A DNA stretch of 42,595 nucleotides from an uncultured Sphingomonas sp. GTDB lineage: Bacteria > Pseudomonadota > Alphaproteobacteria > Sphingomonadales > Sphingomonadaceae. The DNA lies in NCBI GenBank assembly GCA_913777325.1, contig CAJYSA010000085.1, positions 1-42,595 on the forward strand, in the 5' to 3' direction. A program made the position numbers and the translations under genes. Below the pieces are notes generated by a model. It did not search any database. It had not been told where the DNA came from and was given only the letters and a program-made list of their open reading frames with translations. Positions 1-42,595 of this stretch are shown here, one piece after another; the first letter of the stretch is position 1; each line of letters opens with the position of its first letter.

Positions 1-3000
1 CGTGCGGACATCGCTCTTGCGGCGCACACCGGTCAATTCCGGAACTTCGGCCGATCCCTGGCGGATGATTTCGTAGCGGGCATTGGGAACCCGGATATCG
101 CCTGAAATCAGCCCGCCGTTCGCACCGTTCTGAATACGGATATCGCCCGTCGCCGTGGCACCGAGCGCGTCGGAGCGGGCGAGCTGCGCGTTGCGCATCG
201 CCACGCGGATATCGAGCGGGAAGCCCTGTGCGGCGGCCAATCCAACGCTTCCCTGCGCCTGCACCGTTCCCTGCCCGGCGCGGGCCTGCACCTGCGACAG
301 TTCGAGTCGATCGTTGTTGAAGCGCGCTGCGATCTGCATGTTCGTCAGCCGCGTGCCGTAGGTTTCATTGGTGTAGGTCAGATTGTCGGCACGGACGAGG
401 CCGTTGATGCGCGGTGCTCCGACCGTGCCCGCGAAGTCTGCCGCAATCGCGATCGGGCCGGACAATTGCTGCTCGGCCAACCCCGCGAGGCTGAAGAGCA
501 CACCCGACGGGCCGTTGTAGCGGATGCCGCCGGACAGCGGCCCCTGCATCAGCCGCGTCGTCCAGCTACCGCTGCCGCTCGGCGTCAGAGTCGCTACCAT
601 GCGTCCGACCGGGGTCGCGCCACGCTTGATGAGCGCGCGCCCCTCGCCCGCCGCGCTGGTCAGCCACCCCTGGAAGACGATATCCACCGGCTCGGACACC
701 GACGTGAGACTGGAGCGGGTGAAGTTCGCCACGTTGACGCGCGCATCGGCACGGGGGAAAGCCTGCCCGGCCTCCTGGACGTAATCGACGCTGCCGGTCG
801 CCTGGCCGCCAAGACCGAGATTCGGGACCAGGGCGTTCAGGAGCGACAGGTCGAGCTGATCGAGACGCATCTGAGCCTGCATCGGCCCACTGCCGCCAAA
901 TCGCCCCGCTAGCCGCATTGCACCCTTGTCGAACGTCAAGCGTGCGGGATCGAGGCGGTAGCCGCCACGATCGGGCACGATCCGCGCCGGCGCGGCGGTG
1001 CGGAAATTGACGCCATTGGCGGCGCCCTGCAACGCGACGAGGTACAAGGTCGGCGAGAGGCGCGCGTTGAGCGCCATGCGGAACGGCACGCTGTTGGACC
1101 CGGTCAGCAGCGCCTGCGCGGTGCCGGCGCCGCCCGCATAGTTCACACGACCGCGCCCCGCCTCGATGACGGTCGCGCCATAGCGCATGTCGGCGATCTG
1201 GGCATCGGCGCGCACCTCCGGCTTGTCGTACAGGACGATGTCGGCATTCAGGAGCGCGCGACCGATCGTGAAGTCGACCGCGCCGGGGATGCGCGCCGAG
1301 ACGGCGCGCGCATTGACGCTGGCACGCTGATACTTGCCCTGCGCGCCCAGCGTCGCCAGCCCGTTCAGCCCCTGCCCGTTGAACCTGACCTGCCCGTCGA
1401 ACGGACCGGCGGCGGTCTGCACCACGCGTCCGGCGAATTGCACACCCGCAAACAGCACGCGCCGGATGTCGACCGCCAGTTGCCGGCCGGGCGTGACCAG
1501 CACGTCGGCGGTGAACGGCCCGTAATTGGTGCCGCCGGTCGCATTGACCTGATAGGCGCCGCCACGACCGACGATGCGCGCGTCCAGATCGGCAAGCCCG
1601 ATCCCGACACCCGGCCGCGGCGCGCGCAGCCGCACGACCGGCGCCGCCGCCGATCCTGTCACACGCGCAAATAGCGGGCCATATTGCGTAGAATATGCAT
1701 CGGCATCGACCAGCAGCGCGCCACTAGCGGGATCGAAGCGGCCCTGCCCGCGCGTGATGCGGAACTGCGGCGCATTCATTTTCAGGCTCTGGAAGGTGAC
1801 GACCCCCTCGGGCGAATAGCCGAAGCGCGTGCTAAGCACCGCATTGCCGCCCAGGAAGGACCGTGCGCCCTCGTTGAACAATTGCTTCGTCTGCACCGCG
1901 ACGCGACCCGTGATGCCGAACCCACCGCGCGCGCCGGGGACCAGCTTCGCGTCGGTCTGGATGTTCAGGATGCCGACGCTATCGACGCGGAAGTTGTTGA
2001 CCCGCCCCTGCAAGCCGCCCGTGTAGCGGCCGGTCTGCATGTTGGCGGCAATGATCGCGGTGGCGTCGATCGTGTCGGAGCGAATGCGCAGATTATCCGA
2101 CAGGATGTTGGGCATCTGGATCGCCAGATCGCCGTCGACACGCGCGTTCGTCGTCAGCCCGCCCAGCGCCGGGTTGAGCCCCGCGATCCGCTTCGCCCGC
2201 GCATGAACCGGCACGAGGATGCGATCGCTGTTTACGCGCGCCAATCCCTCGGCATAGAGGTTCTCGACGCTCATCTCGCCGAAGCCGAGCGACGTCGCGC
2301 GAAGCTTATAGTCCACCGTCGGGGTCGCGAAGGCGCCGTTCAGCACCACGCGCGCCAGCACGTCACGCCCGCGCAGGTTGGGGGCGATCGCGCCGGGTGT
2401 CAGGAGCTTCGCATCGACCGCGAAATTGCCGAAGCGGCTGTTCTTCAGGTCGAGCATTCCACCCGCGTCGACCGCGAGCGCATCCGACGTCAGCTTGATG
2501 CGGGTATCCGCGCTGCGTTCGCCGAGCGTTACGTCTGCGGCGACCTGCAGGGCCGGCGCGGTCAGCCGCTCGACCGGCCCTTCGAGATAGAGGCCAGGGC
2601 GTGTTGGCCCGCGCACCTCGAAATGGCCATTGCGCGCGGTGAGCGACAGATTGGCCAATTGTCCGTCGCCCAGCGTGGCGAGCGCACGCCCCTGCCATGT
2701 CGCCCAGCTTCCGCGCCCGTTGATGGTCGCGGTCAACGGCGCTTTCAGGCCGGCGAGTTGCGCCACGACACCGCCGGTCGGCGCGGTCAGCCGGACGTCC
2801 ACATCGAGCTTGTTGTCATCGGGCACCGCGTCGATCTTGACGCGCGCGACATCGCCGCCCGCGACGCCGGGCGCCCGAAGCGCCACGGCATCGACCAGCA
2901 ATTGCGCGCGACGATCGGCGATATGCGCCTGTCCATCGAACCGTGCGATATGCCGCGCGCCGGACACGGCCGGCTCCATGACGAAGCGTGCGACCTGGAT

Positions 3001-3477
3001 CCGCCCGATATCGATATCGAGGTCGGGCAGCAGCGGCGCATTGGGATCGGTCGGCTCGGTCGAGGGCTTCAGCTCGGGGTTGCGGCGCAACGTGATGAGA
3101 TCGCTCGACACGCTGAGCACGTCGACATGGTTGTTGGCGAAGGCGAACGGGCGCCAGTTCACGTCCAGTCGCGGAGAGGTGAGGAACACCCCCTTCGGAT
3201 CGCTGACGCGTACGTCGCTGAGCCGCATGCGGCCATAGAGCGATCCGTCGATACGCCCCACCTTGATGTTCAGGCCCGAGGCGGTGGTGTAGCCGCCAAC
3301 CTGATCGGCGACGAAGCGTCGCCCCGGATCGGTGTTGATCCCCAAGACGATCGCGACGATCATCAGCAGCAGCGTCAGCAGCGCGATGCCGATCCACTTC
3401 ACGATCCGCAGCCAAAGGGCGCGCGGACGTCCCGTTTCCACCACGTCCTCGCGCGGCGCCAGCGTGTCGTCAGCCAT
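1..3477 (-). CDS. tamB: Translocation/assembly module inner-membrane protein TamB (partial, C-terminus beyond left edge)
   Basis: TamB-type protein (formerly DUF490): an inner-membrane-anchored, long beta-helical protein that spans the periplasm and works with TamA in outer-membrane protein and lipid transport. The window holds the first 1159 residues. A basic/hydrophobic signal-anchor lies at residues 26-47 (WIGIALLTLLLMIVAIVLG), followed by a family-typical start (VADQVGGYTTASGLNIKVG, then RIDGSLYGRMRLSDVRVSDP). The rest is repetitive beta-strand sequence with alternating hydrophobic residues and short LDLKNSRFG-type turns. I spot-checked the frame near positions 1-60, 421-480, 841-900 and 2401-2460 and it was open each time. 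The conserved C-terminal TamB domain is mostly outside the window. The ATG at 3477 overlaps the tamA stop (TGATG), so the two are translationally coupled. Family call firm; full length unknown. Confidence 0.92.
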   Translation of the reverse strand, partial: MADDTLAPREDVVETGRPRALWLRIVKWIGIALLTLLLMIVAIVLGINTDPGRRFVADQVGGYTTASGLNIKVGRIDGSLYGRMRLSDVRVSDPKGVFLTSPRLDVNWRPFAFANNHVDVLSVSSDLITLRRNPELKPSTEPTDPNAPLLPDLDIDIGRIQVARFVMEPAVSGARHIARFDGQAHIADRRAQLLVDAVALRAPGVAGGDVARVKIDAVPDDNKLDVDVRLTAPTGGVVAQLAGLKAPLTATINGRGSWATWQGRALATLGDGQLANLSLTARNGHFEVRGPTRPGLYLEGPVERLTAPALQVAADVTLGERSADTRIKLTSDALAVDAGGMLDLKNSRFGNFAVDAKLLTPGAIAPNLRGRDVLARVVLNGAFATPTVDYKLRATSLGFGEMSVENLYAEGLARVNSDRILVPVHARAKRIAGLNPALGGLTTNARVDGDLAIQMPNILSDNLRIRSDTIDATAIIAANMQTGRYTGGLQGRVNNFRVDSVGILNIQTDAKLVPGARGGFGITGRVAVQTKQLFNEGARSFLGGNAVLSTRFGYSPEGVVTFQSLKMNAPQFRITRGQGRFDPASGALLVDADAYSTQYGPLFARVTGSAAAPVVRLRAPRPGVGIGLADLDARIVGRGGAYQVNATGGTNYGPFTADVLVTPGRQLAVDIRRVLFAGVQFAGRVVQTAAGPFDGQVRFNGQGLNGLATLGAQGKYQRASVNARAVSARIPGAVDFTIGRALLNADIVLYDKPEVRADAQIADMRYGATVIEAGRGRVNYAGGAGTAQALLTGSNSVPFRMALNARLSPTLYLVALQGAANGVNFRTAAPARIVPDRGGYRLDPARLTFDKGAMRLAGRFGGSGPMQAQMRLDQLDLSLLNALVPNLGLGGQATGSVDYVQEAGQAFPRADARVNVANFTRSSLTSVSEPVDIVFQGWLTSAAGEGRALIKRGATPVGRMVATLTPSGSGSWTTRLMQGPLSGGIRYNGPSGVLFSLAGLAEQQLSGPIAIAADFAGTVGAPRINGLVRADNLTYTNETYGTRLTNMQIAARFNNDRLELSQVQARAGQGTVQAQGSVGLAAAQGFPLDIRVAMRNAQLARSDALGATATGDIRIQNGANGGLISGDIRVPNARYEIIRQGSAEVPELTGVRRKSDVRT

Positions 3478-5678
3478 CAGAACGCCTGCCCGATCGAAAT
3501 GTAGAGCGCGACCTTGGCATCGCCGGGGCGCGGATTGAGGGGCGTCGCGACATCGACGCGCATCGGGCCGAAATTGGTGTAGAAGCGACCACCGATGCCG
3601 GCGCCGAACTTCAGGTCGCTGGCATTCGGCAGGCTGCTTTCGTACGCATTACCGGCGTCGAGGAATGGCACGATCCCGAAATTGCCGAAGCGATAGCGGG
3701 CCTCGATCGAGAATTCGTTGATGCTGCGCCCACCGATCGGGCGGAGATCGCGCGCCTCGTCCCGGTCCTTGTCGCCCGGCACCAGCGACGACGCCGGCTC
3801 CAACGGCCCCAGGCGTTGGAAGCCGTAGCCGCGCACCGATCCGCCGCCGCCACCGTAGTAACGGCGCGATGGGGCGATGTCGTCGCGCGCGATCCCGAAA
3901 ATGCTGCCGGCGCGCACGCGTCCCGCGATCACCAGCTTGTCGGACACCGGATAGTAAGCGGTGCCTTCCACCAGCGTGCGCGCATAGGGCTGAACCGACC
4001 CCTGCACCGATGTCTCCGGGCTGAGGTTCAGCTTCAGCCGGTAGCCCCGTGTCGGGTTGAGCAGATTGTCCGACGTGTCGAACAGCACCTGCCCCGGCAA
4101 GGCCAGCACGCCATAGGTGCGCCGGGTCCGATCGTTCTCGCCGAAGTCGAACACGCTTTCGTTCGTGCCCACCAACTCGAAGCCGTAGGAATAGGTGAAC
4201 CGCTTCTGCCAGATCGGGGTCGAATCATAGGAGATCCGCCCGGCGAGCGTGCCCGTGAACGCCTCGAACGCGTCGTAATTGGCCCGCAACGCGCTGGCGA
4301 TCAGCGTGACAGTGCGGTCGCGCCGCCCCGCATTCTGCCGCCGGAACGTGGCGGACACGCCCTGCTGCTGCGTTCCCGCGATCGCACCGAGGATCAGCGC
4401 ACCTTCCGGGGGGAAGCGGTTGCGGTTGGTGAAGGTGCCCTCCACGGTAACGCCCTGCCCGGTCTGGAAGCCCGCCCCACCCGACAGGCTCTTGGCCGGT
4501 CCGCGCGTCTGGCGCACCATCAGGTCCACCTGTTCGGTGCCGTCGGGCAGGATCGTGCCGGTGCGCACCGGCTGCACACCGACGCCGTTGAACAGCCCGG
4601 TCGCGACCAGCGCCTCGCGCAGGTCATCGGCCTTGCGATTGTCGTAGAGCTGTCCCTCATCGAAACGCGGAAAGACATTCAGGTGCTTCAGATCGAACAC
4701 CGGGTCGCCCTCGGTGCGCAGCACCCCGAACGACGAGCGCGGGCCGGTGTCGACCGGCAGCGTGTAATCGCCGCGCCCGGTCTGCTCGTCGAGCAGAATG
4801 TCCCGCTCGCCGACCTTGACGAACGGATAGCCTTGTTGCGGCAGCTTCAGGCTGACGTTCGCCTCCGCGCCCTGCACGCGTGCCGCCTCGATCGGATCGC
4901 CGGTGCGCAACGGCAATTCCTTGCGCACCAGATCGGGCGGCGTGGTGGGCTGCGTCTGCACGGTAATCGTGCCCAGCTTGTATTGCTGGCCGGGCGTCGC
5001 GCTGACGATCGCCTTCAGTCGCTGCTTCTCGCCAGGCACGTTCTCGATCGTCGAGATGGCGGTGCCGTCATAATAGCCAAGCGACTTCATCAGCCGCACG
5101 GCGAGTTGCTCGTCCTCGCGCCCGCGCGCGGCGACCTGCGTGGCGTTGTCAGCCTTGCCCTTGCCCTCGCGCAGCGCCGACAGCGAATTGAACTCGTCGG
5201 TCAGCCCGAGCGGGTCGAGGCCACGTACCTCGCTGGCGTAGCGGATGTCGGGCGCCTCCTGATCCTTGATGTCGGCAACGCTGCGCAAGGGCTCCGAATT
5301 GAACGCCGACAACGGCTCCAGCGGTTGCGCGAGCGCCGCGTCGGGTGCGGGCGGCGGCGGCAGTTCGCCGGGGGTGATGGGTTGTGCGGCCGCATCGCGT
5401 GCCGGAGCCGGCACGCTCGCCGCGGTGGCCGGCGCATCGGCGGGCATCGGCTCCAGTGGGGCATTGATGTCATCCGACAGCGGCGGCAGCGCGCGGTCGA
5501 ACTCGGCATCGGGCACGATCGGCGCATCGACCGTTGAGGCGCCCTGTTCCGGCGGAGCGTCCGGGCCTCGCGCCGGTGCTGTGCCGGGCGTCTGCATTTG
5601 CGCCTGCACCGTGCCCGCAACCAATGCACACCCGGCACAGGCCAGGAGCAGACGGGAGTGACGAACCGAAAAAACCAA
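3477..5678 (-). CDS. tamA: Autotransporter assembly complex outer-membrane protein TamA (BamA/Omp85 family)
   Basis: 733-residue Omp85-family protein: periplasmic POTRA domains followed by a 16-stranded outer-membrane barrel. Residues 1-27 are a signal peptide ending VQAQ. Residues ~28-130 are Pro/Ala/Asp-rich and probably disordered, an extension not found in short TamA proteins. POTRA-like segments follow (for example VSATPGQQYKLGTITVQ and LRTEGDPVFDLKHLNVFPRF). The barrel carries the conserved YYGGGGGSVRGYGFQRLGP motif (family G-x-RG-[YF]) and ends in a C-terminal Phe (YISIGQAF), the usual Bam-recognition signal. The start is a TTG: an in-frame TAG lies two codons upstream, and an AAAGGGG Shine-Dalgarno sits 8 nt before the TTG. 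The gene is coupled to tamB by a one-base overlap. TamA rather than BamA is chosen because of the tamB neighbour and the absence of skp, lpxD and rseP. Confidence 0.92.
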   Translation of the reverse strand: MVFSVRHSRLLLACAGCALVAGTVQAQMQTPGTAPARGPDAPPEQGASTVDAPIVPDAEFDRALPPLSDDINAPLEPMPADAPATAASVPAPARDAAAQPITPGELPPPPAPDAALAQPLEPLSAFNSEPLRSVADIKDQEAPDIRYASEVRGLDPLGLTDEFNSLSALREGKGKADNATQVAARGREDEQLAVRLMKSLGYYDGTAISTIENVPGEKQRLKAIVSATPGQQYKLGTITVQTQPTTPPDLVRKELPLRTGDPIEAARVQGAEANVSLKLPQQGYPFVKVGERDILLDEQTGRGDYTLPVDTGPRSSFGVLRTEGDPVFDLKHLNVFPRFDEGQLYDNRKADDLREALVATGLFNGVGVQPVRTGTILPDGTEQVDLMVRQTRGPAKSLSGGAGFQTGQGVTVEGTFTNRNRFPPEGALILGAIAGTQQQGVSATFRRQNAGRRDRTVTLIASALRANYDAFEAFTGTLAGRISYDSTPIWQKRFTYSYGFELVGTNESVFDFGENDRTRRTYGVLALPGQVLFDTSDNLLNPTRGYRLKLNLSPETSVQGSVQPYARTLVEGTAYYPVSDKLVIAGRVRAGSIFGIARDDIAPSRRYYGGGGGSVRGYGFQRLGPLEPASSLVPGDKDRDEARDLRPIGGRSINEFSIEARYRFGNFGIVPFLDAGNAYESSLPNASDLKFGAGIGGRFYTNFGPMRVDVATPLNPRPGDAKVALYISIGQAF

Positions 5679-5830
5679 GAACTACGCCCCTTTGCGCAGG
5701 AAACTCCGGCGTTCCGGTACGGCTTCCTGTGTCGGGGCAACGATCCACCGGCGAAACGGTTGCGCGCGGCGCGACTGGCGTGCGACCAGCGGAGCCCCTA
5801 GGAGGAGCGCAACGAACGCTGGGAGAGCGC

Positions 5831-6997
5831 ATGAACTTCGATCTCGACGACGATCATCGCATGATCGCGGAGCTGGCGCGTCGCTTCGTCGACGACGAGC
5901 TGGTGCCGCTGGAAAATGGCGTGCTCGAACGCGACGCGGCCGGGCACGGGCTTGAGTTGACCGCCGACGAACGCGCGCGGGTCGACCAGATTTCTCGCGA
6001 GCTGGGGCTGTGGGGACTGGACGCCCCAGCGGATGTGGGGGGAACCGATCTCCCGGCGGTGGCGATGGTCGCGGTAAACGAGGCGCTGGGCCGCACGATC
6101 GTGCCGTGGACGATGCCGCCGGATTCGCCCAACCTGCGGATGCTGGCCGCCACGGTCGATGAACGGCAGCGCGCGGCGTATCTGGCGCCCTATGCTCGTG
6201 GCGAGACGATCTCGGCGATCGGCATCTCCGAACCGGGCGCAGGATCGGACCCGGCGGGCATGAAGACCACCGCCGTGCGCGACGGCGACGATTGGGTGCT
6301 GAACGGTCGCAAGATCTGGATCACCAAGGCCGACCGCGCCGACTTCACGATCGTGATCGCGGTCACCGACAAGGAAAAGCGCCAGCGCGGCGGGATGAGC
6401 GCGTTCCTGGTCGATCGCGACGCACCCGGCTTCTCGGTCGTGCGCCCGATTCCGATGATCGGGGGCGAGACGACCTATGAGGTCGCGCTCGACGATTGTC
6501 GCGTTCCCGGCTGGAAGCTCTTGGGCACCGAGGGTCAGGGGTTCGCGCCGATGCAGTTGCGCCTCAACACGCGCCGCGCCGAGATGGCGGCGAATGCGAT
6601 CGGGATGGCGTCGCGCGCGCTCGACATGCTGGTCGACTATGCGCCGCAGCGGACCACGTTCGGCAGGCCGCTGAGCGAGCGGCAGACGGTGCAGAACTGG
6701 GTCGCCGACGCCGCGATCCGCATCCACGCCGCGCGGCTGATGGCGTATGATTGCGCGTGGAAGATCGATCAGGGCCGCGACGCCCGCACCGAAGTGTCGA
6801 TGCTCAAGAGCTTCGCATTGGAAATGGCGTGGGAGGTGCTCGACCATGTCATGCAGGCGTTCGGCGCGATGGGGATGACCCGCGAACTGCCGCTGGCGCA
6901 GATGGCGGCGCGCATCCGCCTGATGCGGATCTACGACGGCCCGACCGAGATCCATAACTGGGTCGTGGCCCGCAACCTTCTGGGAACCCGTGCATGA
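5831..6997 (+). CDS. Acyl-CoA dehydrogenase family protein
   Basis: 388-residue flavoprotein of the acyl-CoA dehydrogenase fold, catalysing FAD-dependent alpha,beta-desaturation of acyl-CoA. Order: N-terminal helical domain, middle beta domain with the family signature (AIGISEPGAGSDPAGM, then GRKIWITKA), and C-terminal helical domain (RTTFGRPLSERQTVQNWVAD; FGAMGMTRELPL). The usual catalytic base position (Glu in YEGT of MCAD) reads IYDGPTEIH, so Asp369 would be the base, as in the ACAD10/11-like subgroup. ATG 5831 was chosen over the longer open frame because GGGAGAG lies 4 nt upstream and the protein begins at the family's usual point (FDLDDDHRMIAELARRFVDDE). The next gene overlaps by 4 nt (ATGA), so the pair is an operon. 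Acyl chain specificity cannot be told from sequence. Confidence 0.9.
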   Translation: MNFDLDDDHRMIAELARRFVDDELVPLENGVLERDAAGHGLELTADERARVDQISRELGLWGLDAPADVGGTDLPAVAMVAVNEALGRTIVPWTMPPDSPNLRMLAATVDERQRAAYLAPYARGETISAIGISEPGAGSDPAGMKTTAVRDGDDWVLNGRKIWITKADRADFTIVIAVTDKEKRQRGGMSAFLVDRDAPGFSVVRPIPMIGGETTYEVALDDCRVPGWKLLGTEGQGFAPMQLRLNTRRAEMAANAIGMASRALDMLVDYAPQRTTFGRPLSERQTVQNWVADAAIRIHAARLMAYDCAWKIDQGRDARTEVSMLKSFALEMAWEVLDHVMQAFGAMGMTRELPLAQMAARIRLMRIYDGPTEIHNWVVARNLLGTRA

Positions 6998-7767
6998 AGC
7001 AGCATCTGTCCGTTACCCGCGAGGGCCATGTCGCGACCATCGTCATCGACCGGGCACCGCACAATCACGTCAACGCGGCGCTGATCCATGCCCTTGCCGA
7101 CGTGCTCGACGAATGCGACGCCGATCCCGAGGTTCGGGCGGTGGTGCTGGCGACCGAGGGGCGCGTCTTCTGCGGCGGTGCCGACCTGACCGGTGACAAG
7201 CCGCTGGTCGACGAGCATGGCGAAAGCGAAACGCCGGCGCTGTATCGCGGAGCGGTGCGGCTGTTCTCCGCGAGGAAGCCGATCGTCGCGGCGATCCAGG
7301 GCGCGGCGGTCGGGGCCGGACTTGGTCTCGCGCTCGTCGCGGATTTCCGCGTGGCGGCGCCCGAGGCGCGTTTCTCCGCCAATTTCGTGACGCTCGGCTT
7401 TCATGCCGGATTCGGGATCAGCCTGACCCTGCCGCGCGTGATCGGCGAGCAGCACGCCAGCCTGATGCTGCTGACCGGGCGTCGCGTGAAGGCGGAGGAG
7501 GCGCTGCGCTTCGGGCTGGTCGATCAGATCGCACCGGTCGGCGAGGTGCGCGCGGCGGCGGCGGCGCTGGCCGCCGAGATCGCCGTCAACGCGCCGCTGG
7601 CGGTGGAGGCGACCCGAGCAACGCTACGCGCCAATCTCGCCGAAGCGGTCCGCACGCGCACGGAGCATGAACGCGCCGAGCAGGATCGATTGATGCAGAC
7701 CGCTGACTTTCGCGAGGGGCTTCAGGCAGTTGCGGAGCGACGCCCCGGAAATTTCAGTCGTGCCTGA
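6994..7767 (+). CDS. Enoyl-CoA hydratase/isomerase (crotonase) family protein, hydratase glutamates absent
   Basis: 257-residue crotonase-fold protein overlapping the acyl-CoA dehydrogenase by ATGA, so probably acting on the same CoA ester. The oxyanion-hole segments are present: residues 57-65 (RVFCGGADL) and 101-118 (IQGAAVGAGLGLALVADF). By my alignment, the two acid residues of true enoyl-CoA hydratase are missing: Phe131 stands at the first Glu position (SANFVTLGF) and Leu157 at the second (GEQHASLMLL). The protein may therefore be an isomerase, thioesterase/hydrolase or other crotonase type rather than a hydratase. The C-terminal helical trimerisation region is intact (EHERAEQDRLMQTADFREG). 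Family certain, reaction not. Confidence 0.85.
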   Translation: MKQHLSVTREGHVATIVIDRAPHNHVNAALIHALADVLDECDADPEVRAVVLATEGRVFCGGADLTGDKPLVDEHGESETPALYRGAVRLFSARKPIVAAIQGAAVGAGLGLALVADFRVAAPEARFSANFVTLGFHAGFGISLTLPRVIGEQHASLMLLTGRRVKAEEALRFGLVDQIAPVGEVRAAAAALAAEIAVNAPLAVEATRATLRANLAEAVRTRTEHERAEQDRLMQTADFREGLQAVAERRPGNFSRA

Positions 7768-7777
7768 CGAATAAAAG

Positions 7778-7791
7778 TTCGCCCGTGCGAA
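7778..7791. promoter_or_regulatory. Small inverted repeat ahead of the RND efflux operon
   Basis: TTCG-cccgtg-CGAA lies in the 83-nt gap between the crotonase gene and the efflux adaptor. No regulator gene is adjacent, and the arms are only 4 bp. It is a weak operator candidate, and the efflux promoter should lie in this gap. Confidence 0.2.
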
Positions 7792-7850
7792 ACATTTGCG
7801 ACAAATAGCGCTTAGCCGGTGAGACTTCCCGGGTTCGGACAGGGCAGAGA

Positions 7851-9095
7851 GTGACGATACGTTCAACGGTACGGCGGGCGCGCACCGCATCCGGGCTGGC
7901 GAGCCTTGCACTGCTGCTCGCGCTCTCGGCGTGCGGCGGTGGCGAGGGCGCCTCGGCGAAGGGCAAGGGCGGCCCCGGCGCCCCCGGCAGCGGCCCGACC
8001 ACCGTCGGCTATGTCATCGTCCAGCCGACCTCGGTCGAATCGGTTAGCGAGCTTCCCGGCCGTACCGTCGCCTACGAAAGCTCGCAGGTCCGCCCTCAGA
8101 TCACCGGCGTGATTCAGAAGCGCTTCTTCACGGAGGGCGCGCTCGTAAAGCGCGGGCAGCCTCTGTATCAGATCGATCCGTCCATCTATCGCGCCGCCGC
8201 CAACCAGGCGCTCGCCAACGTCGCCAATGCGCAGGCCACCTTCGCCGCCGCCAAGATCCGCGCGGATCGCTACAAGCCGCTCGCCGACATGGAGGCGATC
8301 AGCGCGCAGGATTACACCGATGCGGTCGCTACCCAGCGGCAGGCCGCCGCGCAGATCGGCGTCAACACCGCGCAACTCGACAGCGCACGCGTCAACCTGC
8401 GCTTCACCACCGTCCCCGCGCCGATCACCGGGCGCATTGGGCGGTCGCTGTTCACGGTCGGCGCGCTGGTCAGCGCGACGCAGGCCGATCCGCTCGCGAC
8501 GATTCAGCAACTCGATCCGATGTTCGTCGACATCCAGCAATCGAGCGCCAACCTGCTCGCGCTGCGTCGCGCATTGGCCGGCGGCGGCGCGGTGCCGGCG
8601 CGTGCCGAGGTGACGCTGAAGCTGGAGGACGGTACCGATTACGGGATCAAGGGCGTCGTCGAATTTGCGGAGGTCGTGGTCGATCAGAGCACCGGCACCG
8701 TGACGTTGCGCGCGCGCTTCCCCAATCCGCAGGGGCTGTTGCTGCCGGGCATGTTCGTGCGCGCGCAATTCGCGCAGTCGATCCAGAAGAACGCCTTCCT
8801 GGTGCCGCAAACCGCGATCTCCCGCGACGCGAAGGGCAATGCGACGCTGTTCGTCGTGGGCGCGAACAACAAGGCCGAGCAACGTACGGTCAAAGCCGAC
8901 CGGACACAGGGACAATATTGGGTCGTCACCGGCGGGCTGAACGGCGGGGAACGGGTCATCACCCAGGGGCTGGCGAACCTGCGTCCCGGCGGCTCGATCA
9001 AGCCGGTGCCCGGCAACGCCCCGCAGCCGGTGAAGGCGCCATCGCCTGAGGAACTGAAGAAGATGCAGGGCAGCGCCAAGGGCAAGGCGGGCTAA
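7851..9095 (+). CDS. RND efflux periplasmic adaptor subunit (lipoprotein)
   Basis: 414-residue membrane fusion protein of the AcrA/MexA/MexE family that links the inner-membrane pump to the outer-membrane channel. Starts at GTG. Residues 1-28 are a lipoprotein signal with lipobox LSAC (Cys28), followed by a Gly/Lys/Ser-rich linker (GGGEGASAKGKGGPGAPG). Lipoyl/barrel-sandwich halves flank a coiled-coil hairpin (YRAAANQALANVANAQATFA ... DAVATQRQAAAQIGVNTAQL). The second lipoyl half is the classic INLRFTTVPAPITGRIG-type motif (here VNLRFTTVPAPITGRIGRS). The beta-barrel and membrane-proximal parts follow (LDPMFVDIQQSS; QGLLLPGMFVRAQF). The pump gene starts 5 nt after its stop. Shine-Dalgarno is weak (AGAGA), so the GTG start is probable rather than certain. 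Confidence 0.92.
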   Translation: MTIRSTVRRARTASGLASLALLLALSACGGGEGASAKGKGGPGAPGSGPTTVGYVIVQPTSVESVSELPGRTVAYESSQVRPQITGVIQKRFFTEGALVKRGQPLYQIDPSIYRAAANQALANVANAQATFAAAKIRADRYKPLADMEAISAQDYTDAVATQRQAAAQIGVNTAQLDSARVNLRFTTVPAPITGRIGRSLFTVGALVSATQADPLATIQQLDPMFVDIQQSSANLLALRRALAGGGAVPARAEVTLKLEDGTDYGIKGVVEFAEVVVDQSTGTVTLRARFPNPQGLLLPGMFVRAQFAQSIQKNAFLVPQTAISRDAKGNATLFVVGANNKAEQRTVKADRTQGQYWVVTGGLNGGERVITQGLANLRPGGSIKPVPGNAPQPVKAPSPEELKKMQGSAKGKAG

Positions 9096-9100
9096 GCCCC

Positions 9101-12100
9101 ATGTCCCGCATCTTTATCGACCGCCCCATCTTCGCATGGGTGCTGGCCATCATCGTCATGCTGGCGGGGGTCGGCGCGATCCTGTCGCTGCCGATCGCGC
9201 AATATCCCGACGTCGCGCCGCCGCAGGTGTCGATCCGCGCCACCTTCCCCGGCGCGAACGCGCAGACGATCCAGAACAGCGTCACGCAGGTGATCGAGCA
9301 ACAGCTGACCGGGATCGACGGGCTGCTGTATTTTCAGTCCAGCTCGTCGAGCCGCGGCTCGGTGACGATCACCGCCACCTTCGACAAGGGCACCGATCCC
9401 GACATCGCGCAGGTGCAGGTCCAAAATCAGGTCCAGCAATCGCTGAGCCGCCTGCCCCAACAGGTGCAGCAACAAGGGCTGGTGGTCAGGAAGTCCAACC
9501 CGGACTTCCTGTTGATCGTCGGCGTGTACGACACCACCGACAAGCTGACCAATCAGGACGTGTCGGACTTTCTCGTCTCCAACCTGCAGGATCCGCTCGG
9601 GCGAATTCAGGGCGTCGGCGACACCAACGTGTTCGGTTCGCAATATGCGATGCGGATCTGGCTCGACCCGGCCAAGCTCAACAGCTTCCAGTTGATGCCC
9701 GGCGATGTCGTCACTGCAATCCAGAACCAGAATACCGAGGTCGCGGCGGGCGAGATCGGCGGACAGCCCAGCCCGTCGACGCAGATGCTGAACGCGGTCG
9801 TCACCGCGCAGTCGCGCCTCCAGACGCCCGCGCAATTCGCGCAGATCATCCTGAAGACCGAACCGGACGGCGGCACCGTCCGGTTGTCGGACGTCGCGCG
9901 GATCGAGCTGGGTGCGGAAAGCTACAACGCGTTCAGCCGCGTCAACCGCCATCCCGGTGCGGGGATCGCGGTGCTGCTGGCGCCGGGCGCCGACGCGCTG
10001 AAGACCGCCGAACTGGTCAAGGCGCAGGTCGAGCAGGCGTCCAAGGCGTTCCCGCCCGGCGTGACCTACGCCTTCGCCAACGACACCACCGACTTCATCA
10101 AGCTGTCGATCGAGGAAGTGGTCAAGACGCTGATCGAGGCGATCATCCTGGTCGTGATCGTCATGTTCGTCTTCCTGCAAAGCTGGCGCGCAACGCTGGT
10201 CCCCGCGATCGCGGTGCCGGTGGTGCTGCTGGGCACATTCGCGGTCTTCTATGTCGCGGGCTTCTCGATCAACACGCTGACGCTGTTCGGGCTGGTGCTG
10301 GCGATCGGCCTCTTGGTCGATGACGCGATCGTCGTCGTCGCGAATGTCGAGCGGCTGCTGGAGGAAAACCCCGGCATGACCCCGCGCGAGGCGACGATCG
10401 AATCGATGAAGGAGATCACGGTCGCCCTCGTCGCGATCGCGCTGGTGCTGTCGGCGGTGTTCATGCCGATGGCGTTCTTCGGCGGGTCAACCGGCGTGAT
10501 CTATCGGCAATTCTCCCTGACGATCGTCTCGGCGATGGTGCTGTCGGTGCTGGTCGCCGTCATCCTGTCGCCGGCGTTGACCGCGACATTGCTGAAGCAG
10601 ACGCACGACCAGCATGGCGATCCGATTGAGGAAAGCTGGATCGGGCGCAAATTCCCGCGCGTCGCGCACGGGCTGGAGCGCGCGCGCGACGGCTTCAACA
10701 ATACGTTCGACCGGGGCGTGGCGCGCTACGTTGCGGGCGTGCGGCGGGTGATCGACCGCAAGGCGCTGTTCCTGCTGATCTACCTGTTGACTGTCGCGCT
10801 GCTGGCGGTGCTGTTCCTGCGGATGCCGACCGGCTTCCTGCCGACCGAGGATCAGGGCGCAGCGATCGTCCAGTTCCAGTTGCCCGCCGGTGCCACCCGC
10901 TCGCGCACCGAGGAGGTGCAGCACAAGGTCGAGGATTATCTGGCCACCAGCGAGGGCGCGAACGTCCGCACGATGTTCACGGTCAGCGGCGGGGGCGGCG
11001 GCGGTGCCAGTGGGCAGAACACCGGCCAGGGCTTCGTCAATCTGGCACCGTGGGACAATCGCCACGGCAAGGAGAACACCGCCGATTCGATCGTGGCGCG
11101 CGCCTCTGCCGCCTTCCGTGGCCTGCGCGATGCGCGCGTCTTCGCGCTGGTGCCGCCGGCGGTGCGCGGCCTTGGCCAGTCGAACGGCTTCACGATGGAG
11201 TTGCAGAATTCCAGCGGGATGACGCAGGAGCAATTCGCCGCTGCCAAGGACAAATTGCTCGCCGCCGCGAATGCCGATCCCGAACTGGCGTCGGTGCGGC
11301 TGACCGAATTGCCGGATACGCCCACGCTGAAGATCGATATCGACCAGCAGAAGCTCGCCGCGTTCGGGCTGACGCAGGCCGACGTCAACACCACGCTCTC
11401 GACCGCCTGGGGTGGCCGCTACGTCAACGACTTCGTCGATCGCGGGCGCGTGAAGCGCGTGTTCGTGCAGGGCGACGCGCCGTATCGCGCCGCGCCGACC
11501 GACCTGAACCAATGGTTCGTGCGCGGATCGAACGGGCAGATGGTGCCCTTCGCCGCCTTCGCGCAGATCGGCTGGAGCCAGGCGCCGGTCACGCTGTCGC
11601 GCTTCAACGGCATCCCGTCCTACGAATTCCAGGGCGCTGCCGCCGAGGGGAAGAGTTCGGGCGAGGCGATGGCGCGGATCGAGCAACTGGCGGCGGAAAT
11701 CCCCGGCACCAGCGTGTCATGGGCGGGCCTGTCGTTCCAGGAACGCCTGTCGGCGGGGCAGGCGCCGCTGCTCTATGGTCTCTCGATCCTCGTCGTGTTC
11801 CTGTGCCTGGCCGCGCTATATGAAAGCTGGTCGATCCCGTTCGCGGTCCTGCTCGTCATTCCGCTGGGCCTGATCGGCGCGATCCTGTTCACGACGCTGC
11901 GCGGCCTCGTCAACGACGTCTACCTCCAGATCGGCTTGCTGACGACGATGGGGCTGGCGGCGAAGAACGCGATCCTGATGATCGAGTTCGCCGAGCAGGA
12001 GGAGAAGAAGGGCAAGCGCGTGATCGACGCCGCGCTGGAGGCCGCGCGCATCCGATTGCGCCCGATCCTGATGACCAGCCTCGCCTTCATCTTCGGCGTG

Positions 12101-12406
12101 TTGCCGCTGGCGATTTCGACCGGCGCGGGTGCGAACAGCCGCATCGCGATCGGCACGTCGGTGATCGGCGGCATGGTCACCGCGACGGTGCTGGCGATCT
12201 TCTACATCCCGCTGTTCTTCGTGCTGGTCCGGCGCGGGTTCCGCGACGGGTGGAAAGGGCTGCGCCGTGGCGCCGACCCCAGCGCGGATTCGTCCCCGGA
12301 CGACCACGGCCCGCACGACCATGGCGGGCCATCCGGGGCGGACGCGCCCAAGCAGTTGCCGCGTCCGATCGACAAGCCCGCGCTGCCCGCGCCGGAGGGG
12401 GCATGA
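9101..12406 (+). CDS. RND efflux inner-membrane pump, HAE-1 type (AcrB/MexB/MexF-like)
   Basis: 1101-residue proton-driven drug/solvent efflux pump. The N-terminus is canonical (MSRIFIDRPIFAWVLAIIVM). Twelve membrane segments and two large periplasmic porter loops are visible. The paired TM4 aspartates of the proton relay are present near residue 407 (GLLVDDAIVVVANVERLLEE). A C-terminal TM block reads GLAAKNAILMIEFAEQ and RLRPILMTSLAFIFGVLPL. It is about 50 residues longer than usual because of a charged, Pro-rich cytosolic tail with a His/Asp cluster (SPDDHGPHDHGG). It lies second in a three-gene operon, and its stop overlaps the channel gene's start (ATGA). Substrates cannot be predicted from sequence. 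Confidence 0.95.
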   Translation: MSRIFIDRPIFAWVLAIIVMLAGVGAILSLPIAQYPDVAPPQVSIRATFPGANAQTIQNSVTQVIEQQLTGIDGLLYFQSSSSSRGSVTITATFDKGTDPDIAQVQVQNQVQQSLSRLPQQVQQQGLVVRKSNPDFLLIVGVYDTTDKLTNQDVSDFLVSNLQDPLGRIQGVGDTNVFGSQYAMRIWLDPAKLNSFQLMPGDVVTAIQNQNTEVAAGEIGGQPSPSTQMLNAVVTAQSRLQTPAQFAQIILKTEPDGGTVRLSDVARIELGAESYNAFSRVNRHPGAGIAVLLAPGADALKTAELVKAQVEQASKAFPPGVTYAFANDTTDFIKLSIEEVVKTLIEAIILVVIVMFVFLQSWRATLVPAIAVPVVLLGTFAVFYVAGFSINTLTLFGLVLAIGLLVDDAIVVVANVERLLEENPGMTPREATIESMKEITVALVAIALVLSAVFMPMAFFGGSTGVIYRQFSLTIVSAMVLSVLVAVILSPALTATLLKQTHDQHGDPIEESWIGRKFPRVAHGLERARDGFNNTFDRGVARYVAGVRRVIDRKALFLLIYLLTVALLAVLFLRMPTGFLPTEDQGAAIVQFQLPAGATRSRTEEVQHKVEDYLATSEGANVRTMFTVSGGGGGGASGQNTGQGFVNLAPWDNRHGKENTADSIVARASAAFRGLRDARVFALVPPAVRGLGQSNGFTMELQNSSGMTQEQFAAAKDKLLAAANADPELASVRLTELPDTPTLKIDIDQQKLAAFGLTQADVNTTLSTAWGGRYVNDFVDRGRVKRVFVQGDAPYRAAPTDLNQWFVRGSNGQMVPFAAFAQIGWSQAPVTLSRFNGIPSYEFQGAAAEGKSSGEAMARIEQLAAEIPGTSVSWAGLSFQERLSAGQAPLLYGLSILVVFLCLAALYESWSIPFAVLLVIPLGLIGAILFTTLRGLVNDVYLQIGLLTTMGLAAKNAILMIEFAEQEEKKGKRVIDAALEAARIRLRPILMTSLAFIFGVLPLAISTGAGANSRIAIGTSVIGGMVTATVLAIFYIPLFFVLVRRGFRDGWKGLRRGADPSADSSPDDHGPHDHGGPSGADAPKQLPRPIDKPALPAPEGA

Positions 12407-13968
12407 TGTTTCGCCGTATCGCCGCTCTTTGCACCTCGGTCGCGCTGGCGGGCTGTTCGCTCGCGCCCACCTATATCCGCCCTGCCCCGCCGGTCCCGAC
12501 CTCCTGGCCGGTCGGTGACGCGTACGTGCGCCAGAGTGAGGCGGCGCTACCCAGCGTCACCTATCGCGACATCTTTCGCGACTCGCGCTTGCAGGCGCTG
12601 ATCGCTCAGGCACTGGTCAACAACCGCGATCTGCGCATCGCGGTCGCCAATATCGAGGCGACGCGCGCGCAATATCGTATCCAGCGCGGCGACCTGTTCC
12701 CGCAACTGAACGCGACCGGCGCCTATAGCTATCGCGAGAGCAGCCGCGGTGGCGTCAATACCGGGATCAACACCGGCGGTGGCGTCGGCAACGGCGGCAC
12801 GGGCACCGGCACAGGAGGCACGGGCACCGGCGGGACTGGCGCGGGCACGAACCCCGGCGCGGGCACCGGGGGCACCGGCGGCACGACCGTCATCTCGGGA
12901 TCGAACAGCACGTTTCAGGCGCAACTGGGCATCACCGCGTTCGAGATCGACCTGTTCGGTCGCGTGCGGTCGCTGACCGGCGCGGCGCTGTCGCGCTATT
13001 TCGCACAGGAAGCGGCGGCGCGTGCCACGCGGCTGACGCTGACCGGCGATGTCGCGAGCGCGTGGCTCAGCTATGCCGCCGACAAGAGCCTGCTGACCGT
13101 CGCGGAACAGACCGCGGTCGCGGCACGCGCCAGCGTGCGGCTGACCGATGCACGACGCCGTGGTGGGGTGTCGCCGCGCACCGACGTGCGACAGGCCGAA
13201 CAGATTCTGGCGACCGCCGAAGCCGATCTGGCCGAGCAGCGCACGTTGCTGGCGCAAGACGTCAACGCGTTGCAGCTGCTGGTCGGCGCGCCGGTCGATC
13301 CCGCGCTGCTACCCGCCGGCATCGAGCAGGCGGCGCAGACGATCGGCGAGCTTCCCGCCGGAATCGACTCCGGCGTGCTGCTACGCCGACCCGACGTGGT
13401 GCAGGCCGAATACAGCCTGCGCGCCTTCAATGCCGAGATCGGCGCGGCGCGTGCGGCCTTGTTCCCGCGCATCTCGCTGACCGGGCTAGTCGGCTTCGCG
13501 AGCACCGCGTTGCGCACCTTGTTCTCCGGAGACTCGTTCAATTGGGCGGTCGCGCCCAATGCCAGCTATCCGATCTTCCGTGCCGGGGCGGGGCGCGCCG
13601 GGGTCGATTACAGCGTGGCGCAGCGCGACGCCGCGCTCGCCAGCTATGAACAGACCATCCAGTCGGCATTCCGCGAAGTGTCCGACGCACTGGCGCGGCG
13701 CGGCACGATCACCGAGCAGCTCGCCGCCAATCAGCGCTTCTACGTCGCCGCGCAGGATACGTTGAACCTGACCAACGCGCGCTATCGCGGCGGCATCGAC
13801 ACCTATCTGACGTCGCTAGATGCGCAGCGGCAGCTCTATTCGGCGCAGCGGACGCTGGTGCAGACGCAATTGGTGCGCGCGACCAACCTCGTCACCCTCT
13901 ATCGCACCTTGGGCGGCGACTCGCTGCTCGACGCTACCGATCAGGGGCCGCGACCGGCGGCCCGCTGA
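12403..13968 (+). CDS. RND efflux outer-membrane channel, NodT/OprM-type lipoprotein with Gly/Thr-rich loop
   Basis: 521-residue outer-membrane factor (TolC fold) that completes the efflux operon. The start is set by the ATGA overlap with the pump. Residues 1-18 are a lipoprotein signal (lipobox LAGC, Cys18). Both OEP repeats are visible: the first around VNNRDLRIAVANIEATRAQY, the second around LLRRPDVVQAEYSLRAFNAE, with the conserved FPRISLTGLVGFAS strand. It ends in the expected equatorial/coiled-coil segment (LTNARYRGGIDTYLTSLDAQ). Residues 116-163 are nearly pure Gly/Thr/Asn, inserted directly after the first barrel strand (NATGAYSYRES), where other family members have a short surface loop. 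No frame disruption. Confidence 0.93.
   Translation: MMFRRIAALCTSVALAGCSLAPTYIRPAPPVPTSWPVGDAYVRQSEAALPSVTYRDIFRDSRLQALIAQALVNNRDLRIAVANIEATRAQYRIQRGDLFPQLNATGAYSYRESSRGGVNTGINTGGGVGNGGTGTGTGGTGTGGTGAGTNPGAGTGGTGGTTVISGSNSTFQAQLGITAFEIDLFGRVRSLTGAALSRYFAQEAAARATRLTLTGDVASAWLSYAADKSLLTVAEQTAVAARASVRLTDARRRGGVSPRTDVRQAEQILATAEADLAEQRTLLAQDVNALQLLVGAPVDPALLPAGIEQAAQTIGELPAGIDSGVLLRRPDVVQAEYSLRAFNAEIGAARAALFPRISLTGLVGFASTALRTLFSGDSFNWAVAPNASYPIFRAGAGRAGVDYSVAQRDAALASYEQTIQSAFREVSDALARRGTITEQLAANQRFYVAAQDTLNLTNARYRGGIDTYLTSLDAQRQLYSAQRTLVQTQLVRATNLVTLYRTLGGDSLLDATDQGPRPAAR
12796..12831 (+). repeat. 15-bp direct repeat inside the channel gene's Gly/Thr tract
   Basis: GGCACGGGCACCGGC occurs at 12796-12810 and again at 12817-12831, a 21-bp (7-codon) period. 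It lies inside a longer imperfect GGC-ACC-type tract (about 12748-12891) that encodes the Gly/Thr loop. Because the period is a multiple of three, slipped-strand changes would lengthen or shorten the loop in frame. Confidence 0.8.
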
Positions 13969-13985
13969 CCGGCGGGCGCCGCGTG

Positions 13986-14324
13986 TCAGGCGGTTGGATC
14001 GTTGCCGCCGCCCGGCGCCACCGCCGCCCGGCCGAATTGCATGATGAGCTGCCCGATCTCGCGCGCCTGCTCCATCGATCGCTGGCCCTGCCCGCGAAGA
14101 TAGTCGCTCTGGATCTGCATCACCTGCGACAGATCTTTGGCCTGTGAAGCGGCGCGCATCGCGGCGAATGCCTCCTGCGTGTTCGCCTCGACCTGGTCGA
14201 GGATCTTCGTGCTGATCGTCTGCCCGCTTTCCATCATGTGCTGGCCGGATGTGCGCATCCGGTCGGTCGCCTGCTGCGCGGCGTCGGCGGCGGCGCGGCC
14301 CATGTCGTTGCGTTGATCGGTCAT
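13986..14324 (-). CDS. Phasin family protein
   Basis: 112-residue amphipathic, helical protein with the phasin-type signature QIQSDYLRGQGQRSMEQARE (family form: Q-S-x-F/Y-x-R-x-Q). Phasins coat polyhydroxyalkanoate granules in the cytoplasm. Small alphaproteobacterial members also occur without nearby PHA genes, as here. The rest is coiled-coil-like (TKILDQVEANTQEAFAAMRA) with a short Gly/Pro tail. GGGAG lies about 8 nt upstream of the ATG at 14324. It converges with the efflux operon, leaving only 17 nt between stops. Family call good; granule role is inference. Confidence 0.8.
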   Translation of the reverse strand: MTDQRNDMGRAAADAAQQATDRMRTSGQHMMESGQTISTKILDQVEANTQEAFAAMRAASQAKDLSQVMQIQSDYLRGQGQRSMEQAREIGQLIMQFGRAAVAPGGGNDPTA

Positions 14325-14449
14325 CCTTGCTCTCCCTTGGCCTAGCGGCAGGCTGCACGTTCGCGGTCAACCCGGCAAGGCGGTGCTTGGTTGCCGGGAG
14401 CGCCACCGCCGCGCTGGCAAAAACCCGTCCGGGACGGTATCATCCTGGC

Positions 14450-14964
14450 ATGTCTTTCTTCGCGACGACGATCGCCCCTGCCCTGCTGATCCCCGTGCTG
14501 TTCGCAGCGCCCCCGCTGCGCGCGCAGGAGCCGGCCGGTGCCGACATGTGCGCCGCGGCGCGTCCGGCCTTTCCGATCGGGTTCGAGGGGTGGAGCTCGC
14601 GCACCGCGTTCGATGCCGGTTCGGGCGCGCGGCGGAGCTGCGGCTGGTGTCGTTCGACCGGCTGGCGCCCGCAACCGCGCCGGGCCGATCCGCCGATGCC
14701 GGCGGCAATGCCGGGATGGCACTTTTTCAGGTCGCGCGCGCCGGCACCTATCGCATCGCGCTGGGCGCGCCGGCGTGGATCGACGTGGTGCGCGCCGGGC
14801 GCGCGCTGCCCGCCGCCGCGCACGGGCATGGCCCGGCGTGCACGGGAATTCGCAAGATGGTCGATTATCGTCTGTCGCCGGGGCGCTACATTCTGCAACT
14901 GACCGGCGCGCAGGCGACGACGCTGCCGGTGATGATCGCCCATCGGCAGAAGGACGCGGCATGA
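14450..14964 (+). pseudogene. Exported small protein gene split by a frameshift (apparent pseudogene or sequencing error)
   Basis: The N-terminal part reads from ATG 14450 in one frame: signal peptide (SFFATTIAPALLIPVLFAAP, cleavage near LRAQ), then ADMCAAARPAFPIGFEGW. Around 14622-14634 the coding signal moves to another frame. There it continues as AELRLVSFDRLAP, then ALFQVARAGTYRIALGAPAW, IDVVRAGRALPAAAHGHGPA, CTGIRKMVDYRLSPGRY and a stop at 14964. The two halves together form one exported protein of about 170 residues of a type I recall from sphingomonads (GFEGW opening, AWIDVVR and HGHGPAC motifs). The change equals loss of one base (or gain of two) in the GC run gggcgcgcggcgg. If left unrepaired, the first frame runs on to 14902 as an unrelated 150-residue product. 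The stop at 14964 overlaps the next gene (ATGA). Confidence 0.7.
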
Positions 14965-15584
14965 TCCACTTGCTTCTGTCGCTGGCGCTCTCCGCCGCGC
15001 CGCATGTCACCTCGCCCGTGGCGCCTCCGGTGACCGTGCCGACCCCGCTGGCCGCCGCCCCCGCACCCACGGCGCTTACTCGCGTGATCCTGACCACGGC
15101 GGCGGGCCCGATCGTGATCGGGGTCGATACGAAAGCTGCGCCGATCACCGCCGCCAATTTCCTGAAATATGTCGATGGCAAGAAGCTGGACGGCGTGTCC
15201 TTCTACCGCGCGGTGAAGGTCGCAGACGGCTACGGCCTGGTCCAGTTCGGCACCCGCAACGACCCGAAGCGGACACTGGCACCGATCCGGCACGAGCCGA
15301 CGACTCAGACCGGGCTGAGCCATACCGACGGCACGATTTCCATGGCGATGGCGTCGCCAGGCACCGCCACCGGCGATTATTTCGTCACGGTCGGCGATCT
15401 GACGTCGATGGACGCGAAGGACGGGCAACCCGGCTTCGCGGCCTTTGGGCGGGTGCTGGAGGGGATGGACGTGATCCGCACGATCCTGGCCGCGCCGACT
15501 TCGCCCACCTTGGGAGAGGGGGCGATGAAAGGGCAGATGCTGGCCCCCACGATCCGCATTGTCACCGCCCGACGCGCGCCCTGA
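14961..15584 (+). CDS. Secreted cyclophilin-type peptidyl-prolyl cis-trans isomerase
   Basis: 207-residue cyclophilin with a signal peptide (residues 1-~15, IHLLLSLALSAAPHV), so periplasmic. It catalyses proline isomerisation during protein folding. Family landmarks: VILTTAAGPIVIGVDTKAAP, ITAANFLKYVDGKKLDGVSF-YRAV, then GTISMAM and FVTVGD, and a closing FAAFGRVLEGMDVIRTIL. The position corresponding to the Arg of the eukaryotic FHR triad is YRAV. The start was chosen at ATG 14961 because of the ATGA overlap with the preceding frameshifted gene and because the long upstream extension of this frame is only a shadow of that gene. Confidence 0.9.
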   Translation: MIHLLLSLALSAAPHVTSPVAPPVTVPTPLAAAPAPTALTRVILTTAAGPIVIGVDTKAAPITAANFLKYVDGKKLDGVSFYRAVKVADGYGLVQFGTRNDPKRTLAPIRHEPTTQTGLSHTDGTISMAMASPGTATGDYFVTVGDLTSMDAKDGQPGFAAFGRVLEGMDVIRTILAAPTSPTLGEGAMKGQMLAPTIRIVTARRAP

Positions 15585-15637
15585 CGCTTCCGCCGGCATG
15601 ACGGATCGGTTACAGCGGTGACCAAAGGAGTCCGATC

Positions 15638-16867
15638 ATGACCAGCACGCTCGCCACCCGCAACGACTGGACGGCGATCGGCGCCGCCGATCTGGCCGAG
15701 GTGATCGCGTTGCGCCGGGCGATCCATGCCGAGCCGGAGACCGGGCTTCACTGCCCGTTGACCACCGCCAAGGCCAAGGCTGCGCTCTCGGGTTTGCCGC
15801 TCGAGATCCATGACAGCACCAGCACCACCGGCTTCGTCGCGATCCTGCGCGGCGGGCGGGGCGGCGCGGGCTCGAACGGGCGCACCGTATTGTTGCGTGG
15901 CGACATGGACGCGCTGCCGATGACCGAGGAGACCGGCTTGCCGTTCGCCTCCACCATCCCGGGGCGGATGCATGCCTGTGGCCATGACGCGCACACCGCG
16001 ATGCTGGTCGGCGCGGCAAAGGCGCTGTCGGCGCGCCGTGACGCGCTGTCGGGCACGATCGTGTTCATGTTCCAGCCCGGCGAAGAAGGGCATCACGGCG
16101 CACGGCACATGATCGCCGACGGGCTGCTTGATATCGCGCGTCCCGAGGCGGCGTTCGCGCTGCACATCCTGCCCAATGCGCCGGCCGGCACGTTCGTCGG
16201 GCGAGAGGGTGCGATGCTCGCCTCCACCGACACGGTTCTGGCGACGGTGCGCGGGCGCGGCGGGCATGCCGCGATGCCGCATGAGGCGGTCGACCCGATC
16301 CCGGTCGCCTGCGCGATCGTCACCGCGCTGCAACAGCATGTCGCCCGGCGCGTACCGGTGGCCGATCCGGCGGTGCTGACGATCACGCAAATCCATGCCG
16401 GATCGTCGCACAACATCATCCCGGAGGATGTGCAACTGACCGGCACGCTGCGCACCCTGTCCGATGCCACCCGCACCGCGATGCGCGAGGCATTTCACCA
16501 GATCGCACAGGGGATCGCCGCCGCGCATGGCTGCGTCGCGGAGACGTCGATCGAGGAAGGCTATCCGGTGACGAGCAACGATCCGCGCGCCACCCGCCTG
16601 CTGCGCGAGCTGTCGGCGGAGGTTCCGGGCGGCAACGGCTGGACCGCGATGCCCGCGCCGATGATGGGCGGTGAGGATTTCAGCTACGTCCTGCGCGAAA
16701 TCCCCGGTGCGATGGCATTCGTGGGCGTCGCGGCGCCGGGCACCGATTGGCGCACCAATCCGCCGCTCCACAACACGCGCATGACAATCGACGAGGACGT
16801 GATGGCGACCGGGGTGGCGATGCATTGCGCGATCGCCGAGCGCTTTCTGGAGCGGGGACTGGACTGA
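15638..16867 (+). CDS. M20 family metallo-amidohydrolase (hippurate hydrolase-like)
   Basis: 409-residue M20D peptidase/amidohydrolase of the HipO/AmhX/ILL group, which cleaves N-acyl amino acids and similar amides. Metal and catalytic motifs: LLRGDMDALPMTEETGLPFA, MHACGHDAHTAMLVG, QPGEEGHHGARHMI, and the late His in HNTRMTIDEDVM. The dimerisation (lid) domain sits in the middle (RGRGGHAAMPHEAVDPIPVA; HAGSSHNIIPEDVQLTGTLR). No signal peptide, so cytoplasmic. A good AAAGGAG Shine-Dalgarno lies 7 nt before the ATG. Overlap into the heme oxygenase reading frame is avoided if that gene starts at 16882. The specific substrate cannot be assigned. Confidence 0.9.
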   Translation: MTSTLATRNDWTAIGAADLAEVIALRRAIHAEPETGLHCPLTTAKAKAALSGLPLEIHDSTSTTGFVAILRGGRGGAGSNGRTVLLRGDMDALPMTEETGLPFASTIPGRMHACGHDAHTAMLVGAAKALSARRDALSGTIVFMFQPGEEGHHGARHMIADGLLDIARPEAAFALHILPNAPAGTFVGREGAMLASTDTVLATVRGRGGHAAMPHEAVDPIPVACAIVTALQQHVARRVPVADPAVLTITQIHAGSSHNIIPEDVQLTGTLRTLSDATRTAMREAFHQIAQGIAAAHGCVAETSIEEGYPVTSNDPRATRLLRELSAEVPGGNGWTAMPAPMMGGEDFSYVLREIPGAMAFVGVAAPGTDWRTNPPLHNTRMTIDEDVMATGVAMHCAIAERFLERGLD

Positions 16868-16881
16868 CGCCGGTGAGCGCG

Positions 16882-17391
16882 ATGACGATGCTGCGCGACG
16901 CCACCGGCGCCGCGCACGAGCGGGTCGATGCGGCGTTCGGCGCGCACGATTTGTCCTCCCCCGACGCATACCACCGCTTCCTGTCGGCGCATGCGCGGGC
17001 GCTGCCCGCCGCGGAGCGCGTCATGGCGGCATTGCCGTTCGCCCGCACGCTGCCGCTGCGCGCACCGCTGCTGGAAGCCGATCTGGCCGACCTGGGCGCT
17101 CCTTTGCCCGCACCGATGGCGTTCACGCCGGGTGAGGACGACGCCACCCTCTGGGGTGTGCTCTACGTCGTCGAGGGGTCGCGACTGGGCGGTGCGCTGC
17201 TCGCAAGGCAGGTGCCGTCCCATATGCCGCATGCCTACCTCGGTGCGGTGCATGCGCCGGGCCAGTGGCGCGCGATCCGCGCCGCGCTCGATCAGGCGGC
17301 GGCGGGGCGCGACGCGGCATGGAACGCACGGATGATCGCGGGCGCGCTGGCGACCTTCGCGCTCTACGAAGGCGCGGCGGGCGCGCGATAG
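16882..17391 (+). CDS. bphO: Biliverdin-producing heme oxygenase (bacteriophytochrome partner)
   Basis: 169-residue heme oxygenase: cleaves heme to biliverdin IX-alpha, CO and iron using O2 and reductant. The proximal heme ligand is His12 in the typical N-terminal helix (TMLRDATGAAHERVDAAFG). The distal helix carries the Gly-rich stretch LWGVLYVVEGSRLGGALLAR, and the C-terminal helix reads MIAGALATFALYEGA. The start was set at ATG 16882 because GGTGAG lies 4 nt upstream; GTG 16873 is in the same frame and possible. It ends 4 nt from the stop of the convergent bacteriophytochrome gene, and biliverdin is that protein's chromophore. Confidence 0.9.
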   Translation: MTMLRDATGAAHERVDAAFGAHDLSSPDAYHRFLSAHARALPAAERVMAALPFARTLPLRAPLLEADLADLGAPLPAPMAFTPGEDDATLWGVLYVVEGSRLGGALLARQVPSHMPHAYLGAVHAPGQWRAIRAALDQAAAGRDAAWNARMIAGALATFALYEGAAGAR

Positions 17392-17395
17392 CGCG

Positions 17396-19534
17396 CTACG
17401 GCGCCTCTATCGGTGCGGTCAGCACGGCACGCAGCCCCGGATCGTTGTCGAGGTAATCCATCTCGCCATCGATCCGCTGGATCACCGCGCGCATCATACG
17501 GCTGCCGAACCCCTCGGCACCGCCCTGCTTGCCGACCCCCTGATCGGTGACGATCAGGCGCAGCCGGTTCCGGAACTCCTCCAGGATGATCTCGATCGGC
17601 CCGCCACGCTGCCCCGGATACGCATATTTCGTGGCATTGATGATCAGCTCGGCGGCGATCAGGCCGATGTTCACCGCGCGGTCGGTGGGGATCAACACCG
17701 GCGCGAGCGACATCGACATCGCCTGCGCCCAATCCTCGCCCAGCGAAGCCTTCAGATCCTCGATCAGCTCGCCCAGATAGCGGCTGAGATCGATCGTCTC
17801 GATCTGATCGTCGCGGTAGAGCCGACGGTGCACCAGCGCGACCGCCGACAATCGCGAGCGTGCCTCGCGCAGCTGGTCCGCGACCACGCCCGGTCCCGCG
17901 TCGCGCGCCTGGATGGCGAGGAAGGAAGACACGAGCTGCAGGCTGTTCTGCACGCGATGATCCACCTCGCGCATCAGCAGATCCTTCTGCGCGAGCAACG
18001 CGTCCTTCTCCGCGCCCGTCCGCTCCAGTTCCTGATTCAGCCGTCGCAACTCGCTGGACGCGCGCGCCTCCCGCAACAGCCGGCGCAACCGCCCGGCGCC
18101 TTCCACCTGCTCCAGCGTCCAGCGACGCGAACGGCCGCGCACCGTTTCGCGCCAGGATTCGAAGGAGGCGCGCGGGTGGAGCGTCGCGGAGGGATCGAGC
18201 GGCACCGCCTTGTGCGGGTTGCCGGCCCATTCGATCTCCTCGATCTGCTCGACGCGCAGCCACAACAGCGCGTGGCGCTCGTCCAGCCGCAACGCCAGCA
18301 CGCCCGCGACGGACCCGAACGCCTGCCCGTCAGGCCAGACCGCCGTGAGCTCGCGCGTATGGAACGGCGTGCCGTCGTCACGCGCCGGCAGCCAGCGCAC
18401 CAGATCGAGCAGATCGGCATCGGACGGCGCCACGCCGCTGGTCAGCACCGACCGGTCGCGAACCAGCGCGAAGCCGTCGGCGTCCAGCATCCGGCGCAGT
18501 TCCTCGGCGCGCTGGGAGAGGACGCGGTGGACGTCGTCGTCCTGCGCCAGCAACGGACGCAGCGCATCCTCCTCGCTGCGCAGCGCCAGCCGGCCGCGAT
18601 ACGCCTCCGCCTCTTCCTTCGCCAAAATCTGTCGTGCGAGTGCCCCGGCCATCGCCGCGCCCGCGGCGCGAACGTTGCGCGGCATCAGCCGCGGGGTCAT
18701 GTTGTGGCAGGCGACCAGCCCCCACAGCAGCCCGTCCTTGACGATCGAGATCGACGCCGACGCCTGCACGCCCATGTTCCGCAGATATTCGACATGAATG
18801 GGCGACACGCTGCGGATCGCGACGTCGCTGAGGTCCACGCCCTCGAACCCGGCGGGACGGAGCGGCGCCGGGACATAGTTCGCGTCCGGAATCACGCGCG
18901 TACGATTGCGCACATAGAGCGCGCGCGCCTGACGCGGAATGTCGCTGGCGGGGAAGTGATGGTGCAGGAACGATGCCAGTGCCGGATCGCGGTCCTCCGC
19001 GACGACGCAGCCCGCCTCATCGTCCAGAAAGCGATAGATCATCACGCGATCGAACCCGGTCAACGCACGGAAGGCGACCACCGCGCGCTCGCACAGCACC
19101 CGCAGCGTTCCCGCCCGCTCGAAGCCGCCGACGATGGCCTCAAGCCAGCCCAACGTCGCGGCGACATTGCCCTGCTGCGCCTCAGACGGCTCCAGTTCCG
19201 CGATCAGCCACGGTCCGGCGCGGTGCAGCGCCACGTCGCATCCGGCGACCGGCGCGCCCAGGATCGTTCCTCCCGGCCCCAGCGCCGCCTCAGTCAGCGC
19301 CGCGACGTCCTGCCCCAGCACGTCCGACAGATCGGCGCCCAGCCAGTCGGGACGCAGCATCTCCTCGATCGCGCCCGCCCCCGCGACGACACGCAGCGAA
19401 CGCGGATCCGCGACTAGCATCAGGCCGTGCGGCTGAACCGCACCCGGCACGTGAATTGGCTCACGGTCACATGCCGTGAGCGCGTTGGCGACCGGGGGAA
19501 GCGCGTCTTCCGACGCCGGCTGCGGATCCATCAT
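17396..19534 (-). CDS. bphP: Bacteriophytochrome histidine kinase (PAS-GAF-PHY-HisKA_2-HATPase)
   Basis: 712-residue red/far-red photoreceptor kinase. Cys22 (ACDREPIHVPGAVQPHG) is the expected thioether site for biliverdin. The GAF domain holds the chromophore-pocket motif DIP (198-200, PASDIPRQAR), His247 (RSVSPIHVEYLRNMG) and the CH motif at 276-277 (WGLVACHNMTP). The PHY domain shows the tongue PRxSF motif (PRASF, 454-458) and a Trp-Pro (399-401). A coiled linker (SELRRLNQELERTGAEKDAL) leads to the phospho-acceptor His526 (MREVDHRVQNSLQLVSSFL), typical of HisKA_2 kinases. An HATPase with the N-box ELIINATKYAYP follows. All photochemical and kinase residues looked for are present. No response regulator gene is in the window, so the output pathway is unknown. 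HisKA_2/HWE kinases often feed the alphaproteobacterial general stress response. Confidence 0.95.
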   Translation of the reverse strand: MMDPQPASEDALPPVANALTACDREPIHVPGAVQPHGLMLVADPRSLRVVAGAGAIEEMLRPDWLGADLSDVLGQDVAALTEAALGPGGTILGAPVAGCDVALHRAGPWLIAELEPSEAQQGNVAATLGWLEAIVGGFERAGTLRVLCERAVVAFRALTGFDRVMIYRFLDDEAGCVVAEDRDPALASFLHHHFPASDIPRQARALYVRNRTRVIPDANYVPAPLRPAGFEGVDLSDVAIRSVSPIHVEYLRNMGVQASASISIVKDGLLWGLVACHNMTPRLMPRNVRAAGAAMAGALARQILAKEEAEAYRGRLALRSEEDALRPLLAQDDDVHRVLSQRAEELRRMLDADGFALVRDRSVLTSGVAPSDADLLDLVRWLPARDDGTPFHTRELTAVWPDGQAFGSVAGVLALRLDERHALLWLRVEQIEEIEWAGNPHKAVPLDPSATLHPRASFESWRETVRGRSRRWTLEQVEGAGRLRRLLREARASSELRRLNQELERTGAEKDALLAQKDLLMREVDHRVQNSLQLVSSFLAIQARDAGPGVVADQLREARSRLSAVALVHRRLYRDDQIETIDLSRYLGELIEDLKASLGEDWAQAMSMSLAPVLIPTDRAVNIGLIAAELIINATKYAYPGQRGGPIEIILEEFRNRLRLIVTDQGVGKQGGAEGFGSRMMRAVIQRIDGEMDYLDNDPGLRAVLTAPIEAP

Positions 19535-19600
19535 GGCTCAATATGGCGAGTGGTGCCCGTCAGGCAACCGCTCTTACGCAGATCAGCCGCATTTCCGCTA

Positions 19601-19614
19601 CGTTACCCGTAACG
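19601..19614. promoter_or_regulatory. Perfect inverted repeat between bphP and the PilZ gene
   Basis: CGTTAC-cc-GTAACG, 6-bp perfect arms, lies in the divergent intergenic region 66 nt upstream of the bphP start. A second inverted repeat, TTTCG-tttg-CGAAA, is at 19638-19651. Both are candidate operators for bphP or the PilZ gene. No regulator is identifiable. Confidence 0.35.
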
Positions 19615-19674
19615 GCGGCCTACTGACACATTTAGCATTTCGTTTGCGAAACGCATGCTATGAGCGCTGTCGCG

Positions 19675-20031
19675 ATGTCCGATTCACCCCCCCGCGAGCC
19701 CCGTAGCAGCGTCATCCTGTATGCCCGGATCGTTCACGACAACCGGAGTGCCGAGGCACGGGTGCGCAATCTGTCCGCCACGGGTGCCTGCATCGACAAT
19801 CCGGGTGAGTTGCATCAGGGCGATCAGGTCGCGGTGACGATGGGCACGCTGGTCGGGCTGACGGCGGAGGTGATGTGGACCTCCACGACGCTGGCCGGGC
19901 TGCATTTCACCGACGGGGCGATCGACATGGCGGAGGCCCGCAAGCCCCGCGATCGCGGCAACGTCGCCGTCAAGGCGAGCGCCGGGTGGATCAGCAACAT
20001 CCAGGACGCCTACGGTCGCCGCAAGTTGTGA
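19675..20031 (+). CDS. PilZ domain-containing protein
   Basis: 118-residue single-domain PilZ protein, a family that often binds cyclic di-GMP to control motility, adhesion or polysaccharide output. The second-site motif [D/N]-x-S-x-x-G is present (RNLSATGACI). The upstream RxxxR motif is not clear (PREPRSSV), so ligand binding is not certain. Beta-strands continue through QVAVTMGTLVGLTAEVMWTS and LAGLHFTD. ATG 19675 is used because the sequence then begins SDSPPREPRSSV directly before the domain; ATG 19660 is also possible. It is divergent from bphP, and a role downstream of light sensing is possible but not shown. Confidence 0.8.
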   Translation: MSDSPPREPRSSVILYARIVHDNRSAEARVRNLSATGACIDNPGELHQGDQVAVTMGTLVGLTAEVMWTSTTLAGLHFTDGAIDMAEARKPRDRGNVAVKASAGWISNIQDAYGRRKL

Positions 20032-20078
20032 GCGGCGGCGGCTTGTTGCCGCGCCGCGCTGCTCCTAACGACGGCGGC

Positions 20079-20630
20079 ATGACCCGCCTGACCGTCAACA
20101 ACGAGGCCGTCGAATACCGGATGGCACCGGACACGCCGCTGTTATGGGCGTTACGCGATGCCTCGAATCTGACCGGCACGAAATACGGATGCGGGACCGG
20201 AAGCTGCGGGGCATGCACCGTCGACGTCGACGGGCGCGCGGTGCGCGCGTGCCAGGTGCCGTTGCGTGCGGTGGAGGGCGCGTTCGTCACCACGATCGAG
20301 GGGCTCTCGCGAGAGCGGGCGCATCCGGTGCAGCTCGCCCTCATCGCGAACAATGTGCCGCAATGCGGCTATTGCATCCCCGGCATCACCATGGCCGCCG
20401 CCGCGCTGCTGAAGCGCGATCCGATGCCGTCCGAGGCGGCAATCCGCGCCGCGATCACCAACATCTGCCGCTGCGGCATCTATCCGCGCCTGGTGGAGGC
20501 GATCCAGCGCGCCGGGCGCGCGGTGCGCGGCGACGAGCGGCTGCCGGCGGTGGCACGGCCCGGCAGCGACCCGGCGGATGCGGCGCGGCTCGTCCCCGCG
20601 CTCGATCCCGCTCAGCCGTCGCGACCGTAG
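20079..20630 (+). CDS. [2Fe-2S]-binding small subunit of a molybdenum hydroxylase (IorA-like), orphan
   Basis: 183-residue protein with both [2Fe-2S] domains of xanthine dehydrogenase/isoquinoline 1-oxidoreductase small subunits. The plant-ferredoxin-like cluster reads GCGTGSCGACTVDVDG with the fourth Cys in VRACQVP. The helical second cluster uses CGYCIPG and NICRCGIYPR. Such subunits pass electrons from a molybdopterin large subunit, normally encoded next door. Here the next gene is on the opposite strand (tails overlap by 19 nt) and no large subunit is in the window. A Pro/Asp-rich tail of about 30 residues follows the usual domain end. The start at ATG 20079 matches the family N-terminus (TRLTVNNEAVEYRMAPDTPL). 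Confidence 0.88.
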   Translation: MTRLTVNNEAVEYRMAPDTPLLWALRDASNLTGTKYGCGTGSCGACTVDVDGRAVRACQVPLRAVEGAFVTTIEGLSRERAHPVQLALIANNVPQCGYCIPGITMAAAALLKRDPMPSEAAIRAAITNICRCGIYPRLVEAIQRAGRAVRGDERLPAVARPGSDPADAARLVPALDPAQPSRP

Positions 20631-21934
20631 ACGTCGTCGCGAAACGCCAGCCGCTGGCCCGCGCCGACGGTCGCCGTCAGATAAGTGAGGTAGACCGGGG
20701 TCGGCGCGGTCAGCGCCACGGCCCGCTCGGGCCTGGTGCCCGGATCGAACGGCCGCCCCATCAGCCAGCGCGCCAGCCGCGGCGCATCCTCCAGCCGGAT
20801 GCAGCCGTTGCTGAAATGCCGGTCGCTCTTGGCCAGCAGCGCGCGGTTCGGCGTATCGTGGAGGTAGATGCCCTCCTTGTTCGGGAACAGGAACTTCACC
20901 TTGCCCATCGAATTCACCGGCCCCGGCAGTTCGCGCACCCGCAGGTCGCGCTTGCCCGCCGCCACCGCGCGCCAGTCGATGCGGTCGGCGGGGATCGGGC
21001 GCGCATCGGCGCTCCAGTCGCTCAACGCCTCCATCTTCATCGACGCCAGCGTGCGTCCGCTCAGGATCTTCACCGCGACATTCTTGCGCACCAGATAGTC
21101 GGGCACGTTCCAATACGGGTTCAAGATCGCCCATTGCAGCGTGCCGGCCAGCATCGGCGTCTGCGTTTCCCGCGTGCCGACGACGACGCGCATCGTACCC
21201 TTCTGCTCGCCCGCCTCGTAGAACCACAGTCGCCCGGACGACGCGTTGACCTCGACATGCCGCGTCCACGGCCCCGGCAGCAGTCGCGCGCGGTCCAGGT
21301 TGCGGCGCAGCCGCGCCAGCGATGCCGGATCGATCCCGCCACGGCGCGCCTGGGCCGACAGCGTGCGCAATTCGACATAGCGCGGGCTCATCCACGCCAT
21401 CTTCGTGACATAGGCCGCGAACGACGGCGGGAAGGTGGCGGCGCGCAGCACCGTCTCCGGCTTCACCCGCTTTGGCTTCAGCGCGGGGTCGCCCCAGATC
21501 ATCCCGACATCCCGCGCCTCGCGCTGATCGCGCACGAAGCGGGCGAAGGCATCCGACAGCGCCAGATCGGCGCGCGCGACCGCCACGGGATCGCCACCGC
21601 GCGCCGCCGCGATCCGCGCACGCAGCTTCGCCACGTCATAGGACGAGGGATCGAGGTTATCGAGGTCGGCAGTGCCGAGATAGCCGAGCAGCGTGTCGGC
21701 GGCCGGGCCGATCCGCGCGTCGCGCGACCATAAGGCGCGATAGCCCCGCCCGGCATAGACGCGCGCGATCCAGCCGCCCGCTTCCGCCCGAAGCGCGGCG
21801 GCGACGGCGCGGTCGCGCACGGTCTCGACCGGCGGCCTGGGCTTCGGCTTGGCCGCCTTGGCCGCGACCCTGGCCGGACGCCGGGCCGCGACGGCGGGGG
21901 CCAGCGGCACAGCGACCAGCAACGTGGCGAGCAA
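20612..21934 (-). CDS. L,D-transpeptidase (YkuD domain, YcbB-type), start uncertain
   Basis: About 440-residue periplasmic peptidoglycan cross-linking enzyme. An N-terminal scaffold domain (YAGRGYRALWSRDARIGPAA; LDPSSYDVAKLRARI) is followed by a YkuD catalytic domain. Its motif has the upstream His in IYLHDTP and the nucleophile Cys near residue 378 in HFSNGCIRLED. Upstream, the hydrophobic core LLATLLVAVPLAPAVAA is clearly a signal sequence, followed by a Lys/Arg/Pro linker. No ATG or GTG lies just before the signal: TTG 21934 is the only usual start there and leaves no basic n-region. A basic n-region (RDRGGRRCRSPFPF) is encoded in frame just upstream. The true start may therefore be a rare CTG at 21985 overlapping the lipoprotein stop (CTGA), or there may be an indel in the T-run at 21933-21937. 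ATG 22240 would run through the whole lipoprotein gene in another frame and is not credible. Confidence 0.85.
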   Translation of the reverse strand: MLATLLVAVPLAPAVAARRPARVAAKAAKPKPRPPVETVRDRAVAAALRAEAGGWIARVYAGRGYRALWSRDARIGPAADTLLGYLGTADLDNLDPSSYDVAKLRARIAAARGGDPVAVARADLALSDAFARFVRDQREARDVGMIWGDPALKPKRVKPETVLRAATFPPSFAAYVTKMAWMSPRYVELRTLSAQARRGGIDPASLARLRRNLDRARLLPGPWTRHVEVNASSGRLWFYEAGEQKGTMRVVVGTRETQTPMLAGTLQWAILNPYWNVPDYLVRKNVAVKILSGRTLASMKMEALSDWSADARPIPADRIDWRAVAAGKRDLRVRELPGPVNSMGKVKFLFPNKEGIYLHDTPNRALLAKSDRHFSNGCIRLEDAPRLARWLMGRPFDPGTRPERAVALTAPTPVYLTYLTATVGAGQRLAFRDDVYGRDG

Positions 21935-21981
21935 AAACGGGAAGGGAGAGCGGCACCGCCGCCCTCCCCGGTCACGGACGA

Positions 21982-22233
21982 TCAGCCCCGTTCCCCACGG
22001 CGCGTCGGCGCGGGCGGCGGGGGTGGCGGCGCGGGCGGCGCATAGGGGTGGTAGATGCCGTCGGACGTGTAATAGCCGTCGACGATCCCATCGCCGTCGC
22101 GATCCGCGGCATGGCTGCCGGCGACCGCACCCGGCGGCGGCGGCGGCGGCAACGGCGCCGGCGGCGCCTTCTTGGCGCAGGCACCCAGCATCATCATGCC
22201 GCACGCGGCGAGCATGACCGAACGATAACGCAT
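21982..22233 (-). CDS. Small proline-rich lipoprotein with an EF-hand-like loop
   Basis: 83-residue lipoprotein. Signal RYRSVMLAACGMMMLGAC with lipobox LGAC (Cys19). It then has KKAPPAPLPPPPPPG, a calcium-loop-like segment D-R-D-G-D-G-I-V-D (in HAADRDGDGIVDGYY), YTSDGIYHPY, and a second Pro-rich tail. GGGAG lies 7 nt upstream of the ATG. The stop coincides with the region where the L,D-transpeptidase should begin, so the two are very likely one operon and both act at the cell envelope. Function not recognised. Confidence 0.7.
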   Translation of the reverse strand: MRYRSVMLAACGMMMLGACAKKAPPAPLPPPPPPGAVAGSHAADRDGDGIVDGYYTSDGIYHPYAPPAPPPPPPAPTRRGERG

Positions 22234-22435
22234 GAACCATCTCCCTTTGACGTCAACGACCTATCGTCGAGACGCCGTTCCCCTGTCCGCCTCTGGCTGA
22301 TCCATCGGCGCCCCGCCCGCCATCCATGCTGCGACCGGACGTGCGCGCCGCGCGCCAGTATGGTTAATCGGCCCGGTGGGAACATCGCCGCGCCTGCCGC
22401 CTTTTCGCTGGCGACCATTATGAAAGGAACGACGT

Positions 22436-22708
22436 ATGGCGGCCGACCGGCTTGAGATCGACATCAGCACGCTGCTCGACAATATCGACGAACGGCAGGT
22501 GGAGTTCACCGGCGAGGCGGACGGCGACGATTATGAGTTCGCGGTCCAGTATGACGTCCTGGAGGCCCTCAGTGGCGACGCGCCGGACGGCGACGCGGTG
22601 GACATGTTCAACCGCTTTTCGGACACGATCGCCGATGCCGCGCTGTCCGCGCTGGCGCGCAACGCGGACGCGCAGCCGATCGTCGTGAGCGAAAGCGACC
22701 TGGAATAG
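22436..22708 (+). CDS. Small acidic protein, DUF1488-like
   Basis: 90-residue, strongly acidic cytoplasmic protein (ADRLEIDISTLLDNIDERQV; FAVQYDVLEALSGDAPDGDA; MFNRFSDTIADAALSAL; QPIVVSESDLE). The pattern of a short beta-sheet, an EALSG segment, a helix and a closing VxSESDL resembles DUF1488 proteins, which have no assigned function. AAAGGA lies 8 nt upstream of the ATG. It stands alone on the plus strand and is divergent from the lipoprotein gene. The DUF assignment is from memory and moderate. Confidence 0.65.
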   Translation: MAADRLEIDISTLLDNIDERQVEFTGEADGDDYEFAVQYDVLEALSGDAPDGDAVDMFNRFSDTIADAALSALARNADAQPIVVSESDLE

Positions 22709-22793
22709 CCATAGCGGTCAAAATGATGTCGTCGTGACTTCGGGGTTGCGGCGACAGGATCTTGGGTCCACTCTCCCGCCCACAGAAAGAAAA

Positions 22794-22811
22794 GCCGCGC
22801 GACGACGCGGC
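22794..22811 (+). promoter_or_regulatory. Hairpin just upstream of the small membrane peptide's ribosome binding site
   Basis: GCCGCG-cgacga-CGCGGC, a 6-bp perfect stem, ends one base before the GGAGGAGAG Shine-Dalgarno of the 33-residue ORF. It could shape translation of that ORF. Only the sequence is seen; no function is known. Confidence 0.3.
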
Positions 22812-22824
22812 GGAGGAGAGGTTC

Positions 22825-22926
22825 ATGGACGTACCAAGCATCATGGTGATCGGCGTGGGCGCGATCGGCGCACTGGGCACGCTGGCGATGGTCGTGGTTC
22901 TCGCCCGGCGAGCACCGCAACGATAA
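22825..22926 (+). CDS. 33-residue single-span membrane peptide
   Basis: Small ORF DVPSIMVIGVGAIGALGTLAMVVVLARRAPQR after the initiator Met. It has one hydrophobic segment of about 20 residues with small-residue GxxxG-like spacing (GVGAIGALG), then a positively charged end ARRAPQR, so a C-terminus-in orientation is likely by the positive-inside rule. It has a strong Shine-Dalgarno (GGAGGAGAG, ending 4 nt before ATG) and a TAA stop, and a terminator-like hairpin follows 60 nt later. These make a real gene likely although no family is recognised. Confidence 0.6.
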   Translation: MDVPSIMVIGVGAIGALGTLAMVVVLARRAPQR

Positions 22927-22984
22927 CCGCTGCCCGTCGCCTCGTCATCGCGGGCGCTGCACGATGCCGACGGAGACGACATGA

Positions 22985-23020
22985 CAAGGCCGCGAAGGGG
23001 AACGCCCCTCGCGGCCTTTT
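22985..23020. terminator. Rho-independent terminator-like hairpin between convergent genes
   Basis: AAGGCCGCG (22986-22994) pairs with CGCGGCCTT (23010-23018), with an inner AGGGG/CCCCT pairing, followed on the plus strand by TTTTCCTT. It lies between the 33-residue ORF (plus) and the end of the TonB receptor gene (minus) and may serve both directions. Confidence 0.75.
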
Positions 23021-23029
23021 CCTTGCCGA

Positions 23030-26000
23030 TCAGAAGTTGACGGTCGCCCCCACCGCGATCTGGCGGCCCAGCGGGTCGTAGCGCTGCGGGATCGTGTTGT
23101 TGCGCGCCAGGCTGATGTTGTAGGAATTCGGCACGAACGGCGCGACCCGATCGAGCAGGTTGTTGGCGATCAGCCGCAGCGCGACCTGCCGGTTGACGTT
23201 GAAGGTCAGCGCCAGGTCGAAATAATCCTGCGCGTCGATCCGGTAATAGGTCTGCTGCACCCGGTCGGGCGTGCCGCCGATCGCGGCGTCGCCGGAATTG
23301 TTCGCGTTGGTCAGCGGGCCGACATGGCGCCAGTTGAGCGAGGCGTTGAAGAGCTTGTCGGCGCTGGTCCAGGTGGTGCGCAGCCCGTGCGACCATTTCG
23401 GGATCAGCTGGCCACAGCCGTTGCCGTAATAGCCCGCGCAGTTCCGCTCCGGCTGGATTGGCGAATCCTGCCCGCCCGCCAGTGTGGTCAGCGAGCCGGT
23501 GAAGCCCCAGTCGAACCGCCCGACATTGCCCGCGTCCAGCGTATATTGCGCCTGGAAGTCCCAGCCGCGCGCCAGCGAGCGGAAGTAGTTGGTCGTGCCC
23601 GCGCGGATGAAGCCGCTGGTCGGGTTGTTCGCCGCCGAGGCGAACAGCGTGCCATTGGCGTCGCGGACGATCCCCGAGCAGAAGAACGGATCCCCGCCCG
23701 AGCGCAGGCAGCCGTCGAGATAGTAATTGTCGTCGTTGTAGCCGAGCGAGTTGTCGATCTTGATCCGGTAGTAATCGACCGAGAAGGTCAGGCCCGGCAC
23801 GAAGCTGGGCCGCGCGACGAAGCCATAGGTCTGCGTGTACGCGGTCTCCGGATCGGCGGTGAACCCGCCCGAGCGGATCGTGCAGGTGTTGTCCGGGCAG
23901 ATCAGCGACGGGCTGCCGTACAGCGCATCGCTCAGGCCGGTGGCACGGCACACGTCGATCGACGCGGCGGGCGGATTGAACGTGCCGTCGGCATTGCGGG
24001 TCGGCGCGCAGAAGTCGCCGCGCTGCCCGCCCTGCTGGCCGAAGCTGATGTTGCGCGCCTGACGGATCTCGATGACGGTCGGCGCGCGCTGCGCCTTGTT
24101 GAACGAGGCGCGCAGCGTCAGGTCGCGCACCGGAGCCCACAGTCCTTCGGCCTTCCACGTCGTGAACGTGTCGGGGTTGGTGCTGTACTTCGACACGCGG
24201 AAGCCACCATTGGCCTGCAGCAGGTGCGCGAACGGCTTGTCCTGCACAAGCGGCGCCTGCACCTCGATGTTCGATTCCCACACGTCCTGCGAGGCGGCGA
24301 AATCCTCGCCCGCGTTCAGCGCGCGGAAGCGCGCGTTGGCGGTCGAGCTGTAGCTGTCCTTGCGATATTCCGCGCCCAGCGCGATCGCGACGCCGTCGTT
24401 CGCGAACGGCGAGGTGATGCCATAGTCGCCCAGGTCGCCGGTCATGTTGGCGGTCACGTCCCACAACGTACCGACACCGCGCGTCCGCGCCGGATTGCCC
24501 GCCAGCAGATAGCTCATGACGCTGCCGTCGTTGCCCGCGCTGAACGCATCGAACGGGATGCACCCCGCCGCGCCCGACGCGCAGGTCGGCACGCCGCCCA
24601 CGTTGACGACGTTCAGCGCATTGTTGACGCGATCAAAGTCGGGGATGTCACCGTAGTTCACGTTCTGCGTGTTGCGCGCGTAGGCGCCGCCGACGTCATA
24701 GGTCCACGCGGTGCCGACCTTGCCGCGCACCCCCGCCGTCGCGCGAAGCCCACGGTTGATATATTCGTCGAGCGTGTAGGGCAGGTTGTCGAAGCGATAG
24801 CGGACGTCGAGCGGCACCAGCGCGCCCGTCCCCGCCGCCGCGCCGCATAGCGCGGTCGCCTGCCCGCCCGACAGGAACGGATTGTCGCAATTCACCTGGA
24901 ACGGGCGATTGCCATAGGTGCTGCTGCTCAGCACGCGCGTCGGATAGCGGTTGTACGACGTATCCTCGAACCAGATCGCCGAGCCGTACAGTTCCAGCTC
25001 GGGCGCGAGCGTCAGCGTCGCGAAGCCGCCGGCGTTGACGCGCTCCATATCGCGCTGGAGCGGGTAGCCGCGCCGGTCGAACGCGTTGCTGGTCCCCTGC
25101 CCGTACGGCACGAAGGTGCGCGATCCGTCGGGGTTGTTGATGAACTCCGGCTGCGACGCGGGGTCGGACACGTTGCCGGGACGGACATAGCCGCCCGGCG
25201 CATAGGAGGTGGTGGCGCACGACAGCGGTCCGTCCGTGGCCAGTTGCTGCACCTCGCACGCCGAGGTGGAGCGCGCGTTGTACGGCACGAAATTGGCCTG
25301 GCGATAATTGACGAAGCCCATCAGGCTGAGCCTGTCGTCGAACAGCTTCTTGCCCGCGGTCAGCGTGATGTCGCTGCGCCCGCCGTCGTTGGTCAGCCCG
25401 CGCACCGGGGTGATGCCCGCGCGGCGTGCCACGTCGCCGGCGGTCGTGGCGTTGTTCTGGTGATTGTAGAAGCTGTAGTTCGCGTCCAGCCGGATGCCGT
25501 CGAAGCTGGGACGCAGGATGAAGTTGACGACGCCCGCCACCGCATCCGAGCCGTAGACCGACGACGCGCCGCCCGTCAGCACGTCGACGCGCTCCAGCAG
25601 CGACGGCGGGATGATCCCCGTGTCCTGGCCGTTCTGCGTGCCCAGCCGCTTGCCGTCGATCAGCACCAGCGTCCGCTCGAACCCCAGGCTGCGCAGCTTG
25701 ATCCGCTGGCGCCCGTCCGAATCCTGATAGTTCTGCTGACTGTCCGGCGCGATCTGTGGCAGGCGGTTGAGCACCTCCTCGACGTTCAGCGGCGCCTGCG
25801 CGCGGATATCCTGCGCGGTGACCGAGGTGATCGGCGCCGCGCTGGCGACGTTCGGGCGCTGGATGCGCGAGCCGGTGACCACGACGTCCCCGGTGGCGGC
25901 GGGTGTGGTGTCGGGCGTGCCCGCGATCGCGGTCGCGCGCTGCGCCGCGGCGTCGCCATCCTGCGGCGCGGCCTGTTGCGCCATGGCGGGCGCCGCCGCC

Positions 26001-26053
26001 AGCAACGCGCCCGCCAATGCCGTCACCGATACGCCGTGACCGAGGAATGCCAT
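23030..26053 (-). CDS. TonB-dependent outer-membrane receptor (probable oligosaccharide/glycopeptide uptake)
   Basis: 1007-residue TonB-dependent receptor. Signal peptide residues 1-25 (ending AMAQ), a short Ala/Thr-rich linker, TonB-box-like GDVVVTGSRIQRPN, and a plug domain (ITSVTAQDIRAQAPLNVEEV; GGASSVYGSDAVAGVVNFIL). A 22-strand barrel follows and ends in GRQIAVGATVNF with a terminal Phe. Its plug resembles the large group of sphingomonad receptors for organic and oligosaccharide substrates rather than siderophore receptors. It is transcribed divergently from the glycosylasparaginase operon across a 177-nt gap, so a glycan or glycopeptide substrate is inferred from position. GGGAG lies 8 nt before its ATG. 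Confidence 0.92.
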   Translation of the reverse strand: MAFLGHGVSVTALAGALLAAAPAMAQQAAPQDGDAAAQRATAIAGTPDTTPAATGDVVVTGSRIQRPNVASAAPITSVTAQDIRAQAPLNVEEVLNRLPQIAPDSQQNYQDSDGRQRIKLRSLGFERTLVLIDGKRLGTQNGQDTGIIPPSLLERVDVLTGGASSVYGSDAVAGVVNFILRPSFDGIRLDANYSFYNHQNNATTAGDVARRAGITPVRGLTNDGGRSDITLTAGKKLFDDRLSLMGFVNYRQANFVPYNARSTSACEVQQLATDGPLSCATTSYAPGGYVRPGNVSDPASQPEFINNPDGSRTFVPYGQGTSNAFDRRGYPLQRDMERVNAGGFATLTLAPELELYGSAIWFEDTSYNRYPTRVLSSSTYGNRPFQVNCDNPFLSGGQATALCGAAAGTGALVPLDVRYRFDNLPYTLDEYINRGLRATAGVRGKVGTAWTYDVGGAYARNTQNVNYGDIPDFDRVNNALNVVNVGGVPTCASGAAGCIPFDAFSAGNDGSVMSYLLAGNPARTRGVGTLWDVTANMTGDLGDYGITSPFANDGVAIALGAEYRKDSYSSTANARFRALNAGEDFAASQDVWESNIEVQAPLVQDKPFAHLLQANGGFRVSKYSTNPDTFTTWKAEGLWAPVRDLTLRASFNKAQRAPTVIEIRQARNISFGQQGGQRGDFCAPTRNADGTFNPPAASIDVCRATGLSDALYGSPSLICPDNTCTIRSGGFTADPETAYTQTYGFVARPSFVPGLTFSVDYYRIKIDNSLGYNDDNYYLDGCLRSGGDPFFCSGIVRDANGTLFASAANNPTSGFIRAGTTNYFRSLARGWDFQAQYTLDAGNVGRFDWGFTGSLTTLAGGQDSPIQPERNCAGYYGNGCGQLIPKWSHGLRTTWTSADKLFNASLNWRHVGPLTNANNSGDAAIGGTPDRVQQTYYRIDAQDYFDLALTFNVNRQVALRLIANNLLDRVAPFVPNSYNISLARNNTIPQRYDPLGRQIAVGATVNF

Positions 26054-26124
26054 ACACCGCTCCCGAGTAAGTAATTGTTTCTGGTTGCCAAATTCTTTCT
26101 ATTGGGTGCAGGATGTGGCGAACA

Positions 26125-26136
26125 TGGTCAATACCT
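26125..26136. promoter_or_regulatory. Candidate GntR/UTRA (NagR-like) operator in the divergent gap
   Basis: TGGTCAATACCT, read on the other strand AGGTATTGACCA, resembles the TGGTATAGACCA-type operators known for NagR-family GntR/UTRA regulators. It lies between the TonB receptor gene and the glycosylasparaginase operon. A regulator of that family is encoded at 34522-35259. This is a single hand-found match. Confidence 0.4.
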
Positions 26137-26230
26137 CAACATAACCACACACATGACCAATGCAGGTTGGCATTGCGACCGGGGGCAGGACGTGCATGGT
26201 AAGCGACGGGACGCGAGCGGGAGGGATCGG

Positions 26231-27238
26231 ATGACGGATAGGCGATCGGTGATGACCGGTCTGGCAGCACTTGGCGCCGCGACGCCGGCGGCGGCCCGTC
26301 CCGCGACGGGCACAGCCGCATCGATCGTGTCGACCTGGGATTTCGGCGCCGCCGCCAACGATGCCGCGTTCGCCGCGATGAAGGCGGGCGGCACGCTGCT
26401 CGACGTGGTGGAAGCAGGCGCGAAGGTGCCGGAGGCCGATCCCAGCAATCATTCGGTCGGCTATGGCGGCTATCCCGATCGCGACGGGCACGTCACGCTG
26501 GACGCGGTCATCATGGACGATGCCGGGGGCGTCGGCGCGGTCGCGGTGCTGGAGGATACCGTCCACGCCATTTCGGTGGCCCGCCGCGTGATGGAAAAGA
26601 CCCCGCACACGCTGCTGGCCGGCGAAGGCGCGACGCGCTTCGCGCGCGATCAGGGCTTTCCGAAGCAGAAATTGCTGACCCCCGAGGCCGAACAGGCGTG
26701 GCGCGCGTGGCTGAAGACCGCGCAATACCAGCCGGTCGCGAACAGCGAGACCGGCACCTATGGCACGCAGCGCCACGTGACGCCGGGCGGCGCGCTGGAC
26801 CATGACACGATCGGGCTGCTGGCGCGCGACGCCGCCGGGCGGATGGCGGGGGCGTGCACCACCTCCGGCATGGCGTTCAAGATGCGCGGGCGGGTCGGCG
26901 ATTCGCCGCAGGTCGGCGCGGGCCTGTATGTCGAGCGCGGCATCGGGGCGGCGACCTCCACGGGGCTGGGCGAGGAAGTGACGCGCGTGTCGGGCACCGC
27001 GCGCGTGGTCGCATCGATGCGCGCCGGCCTGTCCCCGCAGAAGGCGTGCGAGGAAGTGGTGCGCCACATCGCGCGGCTGCGCGGGGACGCGATCAAGGGC
27101 GTGCAGGTCGGCTTCCTCGCGCTCGATCCGCGCGGGCGTGTCGGGGCGTTCTGCCTGTTGCCGGGGTTCACCTACGCCGTCACCGACACTGCGGGGCGCA
27201 CCGTCGTCCACAAGGCCGCGTCGCTGTTCGCGGCATGA
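26231..27238 (+). CDS. N4-(beta-N-acetylglucosaminyl)-L-asparaginase (glycosylasparaginase), exported
   Basis: 335-residue Ntn hydrolase that cleaves the GlcNAc-Asn bond left after N-glycan breakdown, giving aspartate and N-acetylglucosaminylamine. It is made as a precursor that self-cleaves before the nucleophile Thr193 in the family motif GALDHDTIGLLARD. Substrate-pocket motifs follow (ACTTSGMAFKMRGRVGDSP, QVGAGLYVERGIGAATSTGL). The N-terminus is Tat-like (TDRRSVMTGLAALGAATPAA), implying periplasmic activity. ATG 26231 is chosen because it places the twin Arg at residues 4-5; the longer open frame from 26075 would add 52 residues across the intergenic region. Its stop overlaps the cutC start (ATGA), so the two are coupled. 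Confidence 0.93.
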   Translation: MTDRRSVMTGLAALGAATPAAARPATGTAASIVSTWDFGAAANDAAFAAMKAGGTLLDVVEAGAKVPEADPSNHSVGYGGYPDRDGHVTLDAVIMDDAGGVGAVAVLEDTVHAISVARRVMEKTPHTLLAGEGATRFARDQGFPKQKLLTPEAEQAWRAWLKTAQYQPVANSETGTYGTQRHVTPGGALDHDTIGLLARDAAGRMAGACTTSGMAFKMRGRVGDSPQVGAGLYVERGIGAATSTGLGEEVTRVSGTARVVASMRAGLSPQKACEEVVRHIARLRGDAIKGVQVGFLALDPRGRVGAFCLLPGFTYAVTDTAGRTVVHKAASLFAA

Positions 27239-28005
27239 CGCGGCGGCTGCTCGAAATCTGCGTCGAGGATGCGCGCGGCATCGCCGCTGCCGTCGCGGGC
27301 GGTGCCGACCGGATCGAATTGTGCGCGGCACTCGACGTCGGCGGGCTGACCCCGCCCGCCTCGCTGATCCGCGCCGCCGCGCAGGCGCCGCTGCCGGTGC
27401 ATCTGCTCGCCCGCCCGCGTGCCGGCGACTTCGTGCACGACACCGCCGAACGCGCGCTGGTTGCCGAGGATATCCGCACCGCCGCCGAGGCGGGGCTGGC
27501 CGGTGTGGTGATCGGCGCCAGCCGGCCCGATCACCGGCTGGACGACGCGGCGCTGGCCGAGTGGATCCCGCATGCCCGCGCGCTGAGCGTCGCACGCGGC
27601 GCGCCTTTGTCGCTGACGCTGCACCGCGCGTTCGATCTGGCGCCCGACCTCCCCGCCGCGCTCGACACCGCGATCGCGCTCGGGTTCGAGCGGATCCTCA
27701 CCTCGGGCGGGGCGCCGGTCGCCGCCGAAGCGCTGCCGATGCTCGCGACGCTGGTGGAGCGCGCCGGCGATCGGATCACGATCCTCGCCGGCAGCGGGGT
27801 CGCGCCCGCGACGCTGCCCGCGATCCTGGCGACCGGGGTTCGCGAGGTTCATGCCTCGGCACGCGCGCCGTTGCCGGCGCCCGATCCGGTGTTGGTCCAG
27901 TTCGGATTCTGCACGCCCGTCGCGAAAGCCGCCGATCCGGAGACGATCGCGACGATGGTGACGCAATTGCGCAATATTGCAGACTTGAATGATACCAATC
28001 TATGA
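27235..28005 (+). CDS. cutC: CutC family protein (TIM barrel)
   Basis: 256-residue CutC-family TIM-barrel protein without a signal peptide, so cytoplasmic. Landmarks: LLEICVEDARGIAAAVAGGA, DRIELCAALDVGGLTPPASL, LARPRAGDFVHD, FDLAPDLPAALDTAIALGFE-RILTSGGAP, and ILAGSGVAPATLPAI. The family was named for a copper phenotype in E. coli whose link to CutC itself has been questioned. Here the gene overlaps the glycosylasparaginase stop (ATGA) and is followed by the GlcNAc-6-P catabolic genes, with no copper genes near. That context suggests a step in amino-sugar or glycosylamine handling; this is inference. Confidence 0.9.
   Translation: MTRRLLEICVEDARGIAAAVAGGADRIELCAALDVGGLTPPASLIRAAAQAPLPVHLLARPRAGDFVHDTAERALVAEDIRTAAEAGLAGVVIGASRPDHRLDDAALAEWIPHARALSVARGAPLSLTLHRAFDLAPDLPAALDTAIALGFERILTSGGAPVAAEALPMLATLVERAGDRITILAGSGVAPATLPAILATGVREVHASARAPLPAPDPVLVQFGFCTPVAKAADPETIATMVTQLRNIADLNDTNL
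27985..27998. promoter_or_regulatory. ATACCAA half-site upstream of the nag genes
   Basis: TTGAATGATACCAA, a quasi-palindrome with TTG/CAA ends, covers the last codons of cutC, 74 nt before the SIS deaminase start. The ATACCAA half also occurs at 38518-38524 before the hexosaminidase gene. It is a candidate regulator site for an internal promoter and weak on its own. Confidence 0.25.
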
Positions 28006-28071
28006 CTTACGCCTGTCATCGAGGGGAGCGGTGCATCACGTCCGCGACCGTGCGAGGGAGCCGCATTCCAC

Positions 28072-29109
28072 ATGCCCGATAGCGCCGACCAGACGTTGAT
28101 GTTCGCCGAGGCGGGCGAGGCCGCCGCCGCCGTGGCGCGGATGATCGACGCCAATCGTGACACGCTCCGTACGCTGGCCGCGCATCTGCGCGCCACCCCG
28201 CCCGCCGTCGTCGTCACCTGTGCACGCGGGTCGTCGGATCATGCCGCGACGTTCGGGAAGTATCTGATCGAAACGATGGTCGGCGTGCCGGTCGCCTCCG
28301 CCGCGCCCTCGGTCGTCTCGATCTACGACGCGGCGGTCAAAACCCCCACCGCGCCCTTGTGCATCGCGATCTCGCAAAGCGGGCGCAGCCCCGACCTGCT
28401 CGCCACCGTCGCCGCGCAGAAGGCGGCGGGCGCACACGTCGTGGCGCTGGTCAACGACACGACCTCGCCGCTTGCCGACGCCGCCGACACGCTGGTGCCG
28501 CTCATGGCCGGGCCGGAGAAGTCGGTCGCCGCGACCAAATCCTATATCACCGCACTCGCTGCGCAGGCGCTGCTCGTCGCCGAATGGGCCGATGATACGA
28601 AGCTGCGCGAGGCGGTCGACCGCCTGCCGGCGCGACTGGCCGAGGCCTGGGCGCTCGACTGGAGCGAGGTGGTCGACATGCTGGTCGACGCCAACAACCT
28701 GTTCGTGATCGGGCGCGGGCTCGGCTTCGGCATTGCGCAGGAAGCGGCGCTGAAGCTGAAGGAGACCTGCGCGCTCCATGCCGAGGCGTTCAGCGCCGCC
28801 GAGGTCCGCCACGGCCCGATGGCGATCGTCAACGAGGGCTTTCCGCTGATCGCCTTCGCCACCTCCGACACCGCCGGTGATGGCGTGCGCGAGGCGGCGG
28901 CGGAGTTCGCGGGGCGTGGCGCGCGCGTTGCGCTGGCCGATGCGCGCGCGAACGGCGACAGCCACCCGCCCGCGCTGACCGATCACCCCGCGATCGAACC
29001 GATCCTGTCGATCCAGAGCTTCTACCGGATGGCCAATGCGCTGTCCGTCGCGCGCGGGCTCGATCCCGATGCCCCCCTCCACCTGAGCAAGGTCACCCGC
29101 ACGCTATGA
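28072..29109 (+). CDS. SIS-domain glucosamine-6-phosphate deaminase (NagB-II type)
   Basis: 345-residue protein with two SIS sugar-phosphate domains, related to the isomerase half of GlmS but lacking its glutaminase domain. In alphaproteobacteria and Shewanella, NagB-II proteins of this form deaminate glucosamine-6-P to fructose-6-P, replacing classical NagB. Motifs: VVTCARGSSDHAATFGKYLI (phosphate binding), CIAISQSGRSPDLLA, AATKSYITALAAQALLVAEW, FVIGRGLGFGIAQEAALKLK, CALHAEAFSAAEVRHGPMAI. The C-terminus LDPDAPLHLSKVTRTL matches GlmS-like ends. nagA follows with an ATGA overlap, which supports the GlcNAc-6-P route. Confidence 0.9.
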   Translation: MPDSADQTLMFAEAGEAAAAVARMIDANRDTLRTLAAHLRATPPAVVVTCARGSSDHAATFGKYLIETMVGVPVASAAPSVVSIYDAAVKTPTAPLCIAISQSGRSPDLLATVAAQKAAGAHVVALVNDTTSPLADAADTLVPLMAGPEKSVAATKSYITALAAQALLVAEWADDTKLREAVDRLPARLAEAWALDWSEVVDMLVDANNLFVIGRGLGFGIAQEAALKLKETCALHAEAFSAAEVRHGPMAIVNEGFPLIAFATSDTAGDGVREAAAEFAGRGARVALADARANGDSHPPALTDHPAIEPILSIQSFYRMANALSVARGLDPDAPLHLSKVTRTL

Positions 29110-30236
29110 CGCGGCACAGTTTCACCAACGGCCATGTCGTCACCTCGGCGGGGACGCTGAACGACGCGACCTTCGCGGTCGAGAACGGCGTCATCACCGC
29201 GATCGATGCGACACGCGGCGACGATGCGCTCGACCTCGACGGCGGGTGGGTGATGCCCGGCTTCATCGACACGCAGGTGAACGGCGGCGGCGGGGTGCTG
29301 TTCAATGACACGCCGACCGTCGACGGCATCGCGGCGATCGCCGCCGCGCACGCGCGCTACGGCACCACCGCGATGTTGCCGACGCTCATCAGCGACACGC
29401 CCGATGTGATCGCGCGCGGGCTGGACGCAGTGGATGCGGCGATCGTGGCGGGCGTGCCCGGCATCGTCGGCATCCATGTCGAAGGTCCGATCCTGAACGT
29501 CGCGCGCAAGGGCATCCACGACGCCGCGCGCTTCCGCCTGCTCGACGACGAGATGCTGGCACTGCTCACCGCGCCACGCCGGGGTAAGGTGATGGTGACA
29601 TTGGCGCCCGAGCAGGTGCCGGTCGATCGGATCGCGGCGCTGGCGGCGGCGGGCGTGCTGGTGTGCCTGGGCCATACCGACGCGGATTACGAGACGGCGA
29701 GCGCCGCCTTCGCGGCGGGCGTGACGGGGGTGACGCACCTCTACAACGCGATGTCGCCGCTCAAGCACCGCGCGCCCGGCGTCGTCGGCGCGTGCCTTGA
29801 CAACCAGACGGCATATTGCGGGATCATCGTCGACGGCTTCCACGTCGATGACGCGCCCTTGCGGATCGCGCTGCGCGCGCGCCCGGCGGATCGCTTCATG
29901 CTGGTCACCGACGCGATGCCGTGCGTCGGCGCGGAAACCAAGGATTTCGTGATGCAGGGCAAGCCGATCCACGTCGAAGGCGGTCGCGCCGTCGGCGTGG
30001 ACGGAACGCTCGCCGGCTCCGACCTCGACATGGCCGGTGCGGTGCGCGGCGCGGTGACCCGGCTCGGCCTGTCGCCCGAGGACGCCGCCGGGCTGGCGGC
30101 GACCAGCCCGGCGGCGTTCCTCGGCCTCGGCCATGAACGCGGAACGCTGGCGATCGGGCAGCGCGCCGATTGGGCGATCCTGACGCGCGACCTCTATCCC
30201 GCCAGCACCTGGATCGGCGCACAGCCGGTCGCCTGA
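29106..30236 (+). CDS. nagA: N-acetylglucosamine-6-phosphate deacetylase
   Basis: 376-residue amidohydrolase-superfamily enzyme: GlcNAc-6-P + water to glucosamine-6-P + acetate. Landmarks in order: GWVMPGFIDTQVNGGGGVLF (Q-x-N in place of the H-x-H metal pair, as in E. coli NagA), GIHVEGPILN (metal-binding Glu), CLGHTDADYETA, GVTHLYNAMSPLKHRAPGVV, and FMLVTDAMPCVG with the catalytic Asp. The start is set by the ATGA overlap with the deaminase gene. Its product is that deaminase's substrate. The next gene begins 24 nt downstream, so one operon is likely. Confidence 0.95.
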   Translation: MTRHSFTNGHVVTSAGTLNDATFAVENGVITAIDATRGDDALDLDGGWVMPGFIDTQVNGGGGVLFNDTPTVDGIAAIAAAHARYGTTAMLPTLISDTPDVIARGLDAVDAAIVAGVPGIVGIHVEGPILNVARKGIHDAARFRLLDDEMLALLTAPRRGKVMVTLAPEQVPVDRIAALAAAGVLVCLGHTDADYETASAAFAAGVTGVTHLYNAMSPLKHRAPGVVGACLDNQTAYCGIIVDGFHVDDAPLRIALRARPADRFMLVTDAMPCVGAETKDFVMQGKPIHVEGGRAVGVDGTLAGSDLDMAGAVRGAVTRLGLSPEDAAGLAATSPAAFLGLGHERGTLAIGQRADWAILTRDLYPASTWIGAQPVA

Positions 30237-30260
30237 CCTCCTTTGTCGTTCGGAGCCGCC

Positions 30261-32735
30261 ATGTCCCCCATTTCGCTCACCGCACCGCTGGATGGTTGGG
30301 CCGGTGCGCTCGACGATGTGCCCGACGCGGTGTTTGCGGAGCGGATGCTGGGCGACGGCCTGTCGATCGACCCGACCGGCGATACGCTAGTCGCGCCGTG
30401 TGACGCGCGCGTGCTGACGGTGCAGCCGACCGGCCATGCGATCACGCTGCGCACGCCCGAGGGGGCGGAACTGCTCGTGCATATCGGGCTGGACACGGTG
30501 ACGCTGGGCGGGCGCGGGTTCCAGACGCTGGTGGCGGCGGGCGACGACGTGACGCGCGGGCAGCCGCTGATCCGCTTCGACCTCGACCTGATCGTGCGCG
30601 AGGCGCGCGCGGCGGTGACGCCGGTGGTCGTGACGAACATCGAGGCGTTCGGGATCGTCAGCCGCAGCGCGCCCGGGCTGGTCGCAACCGGCGACACGTT
30701 CATGACGCTCACCCCGCTGGCCACGTCGGTCACGCGGGCGAGCACCGACGGTCCGCACGCGACGCGCACGATCGTCGTGCCGCTGCCGCACGGCATCCAC
30801 GCCCGCCCGGCGGCGCGGATCGCCGAGGTCGCGCGCGGCTTCGACGCGGTGGTGACGCTCGCCAAGCAAGGTGCGCCCGCCAGCGCGACCAGCCCGGTCG
30901 GCATGCTGTCGCTGATCGTCGCGCATAACGACGAACTGACGATCGCCGCGACCGGACCACGGGCCGAGGCGGCGGTCGAGGCGGTCGCCGAGTTGATCCT
31001 CCACGGGATCGAGGAAGAGCCCGCCGCGCCCCCGCCCCCCGCCCCCGTCGCGCCGACCGAGGTGCCCGAGGGCGCGATCGCGGGCGTCACCGCGGCGCCC
31101 GGTCTGGCGATCGGTACGGTCGCGCGCTGGGACGTGCAGGATCTCGACGTGCCCGCCGAGGGCTGCGGAATCGCCGCCGAAGAAGCCGCCTTCGCGCAGG
31201 CCTGCGCCGCGCTGTCTGCTGAGCTGACCGCCAAATCCAGCGCGGCGAGCGGCCCGATGCGCGCGATTCTCGACGCGCATGCCGCGATGCTCGGTGACGA
31301 CGCGCTGCTCGGCACCGCCCGCGCCGCGATCGCCGACGGGCACAGCGCCGCCTATGCGTGGCGGGCCGCGATCCGTCCGCAGGCGGATGCCTTGCGCGCC
31401 GGGGGCGACGCCCGCCTCGCCGAGCGCGCCGACGACATGCGCGATCTGGAGCGCCAGTTGATCGGGCGCCTGATGGGCGTGGAGGACAGCGGCGTCACGC
31501 TGCCGGACGGCGCGATTCTCGTCGCCGAGGACCTGCTGCCGTCACAGTTCATGGCACTCGACCTCGACAAGCTCGCCGGGCTGGCGATCGTGAAGGGCGG
31601 GCCGACCTCGCACGTCTCGATCCTCGCCGCCGCGCGCGGGGTGCCGACGCTGGTCGCCCTCGGCGAGGCGCTGCGTGAAGTGCCGGTCGGTACGCGCGTG
31701 ATCCTCGATGCAGGAGCCGGGCTGTTCCACGCCGCGCCCTCGCCCGCGACGCTGGCCGAGGCTGAGGCCCGCGTCGCCACCGCCGCCACCCGACGCGCCG
31801 AGGCGCTGGCGCGCGCAGGCGAGGAGTGCCGCACCGCCGATGGCACGCGGATCGAATTGTTCGCCAATTGCGGCTCGCCCGCCGACGCCGCCTTCGCGGT
31901 GAAGAACGGCGCGGAAGGCTGTGGCCTGCTGCGCACCGAATTGCTGTTCCTCGACCGCGACACCGCGCCCGACGTCGCCGAACAGACCGCCGATTATCAG
32001 GCGGTGGTCGACGCGCTCGACGGTCGCCCGCTGATCATCCGGCTGCTCGACATCGGCGGCGACAAGCCCGCGCCCTATCTGCCGATCGAGGGTGAGGAGA
32101 ATCCGGCGCTGGGCCTGCGCGGCGTGCGCGTCGTGCTGGCGCATCCGCATATCCTGGAGGATCAGCTCAAGGCGATCCTCGCCGTTCGTCCGCTTGGCCG
32201 GTGCCGGATCATGGTGCCGATGATCGCGGGTGTCGACGAATTGCTGGAGGTGCGCGCGGTGCTCGACCGGCTGACCGGCGGCGCGCGCGACGTCGAACTG
32301 GGGGTGATGGTCGAGACGCCTGCCGCCGCGATCGGCGCCGACCTGCTCGCCGCTGAGGCGGACTTCCTCTCCATCGGCACCAACGACCTGACGCAATATA
32401 CGCTGGCGATGGATCGCGGCAACGCTGCGGTCGCGGGCGCGCTCGACGGACTGCACCCGGCGGTGCTGCGCCTGATCGGCGAGACGGTGCGCGGCGGGGC
32501 AAAACGGGGGCGCTGGACCGGCGTGTGCGGCAGCCTCGCCTCCGATCCGCTCGCGGTGCCGATCCTGCTCGGACTGGGCGTGACCGAATTGTCGGTCTCC
32601 CCCGCCGCCGTGCCGGAGATCAAGGCGCTGGTCCGCGATCTCGATATGGCGGTGGCGCGCGACCATGCCCGCGCCGCGCTCGCCTGCCCGGACGCCAGCG
32701 CCGTCCGCCACCTCGCTCGGGAGTTTGCGCGATGA
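30261..32735 (+). CDS. PTS fusion protein EIIA(Glc-type)-HPr-EI
   Basis: 824-residue cytoplasmic phosphoryl-transfer protein carrying all soluble steps of a sugar PTS. Domain 1 is EIIA of the Crr type (residues 1-~155) with phospho-His74 (ELLVHIGLDTVTL). Domain 2 is HPr (~168-250) with phospho-His180 (LPHGIHARPAARIAEV). A Pro-rich linker (251-271) leads to enzyme I (272-824), with phospho-His451 (IVKGGPTSHVSILAAARGVP), the PEP-binding region (LLRTELLFLDRD; LLDIGGDKPAPYLPIEGEEN) and the active-site Cys in GVCGSLASDP. Phosphate flows PEP to EI to HPr to EIIA and then to the EIIB of the next gene. ATG 30261 is used (GGAG 7 nt upstream; an in-frame TTG at 30243 is less likely). The stop overlaps the transporter start (ATGA). 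Confidence 0.95.
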   Translation: MSPISLTAPLDGWAGALDDVPDAVFAERMLGDGLSIDPTGDTLVAPCDARVLTVQPTGHAITLRTPEGAELLVHIGLDTVTLGGRGFQTLVAAGDDVTRGQPLIRFDLDLIVREARAAVTPVVVTNIEAFGIVSRSAPGLVATGDTFMTLTPLATSVTRASTDGPHATRTIVVPLPHGIHARPAARIAEVARGFDAVVTLAKQGAPASATSPVGMLSLIVAHNDELTIAATGPRAEAAVEAVAELILHGIEEEPAAPPPPAPVAPTEVPEGAIAGVTAAPGLAIGTVARWDVQDLDVPAEGCGIAAEEAAFAQACAALSAELTAKSSAASGPMRAILDAHAAMLGDDALLGTARAAIADGHSAAYAWRAAIRPQADALRAGGDARLAERADDMRDLERQLIGRLMGVEDSGVTLPDGAILVAEDLLPSQFMALDLDKLAGLAIVKGGPTSHVSILAAARGVPTLVALGEALREVPVGTRVILDAGAGLFHAAPSPATLAEAEARVATAATRRAEALARAGEECRTADGTRIELFANCGSPADAAFAVKNGAEGCGLLRTELLFLDRDTAPDVAEQTADYQAVVDALDGRPLIIRLLDIGGDKPAPYLPIEGEENPALGLRGVRVVLAHPHILEDQLKAILAVRPLGRCRIMVPMIAGVDELLEVRAVLDRLTGGARDVELGVMVETPAAAIGADLLAAEADFLSIGTNDLTQYTLAMDRGNAAVAGALDGLHPAVLRLIGETVRGGAKRGRWTGVCGSLASDPLAVPILLGLGVTELSVSPAAVPEIKALVRDLDMAVARDHARAALACPDASAVRHLAREFAR

Positions 32736-34432
32736 AGTCGATCCTCGGCAAACTCCAGCCGCTCGGCCGCGCGCTCATGCTGCCGATCGCGGTGCTGCCG
32801 ATCGCCGGCCTGCTGCTGCGGCTCGGCCAGCCCGACCTGCTCGACATCGCGTTCGTCAGCGCGGCGGGCGATGCGATCTTCTCGCACCTCGGCCTGCTCT
32901 TCGCGATCGGCGTCGCCACCGGCTTCGCGCGCGACGGCAACGGCGCGGCGTGCCTGGCGGGCGTCGTGTGCTTCCTGGTCGCGACCGAGGCGGCCAAGGT
33001 GCTGCTGTCGGTGCCCCCGGAGGCCATTGCCGGGCTGACCGGCGCGTCCGCCGATCTGGCCGGGGCGGCGTGGAAGGCGAAGGCGATCGCGCGGCTCGAC
33101 GTGCCGACCGGCATCATCTCCGGGCTGGTCGGCGGGCTGTTCTACAACCGTTTCTCGACGATCAAGCTGCCGGAATATCTCGCCTTCTTCGGCGGCCGCC
33201 GCTTCGTGCCGATCGTCAGCGGGCTGGCGGGGCTGGTGCTCGCGGTGCTGATCGGCACCGGGTTCGCGACGATCGCGGGCGGCATCGACCAGCTCAGCTA
33301 CGGGATCGCCGCGTCGGGTGGCGCGGGGCTGTTCCTGTTCGGGCTGCTCAACCGGCTGCTGCTCGTCACCGGGCTGCATCACCTGCTCAACAATATCGTG
33401 TGGTTCGTGATGGGCGACTATCACGGCACCACCGGCGACCTGCGGCGCTTCTTCGCGGGCGATCCCACGGCGGGCGCCTTCATGGCCGGGTTCTTCCCGG
33501 TGATGATGTTCGGCCTGCCCGCCGCCTGCCTCGCGATGTACCACGCCGCGCTGCCGGAGCGGCGCAAGGCGATCGGCGGCATGCTGTTCAGCCTCGCGCT
33601 CACGTCGGCGCTGACCGGGGTGACCGAGCCGATCGAATTCAGCTTCATGTTCCTCGCGCCCGTGCTCTACGCGGTCCATGCGGTGCTGACCGGCGTGTCG
33701 ATGGCGCTGATGAACGCGCTGGGCGTCAAGCTCGGCTTCGGCTTCTCGGCGGGGTTGCTGGATTACGTGCTGAACTTCAACCGGGCGACCCGCCCGCTGC
33801 TGCTGCTGCCGGTCGGCGCGGTGTATTTCGCGCTTTATTATGGCCTGTTCCGCTTCTTCATCGCCAGGTTCGACCTGAAGACGCCAGGGCGCGAGCCGGT
33901 CGAGGCCGGCGCGTCCGCCACCGTGACGGCGGGCGAGCGCGGCGCGGCGTTCGCGCGCGCGCTGGGCGGCGCAACGAACCTGACCGAGGTCGGCGCGTGC
34001 ACCACCCGCCTGCGCCTCAACGTCCGCGATCAGAAGGCGGTCGATGATGCGGCGCTGAAGGCGCTGGGCGCGCGCGGGTTGATCCGTCCGTCGGATACCG
34101 CGTTGCAGGTCGTGCTCGGCCCGATCGCCGACGTCGTCGCAGTCGAGATCCGCGATGCGCTGGCCGCTGGTGGTGTGGCGGTCGCCGCCGCGCCGGTCGC
34201 CGAGGCGGTGGACGAGGCGCCGGTCGTGCTGTCGGCGGCGGTGCTGGCCGCGCTGGGCGGTGCGGCGAACGTGCGAGAGGCCAGCGTCCATCCGGGCCGT
34301 GTCCGCGTCACGCTCGCCGCCGGGACGGTGGACGAGCCGGCGCTACGCACGCTCGGCGTCCGCGCGGTCGCGCGTCCGGCGGACGGGACGTTGCACCTGC
34401 TCGTCGCGGATCCGGCGACGCTGACCGCCTGA
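32732..34432 (+). CDS. nagE: PTS N-acetylglucosamine transporter EIIC-EIIB with a second degenerate EIIB
   Basis: 566-residue membrane permease that imports and phosphorylates GlcNAc. EIIC (residues 1-~380) has about ten membrane spans, opens with LGRALMLPIAVLPIAGLLLR and carries TGLHHLLNNIVWFV and GVTEPIEFSFMFLAPVLYAV (the GITEP-type sugar site). EIIB (~400-480) has the phospho-acceptor Cys423 (LTEVGACTTRLRLNVRD). Unusually, a second EIIB-like unit follows at ~500-566 (LAALGGAANVREASVHPGRV; TLGVRAVARPADGTLHLLV). Its residue aligned with Cys423 is His520. GlcNAc specificity rests on the nagA and deaminase neighbours and the NagE-like EIIC. EIIA comes from the preceding fusion protein. Confidence 0.92.
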   Translation: MKSILGKLQPLGRALMLPIAVLPIAGLLLRLGQPDLLDIAFVSAAGDAIFSHLGLLFAIGVATGFARDGNGAACLAGVVCFLVATEAAKVLLSVPPEAIAGLTGASADLAGAAWKAKAIARLDVPTGIISGLVGGLFYNRFSTIKLPEYLAFFGGRRFVPIVSGLAGLVLAVLIGTGFATIAGGIDQLSYGIAASGGAGLFLFGLLNRLLLVTGLHHLLNNIVWFVMGDYHGTTGDLRRFFAGDPTAGAFMAGFFPVMMFGLPAACLAMYHAALPERRKAIGGMLFSLALTSALTGVTEPIEFSFMFLAPVLYAVHAVLTGVSMALMNALGVKLGFGFSAGLLDYVLNFNRATRPLLLLPVGAVYFALYYGLFRFFIARFDLKTPGREPVEAGASATVTAGERGAAFARALGGATNLTEVGACTTRLRLNVRDQKAVDDAALKALGARGLIRPSDTALQVVLGPIADVVAVEIRDALAAGGVAVAAAPVAEAVDEAPVVLSAAVLAALGGAANVREASVHPGRVRVTLAAGTVDEPALRTLGVRAVARPADGTLHLLVADPATLTA

Positions 34433-34521
34433 TCACGCGATCATTGCGTACGTAGCGAAACCTTCCGGGGCTGGATCAGGACGCGCTGGATGGCCTCGCC
34501 ACGTTCGCCATGGCGATGGCC

Positions 34522-35259
34522 CTACAGGTCCGACAACTCCGCCACGAAGTCATAGGCGTCGCCGCGATAATAAGAGCGCGTGAACTCCACCGCGCGCCCG
34601 TCGCGCCGAAACCCGCGACGCTCGATCAGCAACCCGGCGTGGCCGGCATCGACGCCCAGCATCTTGGCGTGCTCCGGCCCGAACGGCACCGCCCGCAGCC
34701 GTTGCAGCGCCCGCACCGGACGGCTCCCCGCCCGGTCGAGCGCGCTGTACAACGAGTCGTCCACCGCTTCGGCGGACGGCAGGCAATAGCCCGCGATCGT
34801 CGACATCTCGAATGCCATCGGCTCGTCGTCGGCGCGACGAATCCGCTGGAAGCGGAAGACCGGTGCGCCGGGCGACAGGCCTAGCGCCATGCTCTCCTCG
34901 GGGCTGACGGTGCTGGCGACGCGGCTGATCCAGCTGCTCGACGCCGTTTTGCCACGCGCTGCCATGTCCTCCGAGAAGGACGAGAGCTTCGAGAAGCTCT
35001 TTTCGACGCGCCCCGCAACGAACGTTCCGGCCCCACGCCGCCGCGTCAGCAGCCCGTCCTCCACCAGTCCGCCGATCGCCTTGCGCACCGTGATGCGCGA
35101 CACCTCATACTCCACCGCCAGATCGCGTTCTGCCGGAATGGCGTCGCCCTGGTTCAGCACGCCGCCGTCGATCGCCTCGCGGATCACCTGCTGAAGCTGG
35201 AGGTAAAGCGGGGCGACATTGCCCTCCCGAAACCGTCCCACCTCATCCGAAAAGGCCAT
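34522..35259 (-). CDS. GntR-family regulator with UTRA domain (NagR/NagQ-like)
   Basis: 245-residue repressor: an N-terminal winged helix-turn-helix (residues ~15-80: QGDAIPAERDLAVEYEVSRI, TVRKAIGGLVEDGLLTRRRG), then a UTRA effector domain (PVFRFQRIRRADDEPMAFEM; ERRGFRRDGRAVEFTRSYYR). In Bacillus NagR and its relatives this architecture senses GlcN-6-P or GlcNAc-6-P. ATG 35259 is used because GGAGGG lies 6-8 nt upstream; the longer open frame to 35334 has no such signal. It converges with the PTS operon and diverges from the TonB receptor gene, well placed to control both. Confidence 0.9.
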   Translation of the reverse strand: MAFSDEVGRFREGNVAPLYLQLQQVIREAIDGGVLNQGDAIPAERDLAVEYEVSRITVRKAIGGLVEDGLLTRRRGAGTFVAGRVEKSFSKLSSFSEDMAARGKTASSSWISRVASTVSPEESMALGLSPGAPVFRFQRIRRADDEPMAFEMSTIAGYCLPSAEAVDDSLYSALDRAGSRPVRALQRLRAVPFGPEHAKMLGVDAGHAGLLIERRGFRRDGRAVEFTRSYYRGDAYDFVAELSDL

Positions 35260-35396
35260 TCGCGTCCCTCCCTCATCGTTCGTCGCCGATATCGGTCGCG
35301 GCGCGAGAAGGCCAAACCGTAACCAAAGGTACACCGCGGGACAATGTAGGACGCGTCCGTCGCCGGACTTCTCGACCCCACCTGGATCAGGTCAAC

Positions 35397-35420
35397 GGGT
35401 GTGGCCCACCGGCCACACCC
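35397..35420. repeat. Perfect 10-bp stem hairpin
   Basis: GGGTGTGGCC-cacc-GGCCACACCC. No T-run follows on the plus strand, so it is not a plain terminator for a plus-strand gene. It may act as a barrier or leader structure upstream of the receptor gene. Confidence 0.6.
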
Positions 35421-35432
35421 CGCCATAAAAAC

Positions 35433-35446
35433 GAAAAACGTTTTTC
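35433..35446. promoter_or_regulatory. 14-bp perfect AT-rich palindrome
   Basis: GAAAAACGTTTTTC, perfectly self-complementary, in the promoter region of the TonB receptor. Its composition stands out against the surrounding high GC. It is a candidate binding site for a LacI/GntR-like or nucleoid protein. Confidence 0.4.
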
Positions 35447-35494
35447 CATATGAAACGTGAATGTAACTTTCCATATCGGGTTCCGGCCTTGGAT

Positions 35495-35512
35495 AGGTTA
35501 TAAGACCAACCT
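35495..35512. promoter_or_regulatory. Candidate regulator site overlapping a -10-like TATAAG
   Basis: AGGTTATAAGACCAACCT: arms AGGTT/AACCT are complementary, and GGT...ACC half-sites resemble those at 26125-26136. The TATAAG at 35499-35504 could be the receptor promoter's -10, so binding here would block transcription. Inference from pattern only. Confidence 0.35.
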
Positions 35513-35611
35513 GGAACCGATGAGGAGAGGAACGGCACGCGATGCCCCCACCCAACGGTCCAGTGTTGAGGGATGATGCACCGTTCGCGTGCATTCTTGA
35601 GGGGTTCGATC

Positions 35612-38410
35612 ATGCGCCTGCGCCGCTATCTGCTGCTTTCCACCGCCATCTTCGGCTTTACCGGCGCGGCCCACGCGCAGCAGGCGACCACGCCGCCGTC
35701 GACCACCGCCCCCAGCGGCGCTGCCAGCGGCACGACCGATGATGCGACCGGCGAGGACATCGTCGTCACCGGCTATGCCGGCAGCCTTCGTCAGGCGATC
35801 GAGCTGAAGCGAAACGCCAACGCCGTCGTCGACGCGATCTCCGCCGAGGACATCGGCAAGTTCCCCGACCGCAACGTCGCCGAATCGCTGGCGCACATTC
35901 CCGGCGTGTCGATCGACCGTCGCTTCGGCGAGGGTGAGAAGGTCGCGATCCTCGGCACCGATCCGGCGCTGAACCGCATGCTGCTCGACGGTCACGCGCT
36001 GGCCTCGGCCGATTGGGGCGGCAACGACAACGATCCGTCCAGCCGTACCTTCAACTATTCGCTGCTGGCGCCGGAACTGGTCGACCGCCTCGAAGTGTAC
36101 AAGTCGCCGGAAGCGCGCCTTGAGGATGGCAGCCTCGGCGGCACGGTGATCGTGCGCACGCGCCGTCCGCTGGAGCTGGACGCCAACTCGCTGTTCGCGT
36201 CGGGCGGCTACACCTACAACGACCGTTCGGAAAAGGGCAGCATCCGCGGCTCGGGGCTGTACAGCTGGAAGAACGAGGACGAGACGTTCGGCGTCCTCGT
36301 CGCCGCGACCTATGACAAGCAGCAGCTGGTCCGCTCGGGCGTCGAATTCTTCGGTTATCAGAGCGGCGCGGACTTCTTCCAGAAAAACGCTGACGGCAGC
36401 GTCCAGCGCGATGCCACCGGTCAGGCGATCCTGCGCAGCCCGAACGCCTCGTCGATCAGCAACAACACGCGCGAGGACATGATCAAGGCGGTGGCGCCGT
36501 TCGGCATCAACTACGCCTATTTCCAGCAGCAGCGCGAGCGCACCAGCGTGTCGGGTACGGTGCAGTATCGCCCGGCCAGCAACCTGACCTTGACGCTGAA
36601 CGGCATCCACATCGACGGCAACTACAACAACTACAGCCAGTCGATGTACACCATTCCGGTCGCGTGGAGCGGTGCGGACCTGCAGTCGGCGACCGTGTCG
36701 AACGGTGTCATCACCAACGCCACCTTCGGCGCCGCGACCAGCCAGCGCAACGCGCAGCTCGATACGCTGGTCCGTTCGACCAAGCTGAAGACCGACAACC
36801 TGAACTTCTTCGCCGATTGGGAAGGCGACAGCGGCGCGAAGGTCACGTTCCTGGGCGGCTGGAGCAAGGCGACCGGCGGGCGTAACCCCGAGTATCTGTT
36901 CAACGTGCAGACCAAGCTGCCGTTCAGCTATGCGATCTCGCCGACGTCGGCGGAGGTGAACTACACCGGCGATCTGACGAACCCGGCGAACTACTTCACC
37001 AACCCGAGCAACAACCCGGTGACGATCGAGGGCCGTCCCTTCAACGTCAACGGCTCGCAGCTGAACGCCGCGCAGATCGGCGGGCTGGATTACAGCGTCA
37101 CCACCGATCGCGACGCGTTCGGCGGCTTCGATGCGGTCGTGCCGCTGGGCGACGGCTTCTTCAAGCAGATCCTGATCGGCGCGCGCATCACCGATCACGT
37201 CAACAAGATCGACGCGCGCGGCATCAACAGCTACCTGACCAGCTCGAAGCTGGGCAATCAGCTGGGCGTGACGACGCTGAGCACCCCGGACGGCATCTTC
37301 GACGGCTCGGGCGGTTCGGGCTCGGCCACCAAGTACCTGAACCTGCCGCGTGAGGCGGTGATCCAGATCCTGCAGAACAGCATCAACACCCCGCTGTTCT
37401 ACAAGGTCGGCGCATCGACCCGCGTCGAGGAGCGGACTGCCGCCAGCTATGTCCAGGTCAATTTCGACCAAGGCGGCCTGCGTGGTAACCTTGGCGGACG
37501 CCTGGTCTACACGCACGACGCGTCGTTCTACGCCCTGTCGCTGCCGACCGCGACCAACCAGAATCCGACGCCGGTGCCGACCAGCACCTCGACCGACTAT
37601 CTGAAGTTCCTGCCGGCGCTGAACGTCGCCTATGAAGTGTCGCCGCAGTTCATCGTTCGCGGCGCCGCCGCCAAGGTGATCTCGCGTCCGCGCTATCAGG
37701 ATCTGGCGGCGTCGATCTCGCAGAACGACGTCACGATGGATGCCGGCGGCGGCAACCCGAACCTGCGTCCGTATGAGTCGACCAACTACGAGATCACCGC
37801 GGAATTTTATCCGCGCGCCGGTGCGCTGTTGTCGCTCGAACTGTATCGTCGCGAGATCAGCAACTACATCGTGACGACGTCGATCAGCGGGCAGAGCTTC
37901 TACAACTCGCTCGAAGGCCGCGTACGCAACGACTATCGCGTCAACAGCCCGATCAACGCGGGCAAGGCGACGGTCAACGGCGTGCTGGTCAACGGTCAGG
38001 CGGAAATCTGGGGCGGCTTCGGCATCCAGGCGAACTATGCCTATCAGGACAGCTCGACCTCGGTGATCCCGGGCGTCAACGGTTCGCTGAACCTGCCGTA
38101 CCTGTCGAAGCACACCGTCAACGTGATCCCGTACTTCGAGACGGGTCCGTTCCAGGCGCGCGTCAGCTACAACTACCGCTCGTCGTACTTCCGCTCGATC
38201 GGTCGCCTGAACTCGTTCGAGACGGTCGCGCCGTATAGCCAGCTCGATGCCTCGGCCTCGCTCGCGCTGACCAAGAATATCTCGGTCACCGTCAATGCGC
38301 AGAACCTGCTGGACGAAACCTATCTGCAGTACAGCAGCACGCGGGATCGTCCGTCGGCCTTCTACAAGAACGGCCGCACCTATGTCGCGAGCCTGAGCTT
38401 CCGCTTGTAA
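35612..38410 (+). CDS. TonB-dependent receptor, Xanthomonas/Caulobacter carbohydrate type (probable GlcNAc-oligosaccharide receptor)
   Basis: 932-residue outer-membrane receptor of the TIGR01782-like group. Signal peptide RLRRYLLLSTAIFGFTGAAH-AQQ; TonB box EDIVVTGYAGSLRQAIELKR; plug with the group hallmark ISAEDIGKFPDRNVAESLAH-IPGVSIDRR and SPEARLEDGSLGGTVIVRTR. The barrel ends YVASLSFRL. Members of this group import chitooligosaccharides and GlcNAc in Caulobacter and Xanthomonas, and the nag genes and regulator alongside support that substrate here. ATG 35612 is used because GAGGGG lies 7 nt before it and the signal peptide then starts correctly; the frame is open from 35573. A strong terminator follows. 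Confidence 0.93.
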   Translation: MRLRRYLLLSTAIFGFTGAAHAQQATTPPSTTAPSGAASGTTDDATGEDIVVTGYAGSLRQAIELKRNANAVVDAISAEDIGKFPDRNVAESLAHIPGVSIDRRFGEGEKVAILGTDPALNRMLLDGHALASADWGGNDNDPSSRTFNYSLLAPELVDRLEVYKSPEARLEDGSLGGTVIVRTRRPLELDANSLFASGGYTYNDRSEKGSIRGSGLYSWKNEDETFGVLVAATYDKQQLVRSGVEFFGYQSGADFFQKNADGSVQRDATGQAILRSPNASSISNNTREDMIKAVAPFGINYAYFQQQRERTSVSGTVQYRPASNLTLTLNGIHIDGNYNNYSQSMYTIPVAWSGADLQSATVSNGVITNATFGAATSQRNAQLDTLVRSTKLKTDNLNFFADWEGDSGAKVTFLGGWSKATGGRNPEYLFNVQTKLPFSYAISPTSAEVNYTGDLTNPANYFTNPSNNPVTIEGRPFNVNGSQLNAAQIGGLDYSVTTDRDAFGGFDAVVPLGDGFFKQILIGARITDHVNKIDARGINSYLTSSKLGNQLGVTTLSTPDGIFDGSGGSGSATKYLNLPREAVIQILQNSINTPLFYKVGASTRVEERTAASYVQVNFDQGGLRGNLGGRLVYTHDASFYALSLPTATNQNPTPVPTSTSTDYLKFLPALNVAYEVSPQFIVRGAAAKVISRPRYQDLAASISQNDVTMDAGGGNPNLRPYESTNYEITAEFYPRAGALLSLELYRREISNYIVTTSISGQSFYNSLEGRVRNDYRVNSPINAGKATVNGVLVNGQAEIWGGFGIQANYAYQDSSTSVIPGVNGSLNLPYLSKHTVNVIPYFETGPFQARVSYNYRSSYFRSIGRLNSFETVAPYSQLDASASLALTKNISVTVNAQNLLDETYLQYSSTRDRPSAFYKNGRTYVASLSFRL

Positions 38411-38437
38411 GATCAATCTCTTACCACCTTCCTGTGC

Positions 38438-38472
38438 TGGGCCTCCGCGATCCGCGGGGGCCCATTTTTTTT
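38438..38472 (+). terminator. Rho-independent terminator after the TonB receptor gene
   Basis: Stem TGGGCCTCCGCG (38438-38449) pairs with CGCGGGGGCCCA (38453-38464) with one G-T pair and a 3-nt loop, followed by eight T (38465-38472). It separates the receptor from the hexosaminidase gene, which then needs its own promoter. Confidence 0.9.
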
Positions 38473-38515
38473 GCCCGTGGCATGGACGTGGCTGGCCGGC
38501 GGCGGCATGATGACC

Positions 38516-38527
38516 CCAATACCAAAA
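38516..38527. promoter_or_regulatory. ATACCAA-containing site before the hexosaminidase gene
   Basis: CCAATACCAAAA lies between the terminator and the Shine-Dalgarno (AAGGAG, 38535-38540) of the hexosaminidase gene. It shares the ATACCAA half with 27985-27998. Low-confidence operator candidate. Confidence 0.25.
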
Positions 38528-38545
38528 CAGAACCAAGGAGCAGCG

Positions 38546-40867
38546 ATGCGCCCCACCCTCGTGCAGGCGATCCCTGTCATCGCCATGACGTGCCTCGCCA
38601 CGCCGGCGCTCGCGCAATCGCTGTTGCCGCTGCCGCGCACCGTGACGCGGGGGGCGGGCGACGTGACGATCGCGTCCGGCGCAGGCGTCGCGACGACGGC
38701 GGGCGCGGAGGCGGCGGCGCGGCTGCTGATCGCGCACGTGCACACCACCCGCGGGCTGACATTGTCGCCAGCCCCGGCACCGGACGCGGCGCGCATCCGG
38801 TTCGAGCGTGACGCCGCGATCACCGCGCCCGAGGGTTACCGCGTCGTCGTCGCGCGGGACGGTATCCGCATCCGCGCGGCCACTCCGGCGGGTTTCGTCA
38901 ACGGCGCGATGACGGTCGCGCAACTCCTCAGCCCCGATGCGCGGACCGGGCAACCGGTGCGCGTGCCCGCGATGACGATCGACGACGCGCCGCGTTTCGC
39001 CTGGCGCGGGCTGATGATCGATCCGGCGCGGCATTTCCTGCCGATCGCCGACCTGCGCGCGATCGTCGACCAGATGGCGGCGGTGAAGCTGAACACGCTG
39101 CACCTGCACCTTACCGACGATCAGGGCTGGCGGTTCGAGGTGAAGCGCTATCCGAAGCTGACCGAGGTCGGCGCGTGGCGCACGCCGCCGTCGACCGGCG
39201 GCCCCGCCCCCACCACCCGCGTCGGCGGCTTCTACACGCAGGACGAACTGCGTGCGCTGGTCGCCTTCGCGGCGGAGCGCGGCATCACGATCGTCCCCGA
39301 GATCGATCTGCCCGGCCACGCCACCGCGTTGGTCTCCGCCTATCCGGAACTCGGCATCCTCGGCGACCGCCCCTCGGTGGGCAACCGCTGGGGGATCGAG
39401 CCGTACCTGTTCAACCCGGGGCCGGAGGGGATCGCGTTCGTCAAGGCGGTGCTCGACGAACTGACCCAGGTCTTCCCCGGCACCTACGTCCACCTCGGCG
39501 GTGACGAGGCGCTGAAGGACCAGTGGCAGCGCAGCCCGGTGGTGCAGGCGCAGATCAAGGCGCTGGGCCTGAAGGACGAGGACGCGCTGCAAGGCTGGAT
39601 GATCGACCAGTTCGGGGAGTATCTTCAGACCAAGGGCCGCCGCCTGATCGGCTGGGACGAGATCCTCGACGGCGGCCTGCCCGCCAGTGCCTCAGTGATG
39701 TCGTGGCGTGGCGAGGAGGGCGCTGTCGCCGCCGCCAACCAGGGGCATGACGTGGTGCTGTCGCCCGGCACGCCGCTGTACCTCGATCGCGTGCAGAGCA
39801 ACCTGCCCAGCGAGACGCCGGGCCAGCATGTCGTCAGCGCGCTGGCGGACGTCTATGCCTATGATCCGATGCCCAGGGGCATTGCCGCCGACCGCGCGCA
39901 TCACGTGCTGGGCGCGCAGGGCAATGCGTGGAGCGAATATCTGGTCACCCCGGCCGAGGTGCAGTTCCACGTCTTCCCGCGCGCGGCGGCGATCGCGGAG
40001 ATCACCTGGTCCACCAAGGAGCAGCGCGACCTCGCCGGCTTCCTGCCGCGCGCGAAGCGGCAGGCGGATCGCTGGGCCCGCGCCGGCACGGACGTGGCCG
40101 ACAGCGCGTTCGCGGTCGATATCGCGGTGGCGGGATCGCGCGGCGCTGCGTTGCGCGCCAATCGCGTACCGCTGACGCTCTCGACGCAGAGCGGCTATGG
40201 CACGATCCGCTACACCACCGACGGTAGCGCGCCGACGCGCGGGTCGCGCGCCTATCGCACGCCGCTGTCGCTGACCCCGGGCACGGTGGTGCGCGCGGTC
40301 GCATTCGATGCGCAGGGCGTGGCGACGGCGGCGGTGCGGCAATTCAATACGTCGCGCACCGCGCTGCTGACGCGCGGCAACAACGATCTGCTGCCGTGCG
40401 CGGGGGGCACGTTCGGTCTGCGCGTGCCGCAGACGCCGGATGCGACGGCGGCCACGCCCGCGTTCAACCTGAACCTGTTCAACACCTGCGCGGTCTATCC
40501 CGCCGCGCCGACCGACATCGCGGGCGGCTACACGGTCGAGGTGACCCGGCTGGCGCGCAACTGGGCGCTCGGGCACGATCAGGCGAAGCTGCGCGACTAT
40601 TATGCGGTGTCCCCGCACGGCGAATTGCTGGTGCAGATCGGCTGCACCGCCGCGATCAACGCGCAGGAAGCGGGCGATAGACCCGCGAAACCGGTGCCGA
40701 TCGGCACCTTCCCGCTGCCCGATCCGGCAACCGCGCCACAGCATTTCACCTTCACCGGCACGCTGCCGAAGATGACCGGAGATCAGGACCTTTGCTTCCA
40801 GTTCACCTCCCCGACCAGCGATCCCTATTACGCCGTGGCCAGCGTCAAGCTGACGGAGCGTCGCTGA
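38546..40867 (+). CDS. Beta-N-acetylhexosaminidase, GH20, exported
   Basis: 773-residue enzyme that removes terminal beta-GlcNAc (or GalNAc), for example from chitobiose. Signal peptide 1-23 (TCLATPALAQ). GH20b domain ~25-145. The TIM barrel from ~150 (FAWRGLMIDPARHFLPIADL; LNTLHLHLTDDQGWRFEVKR) carries the catalytic Asp320-Glu321 pair (VHLGGDEALKDQW) and WDEILDGGLP. A chitobiase-type C-terminal beta domain follows (IRYTTDGSAPTRGSRAYRTP). An additional ~160-residue Cys-containing domain (from ~613: RGNNDLLPCAGGTFGLRVPQ ... DQDLCFQFTSP) may bind carbohydrate. ATG 38546 is preceded by AAGGAG 5 nt upstream. The stop overlaps the beta-mannosidase start (TGATG). Confidence 0.93.
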   Translation: MRPTLVQAIPVIAMTCLATPALAQSLLPLPRTVTRGAGDVTIASGAGVATTAGAEAAARLLIAHVHTTRGLTLSPAPAPDAARIRFERDAAITAPEGYRVVVARDGIRIRAATPAGFVNGAMTVAQLLSPDARTGQPVRVPAMTIDDAPRFAWRGLMIDPARHFLPIADLRAIVDQMAAVKLNTLHLHLTDDQGWRFEVKRYPKLTEVGAWRTPPSTGGPAPTTRVGGFYTQDELRALVAFAAERGITIVPEIDLPGHATALVSAYPELGILGDRPSVGNRWGIEPYLFNPGPEGIAFVKAVLDELTQVFPGTYVHLGGDEALKDQWQRSPVVQAQIKALGLKDEDALQGWMIDQFGEYLQTKGRRLIGWDEILDGGLPASASVMSWRGEEGAVAAANQGHDVVLSPGTPLYLDRVQSNLPSETPGQHVVSALADVYAYDPMPRGIAADRAHHVLGAQGNAWSEYLVTPAEVQFHVFPRAAAIAEITWSTKEQRDLAGFLPRAKRQADRWARAGTDVADSAFAVDIAVAGSRGAALRANRVPLTLSTQSGYGTIRYTTDGSAPTRGSRAYRTPLSLTPGTVVRAVAFDAQGVATAAVRQFNTSRTALLTRGNNDLLPCAGGTFGLRVPQTPDATAATPAFNLNLFNTCAVYPAAPTDIAGGYTVEVTRLARNWALGHDQAKLRDYYAVSPHGELLVQIGCTAAINAQEAGDRPAKPVPIGTFPLPDPATAPQHFTFTGTLPKMTGDQDLCFQFTSPTSDPYYAVASVKLTERR

Positions 40868-42595
40868 TGCGGTGGCTGGCGCTTCCGCTGCTGCTCGCCT
40901 CGACCGCAGCGGTCGCCGCGCCCAAGGCGGTCACCAATCTCGACGATAACTGGCAGGTCCGCATCGATCCGCAGGATGCGGAGGCAGCCAAGGCGCATAC
41001 CCGCACCGCCAAATGGTTTCGGGCAACCGTGCCGGGCAGCGTGCAACAGGCGCTGATCGCGACGAAACAGGTGCCCGATCCGTTCAAGGGCACCAACGAA
41101 GCCGCGATCCAATGGGCCGGGCTGACCACGTGGCAGTATCGGCGCACCCTGACGCTCAGCCCGGAGCAGATGGCGCGGGATCACCTCGATCTCGTGTTCG
41201 ACGCGCTCGACACGTTCGCGACCGTGGCGGTCAACGGCCAGAACGTGCTGTCGACCGACAACGCGCACCGCCAGTGGCGCGTCGATGCGAAGCGGTTCCT
41301 GAAGGCGGGCGACAACACGATCACCCTCACCTTCGCCTCGCCGATCCGGACGATGCAGCCCAAGGTGCTGGCCGAGGCGCATCCGCTCCCCGGCGAATAT
41401 GATTCCGCGTTCGGCGACGAGCCGAAGGGCAAGCAGACCTCCCCCTATATCCGCAAGCCCAAGTACGACTGGAGCTGGGACTGGGGACCGCGCATCATCA
41501 ACGTCGGGCCGACGCAGCCGATGCGGCTGGAGTCGTGGGACGATGCGCGGCTGGCGCAGATGCTGGTGCAGCAGGTCGCGCTGAACGATGCCGAGGCGCG
41601 GCTGGACGCGAAATTCGGTGTGGTCGCCGATCGCGCCGGCCCCGCGCTGGTGCGCGCGACGATCACCGCGCCGGACGGCAAGGTCGTCACCGCAGAACAG
41701 GCGGTCACGTTGGCGGCGGGCGACAATCGCGTCACCGTGCCGCTGACGATCGCGCAGCCGCAGCGCTGGCAGCCGGTCGGTTACGGTGCGCAGCCGTTGT
41801 ACCGGGTGGCGGGGGCGCTGGTCGAGAACGGCACCGAAAGCGACCATGCCGAGCGCCGCATCGGCCTGCGCACCGTCGAGCTGATCCGGGGTGGCGGAGC
41901 ATTCGGGTTCAAGGTCAACGGGACGCCGATCTTCGCCAAGGGCGCGAACCTGATCCCGTTCGACAACTTTCCCGCACGCGTGACGGCGGACAAGATGCGT
42001 GGGCTGCTCGCCGACGCGAAGTCGTCGAACATGAACATGATCCGCGTCTGGGGCGGCGGTTACTATCTGCCCGACGCCTTCTTCGATGCCGCCAACGAAC
42101 TGGGGCTGATGATCTGGTCGGACTTCATGTTCGGCGGCGCGGTGACCCCGCCGGATGCGGCGTTCCGCGAGAATGTGCGCGTCGAGGCCGAGCAGCAGGT
42201 TGCACGCGTCTCGGGCCATCCCTCGATCGTCTTGTGGGCGGGCGGCAACGAGGTGCTGTCGGGCTGGGAAAATTGGTCGGATCGCAAGGCCTTCAAGAAA
42301 GCGGTCGGCGCCGACGAGCAAGAGCGGATCGGCGCGGGGATGGCGATCCTGTTCGACGGCGTGCTGCGGCAGGCGGTGCGCGATTTCGATCCGGCGGTGC
42401 CGTACTGGCCCGGTTCACCCTCCACCGATTACGACGGCCCGGTGGATACCGATGCAGCGGGCGACCGCCATTTCTGGGACGTGTGGTCGGGATCGAAGCC
42501 GGTCGCGAACTACCTGAATTCCTGCCCGCGCTTCATGTCGGAATATGGTTTCCAGGCGATGCCCGATCTGGCGACGATCAAGGACTTCGCGGGCA
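40867..42595 (+). CDS. Beta-mannosidase, GH2 (partial, C-terminus beyond right edge), exported
   Basis: First 576 residues of a GH2 beta-mannosidase, which usually has about 850. Signal peptide 1-18 (RWLALPLLLASTAAVAA). The jelly-roll sugar-binding domain shows the beta-mannosidase signature QWAGLTTWQYRRTLTLSPEQ and PKYDWSWDWGPRI. An Ig-like domain follows, then the barrel (FKVNGTPIFAKGANLIPFDN; NMIRVWGGGYYLPDAFFDAA). Acid/base Glu462 is in LWAGGNEVLSGW and nucleophile Glu559 in FMSEYGFQAMP. It cleaves the Man-beta1,4-GlcNAc link at the N-glycan core or beta-mannan ends. It overlaps the hexosaminidase stop by one base, so the two are translated together. Confidence 0.92.
   Translation, partial: MRWLALPLLLASTAAVAAPKAVTNLDDNWQVRIDPQDAEAAKAHTRTAKWFRATVPGSVQQALIATKQVPDPFKGTNEAAIQWAGLTTWQYRRTLTLSPEQMARDHLDLVFDALDTFATVAVNGQNVLSTDNAHRQWRVDAKRFLKAGDNTITLTFASPIRTMQPKVLAEAHPLPGEYDSAFGDEPKGKQTSPYIRKPKYDWSWDWGPRIINVGPTQPMRLESWDDARLAQMLVQQVALNDAEARLDAKFGVVADRAGPALVRATITAPDGKVVTAEQAVTLAAGDNRVTVPLTIAQPQRWQPVGYGAQPLYRVAGALVENGTESDHAERRIGLRTVELIRGGGAFGFKVNGTPIFAKGANLIPFDNFPARVTADKMRGLLADAKSSNMNMIRVWGGGYYLPDAFFDAANELGLMIWSDFMFGGAVTPPDAAFRENVRVEAEQQVARVSGHPSIVLWAGGNEVLSGWENWSDRKAFKKAVGADEQERIGAGMAILFDGVLRQAVRDFDPAVPYWPGSPSTDYDGPVDTDAAGDRHFWDVWSGSKPVANYLNSCPRFMSEYGFQAMPDLATIKDFAG

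Follow-up and report, generated by a model that had tools for sequence, protein, structure and literature searches.

A predicted nix-type N-glycan locus joined to N-acetylglucosamine uptake and catabolism genes in an uncultured Sphingomonas

Proteobacterial N-acetylglucosamine (GlcNAc) regulons, the nag regulons, contain genes for a phosphotransferase system (PTS), NagA, NagB-II and a GntR regulator. A second relevant system is the nix cluster, reportedly the subject of work by Boulanger in 2014 and by Dupoiron in 2015, the latter of whom is said to have found xylosidase activity for NixI. According to two papers, the N-glycan cluster of Xanthomonas comprises nixD to nixL (PMC6718126; PMC5700972), with cutC placed in the nix region by the former and an asparaginase by the latter. 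In PMC5700972, NixF is a Glyco_18 (GH18) protein, as judged from the sequence of columns in one table.

Here, we describe a locus of an uncultured Sphingomonas sp. that, with a probability of about 0.75 based on sequence comparison, serves the utilization of plant-type N-glycans, being a nix homologue that is combined with GlcNAc uptake and catabolism genes of its own. This estimate applies to the N-glycan reading exclusive of the CutC step discussed below. The window, i.e., the whole stretch of 42,595 nucleotides that was analyzed, is an entire contig (C85).

Gene content and extent of the locus

A first TonB-dependent receptor gene (TBDT1; 23030..26053, reverse strand) encodes Plug (1e-21) and TonB_dep_Rec beta-barrel (2.5e-11) Pfam domains and is divergent from a glycosylasparaginase (AGA) gene (26231..27238, forward strand; Asparaginase_2, 8e-60, 203 bits). 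TBDT1 relatives were found in 53 of 80 glycosylasparaginase loci, which are the best 80 of 281 relatives, none being dropped and four being supplied by S. gellani; in some cases (e.g., L062 and L072) the match lies close to a contig end, and a few records name other genera. By homology, the gene at 26231..27238 encodes a glycosylasparaginase, as an earlier note on this DNA had held. Its best PDB matches are glycosylasparaginases (3ljq and 1p4k, presumably from Elizabethkingia; E = 6e-94 across 300 residues), whereas the best isoaspartyl peptidase/asparaginase reaches only 1.3e-28. A pattern script located the motifs STWDFG, HDTIG and GRVGDS, the last two of which are kept from the PDB proteins; we take the HDT motif, presumably holding the nucleophile, and an Arg/Asp motif as the marks of this enzyme, and both are present. 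The locus protein differs from the PDB glycosylasparaginases in an apparent RR export signal at its N-terminus, judged by eye, and in an insert of about 16 residues directly before the HDT motif in the alignment.

Between the AGA and NagB-II genes lies a gene for a CutC-family protein (27235..28005, forward strand; NCBIfam NF008603, E = 1.9e-40, 138.6 bits), whose start overlaps the AGA stop by four bases and in which no signal peptide was seen by eye. The gene list of the earlier note did not contain it. The next product (28072..29109, forward strand) is likely a NagB-II glucosamine-6-phosphate deaminase with SIS fold: NagB_SO3506 is its best NCBIfam model (1.2e-99) but the score of 333.7 bits lies below the cut-off of 430, so that the function is likely rather than certified. 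It is followed on the same strand by NagA, the N-acetylglucosamine-6-phosphate deacetylase (29106..30236; TIGR00221, 272.2 bits, cut-off 225.65), by a fused PTS EIIA-HPr-EI protein (30243..32735) with PTS_EIIA_1, PTS-HPr and PEP-utilizer domains and three phospho-histidine motifs, and by a PTS EIICB protein (32732..34432) with an EIIB Cys motif. The latter exceeds the cut-off of the Nag equivalog (TIGR01998 PTS-II-BC-nag, 612.7 bits, cut-off 553.2), which together with the phospho-site motifs points to a GlcNAc PTS. The script located the expected catalytic and phosphorylation-site motifs, save one loose NagB-II pattern.

A GntR/UTRA regulator gene (34522..35334, reverse strand; UTRA, 2.9e-34; GntR, 2.7e-19) is separated from a second receptor gene (TBDT2) by a divergent region (35335..35572). 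This region contains the block GGTTATAAGACCA, a candidate operator nearly conserved in an alignment with five relatives; the window was aligned with 56 of 61 listed relatives. Four NagR/DasR-type patterns, searched with one to two mismatches, gave no match in positions 22001-42595 of the window and the first 10 kb of contig C40, and no common block was found between the two divergent regions. TBDT2 (35573..38410, forward strand; TIGR01782 TonB-Xanth-Caul, 611.8 bits, cut-off 310) opens a run of hydrolase genes. It is followed by a GH20 beta-N-acetylhexosaminidase (38546..40867, forward strand; PF00728, 5.1e-112, 375 bits) with a GGDE motif and an export signal seen by eye, the ORF being open from 38471 with a likely start at 38546, and by a GH2 beta-mannosidase (40867..42595, forward strand; PF22666, 1.3e-49).

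The GH2 gene is cut by the contig end, and the suspicion of the earlier note that the right edge cuts the locus proved correct. The right end of C85 and the start of C40 share an exact overlap of 127 bases, across which the GH2 frame is kept; the complete gene ends at joined coordinate 43452 and encodes 861 aa. PF17753 (mannosidase C-terminal) has its single match in the genome at the start of C40. We therefore regard C40 as the continuation of C85, the joint being based on a k-mer-type overlap and not on reads. The assignment as beta-mannosidase is consistent with the C-terminal mannosidase Ig domains on C40 and with both catalytic Glu motifs. Beyond the overlap, a domain scan revealed GH3, GH125, GH92 and GH29 genes on C40. 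Gene content, order, homology and the contig overlap are thus directly established; domain searches also recovered all genes named in the earlier note (TBDTs, AGA, GH20, GH2, PTS, NagA, NagB-II, GntR/UTRA).

Linkage and possible role of CutC

The CutC protein belongs to the same family as PDB entries 1twd and 3iwp (E = 3e-39 against human CutC, 3iwp), yet unlike a copper homeostasis protein it is encoded among amino-sugar genes, and its score against the NF008603 equivalog (copper homeostasis) stays below the cut-off of 311 bits. In 76 of the 80 loci or their genomes (best 80 of 281), the gene sits next to AGA or to nag genes, in several orders and orientations. Of 13 Pseudomonadota genomes in the sample that have both CutC and AGA, 11 show the two within 3 kb of each other. 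Among 19 AGA-free genomes, selected from 56 (73 neighbors scanned, 25 of 109 families shown), three have cutC next to NagA together with SIS, ROK or GatZ genes; neighbors in this set are approximate where the cutC frame was missed (e.g., L182, L183, L192, L198 and L199). Thirty of 31 CutC-positive genomes were read (one is without a locus), and in a set of 109 rows, 16 were removed as near-copies. This linkage, which is directly observed, suggests that CutC, annotated for copper homeostasis, serves N-acetylhexosamine catabolism.

For this step alone, the alternative is that CutC really is a copper protein, as annotated, or a passenger of the locus with no part in it. An AGA match is missing in 56 of 69 CutC-bearing genomes, CutC is missing in 6 of 19 genomes with an AGA match, and NagA is not the neighbor in 16 of the 19 AGA-free loci. 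We nevertheless consider this explanation unlikely, given how often the gene keeps its place beside AGA or nag genes in varied arrangements, how short the distance to AGA is, and that it neighbors NagA in three genomes lacking AGA.

If CutC were an amino-sugar enzyme, this would account for its retention next to AGA, NagB-II and NagA while the gene order varies. Our tentative proposal is a cytoplasmic enzyme whose substrate is an intermediate derived from an N-acetylhexosamine and probably phosphorylated. With the same reserve, at somewhat less than even odds, CutC from E. coli to man may be a barrel enzyme of N-acetylhexosamine catabolism that acts on a phosphorylated amino sugar. As to the exact reaction, we can only guess at, e.g., a GlcNAc-6-P anomerase or the clearing of 1-amino-GlcNAc arising from glycosylasparaginase, or of its phosphate. 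A literature search of titles and abstract starts found no paper linking cutC with glycosylasparaginase, and among the matches listed for cutC together with N-acetylglucosamine and a nagA operon, no title dealt with cutC function. The reshuffled linkage of cutC with AGA and nag genes offers a direct route to the role of a family shared by humans and E. coli.

Proposed N-glycan pathway and alternative substrates

The GH3, GH125, GH92 and GH29 proteins, along with GH2, GH20 and AGA, form a set that appears suited to trimming a plant-type N-glycan, and the gene set for the use of glycoprotein sugar chains looks nearly complete. We infer all substrates, the order of action, the locations and the regulation as follows. 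N-glycopeptides would cross the outer membrane via TBDT2. In the periplasm, GH92 would take off alpha-1,2/1,3-mannose, GH3 beta-1,2-xylose, GH125 alpha-1,6-mannose and GH29 the core fucose, while the beta-mannose would fall to GH2 and the outer core GlcNAc to GH20. Glycosylasparaginase would then split GlcNAc-Asn. The fused EIIA-HPr-EI protein and EIICB would take up and phosphorylate GlcNAc, followed by deacetylation by NagA and deamination by NagB-II to fructose-6-phosphate, with the GntR/UTRA regulator in control. The locus represents a compact, testable enzyme set from glycan to fructose-6-phosphate.

The earlier note had read the locus as one for N-glycans and had anticipated alpha-mannosidases (GH92, GH125) or fucosidases past position 42595; the GH3, GH125, GH92 and GH29 genes that follow the contig overlap support the former and bear out the latter. 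A GH18, also named there, is absent from the locus. An absence of alpha-mannosidases and of an endo-beta-N-acetylglucosaminidase was to speak against the reading: the former are present, while for the latter GH85 has no match in the genome and GH18 (PF00704) a single one, on C119 (56.7 bits, over the cut-off).

The hydrolase run GH2-GH3-GH125-GH92-GH29 directly precedes the AGA gene in 5 of the 80 loci (best 80 of 281; L091, L096, L097, L098 and L105), and in L247 and L248 the PTS-NagA-NagB-GntR genes adjoin TBDT2-GH20-GH2. NagA occurs within the flanks of only 36, and a GH92 relative of 14, of the best 80 of 281 glycosylasparaginase loci, so parts of the locus are often found apart. GH92 occurs in 12 of 119 family genomes including the source genome, which has three matches.

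The food source could be glycoproteins of the high-mannose, fungal or yeast kind, or mannosides of another sort, instead of plant-type N-glycans, since GH92, GH125 and GH2 act on mannosides from many sources; two further GH92 genes, which accompany a TBDT and GH43 on C94, and the distance of the GH29 from those of nix-type loci fit this as well. However, the GH3 at the NixI position and the GH29 point to xylose and fucose, the marks of plant N-glycans, and AGA points to Asn-linked chains, which makes this explanation improbable. The GlcNAc genes by themselves would equally serve chitin oligosaccharides, GH20, TBDT and PTS-Nag genes being a usual chitooligosaccharide set, and AGA and GH20-PTS are also found apart (e.g., G043), but a locus for chitin or chitooligosaccharides (GH20, TBDT, PTS, NagA, NagB) with AGA, GH2 and the rest as bystanders is very improbable in view of the tight GH2-GH3-GH125-GH92-GH29 run after GH20, of GH125 and GH92, for which we know of no role on chitin, of the sole GH18 match in the genome, and of a second GH20 on C111, with a TBDT and an HGSNAT-like gene, which may suit chitooligosaccharides better. 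A GH19 search gave no match in any control genome and is hence uninformative.

Sphingomonas is a genus common on healthy leaves. Our comparison suggests that many Sphingomonas also possess the nix-type use of N-glycans known from plant-pathogenic Xanthomonas, so that the trait would not mark pathogens alone.

Comparison with nag regulons and nix-type clusters

The locus shares with GlcNAc (nag) regulons the fused EIIA-HPr-EI protein, EIICB-Nag, NagA, NagB-II, the GntR/UTRA regulator and a TBDT; it differs from them by the additional N-glycan hydrolases, AGA and CutC.

Six loci with a related GH3 were fetched for comparison with nix. Three have the full order TBDT-GH20-GH2-GH3-GH125-GH92 of our locus, with 46-60% identity for the five hydrolases; one of them has the insert reported for nix of X. 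citri. The other three are L201 (GH3 only) and L202 and L203 (TBDT-GH3-GH92). The likeness to nix seen by the earlier note is thus upheld by this shared order. The same note took AGA to set the locus apart from nix, which does not stand: AGA and cutC occur 5-9 kb downstream of GH92 in two of the three nix-type loci (L204/L205 and L210/L211) and were not seen in the third (L206/L207). GH29 is present in both systems and completes one run here; however, it is last in the run and first in nix, with 24-32% identity to the GH29 of L206 and L210, and the two may therefore not be orthologous. The joined locus has no GH18, the family given for NixF in the table of PMC5700972, and a Pfam scan of its genes found no NixL-type GH35 beta-galactosidase; a GH35 is present in L205. 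In contrast to nix, the hydrolases are directly joined to the PTS, NagA, NagB-II, GntR and CutC genes. The common gene order and the AGA homology identify the locus as nix-type, here in a relative of Sphingomonas and combined with a GlcNAc PTS, NagA and NagB-II, which makes it a variant of an already known cluster.

Gene content of the locus and its continuation on contig C40

The window represents an entire contig (C85, 42,595 bases); the genome it belongs to measures 3.6 Mb in 123 contigs and is 99.9% complete. Open reading frame analysis and domain/profile searches recovered every locus gene listed in the earlier note in its place, and active-site motifs were located in the named locus genes, save one loose NagB-II pattern. 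The asparaginase is, on sequence comparison, a glycosylasparaginase (AGA), as had been proposed: it matches PDB glycosylasparaginases with an E-value of 6e-94, versus only 1.3e-28 for the best isoaspartyl peptidase. Missing from the earlier note's list is a CutC-family gene at 27235-28005; its start and the AGA stop overlap.

The first 127 bases of contig C40 equal the last 127 of the window. The GH2 reading frame continues across this overlap into a full-length 861-residue protein, and the C-terminal mannosidase Ig domain (PF17753) has its sole match in the genome at the very start of C40. Behind GH2, clear Pfam matches identify GH3 (981-3530 in the fetched stretch of C40), GH125 (3663-5090), GH92 (5090-7402) and GH29 (7551-9467), followed by chemotaxis-like genes (by eye). 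Overlaps of a few bases connect GH20 with GH2, GH2 with GH3 and GH125 with GH92, as they would in one transcript. By eye, the N-termini of GH125, GH92, GH29 and AGA carry RR (Tat-like) signals and those of GH20, GH2 and GH3 ordinary export signals. Alpha-mannosidases had been named as possible past the right edge; GH125 and GH92 indeed follow GH2/GH3 on C40, and this check therefore favors the N-glycan reading. Gene content, gene order and comparison with related loci together give that reading good support.

The divergent region at 35335-35572, between the GntR/UTRA gene and TBDT2 (the TonB-dependent receptor gene heading the hydrolase run), contains the block GGTTATAAGACCA, with the form TTGGTTAYARGACCA in five relatives, a candidate operator. 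About 3.5 kb separates a phytochrome-type histidine kinase (PAS-GAF-PHY-HisKA_2; 17396-19534) from the locus. Positions 1-12406 code for a TamB/Omp85-type pair, an HlyD/RND efflux pair and an acyl-CoA dehydrogenase with an enoyl-CoA hydratase, none of which was seen to be linked to the locus. Elsewhere in the genome, on contig C94 (L021, 1126-10391), a TonB receptor gene and a GH43-like gene are flanked by two GH92 genes, making up a second locus of mannoside type. Contig C111 (L011, 5568-12343) encodes another GH20 (chitobiase-type domains), a divergent TonB receptor and an HGSNAT/NagX-like membrane protein, with a TPR-sulfotransferase near, and is possibly a chitooligosaccharide locus.

Distribution and rearrangement

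The family sample comprised 119 genomes, the own genome included. Of the 118 others, two have AGA at 65% identity or more and none has a GH2 relative at E 1e-60; GH92 occurs in 12 of all 119. The nearest named loci by AGA gene (89-92% identity) are from Sphingomonas endophytica, S. phyllosphaerae and two further Sphingomonas, in a search that possibly leaves out the genome itself. The named collection holds 281 AGA relatives, the best 80 of which, nearly all titled Sphingomonas, were read with flanks up to 10 kb. Among these best 80, the flanks contain NagA in 36 loci, EIICB in 33 and a GH92 relative in 14, while GH2, GH3, GH125, GH92 and GH29 lead directly into the AGA gene in five (L091, L096, L097, L098, L105). 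The nag/PTS genes adjoin TBDT2-GH20-GH2 directly in two loci (L247, L248). These varied neighbors indicate that the parts recur together yet are often rearranged.

On contig C15 of genome G043 (L006, L007), a GH92-like gene lies directly behind AGA, and GH20-PTS about 20 kb off. One Sphingomonas gellani assembly has four loci (L041, L046, L049, L050), each an AGA-CutC pair near a contig end with differing adjacent genes; these are either repeats or an assembly artefact.

CutC and its neighbors

In the best 80 of 281 AGA loci, CutC is directly beside AGA on the same strand (<300 bases) in 46 (34 downstream, 12 upstream) and 3.2 kb away, heading nag genes, in two. It falls outside the fetched flank in the other 32, 31 of whose genomes carry CutC elsewhere; 28 of the 30 readable ones have it next to NagB-II, and NagA, GntR or TBDT2 is frequently there too. 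CutC thus accompanies AGA or nag genes in 76 of the 80 loci or their genomes.

Among 398 Pseudomonadota genomes, CutC (E 1e-12) is present in 69 and AGA (E 1e-45) in 19; both occur in 13, with 3.3 expected from the two counts. No more than 3 kb separates the two genes in 11 of the 13, with same-strand as well as divergent arrangements represented; of the two genomes where they are farther apart, one (G438) has CutC about 3 kb from a GH92-GH29 pair. Within the window's own family in this set of 398, all three genomes with a true AGA have CutC and none of the 16 others does (one with a weak 38% AGA relative). Against a fixed partnership, CutC is missing from six of the 19 AGA-bearing genomes (five belong to a single genus, and the sixth is the one with the weak relative), and no AGA match occurs in 56 of the 69 CutC genomes. 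In 19 of these 56, the surroundings of CutC were read: NagA is a direct neighbor in three (runs such as SIS-SIS-ROK-NagA-CutC and SIS-GatZ/KbaZ-NagA-CutC), and the recurring families among 73 scanned neighbors include LysR (4), ROK (3), Amidohydro_1 (3), GatZ (2) and PPK2 (2), so most CutC neighbors there are not amino-sugar genes. In a quick tree covering 93 CutC sequences, partly picked by AGA linkage, the AGA-linked state requires at least 12 changes; some branches of this tree are long and a third of the internal ones weak. The linkage thus seems to have been gained or lost repeatedly.

Residues E7, R26, E28, T39, H130, R131, D134 and H206 are invariant among aligned relatives and look catalytic. 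Late in the protein, GSGV and H-x-S stretches are reminiscent of the phosphate site of a barrel. The copper phenotype of E. coli cutC is reportedly accounted for by the sRNA MicL. MicL is located at the cutC gene (PMC8216713). The genes that keep company with CutC speak for a function in the catabolism of N-acetylhexosamines.

Comparison with the nix cluster

A search for related GH3 genes in 99 genomes from another family gave 26 matches at E 1e-80, and six of these loci were fetched. Three (G564, G509, G518) share the order TBDT-GH20-GH2-GH3-...-GH125-GH92, their five hydrolases being 46-60% identical to those of the joined locus (C85 plus C40); two others have TBDT-GH3-GH92 and one GH3 only. 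In G564, ribokinase-like and GH4-like genes (by eye) separate GH3 from GH125, matching the ribokinase and GH4 enzyme genes described at this position in X. citri (PMC5700972), and a GH35 gene lies behind GH92. CutC and AGA follow 5-9 kb behind GH92 in G564 and G518; in G509 they were not seen within the fetched stretch. The nix region also includes cutC according to PMC6718126 and an asparaginase according to PMC5700972. The earlier note had set the locus apart from nix by its glycosylasparaginase and by a PTS in the same stretch; given these placements the former distinction does not hold, while the latter stands.

Other differences remain. GH29 is the last gene in the joined locus, whereas in the nix-type loci it sits between TBDT and GH20 and, where it matches, is only 24-32% identical. 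Unlike nix, the joined locus contains neither GH18 (NixF) nor GH35 (NixL), and its hydrolase run is joined to PTS, NagA, NagB-II and GntR genes. The sole GH18 match of the genome (C119, 6975-7784) scores 56.7 bits, belongs to an open frame of 1128 aa and is outside the locus.

NixI, at the GH3 position, is reportedly a xylosidase acting on plant N-glycans (Dupoiron 2015). We consider it probable, at roughly three chances in four, that the joined locus serves plant-type N-glycans, a figure that excludes the CutC step and is set no higher because the GH29 is only remotely similar to the GH29 of nix-type loci and the full order occurs in only half of the fetched GH3 loci. The locus belongs to the nix kind in a variant form, with CutC as its unexpected part.
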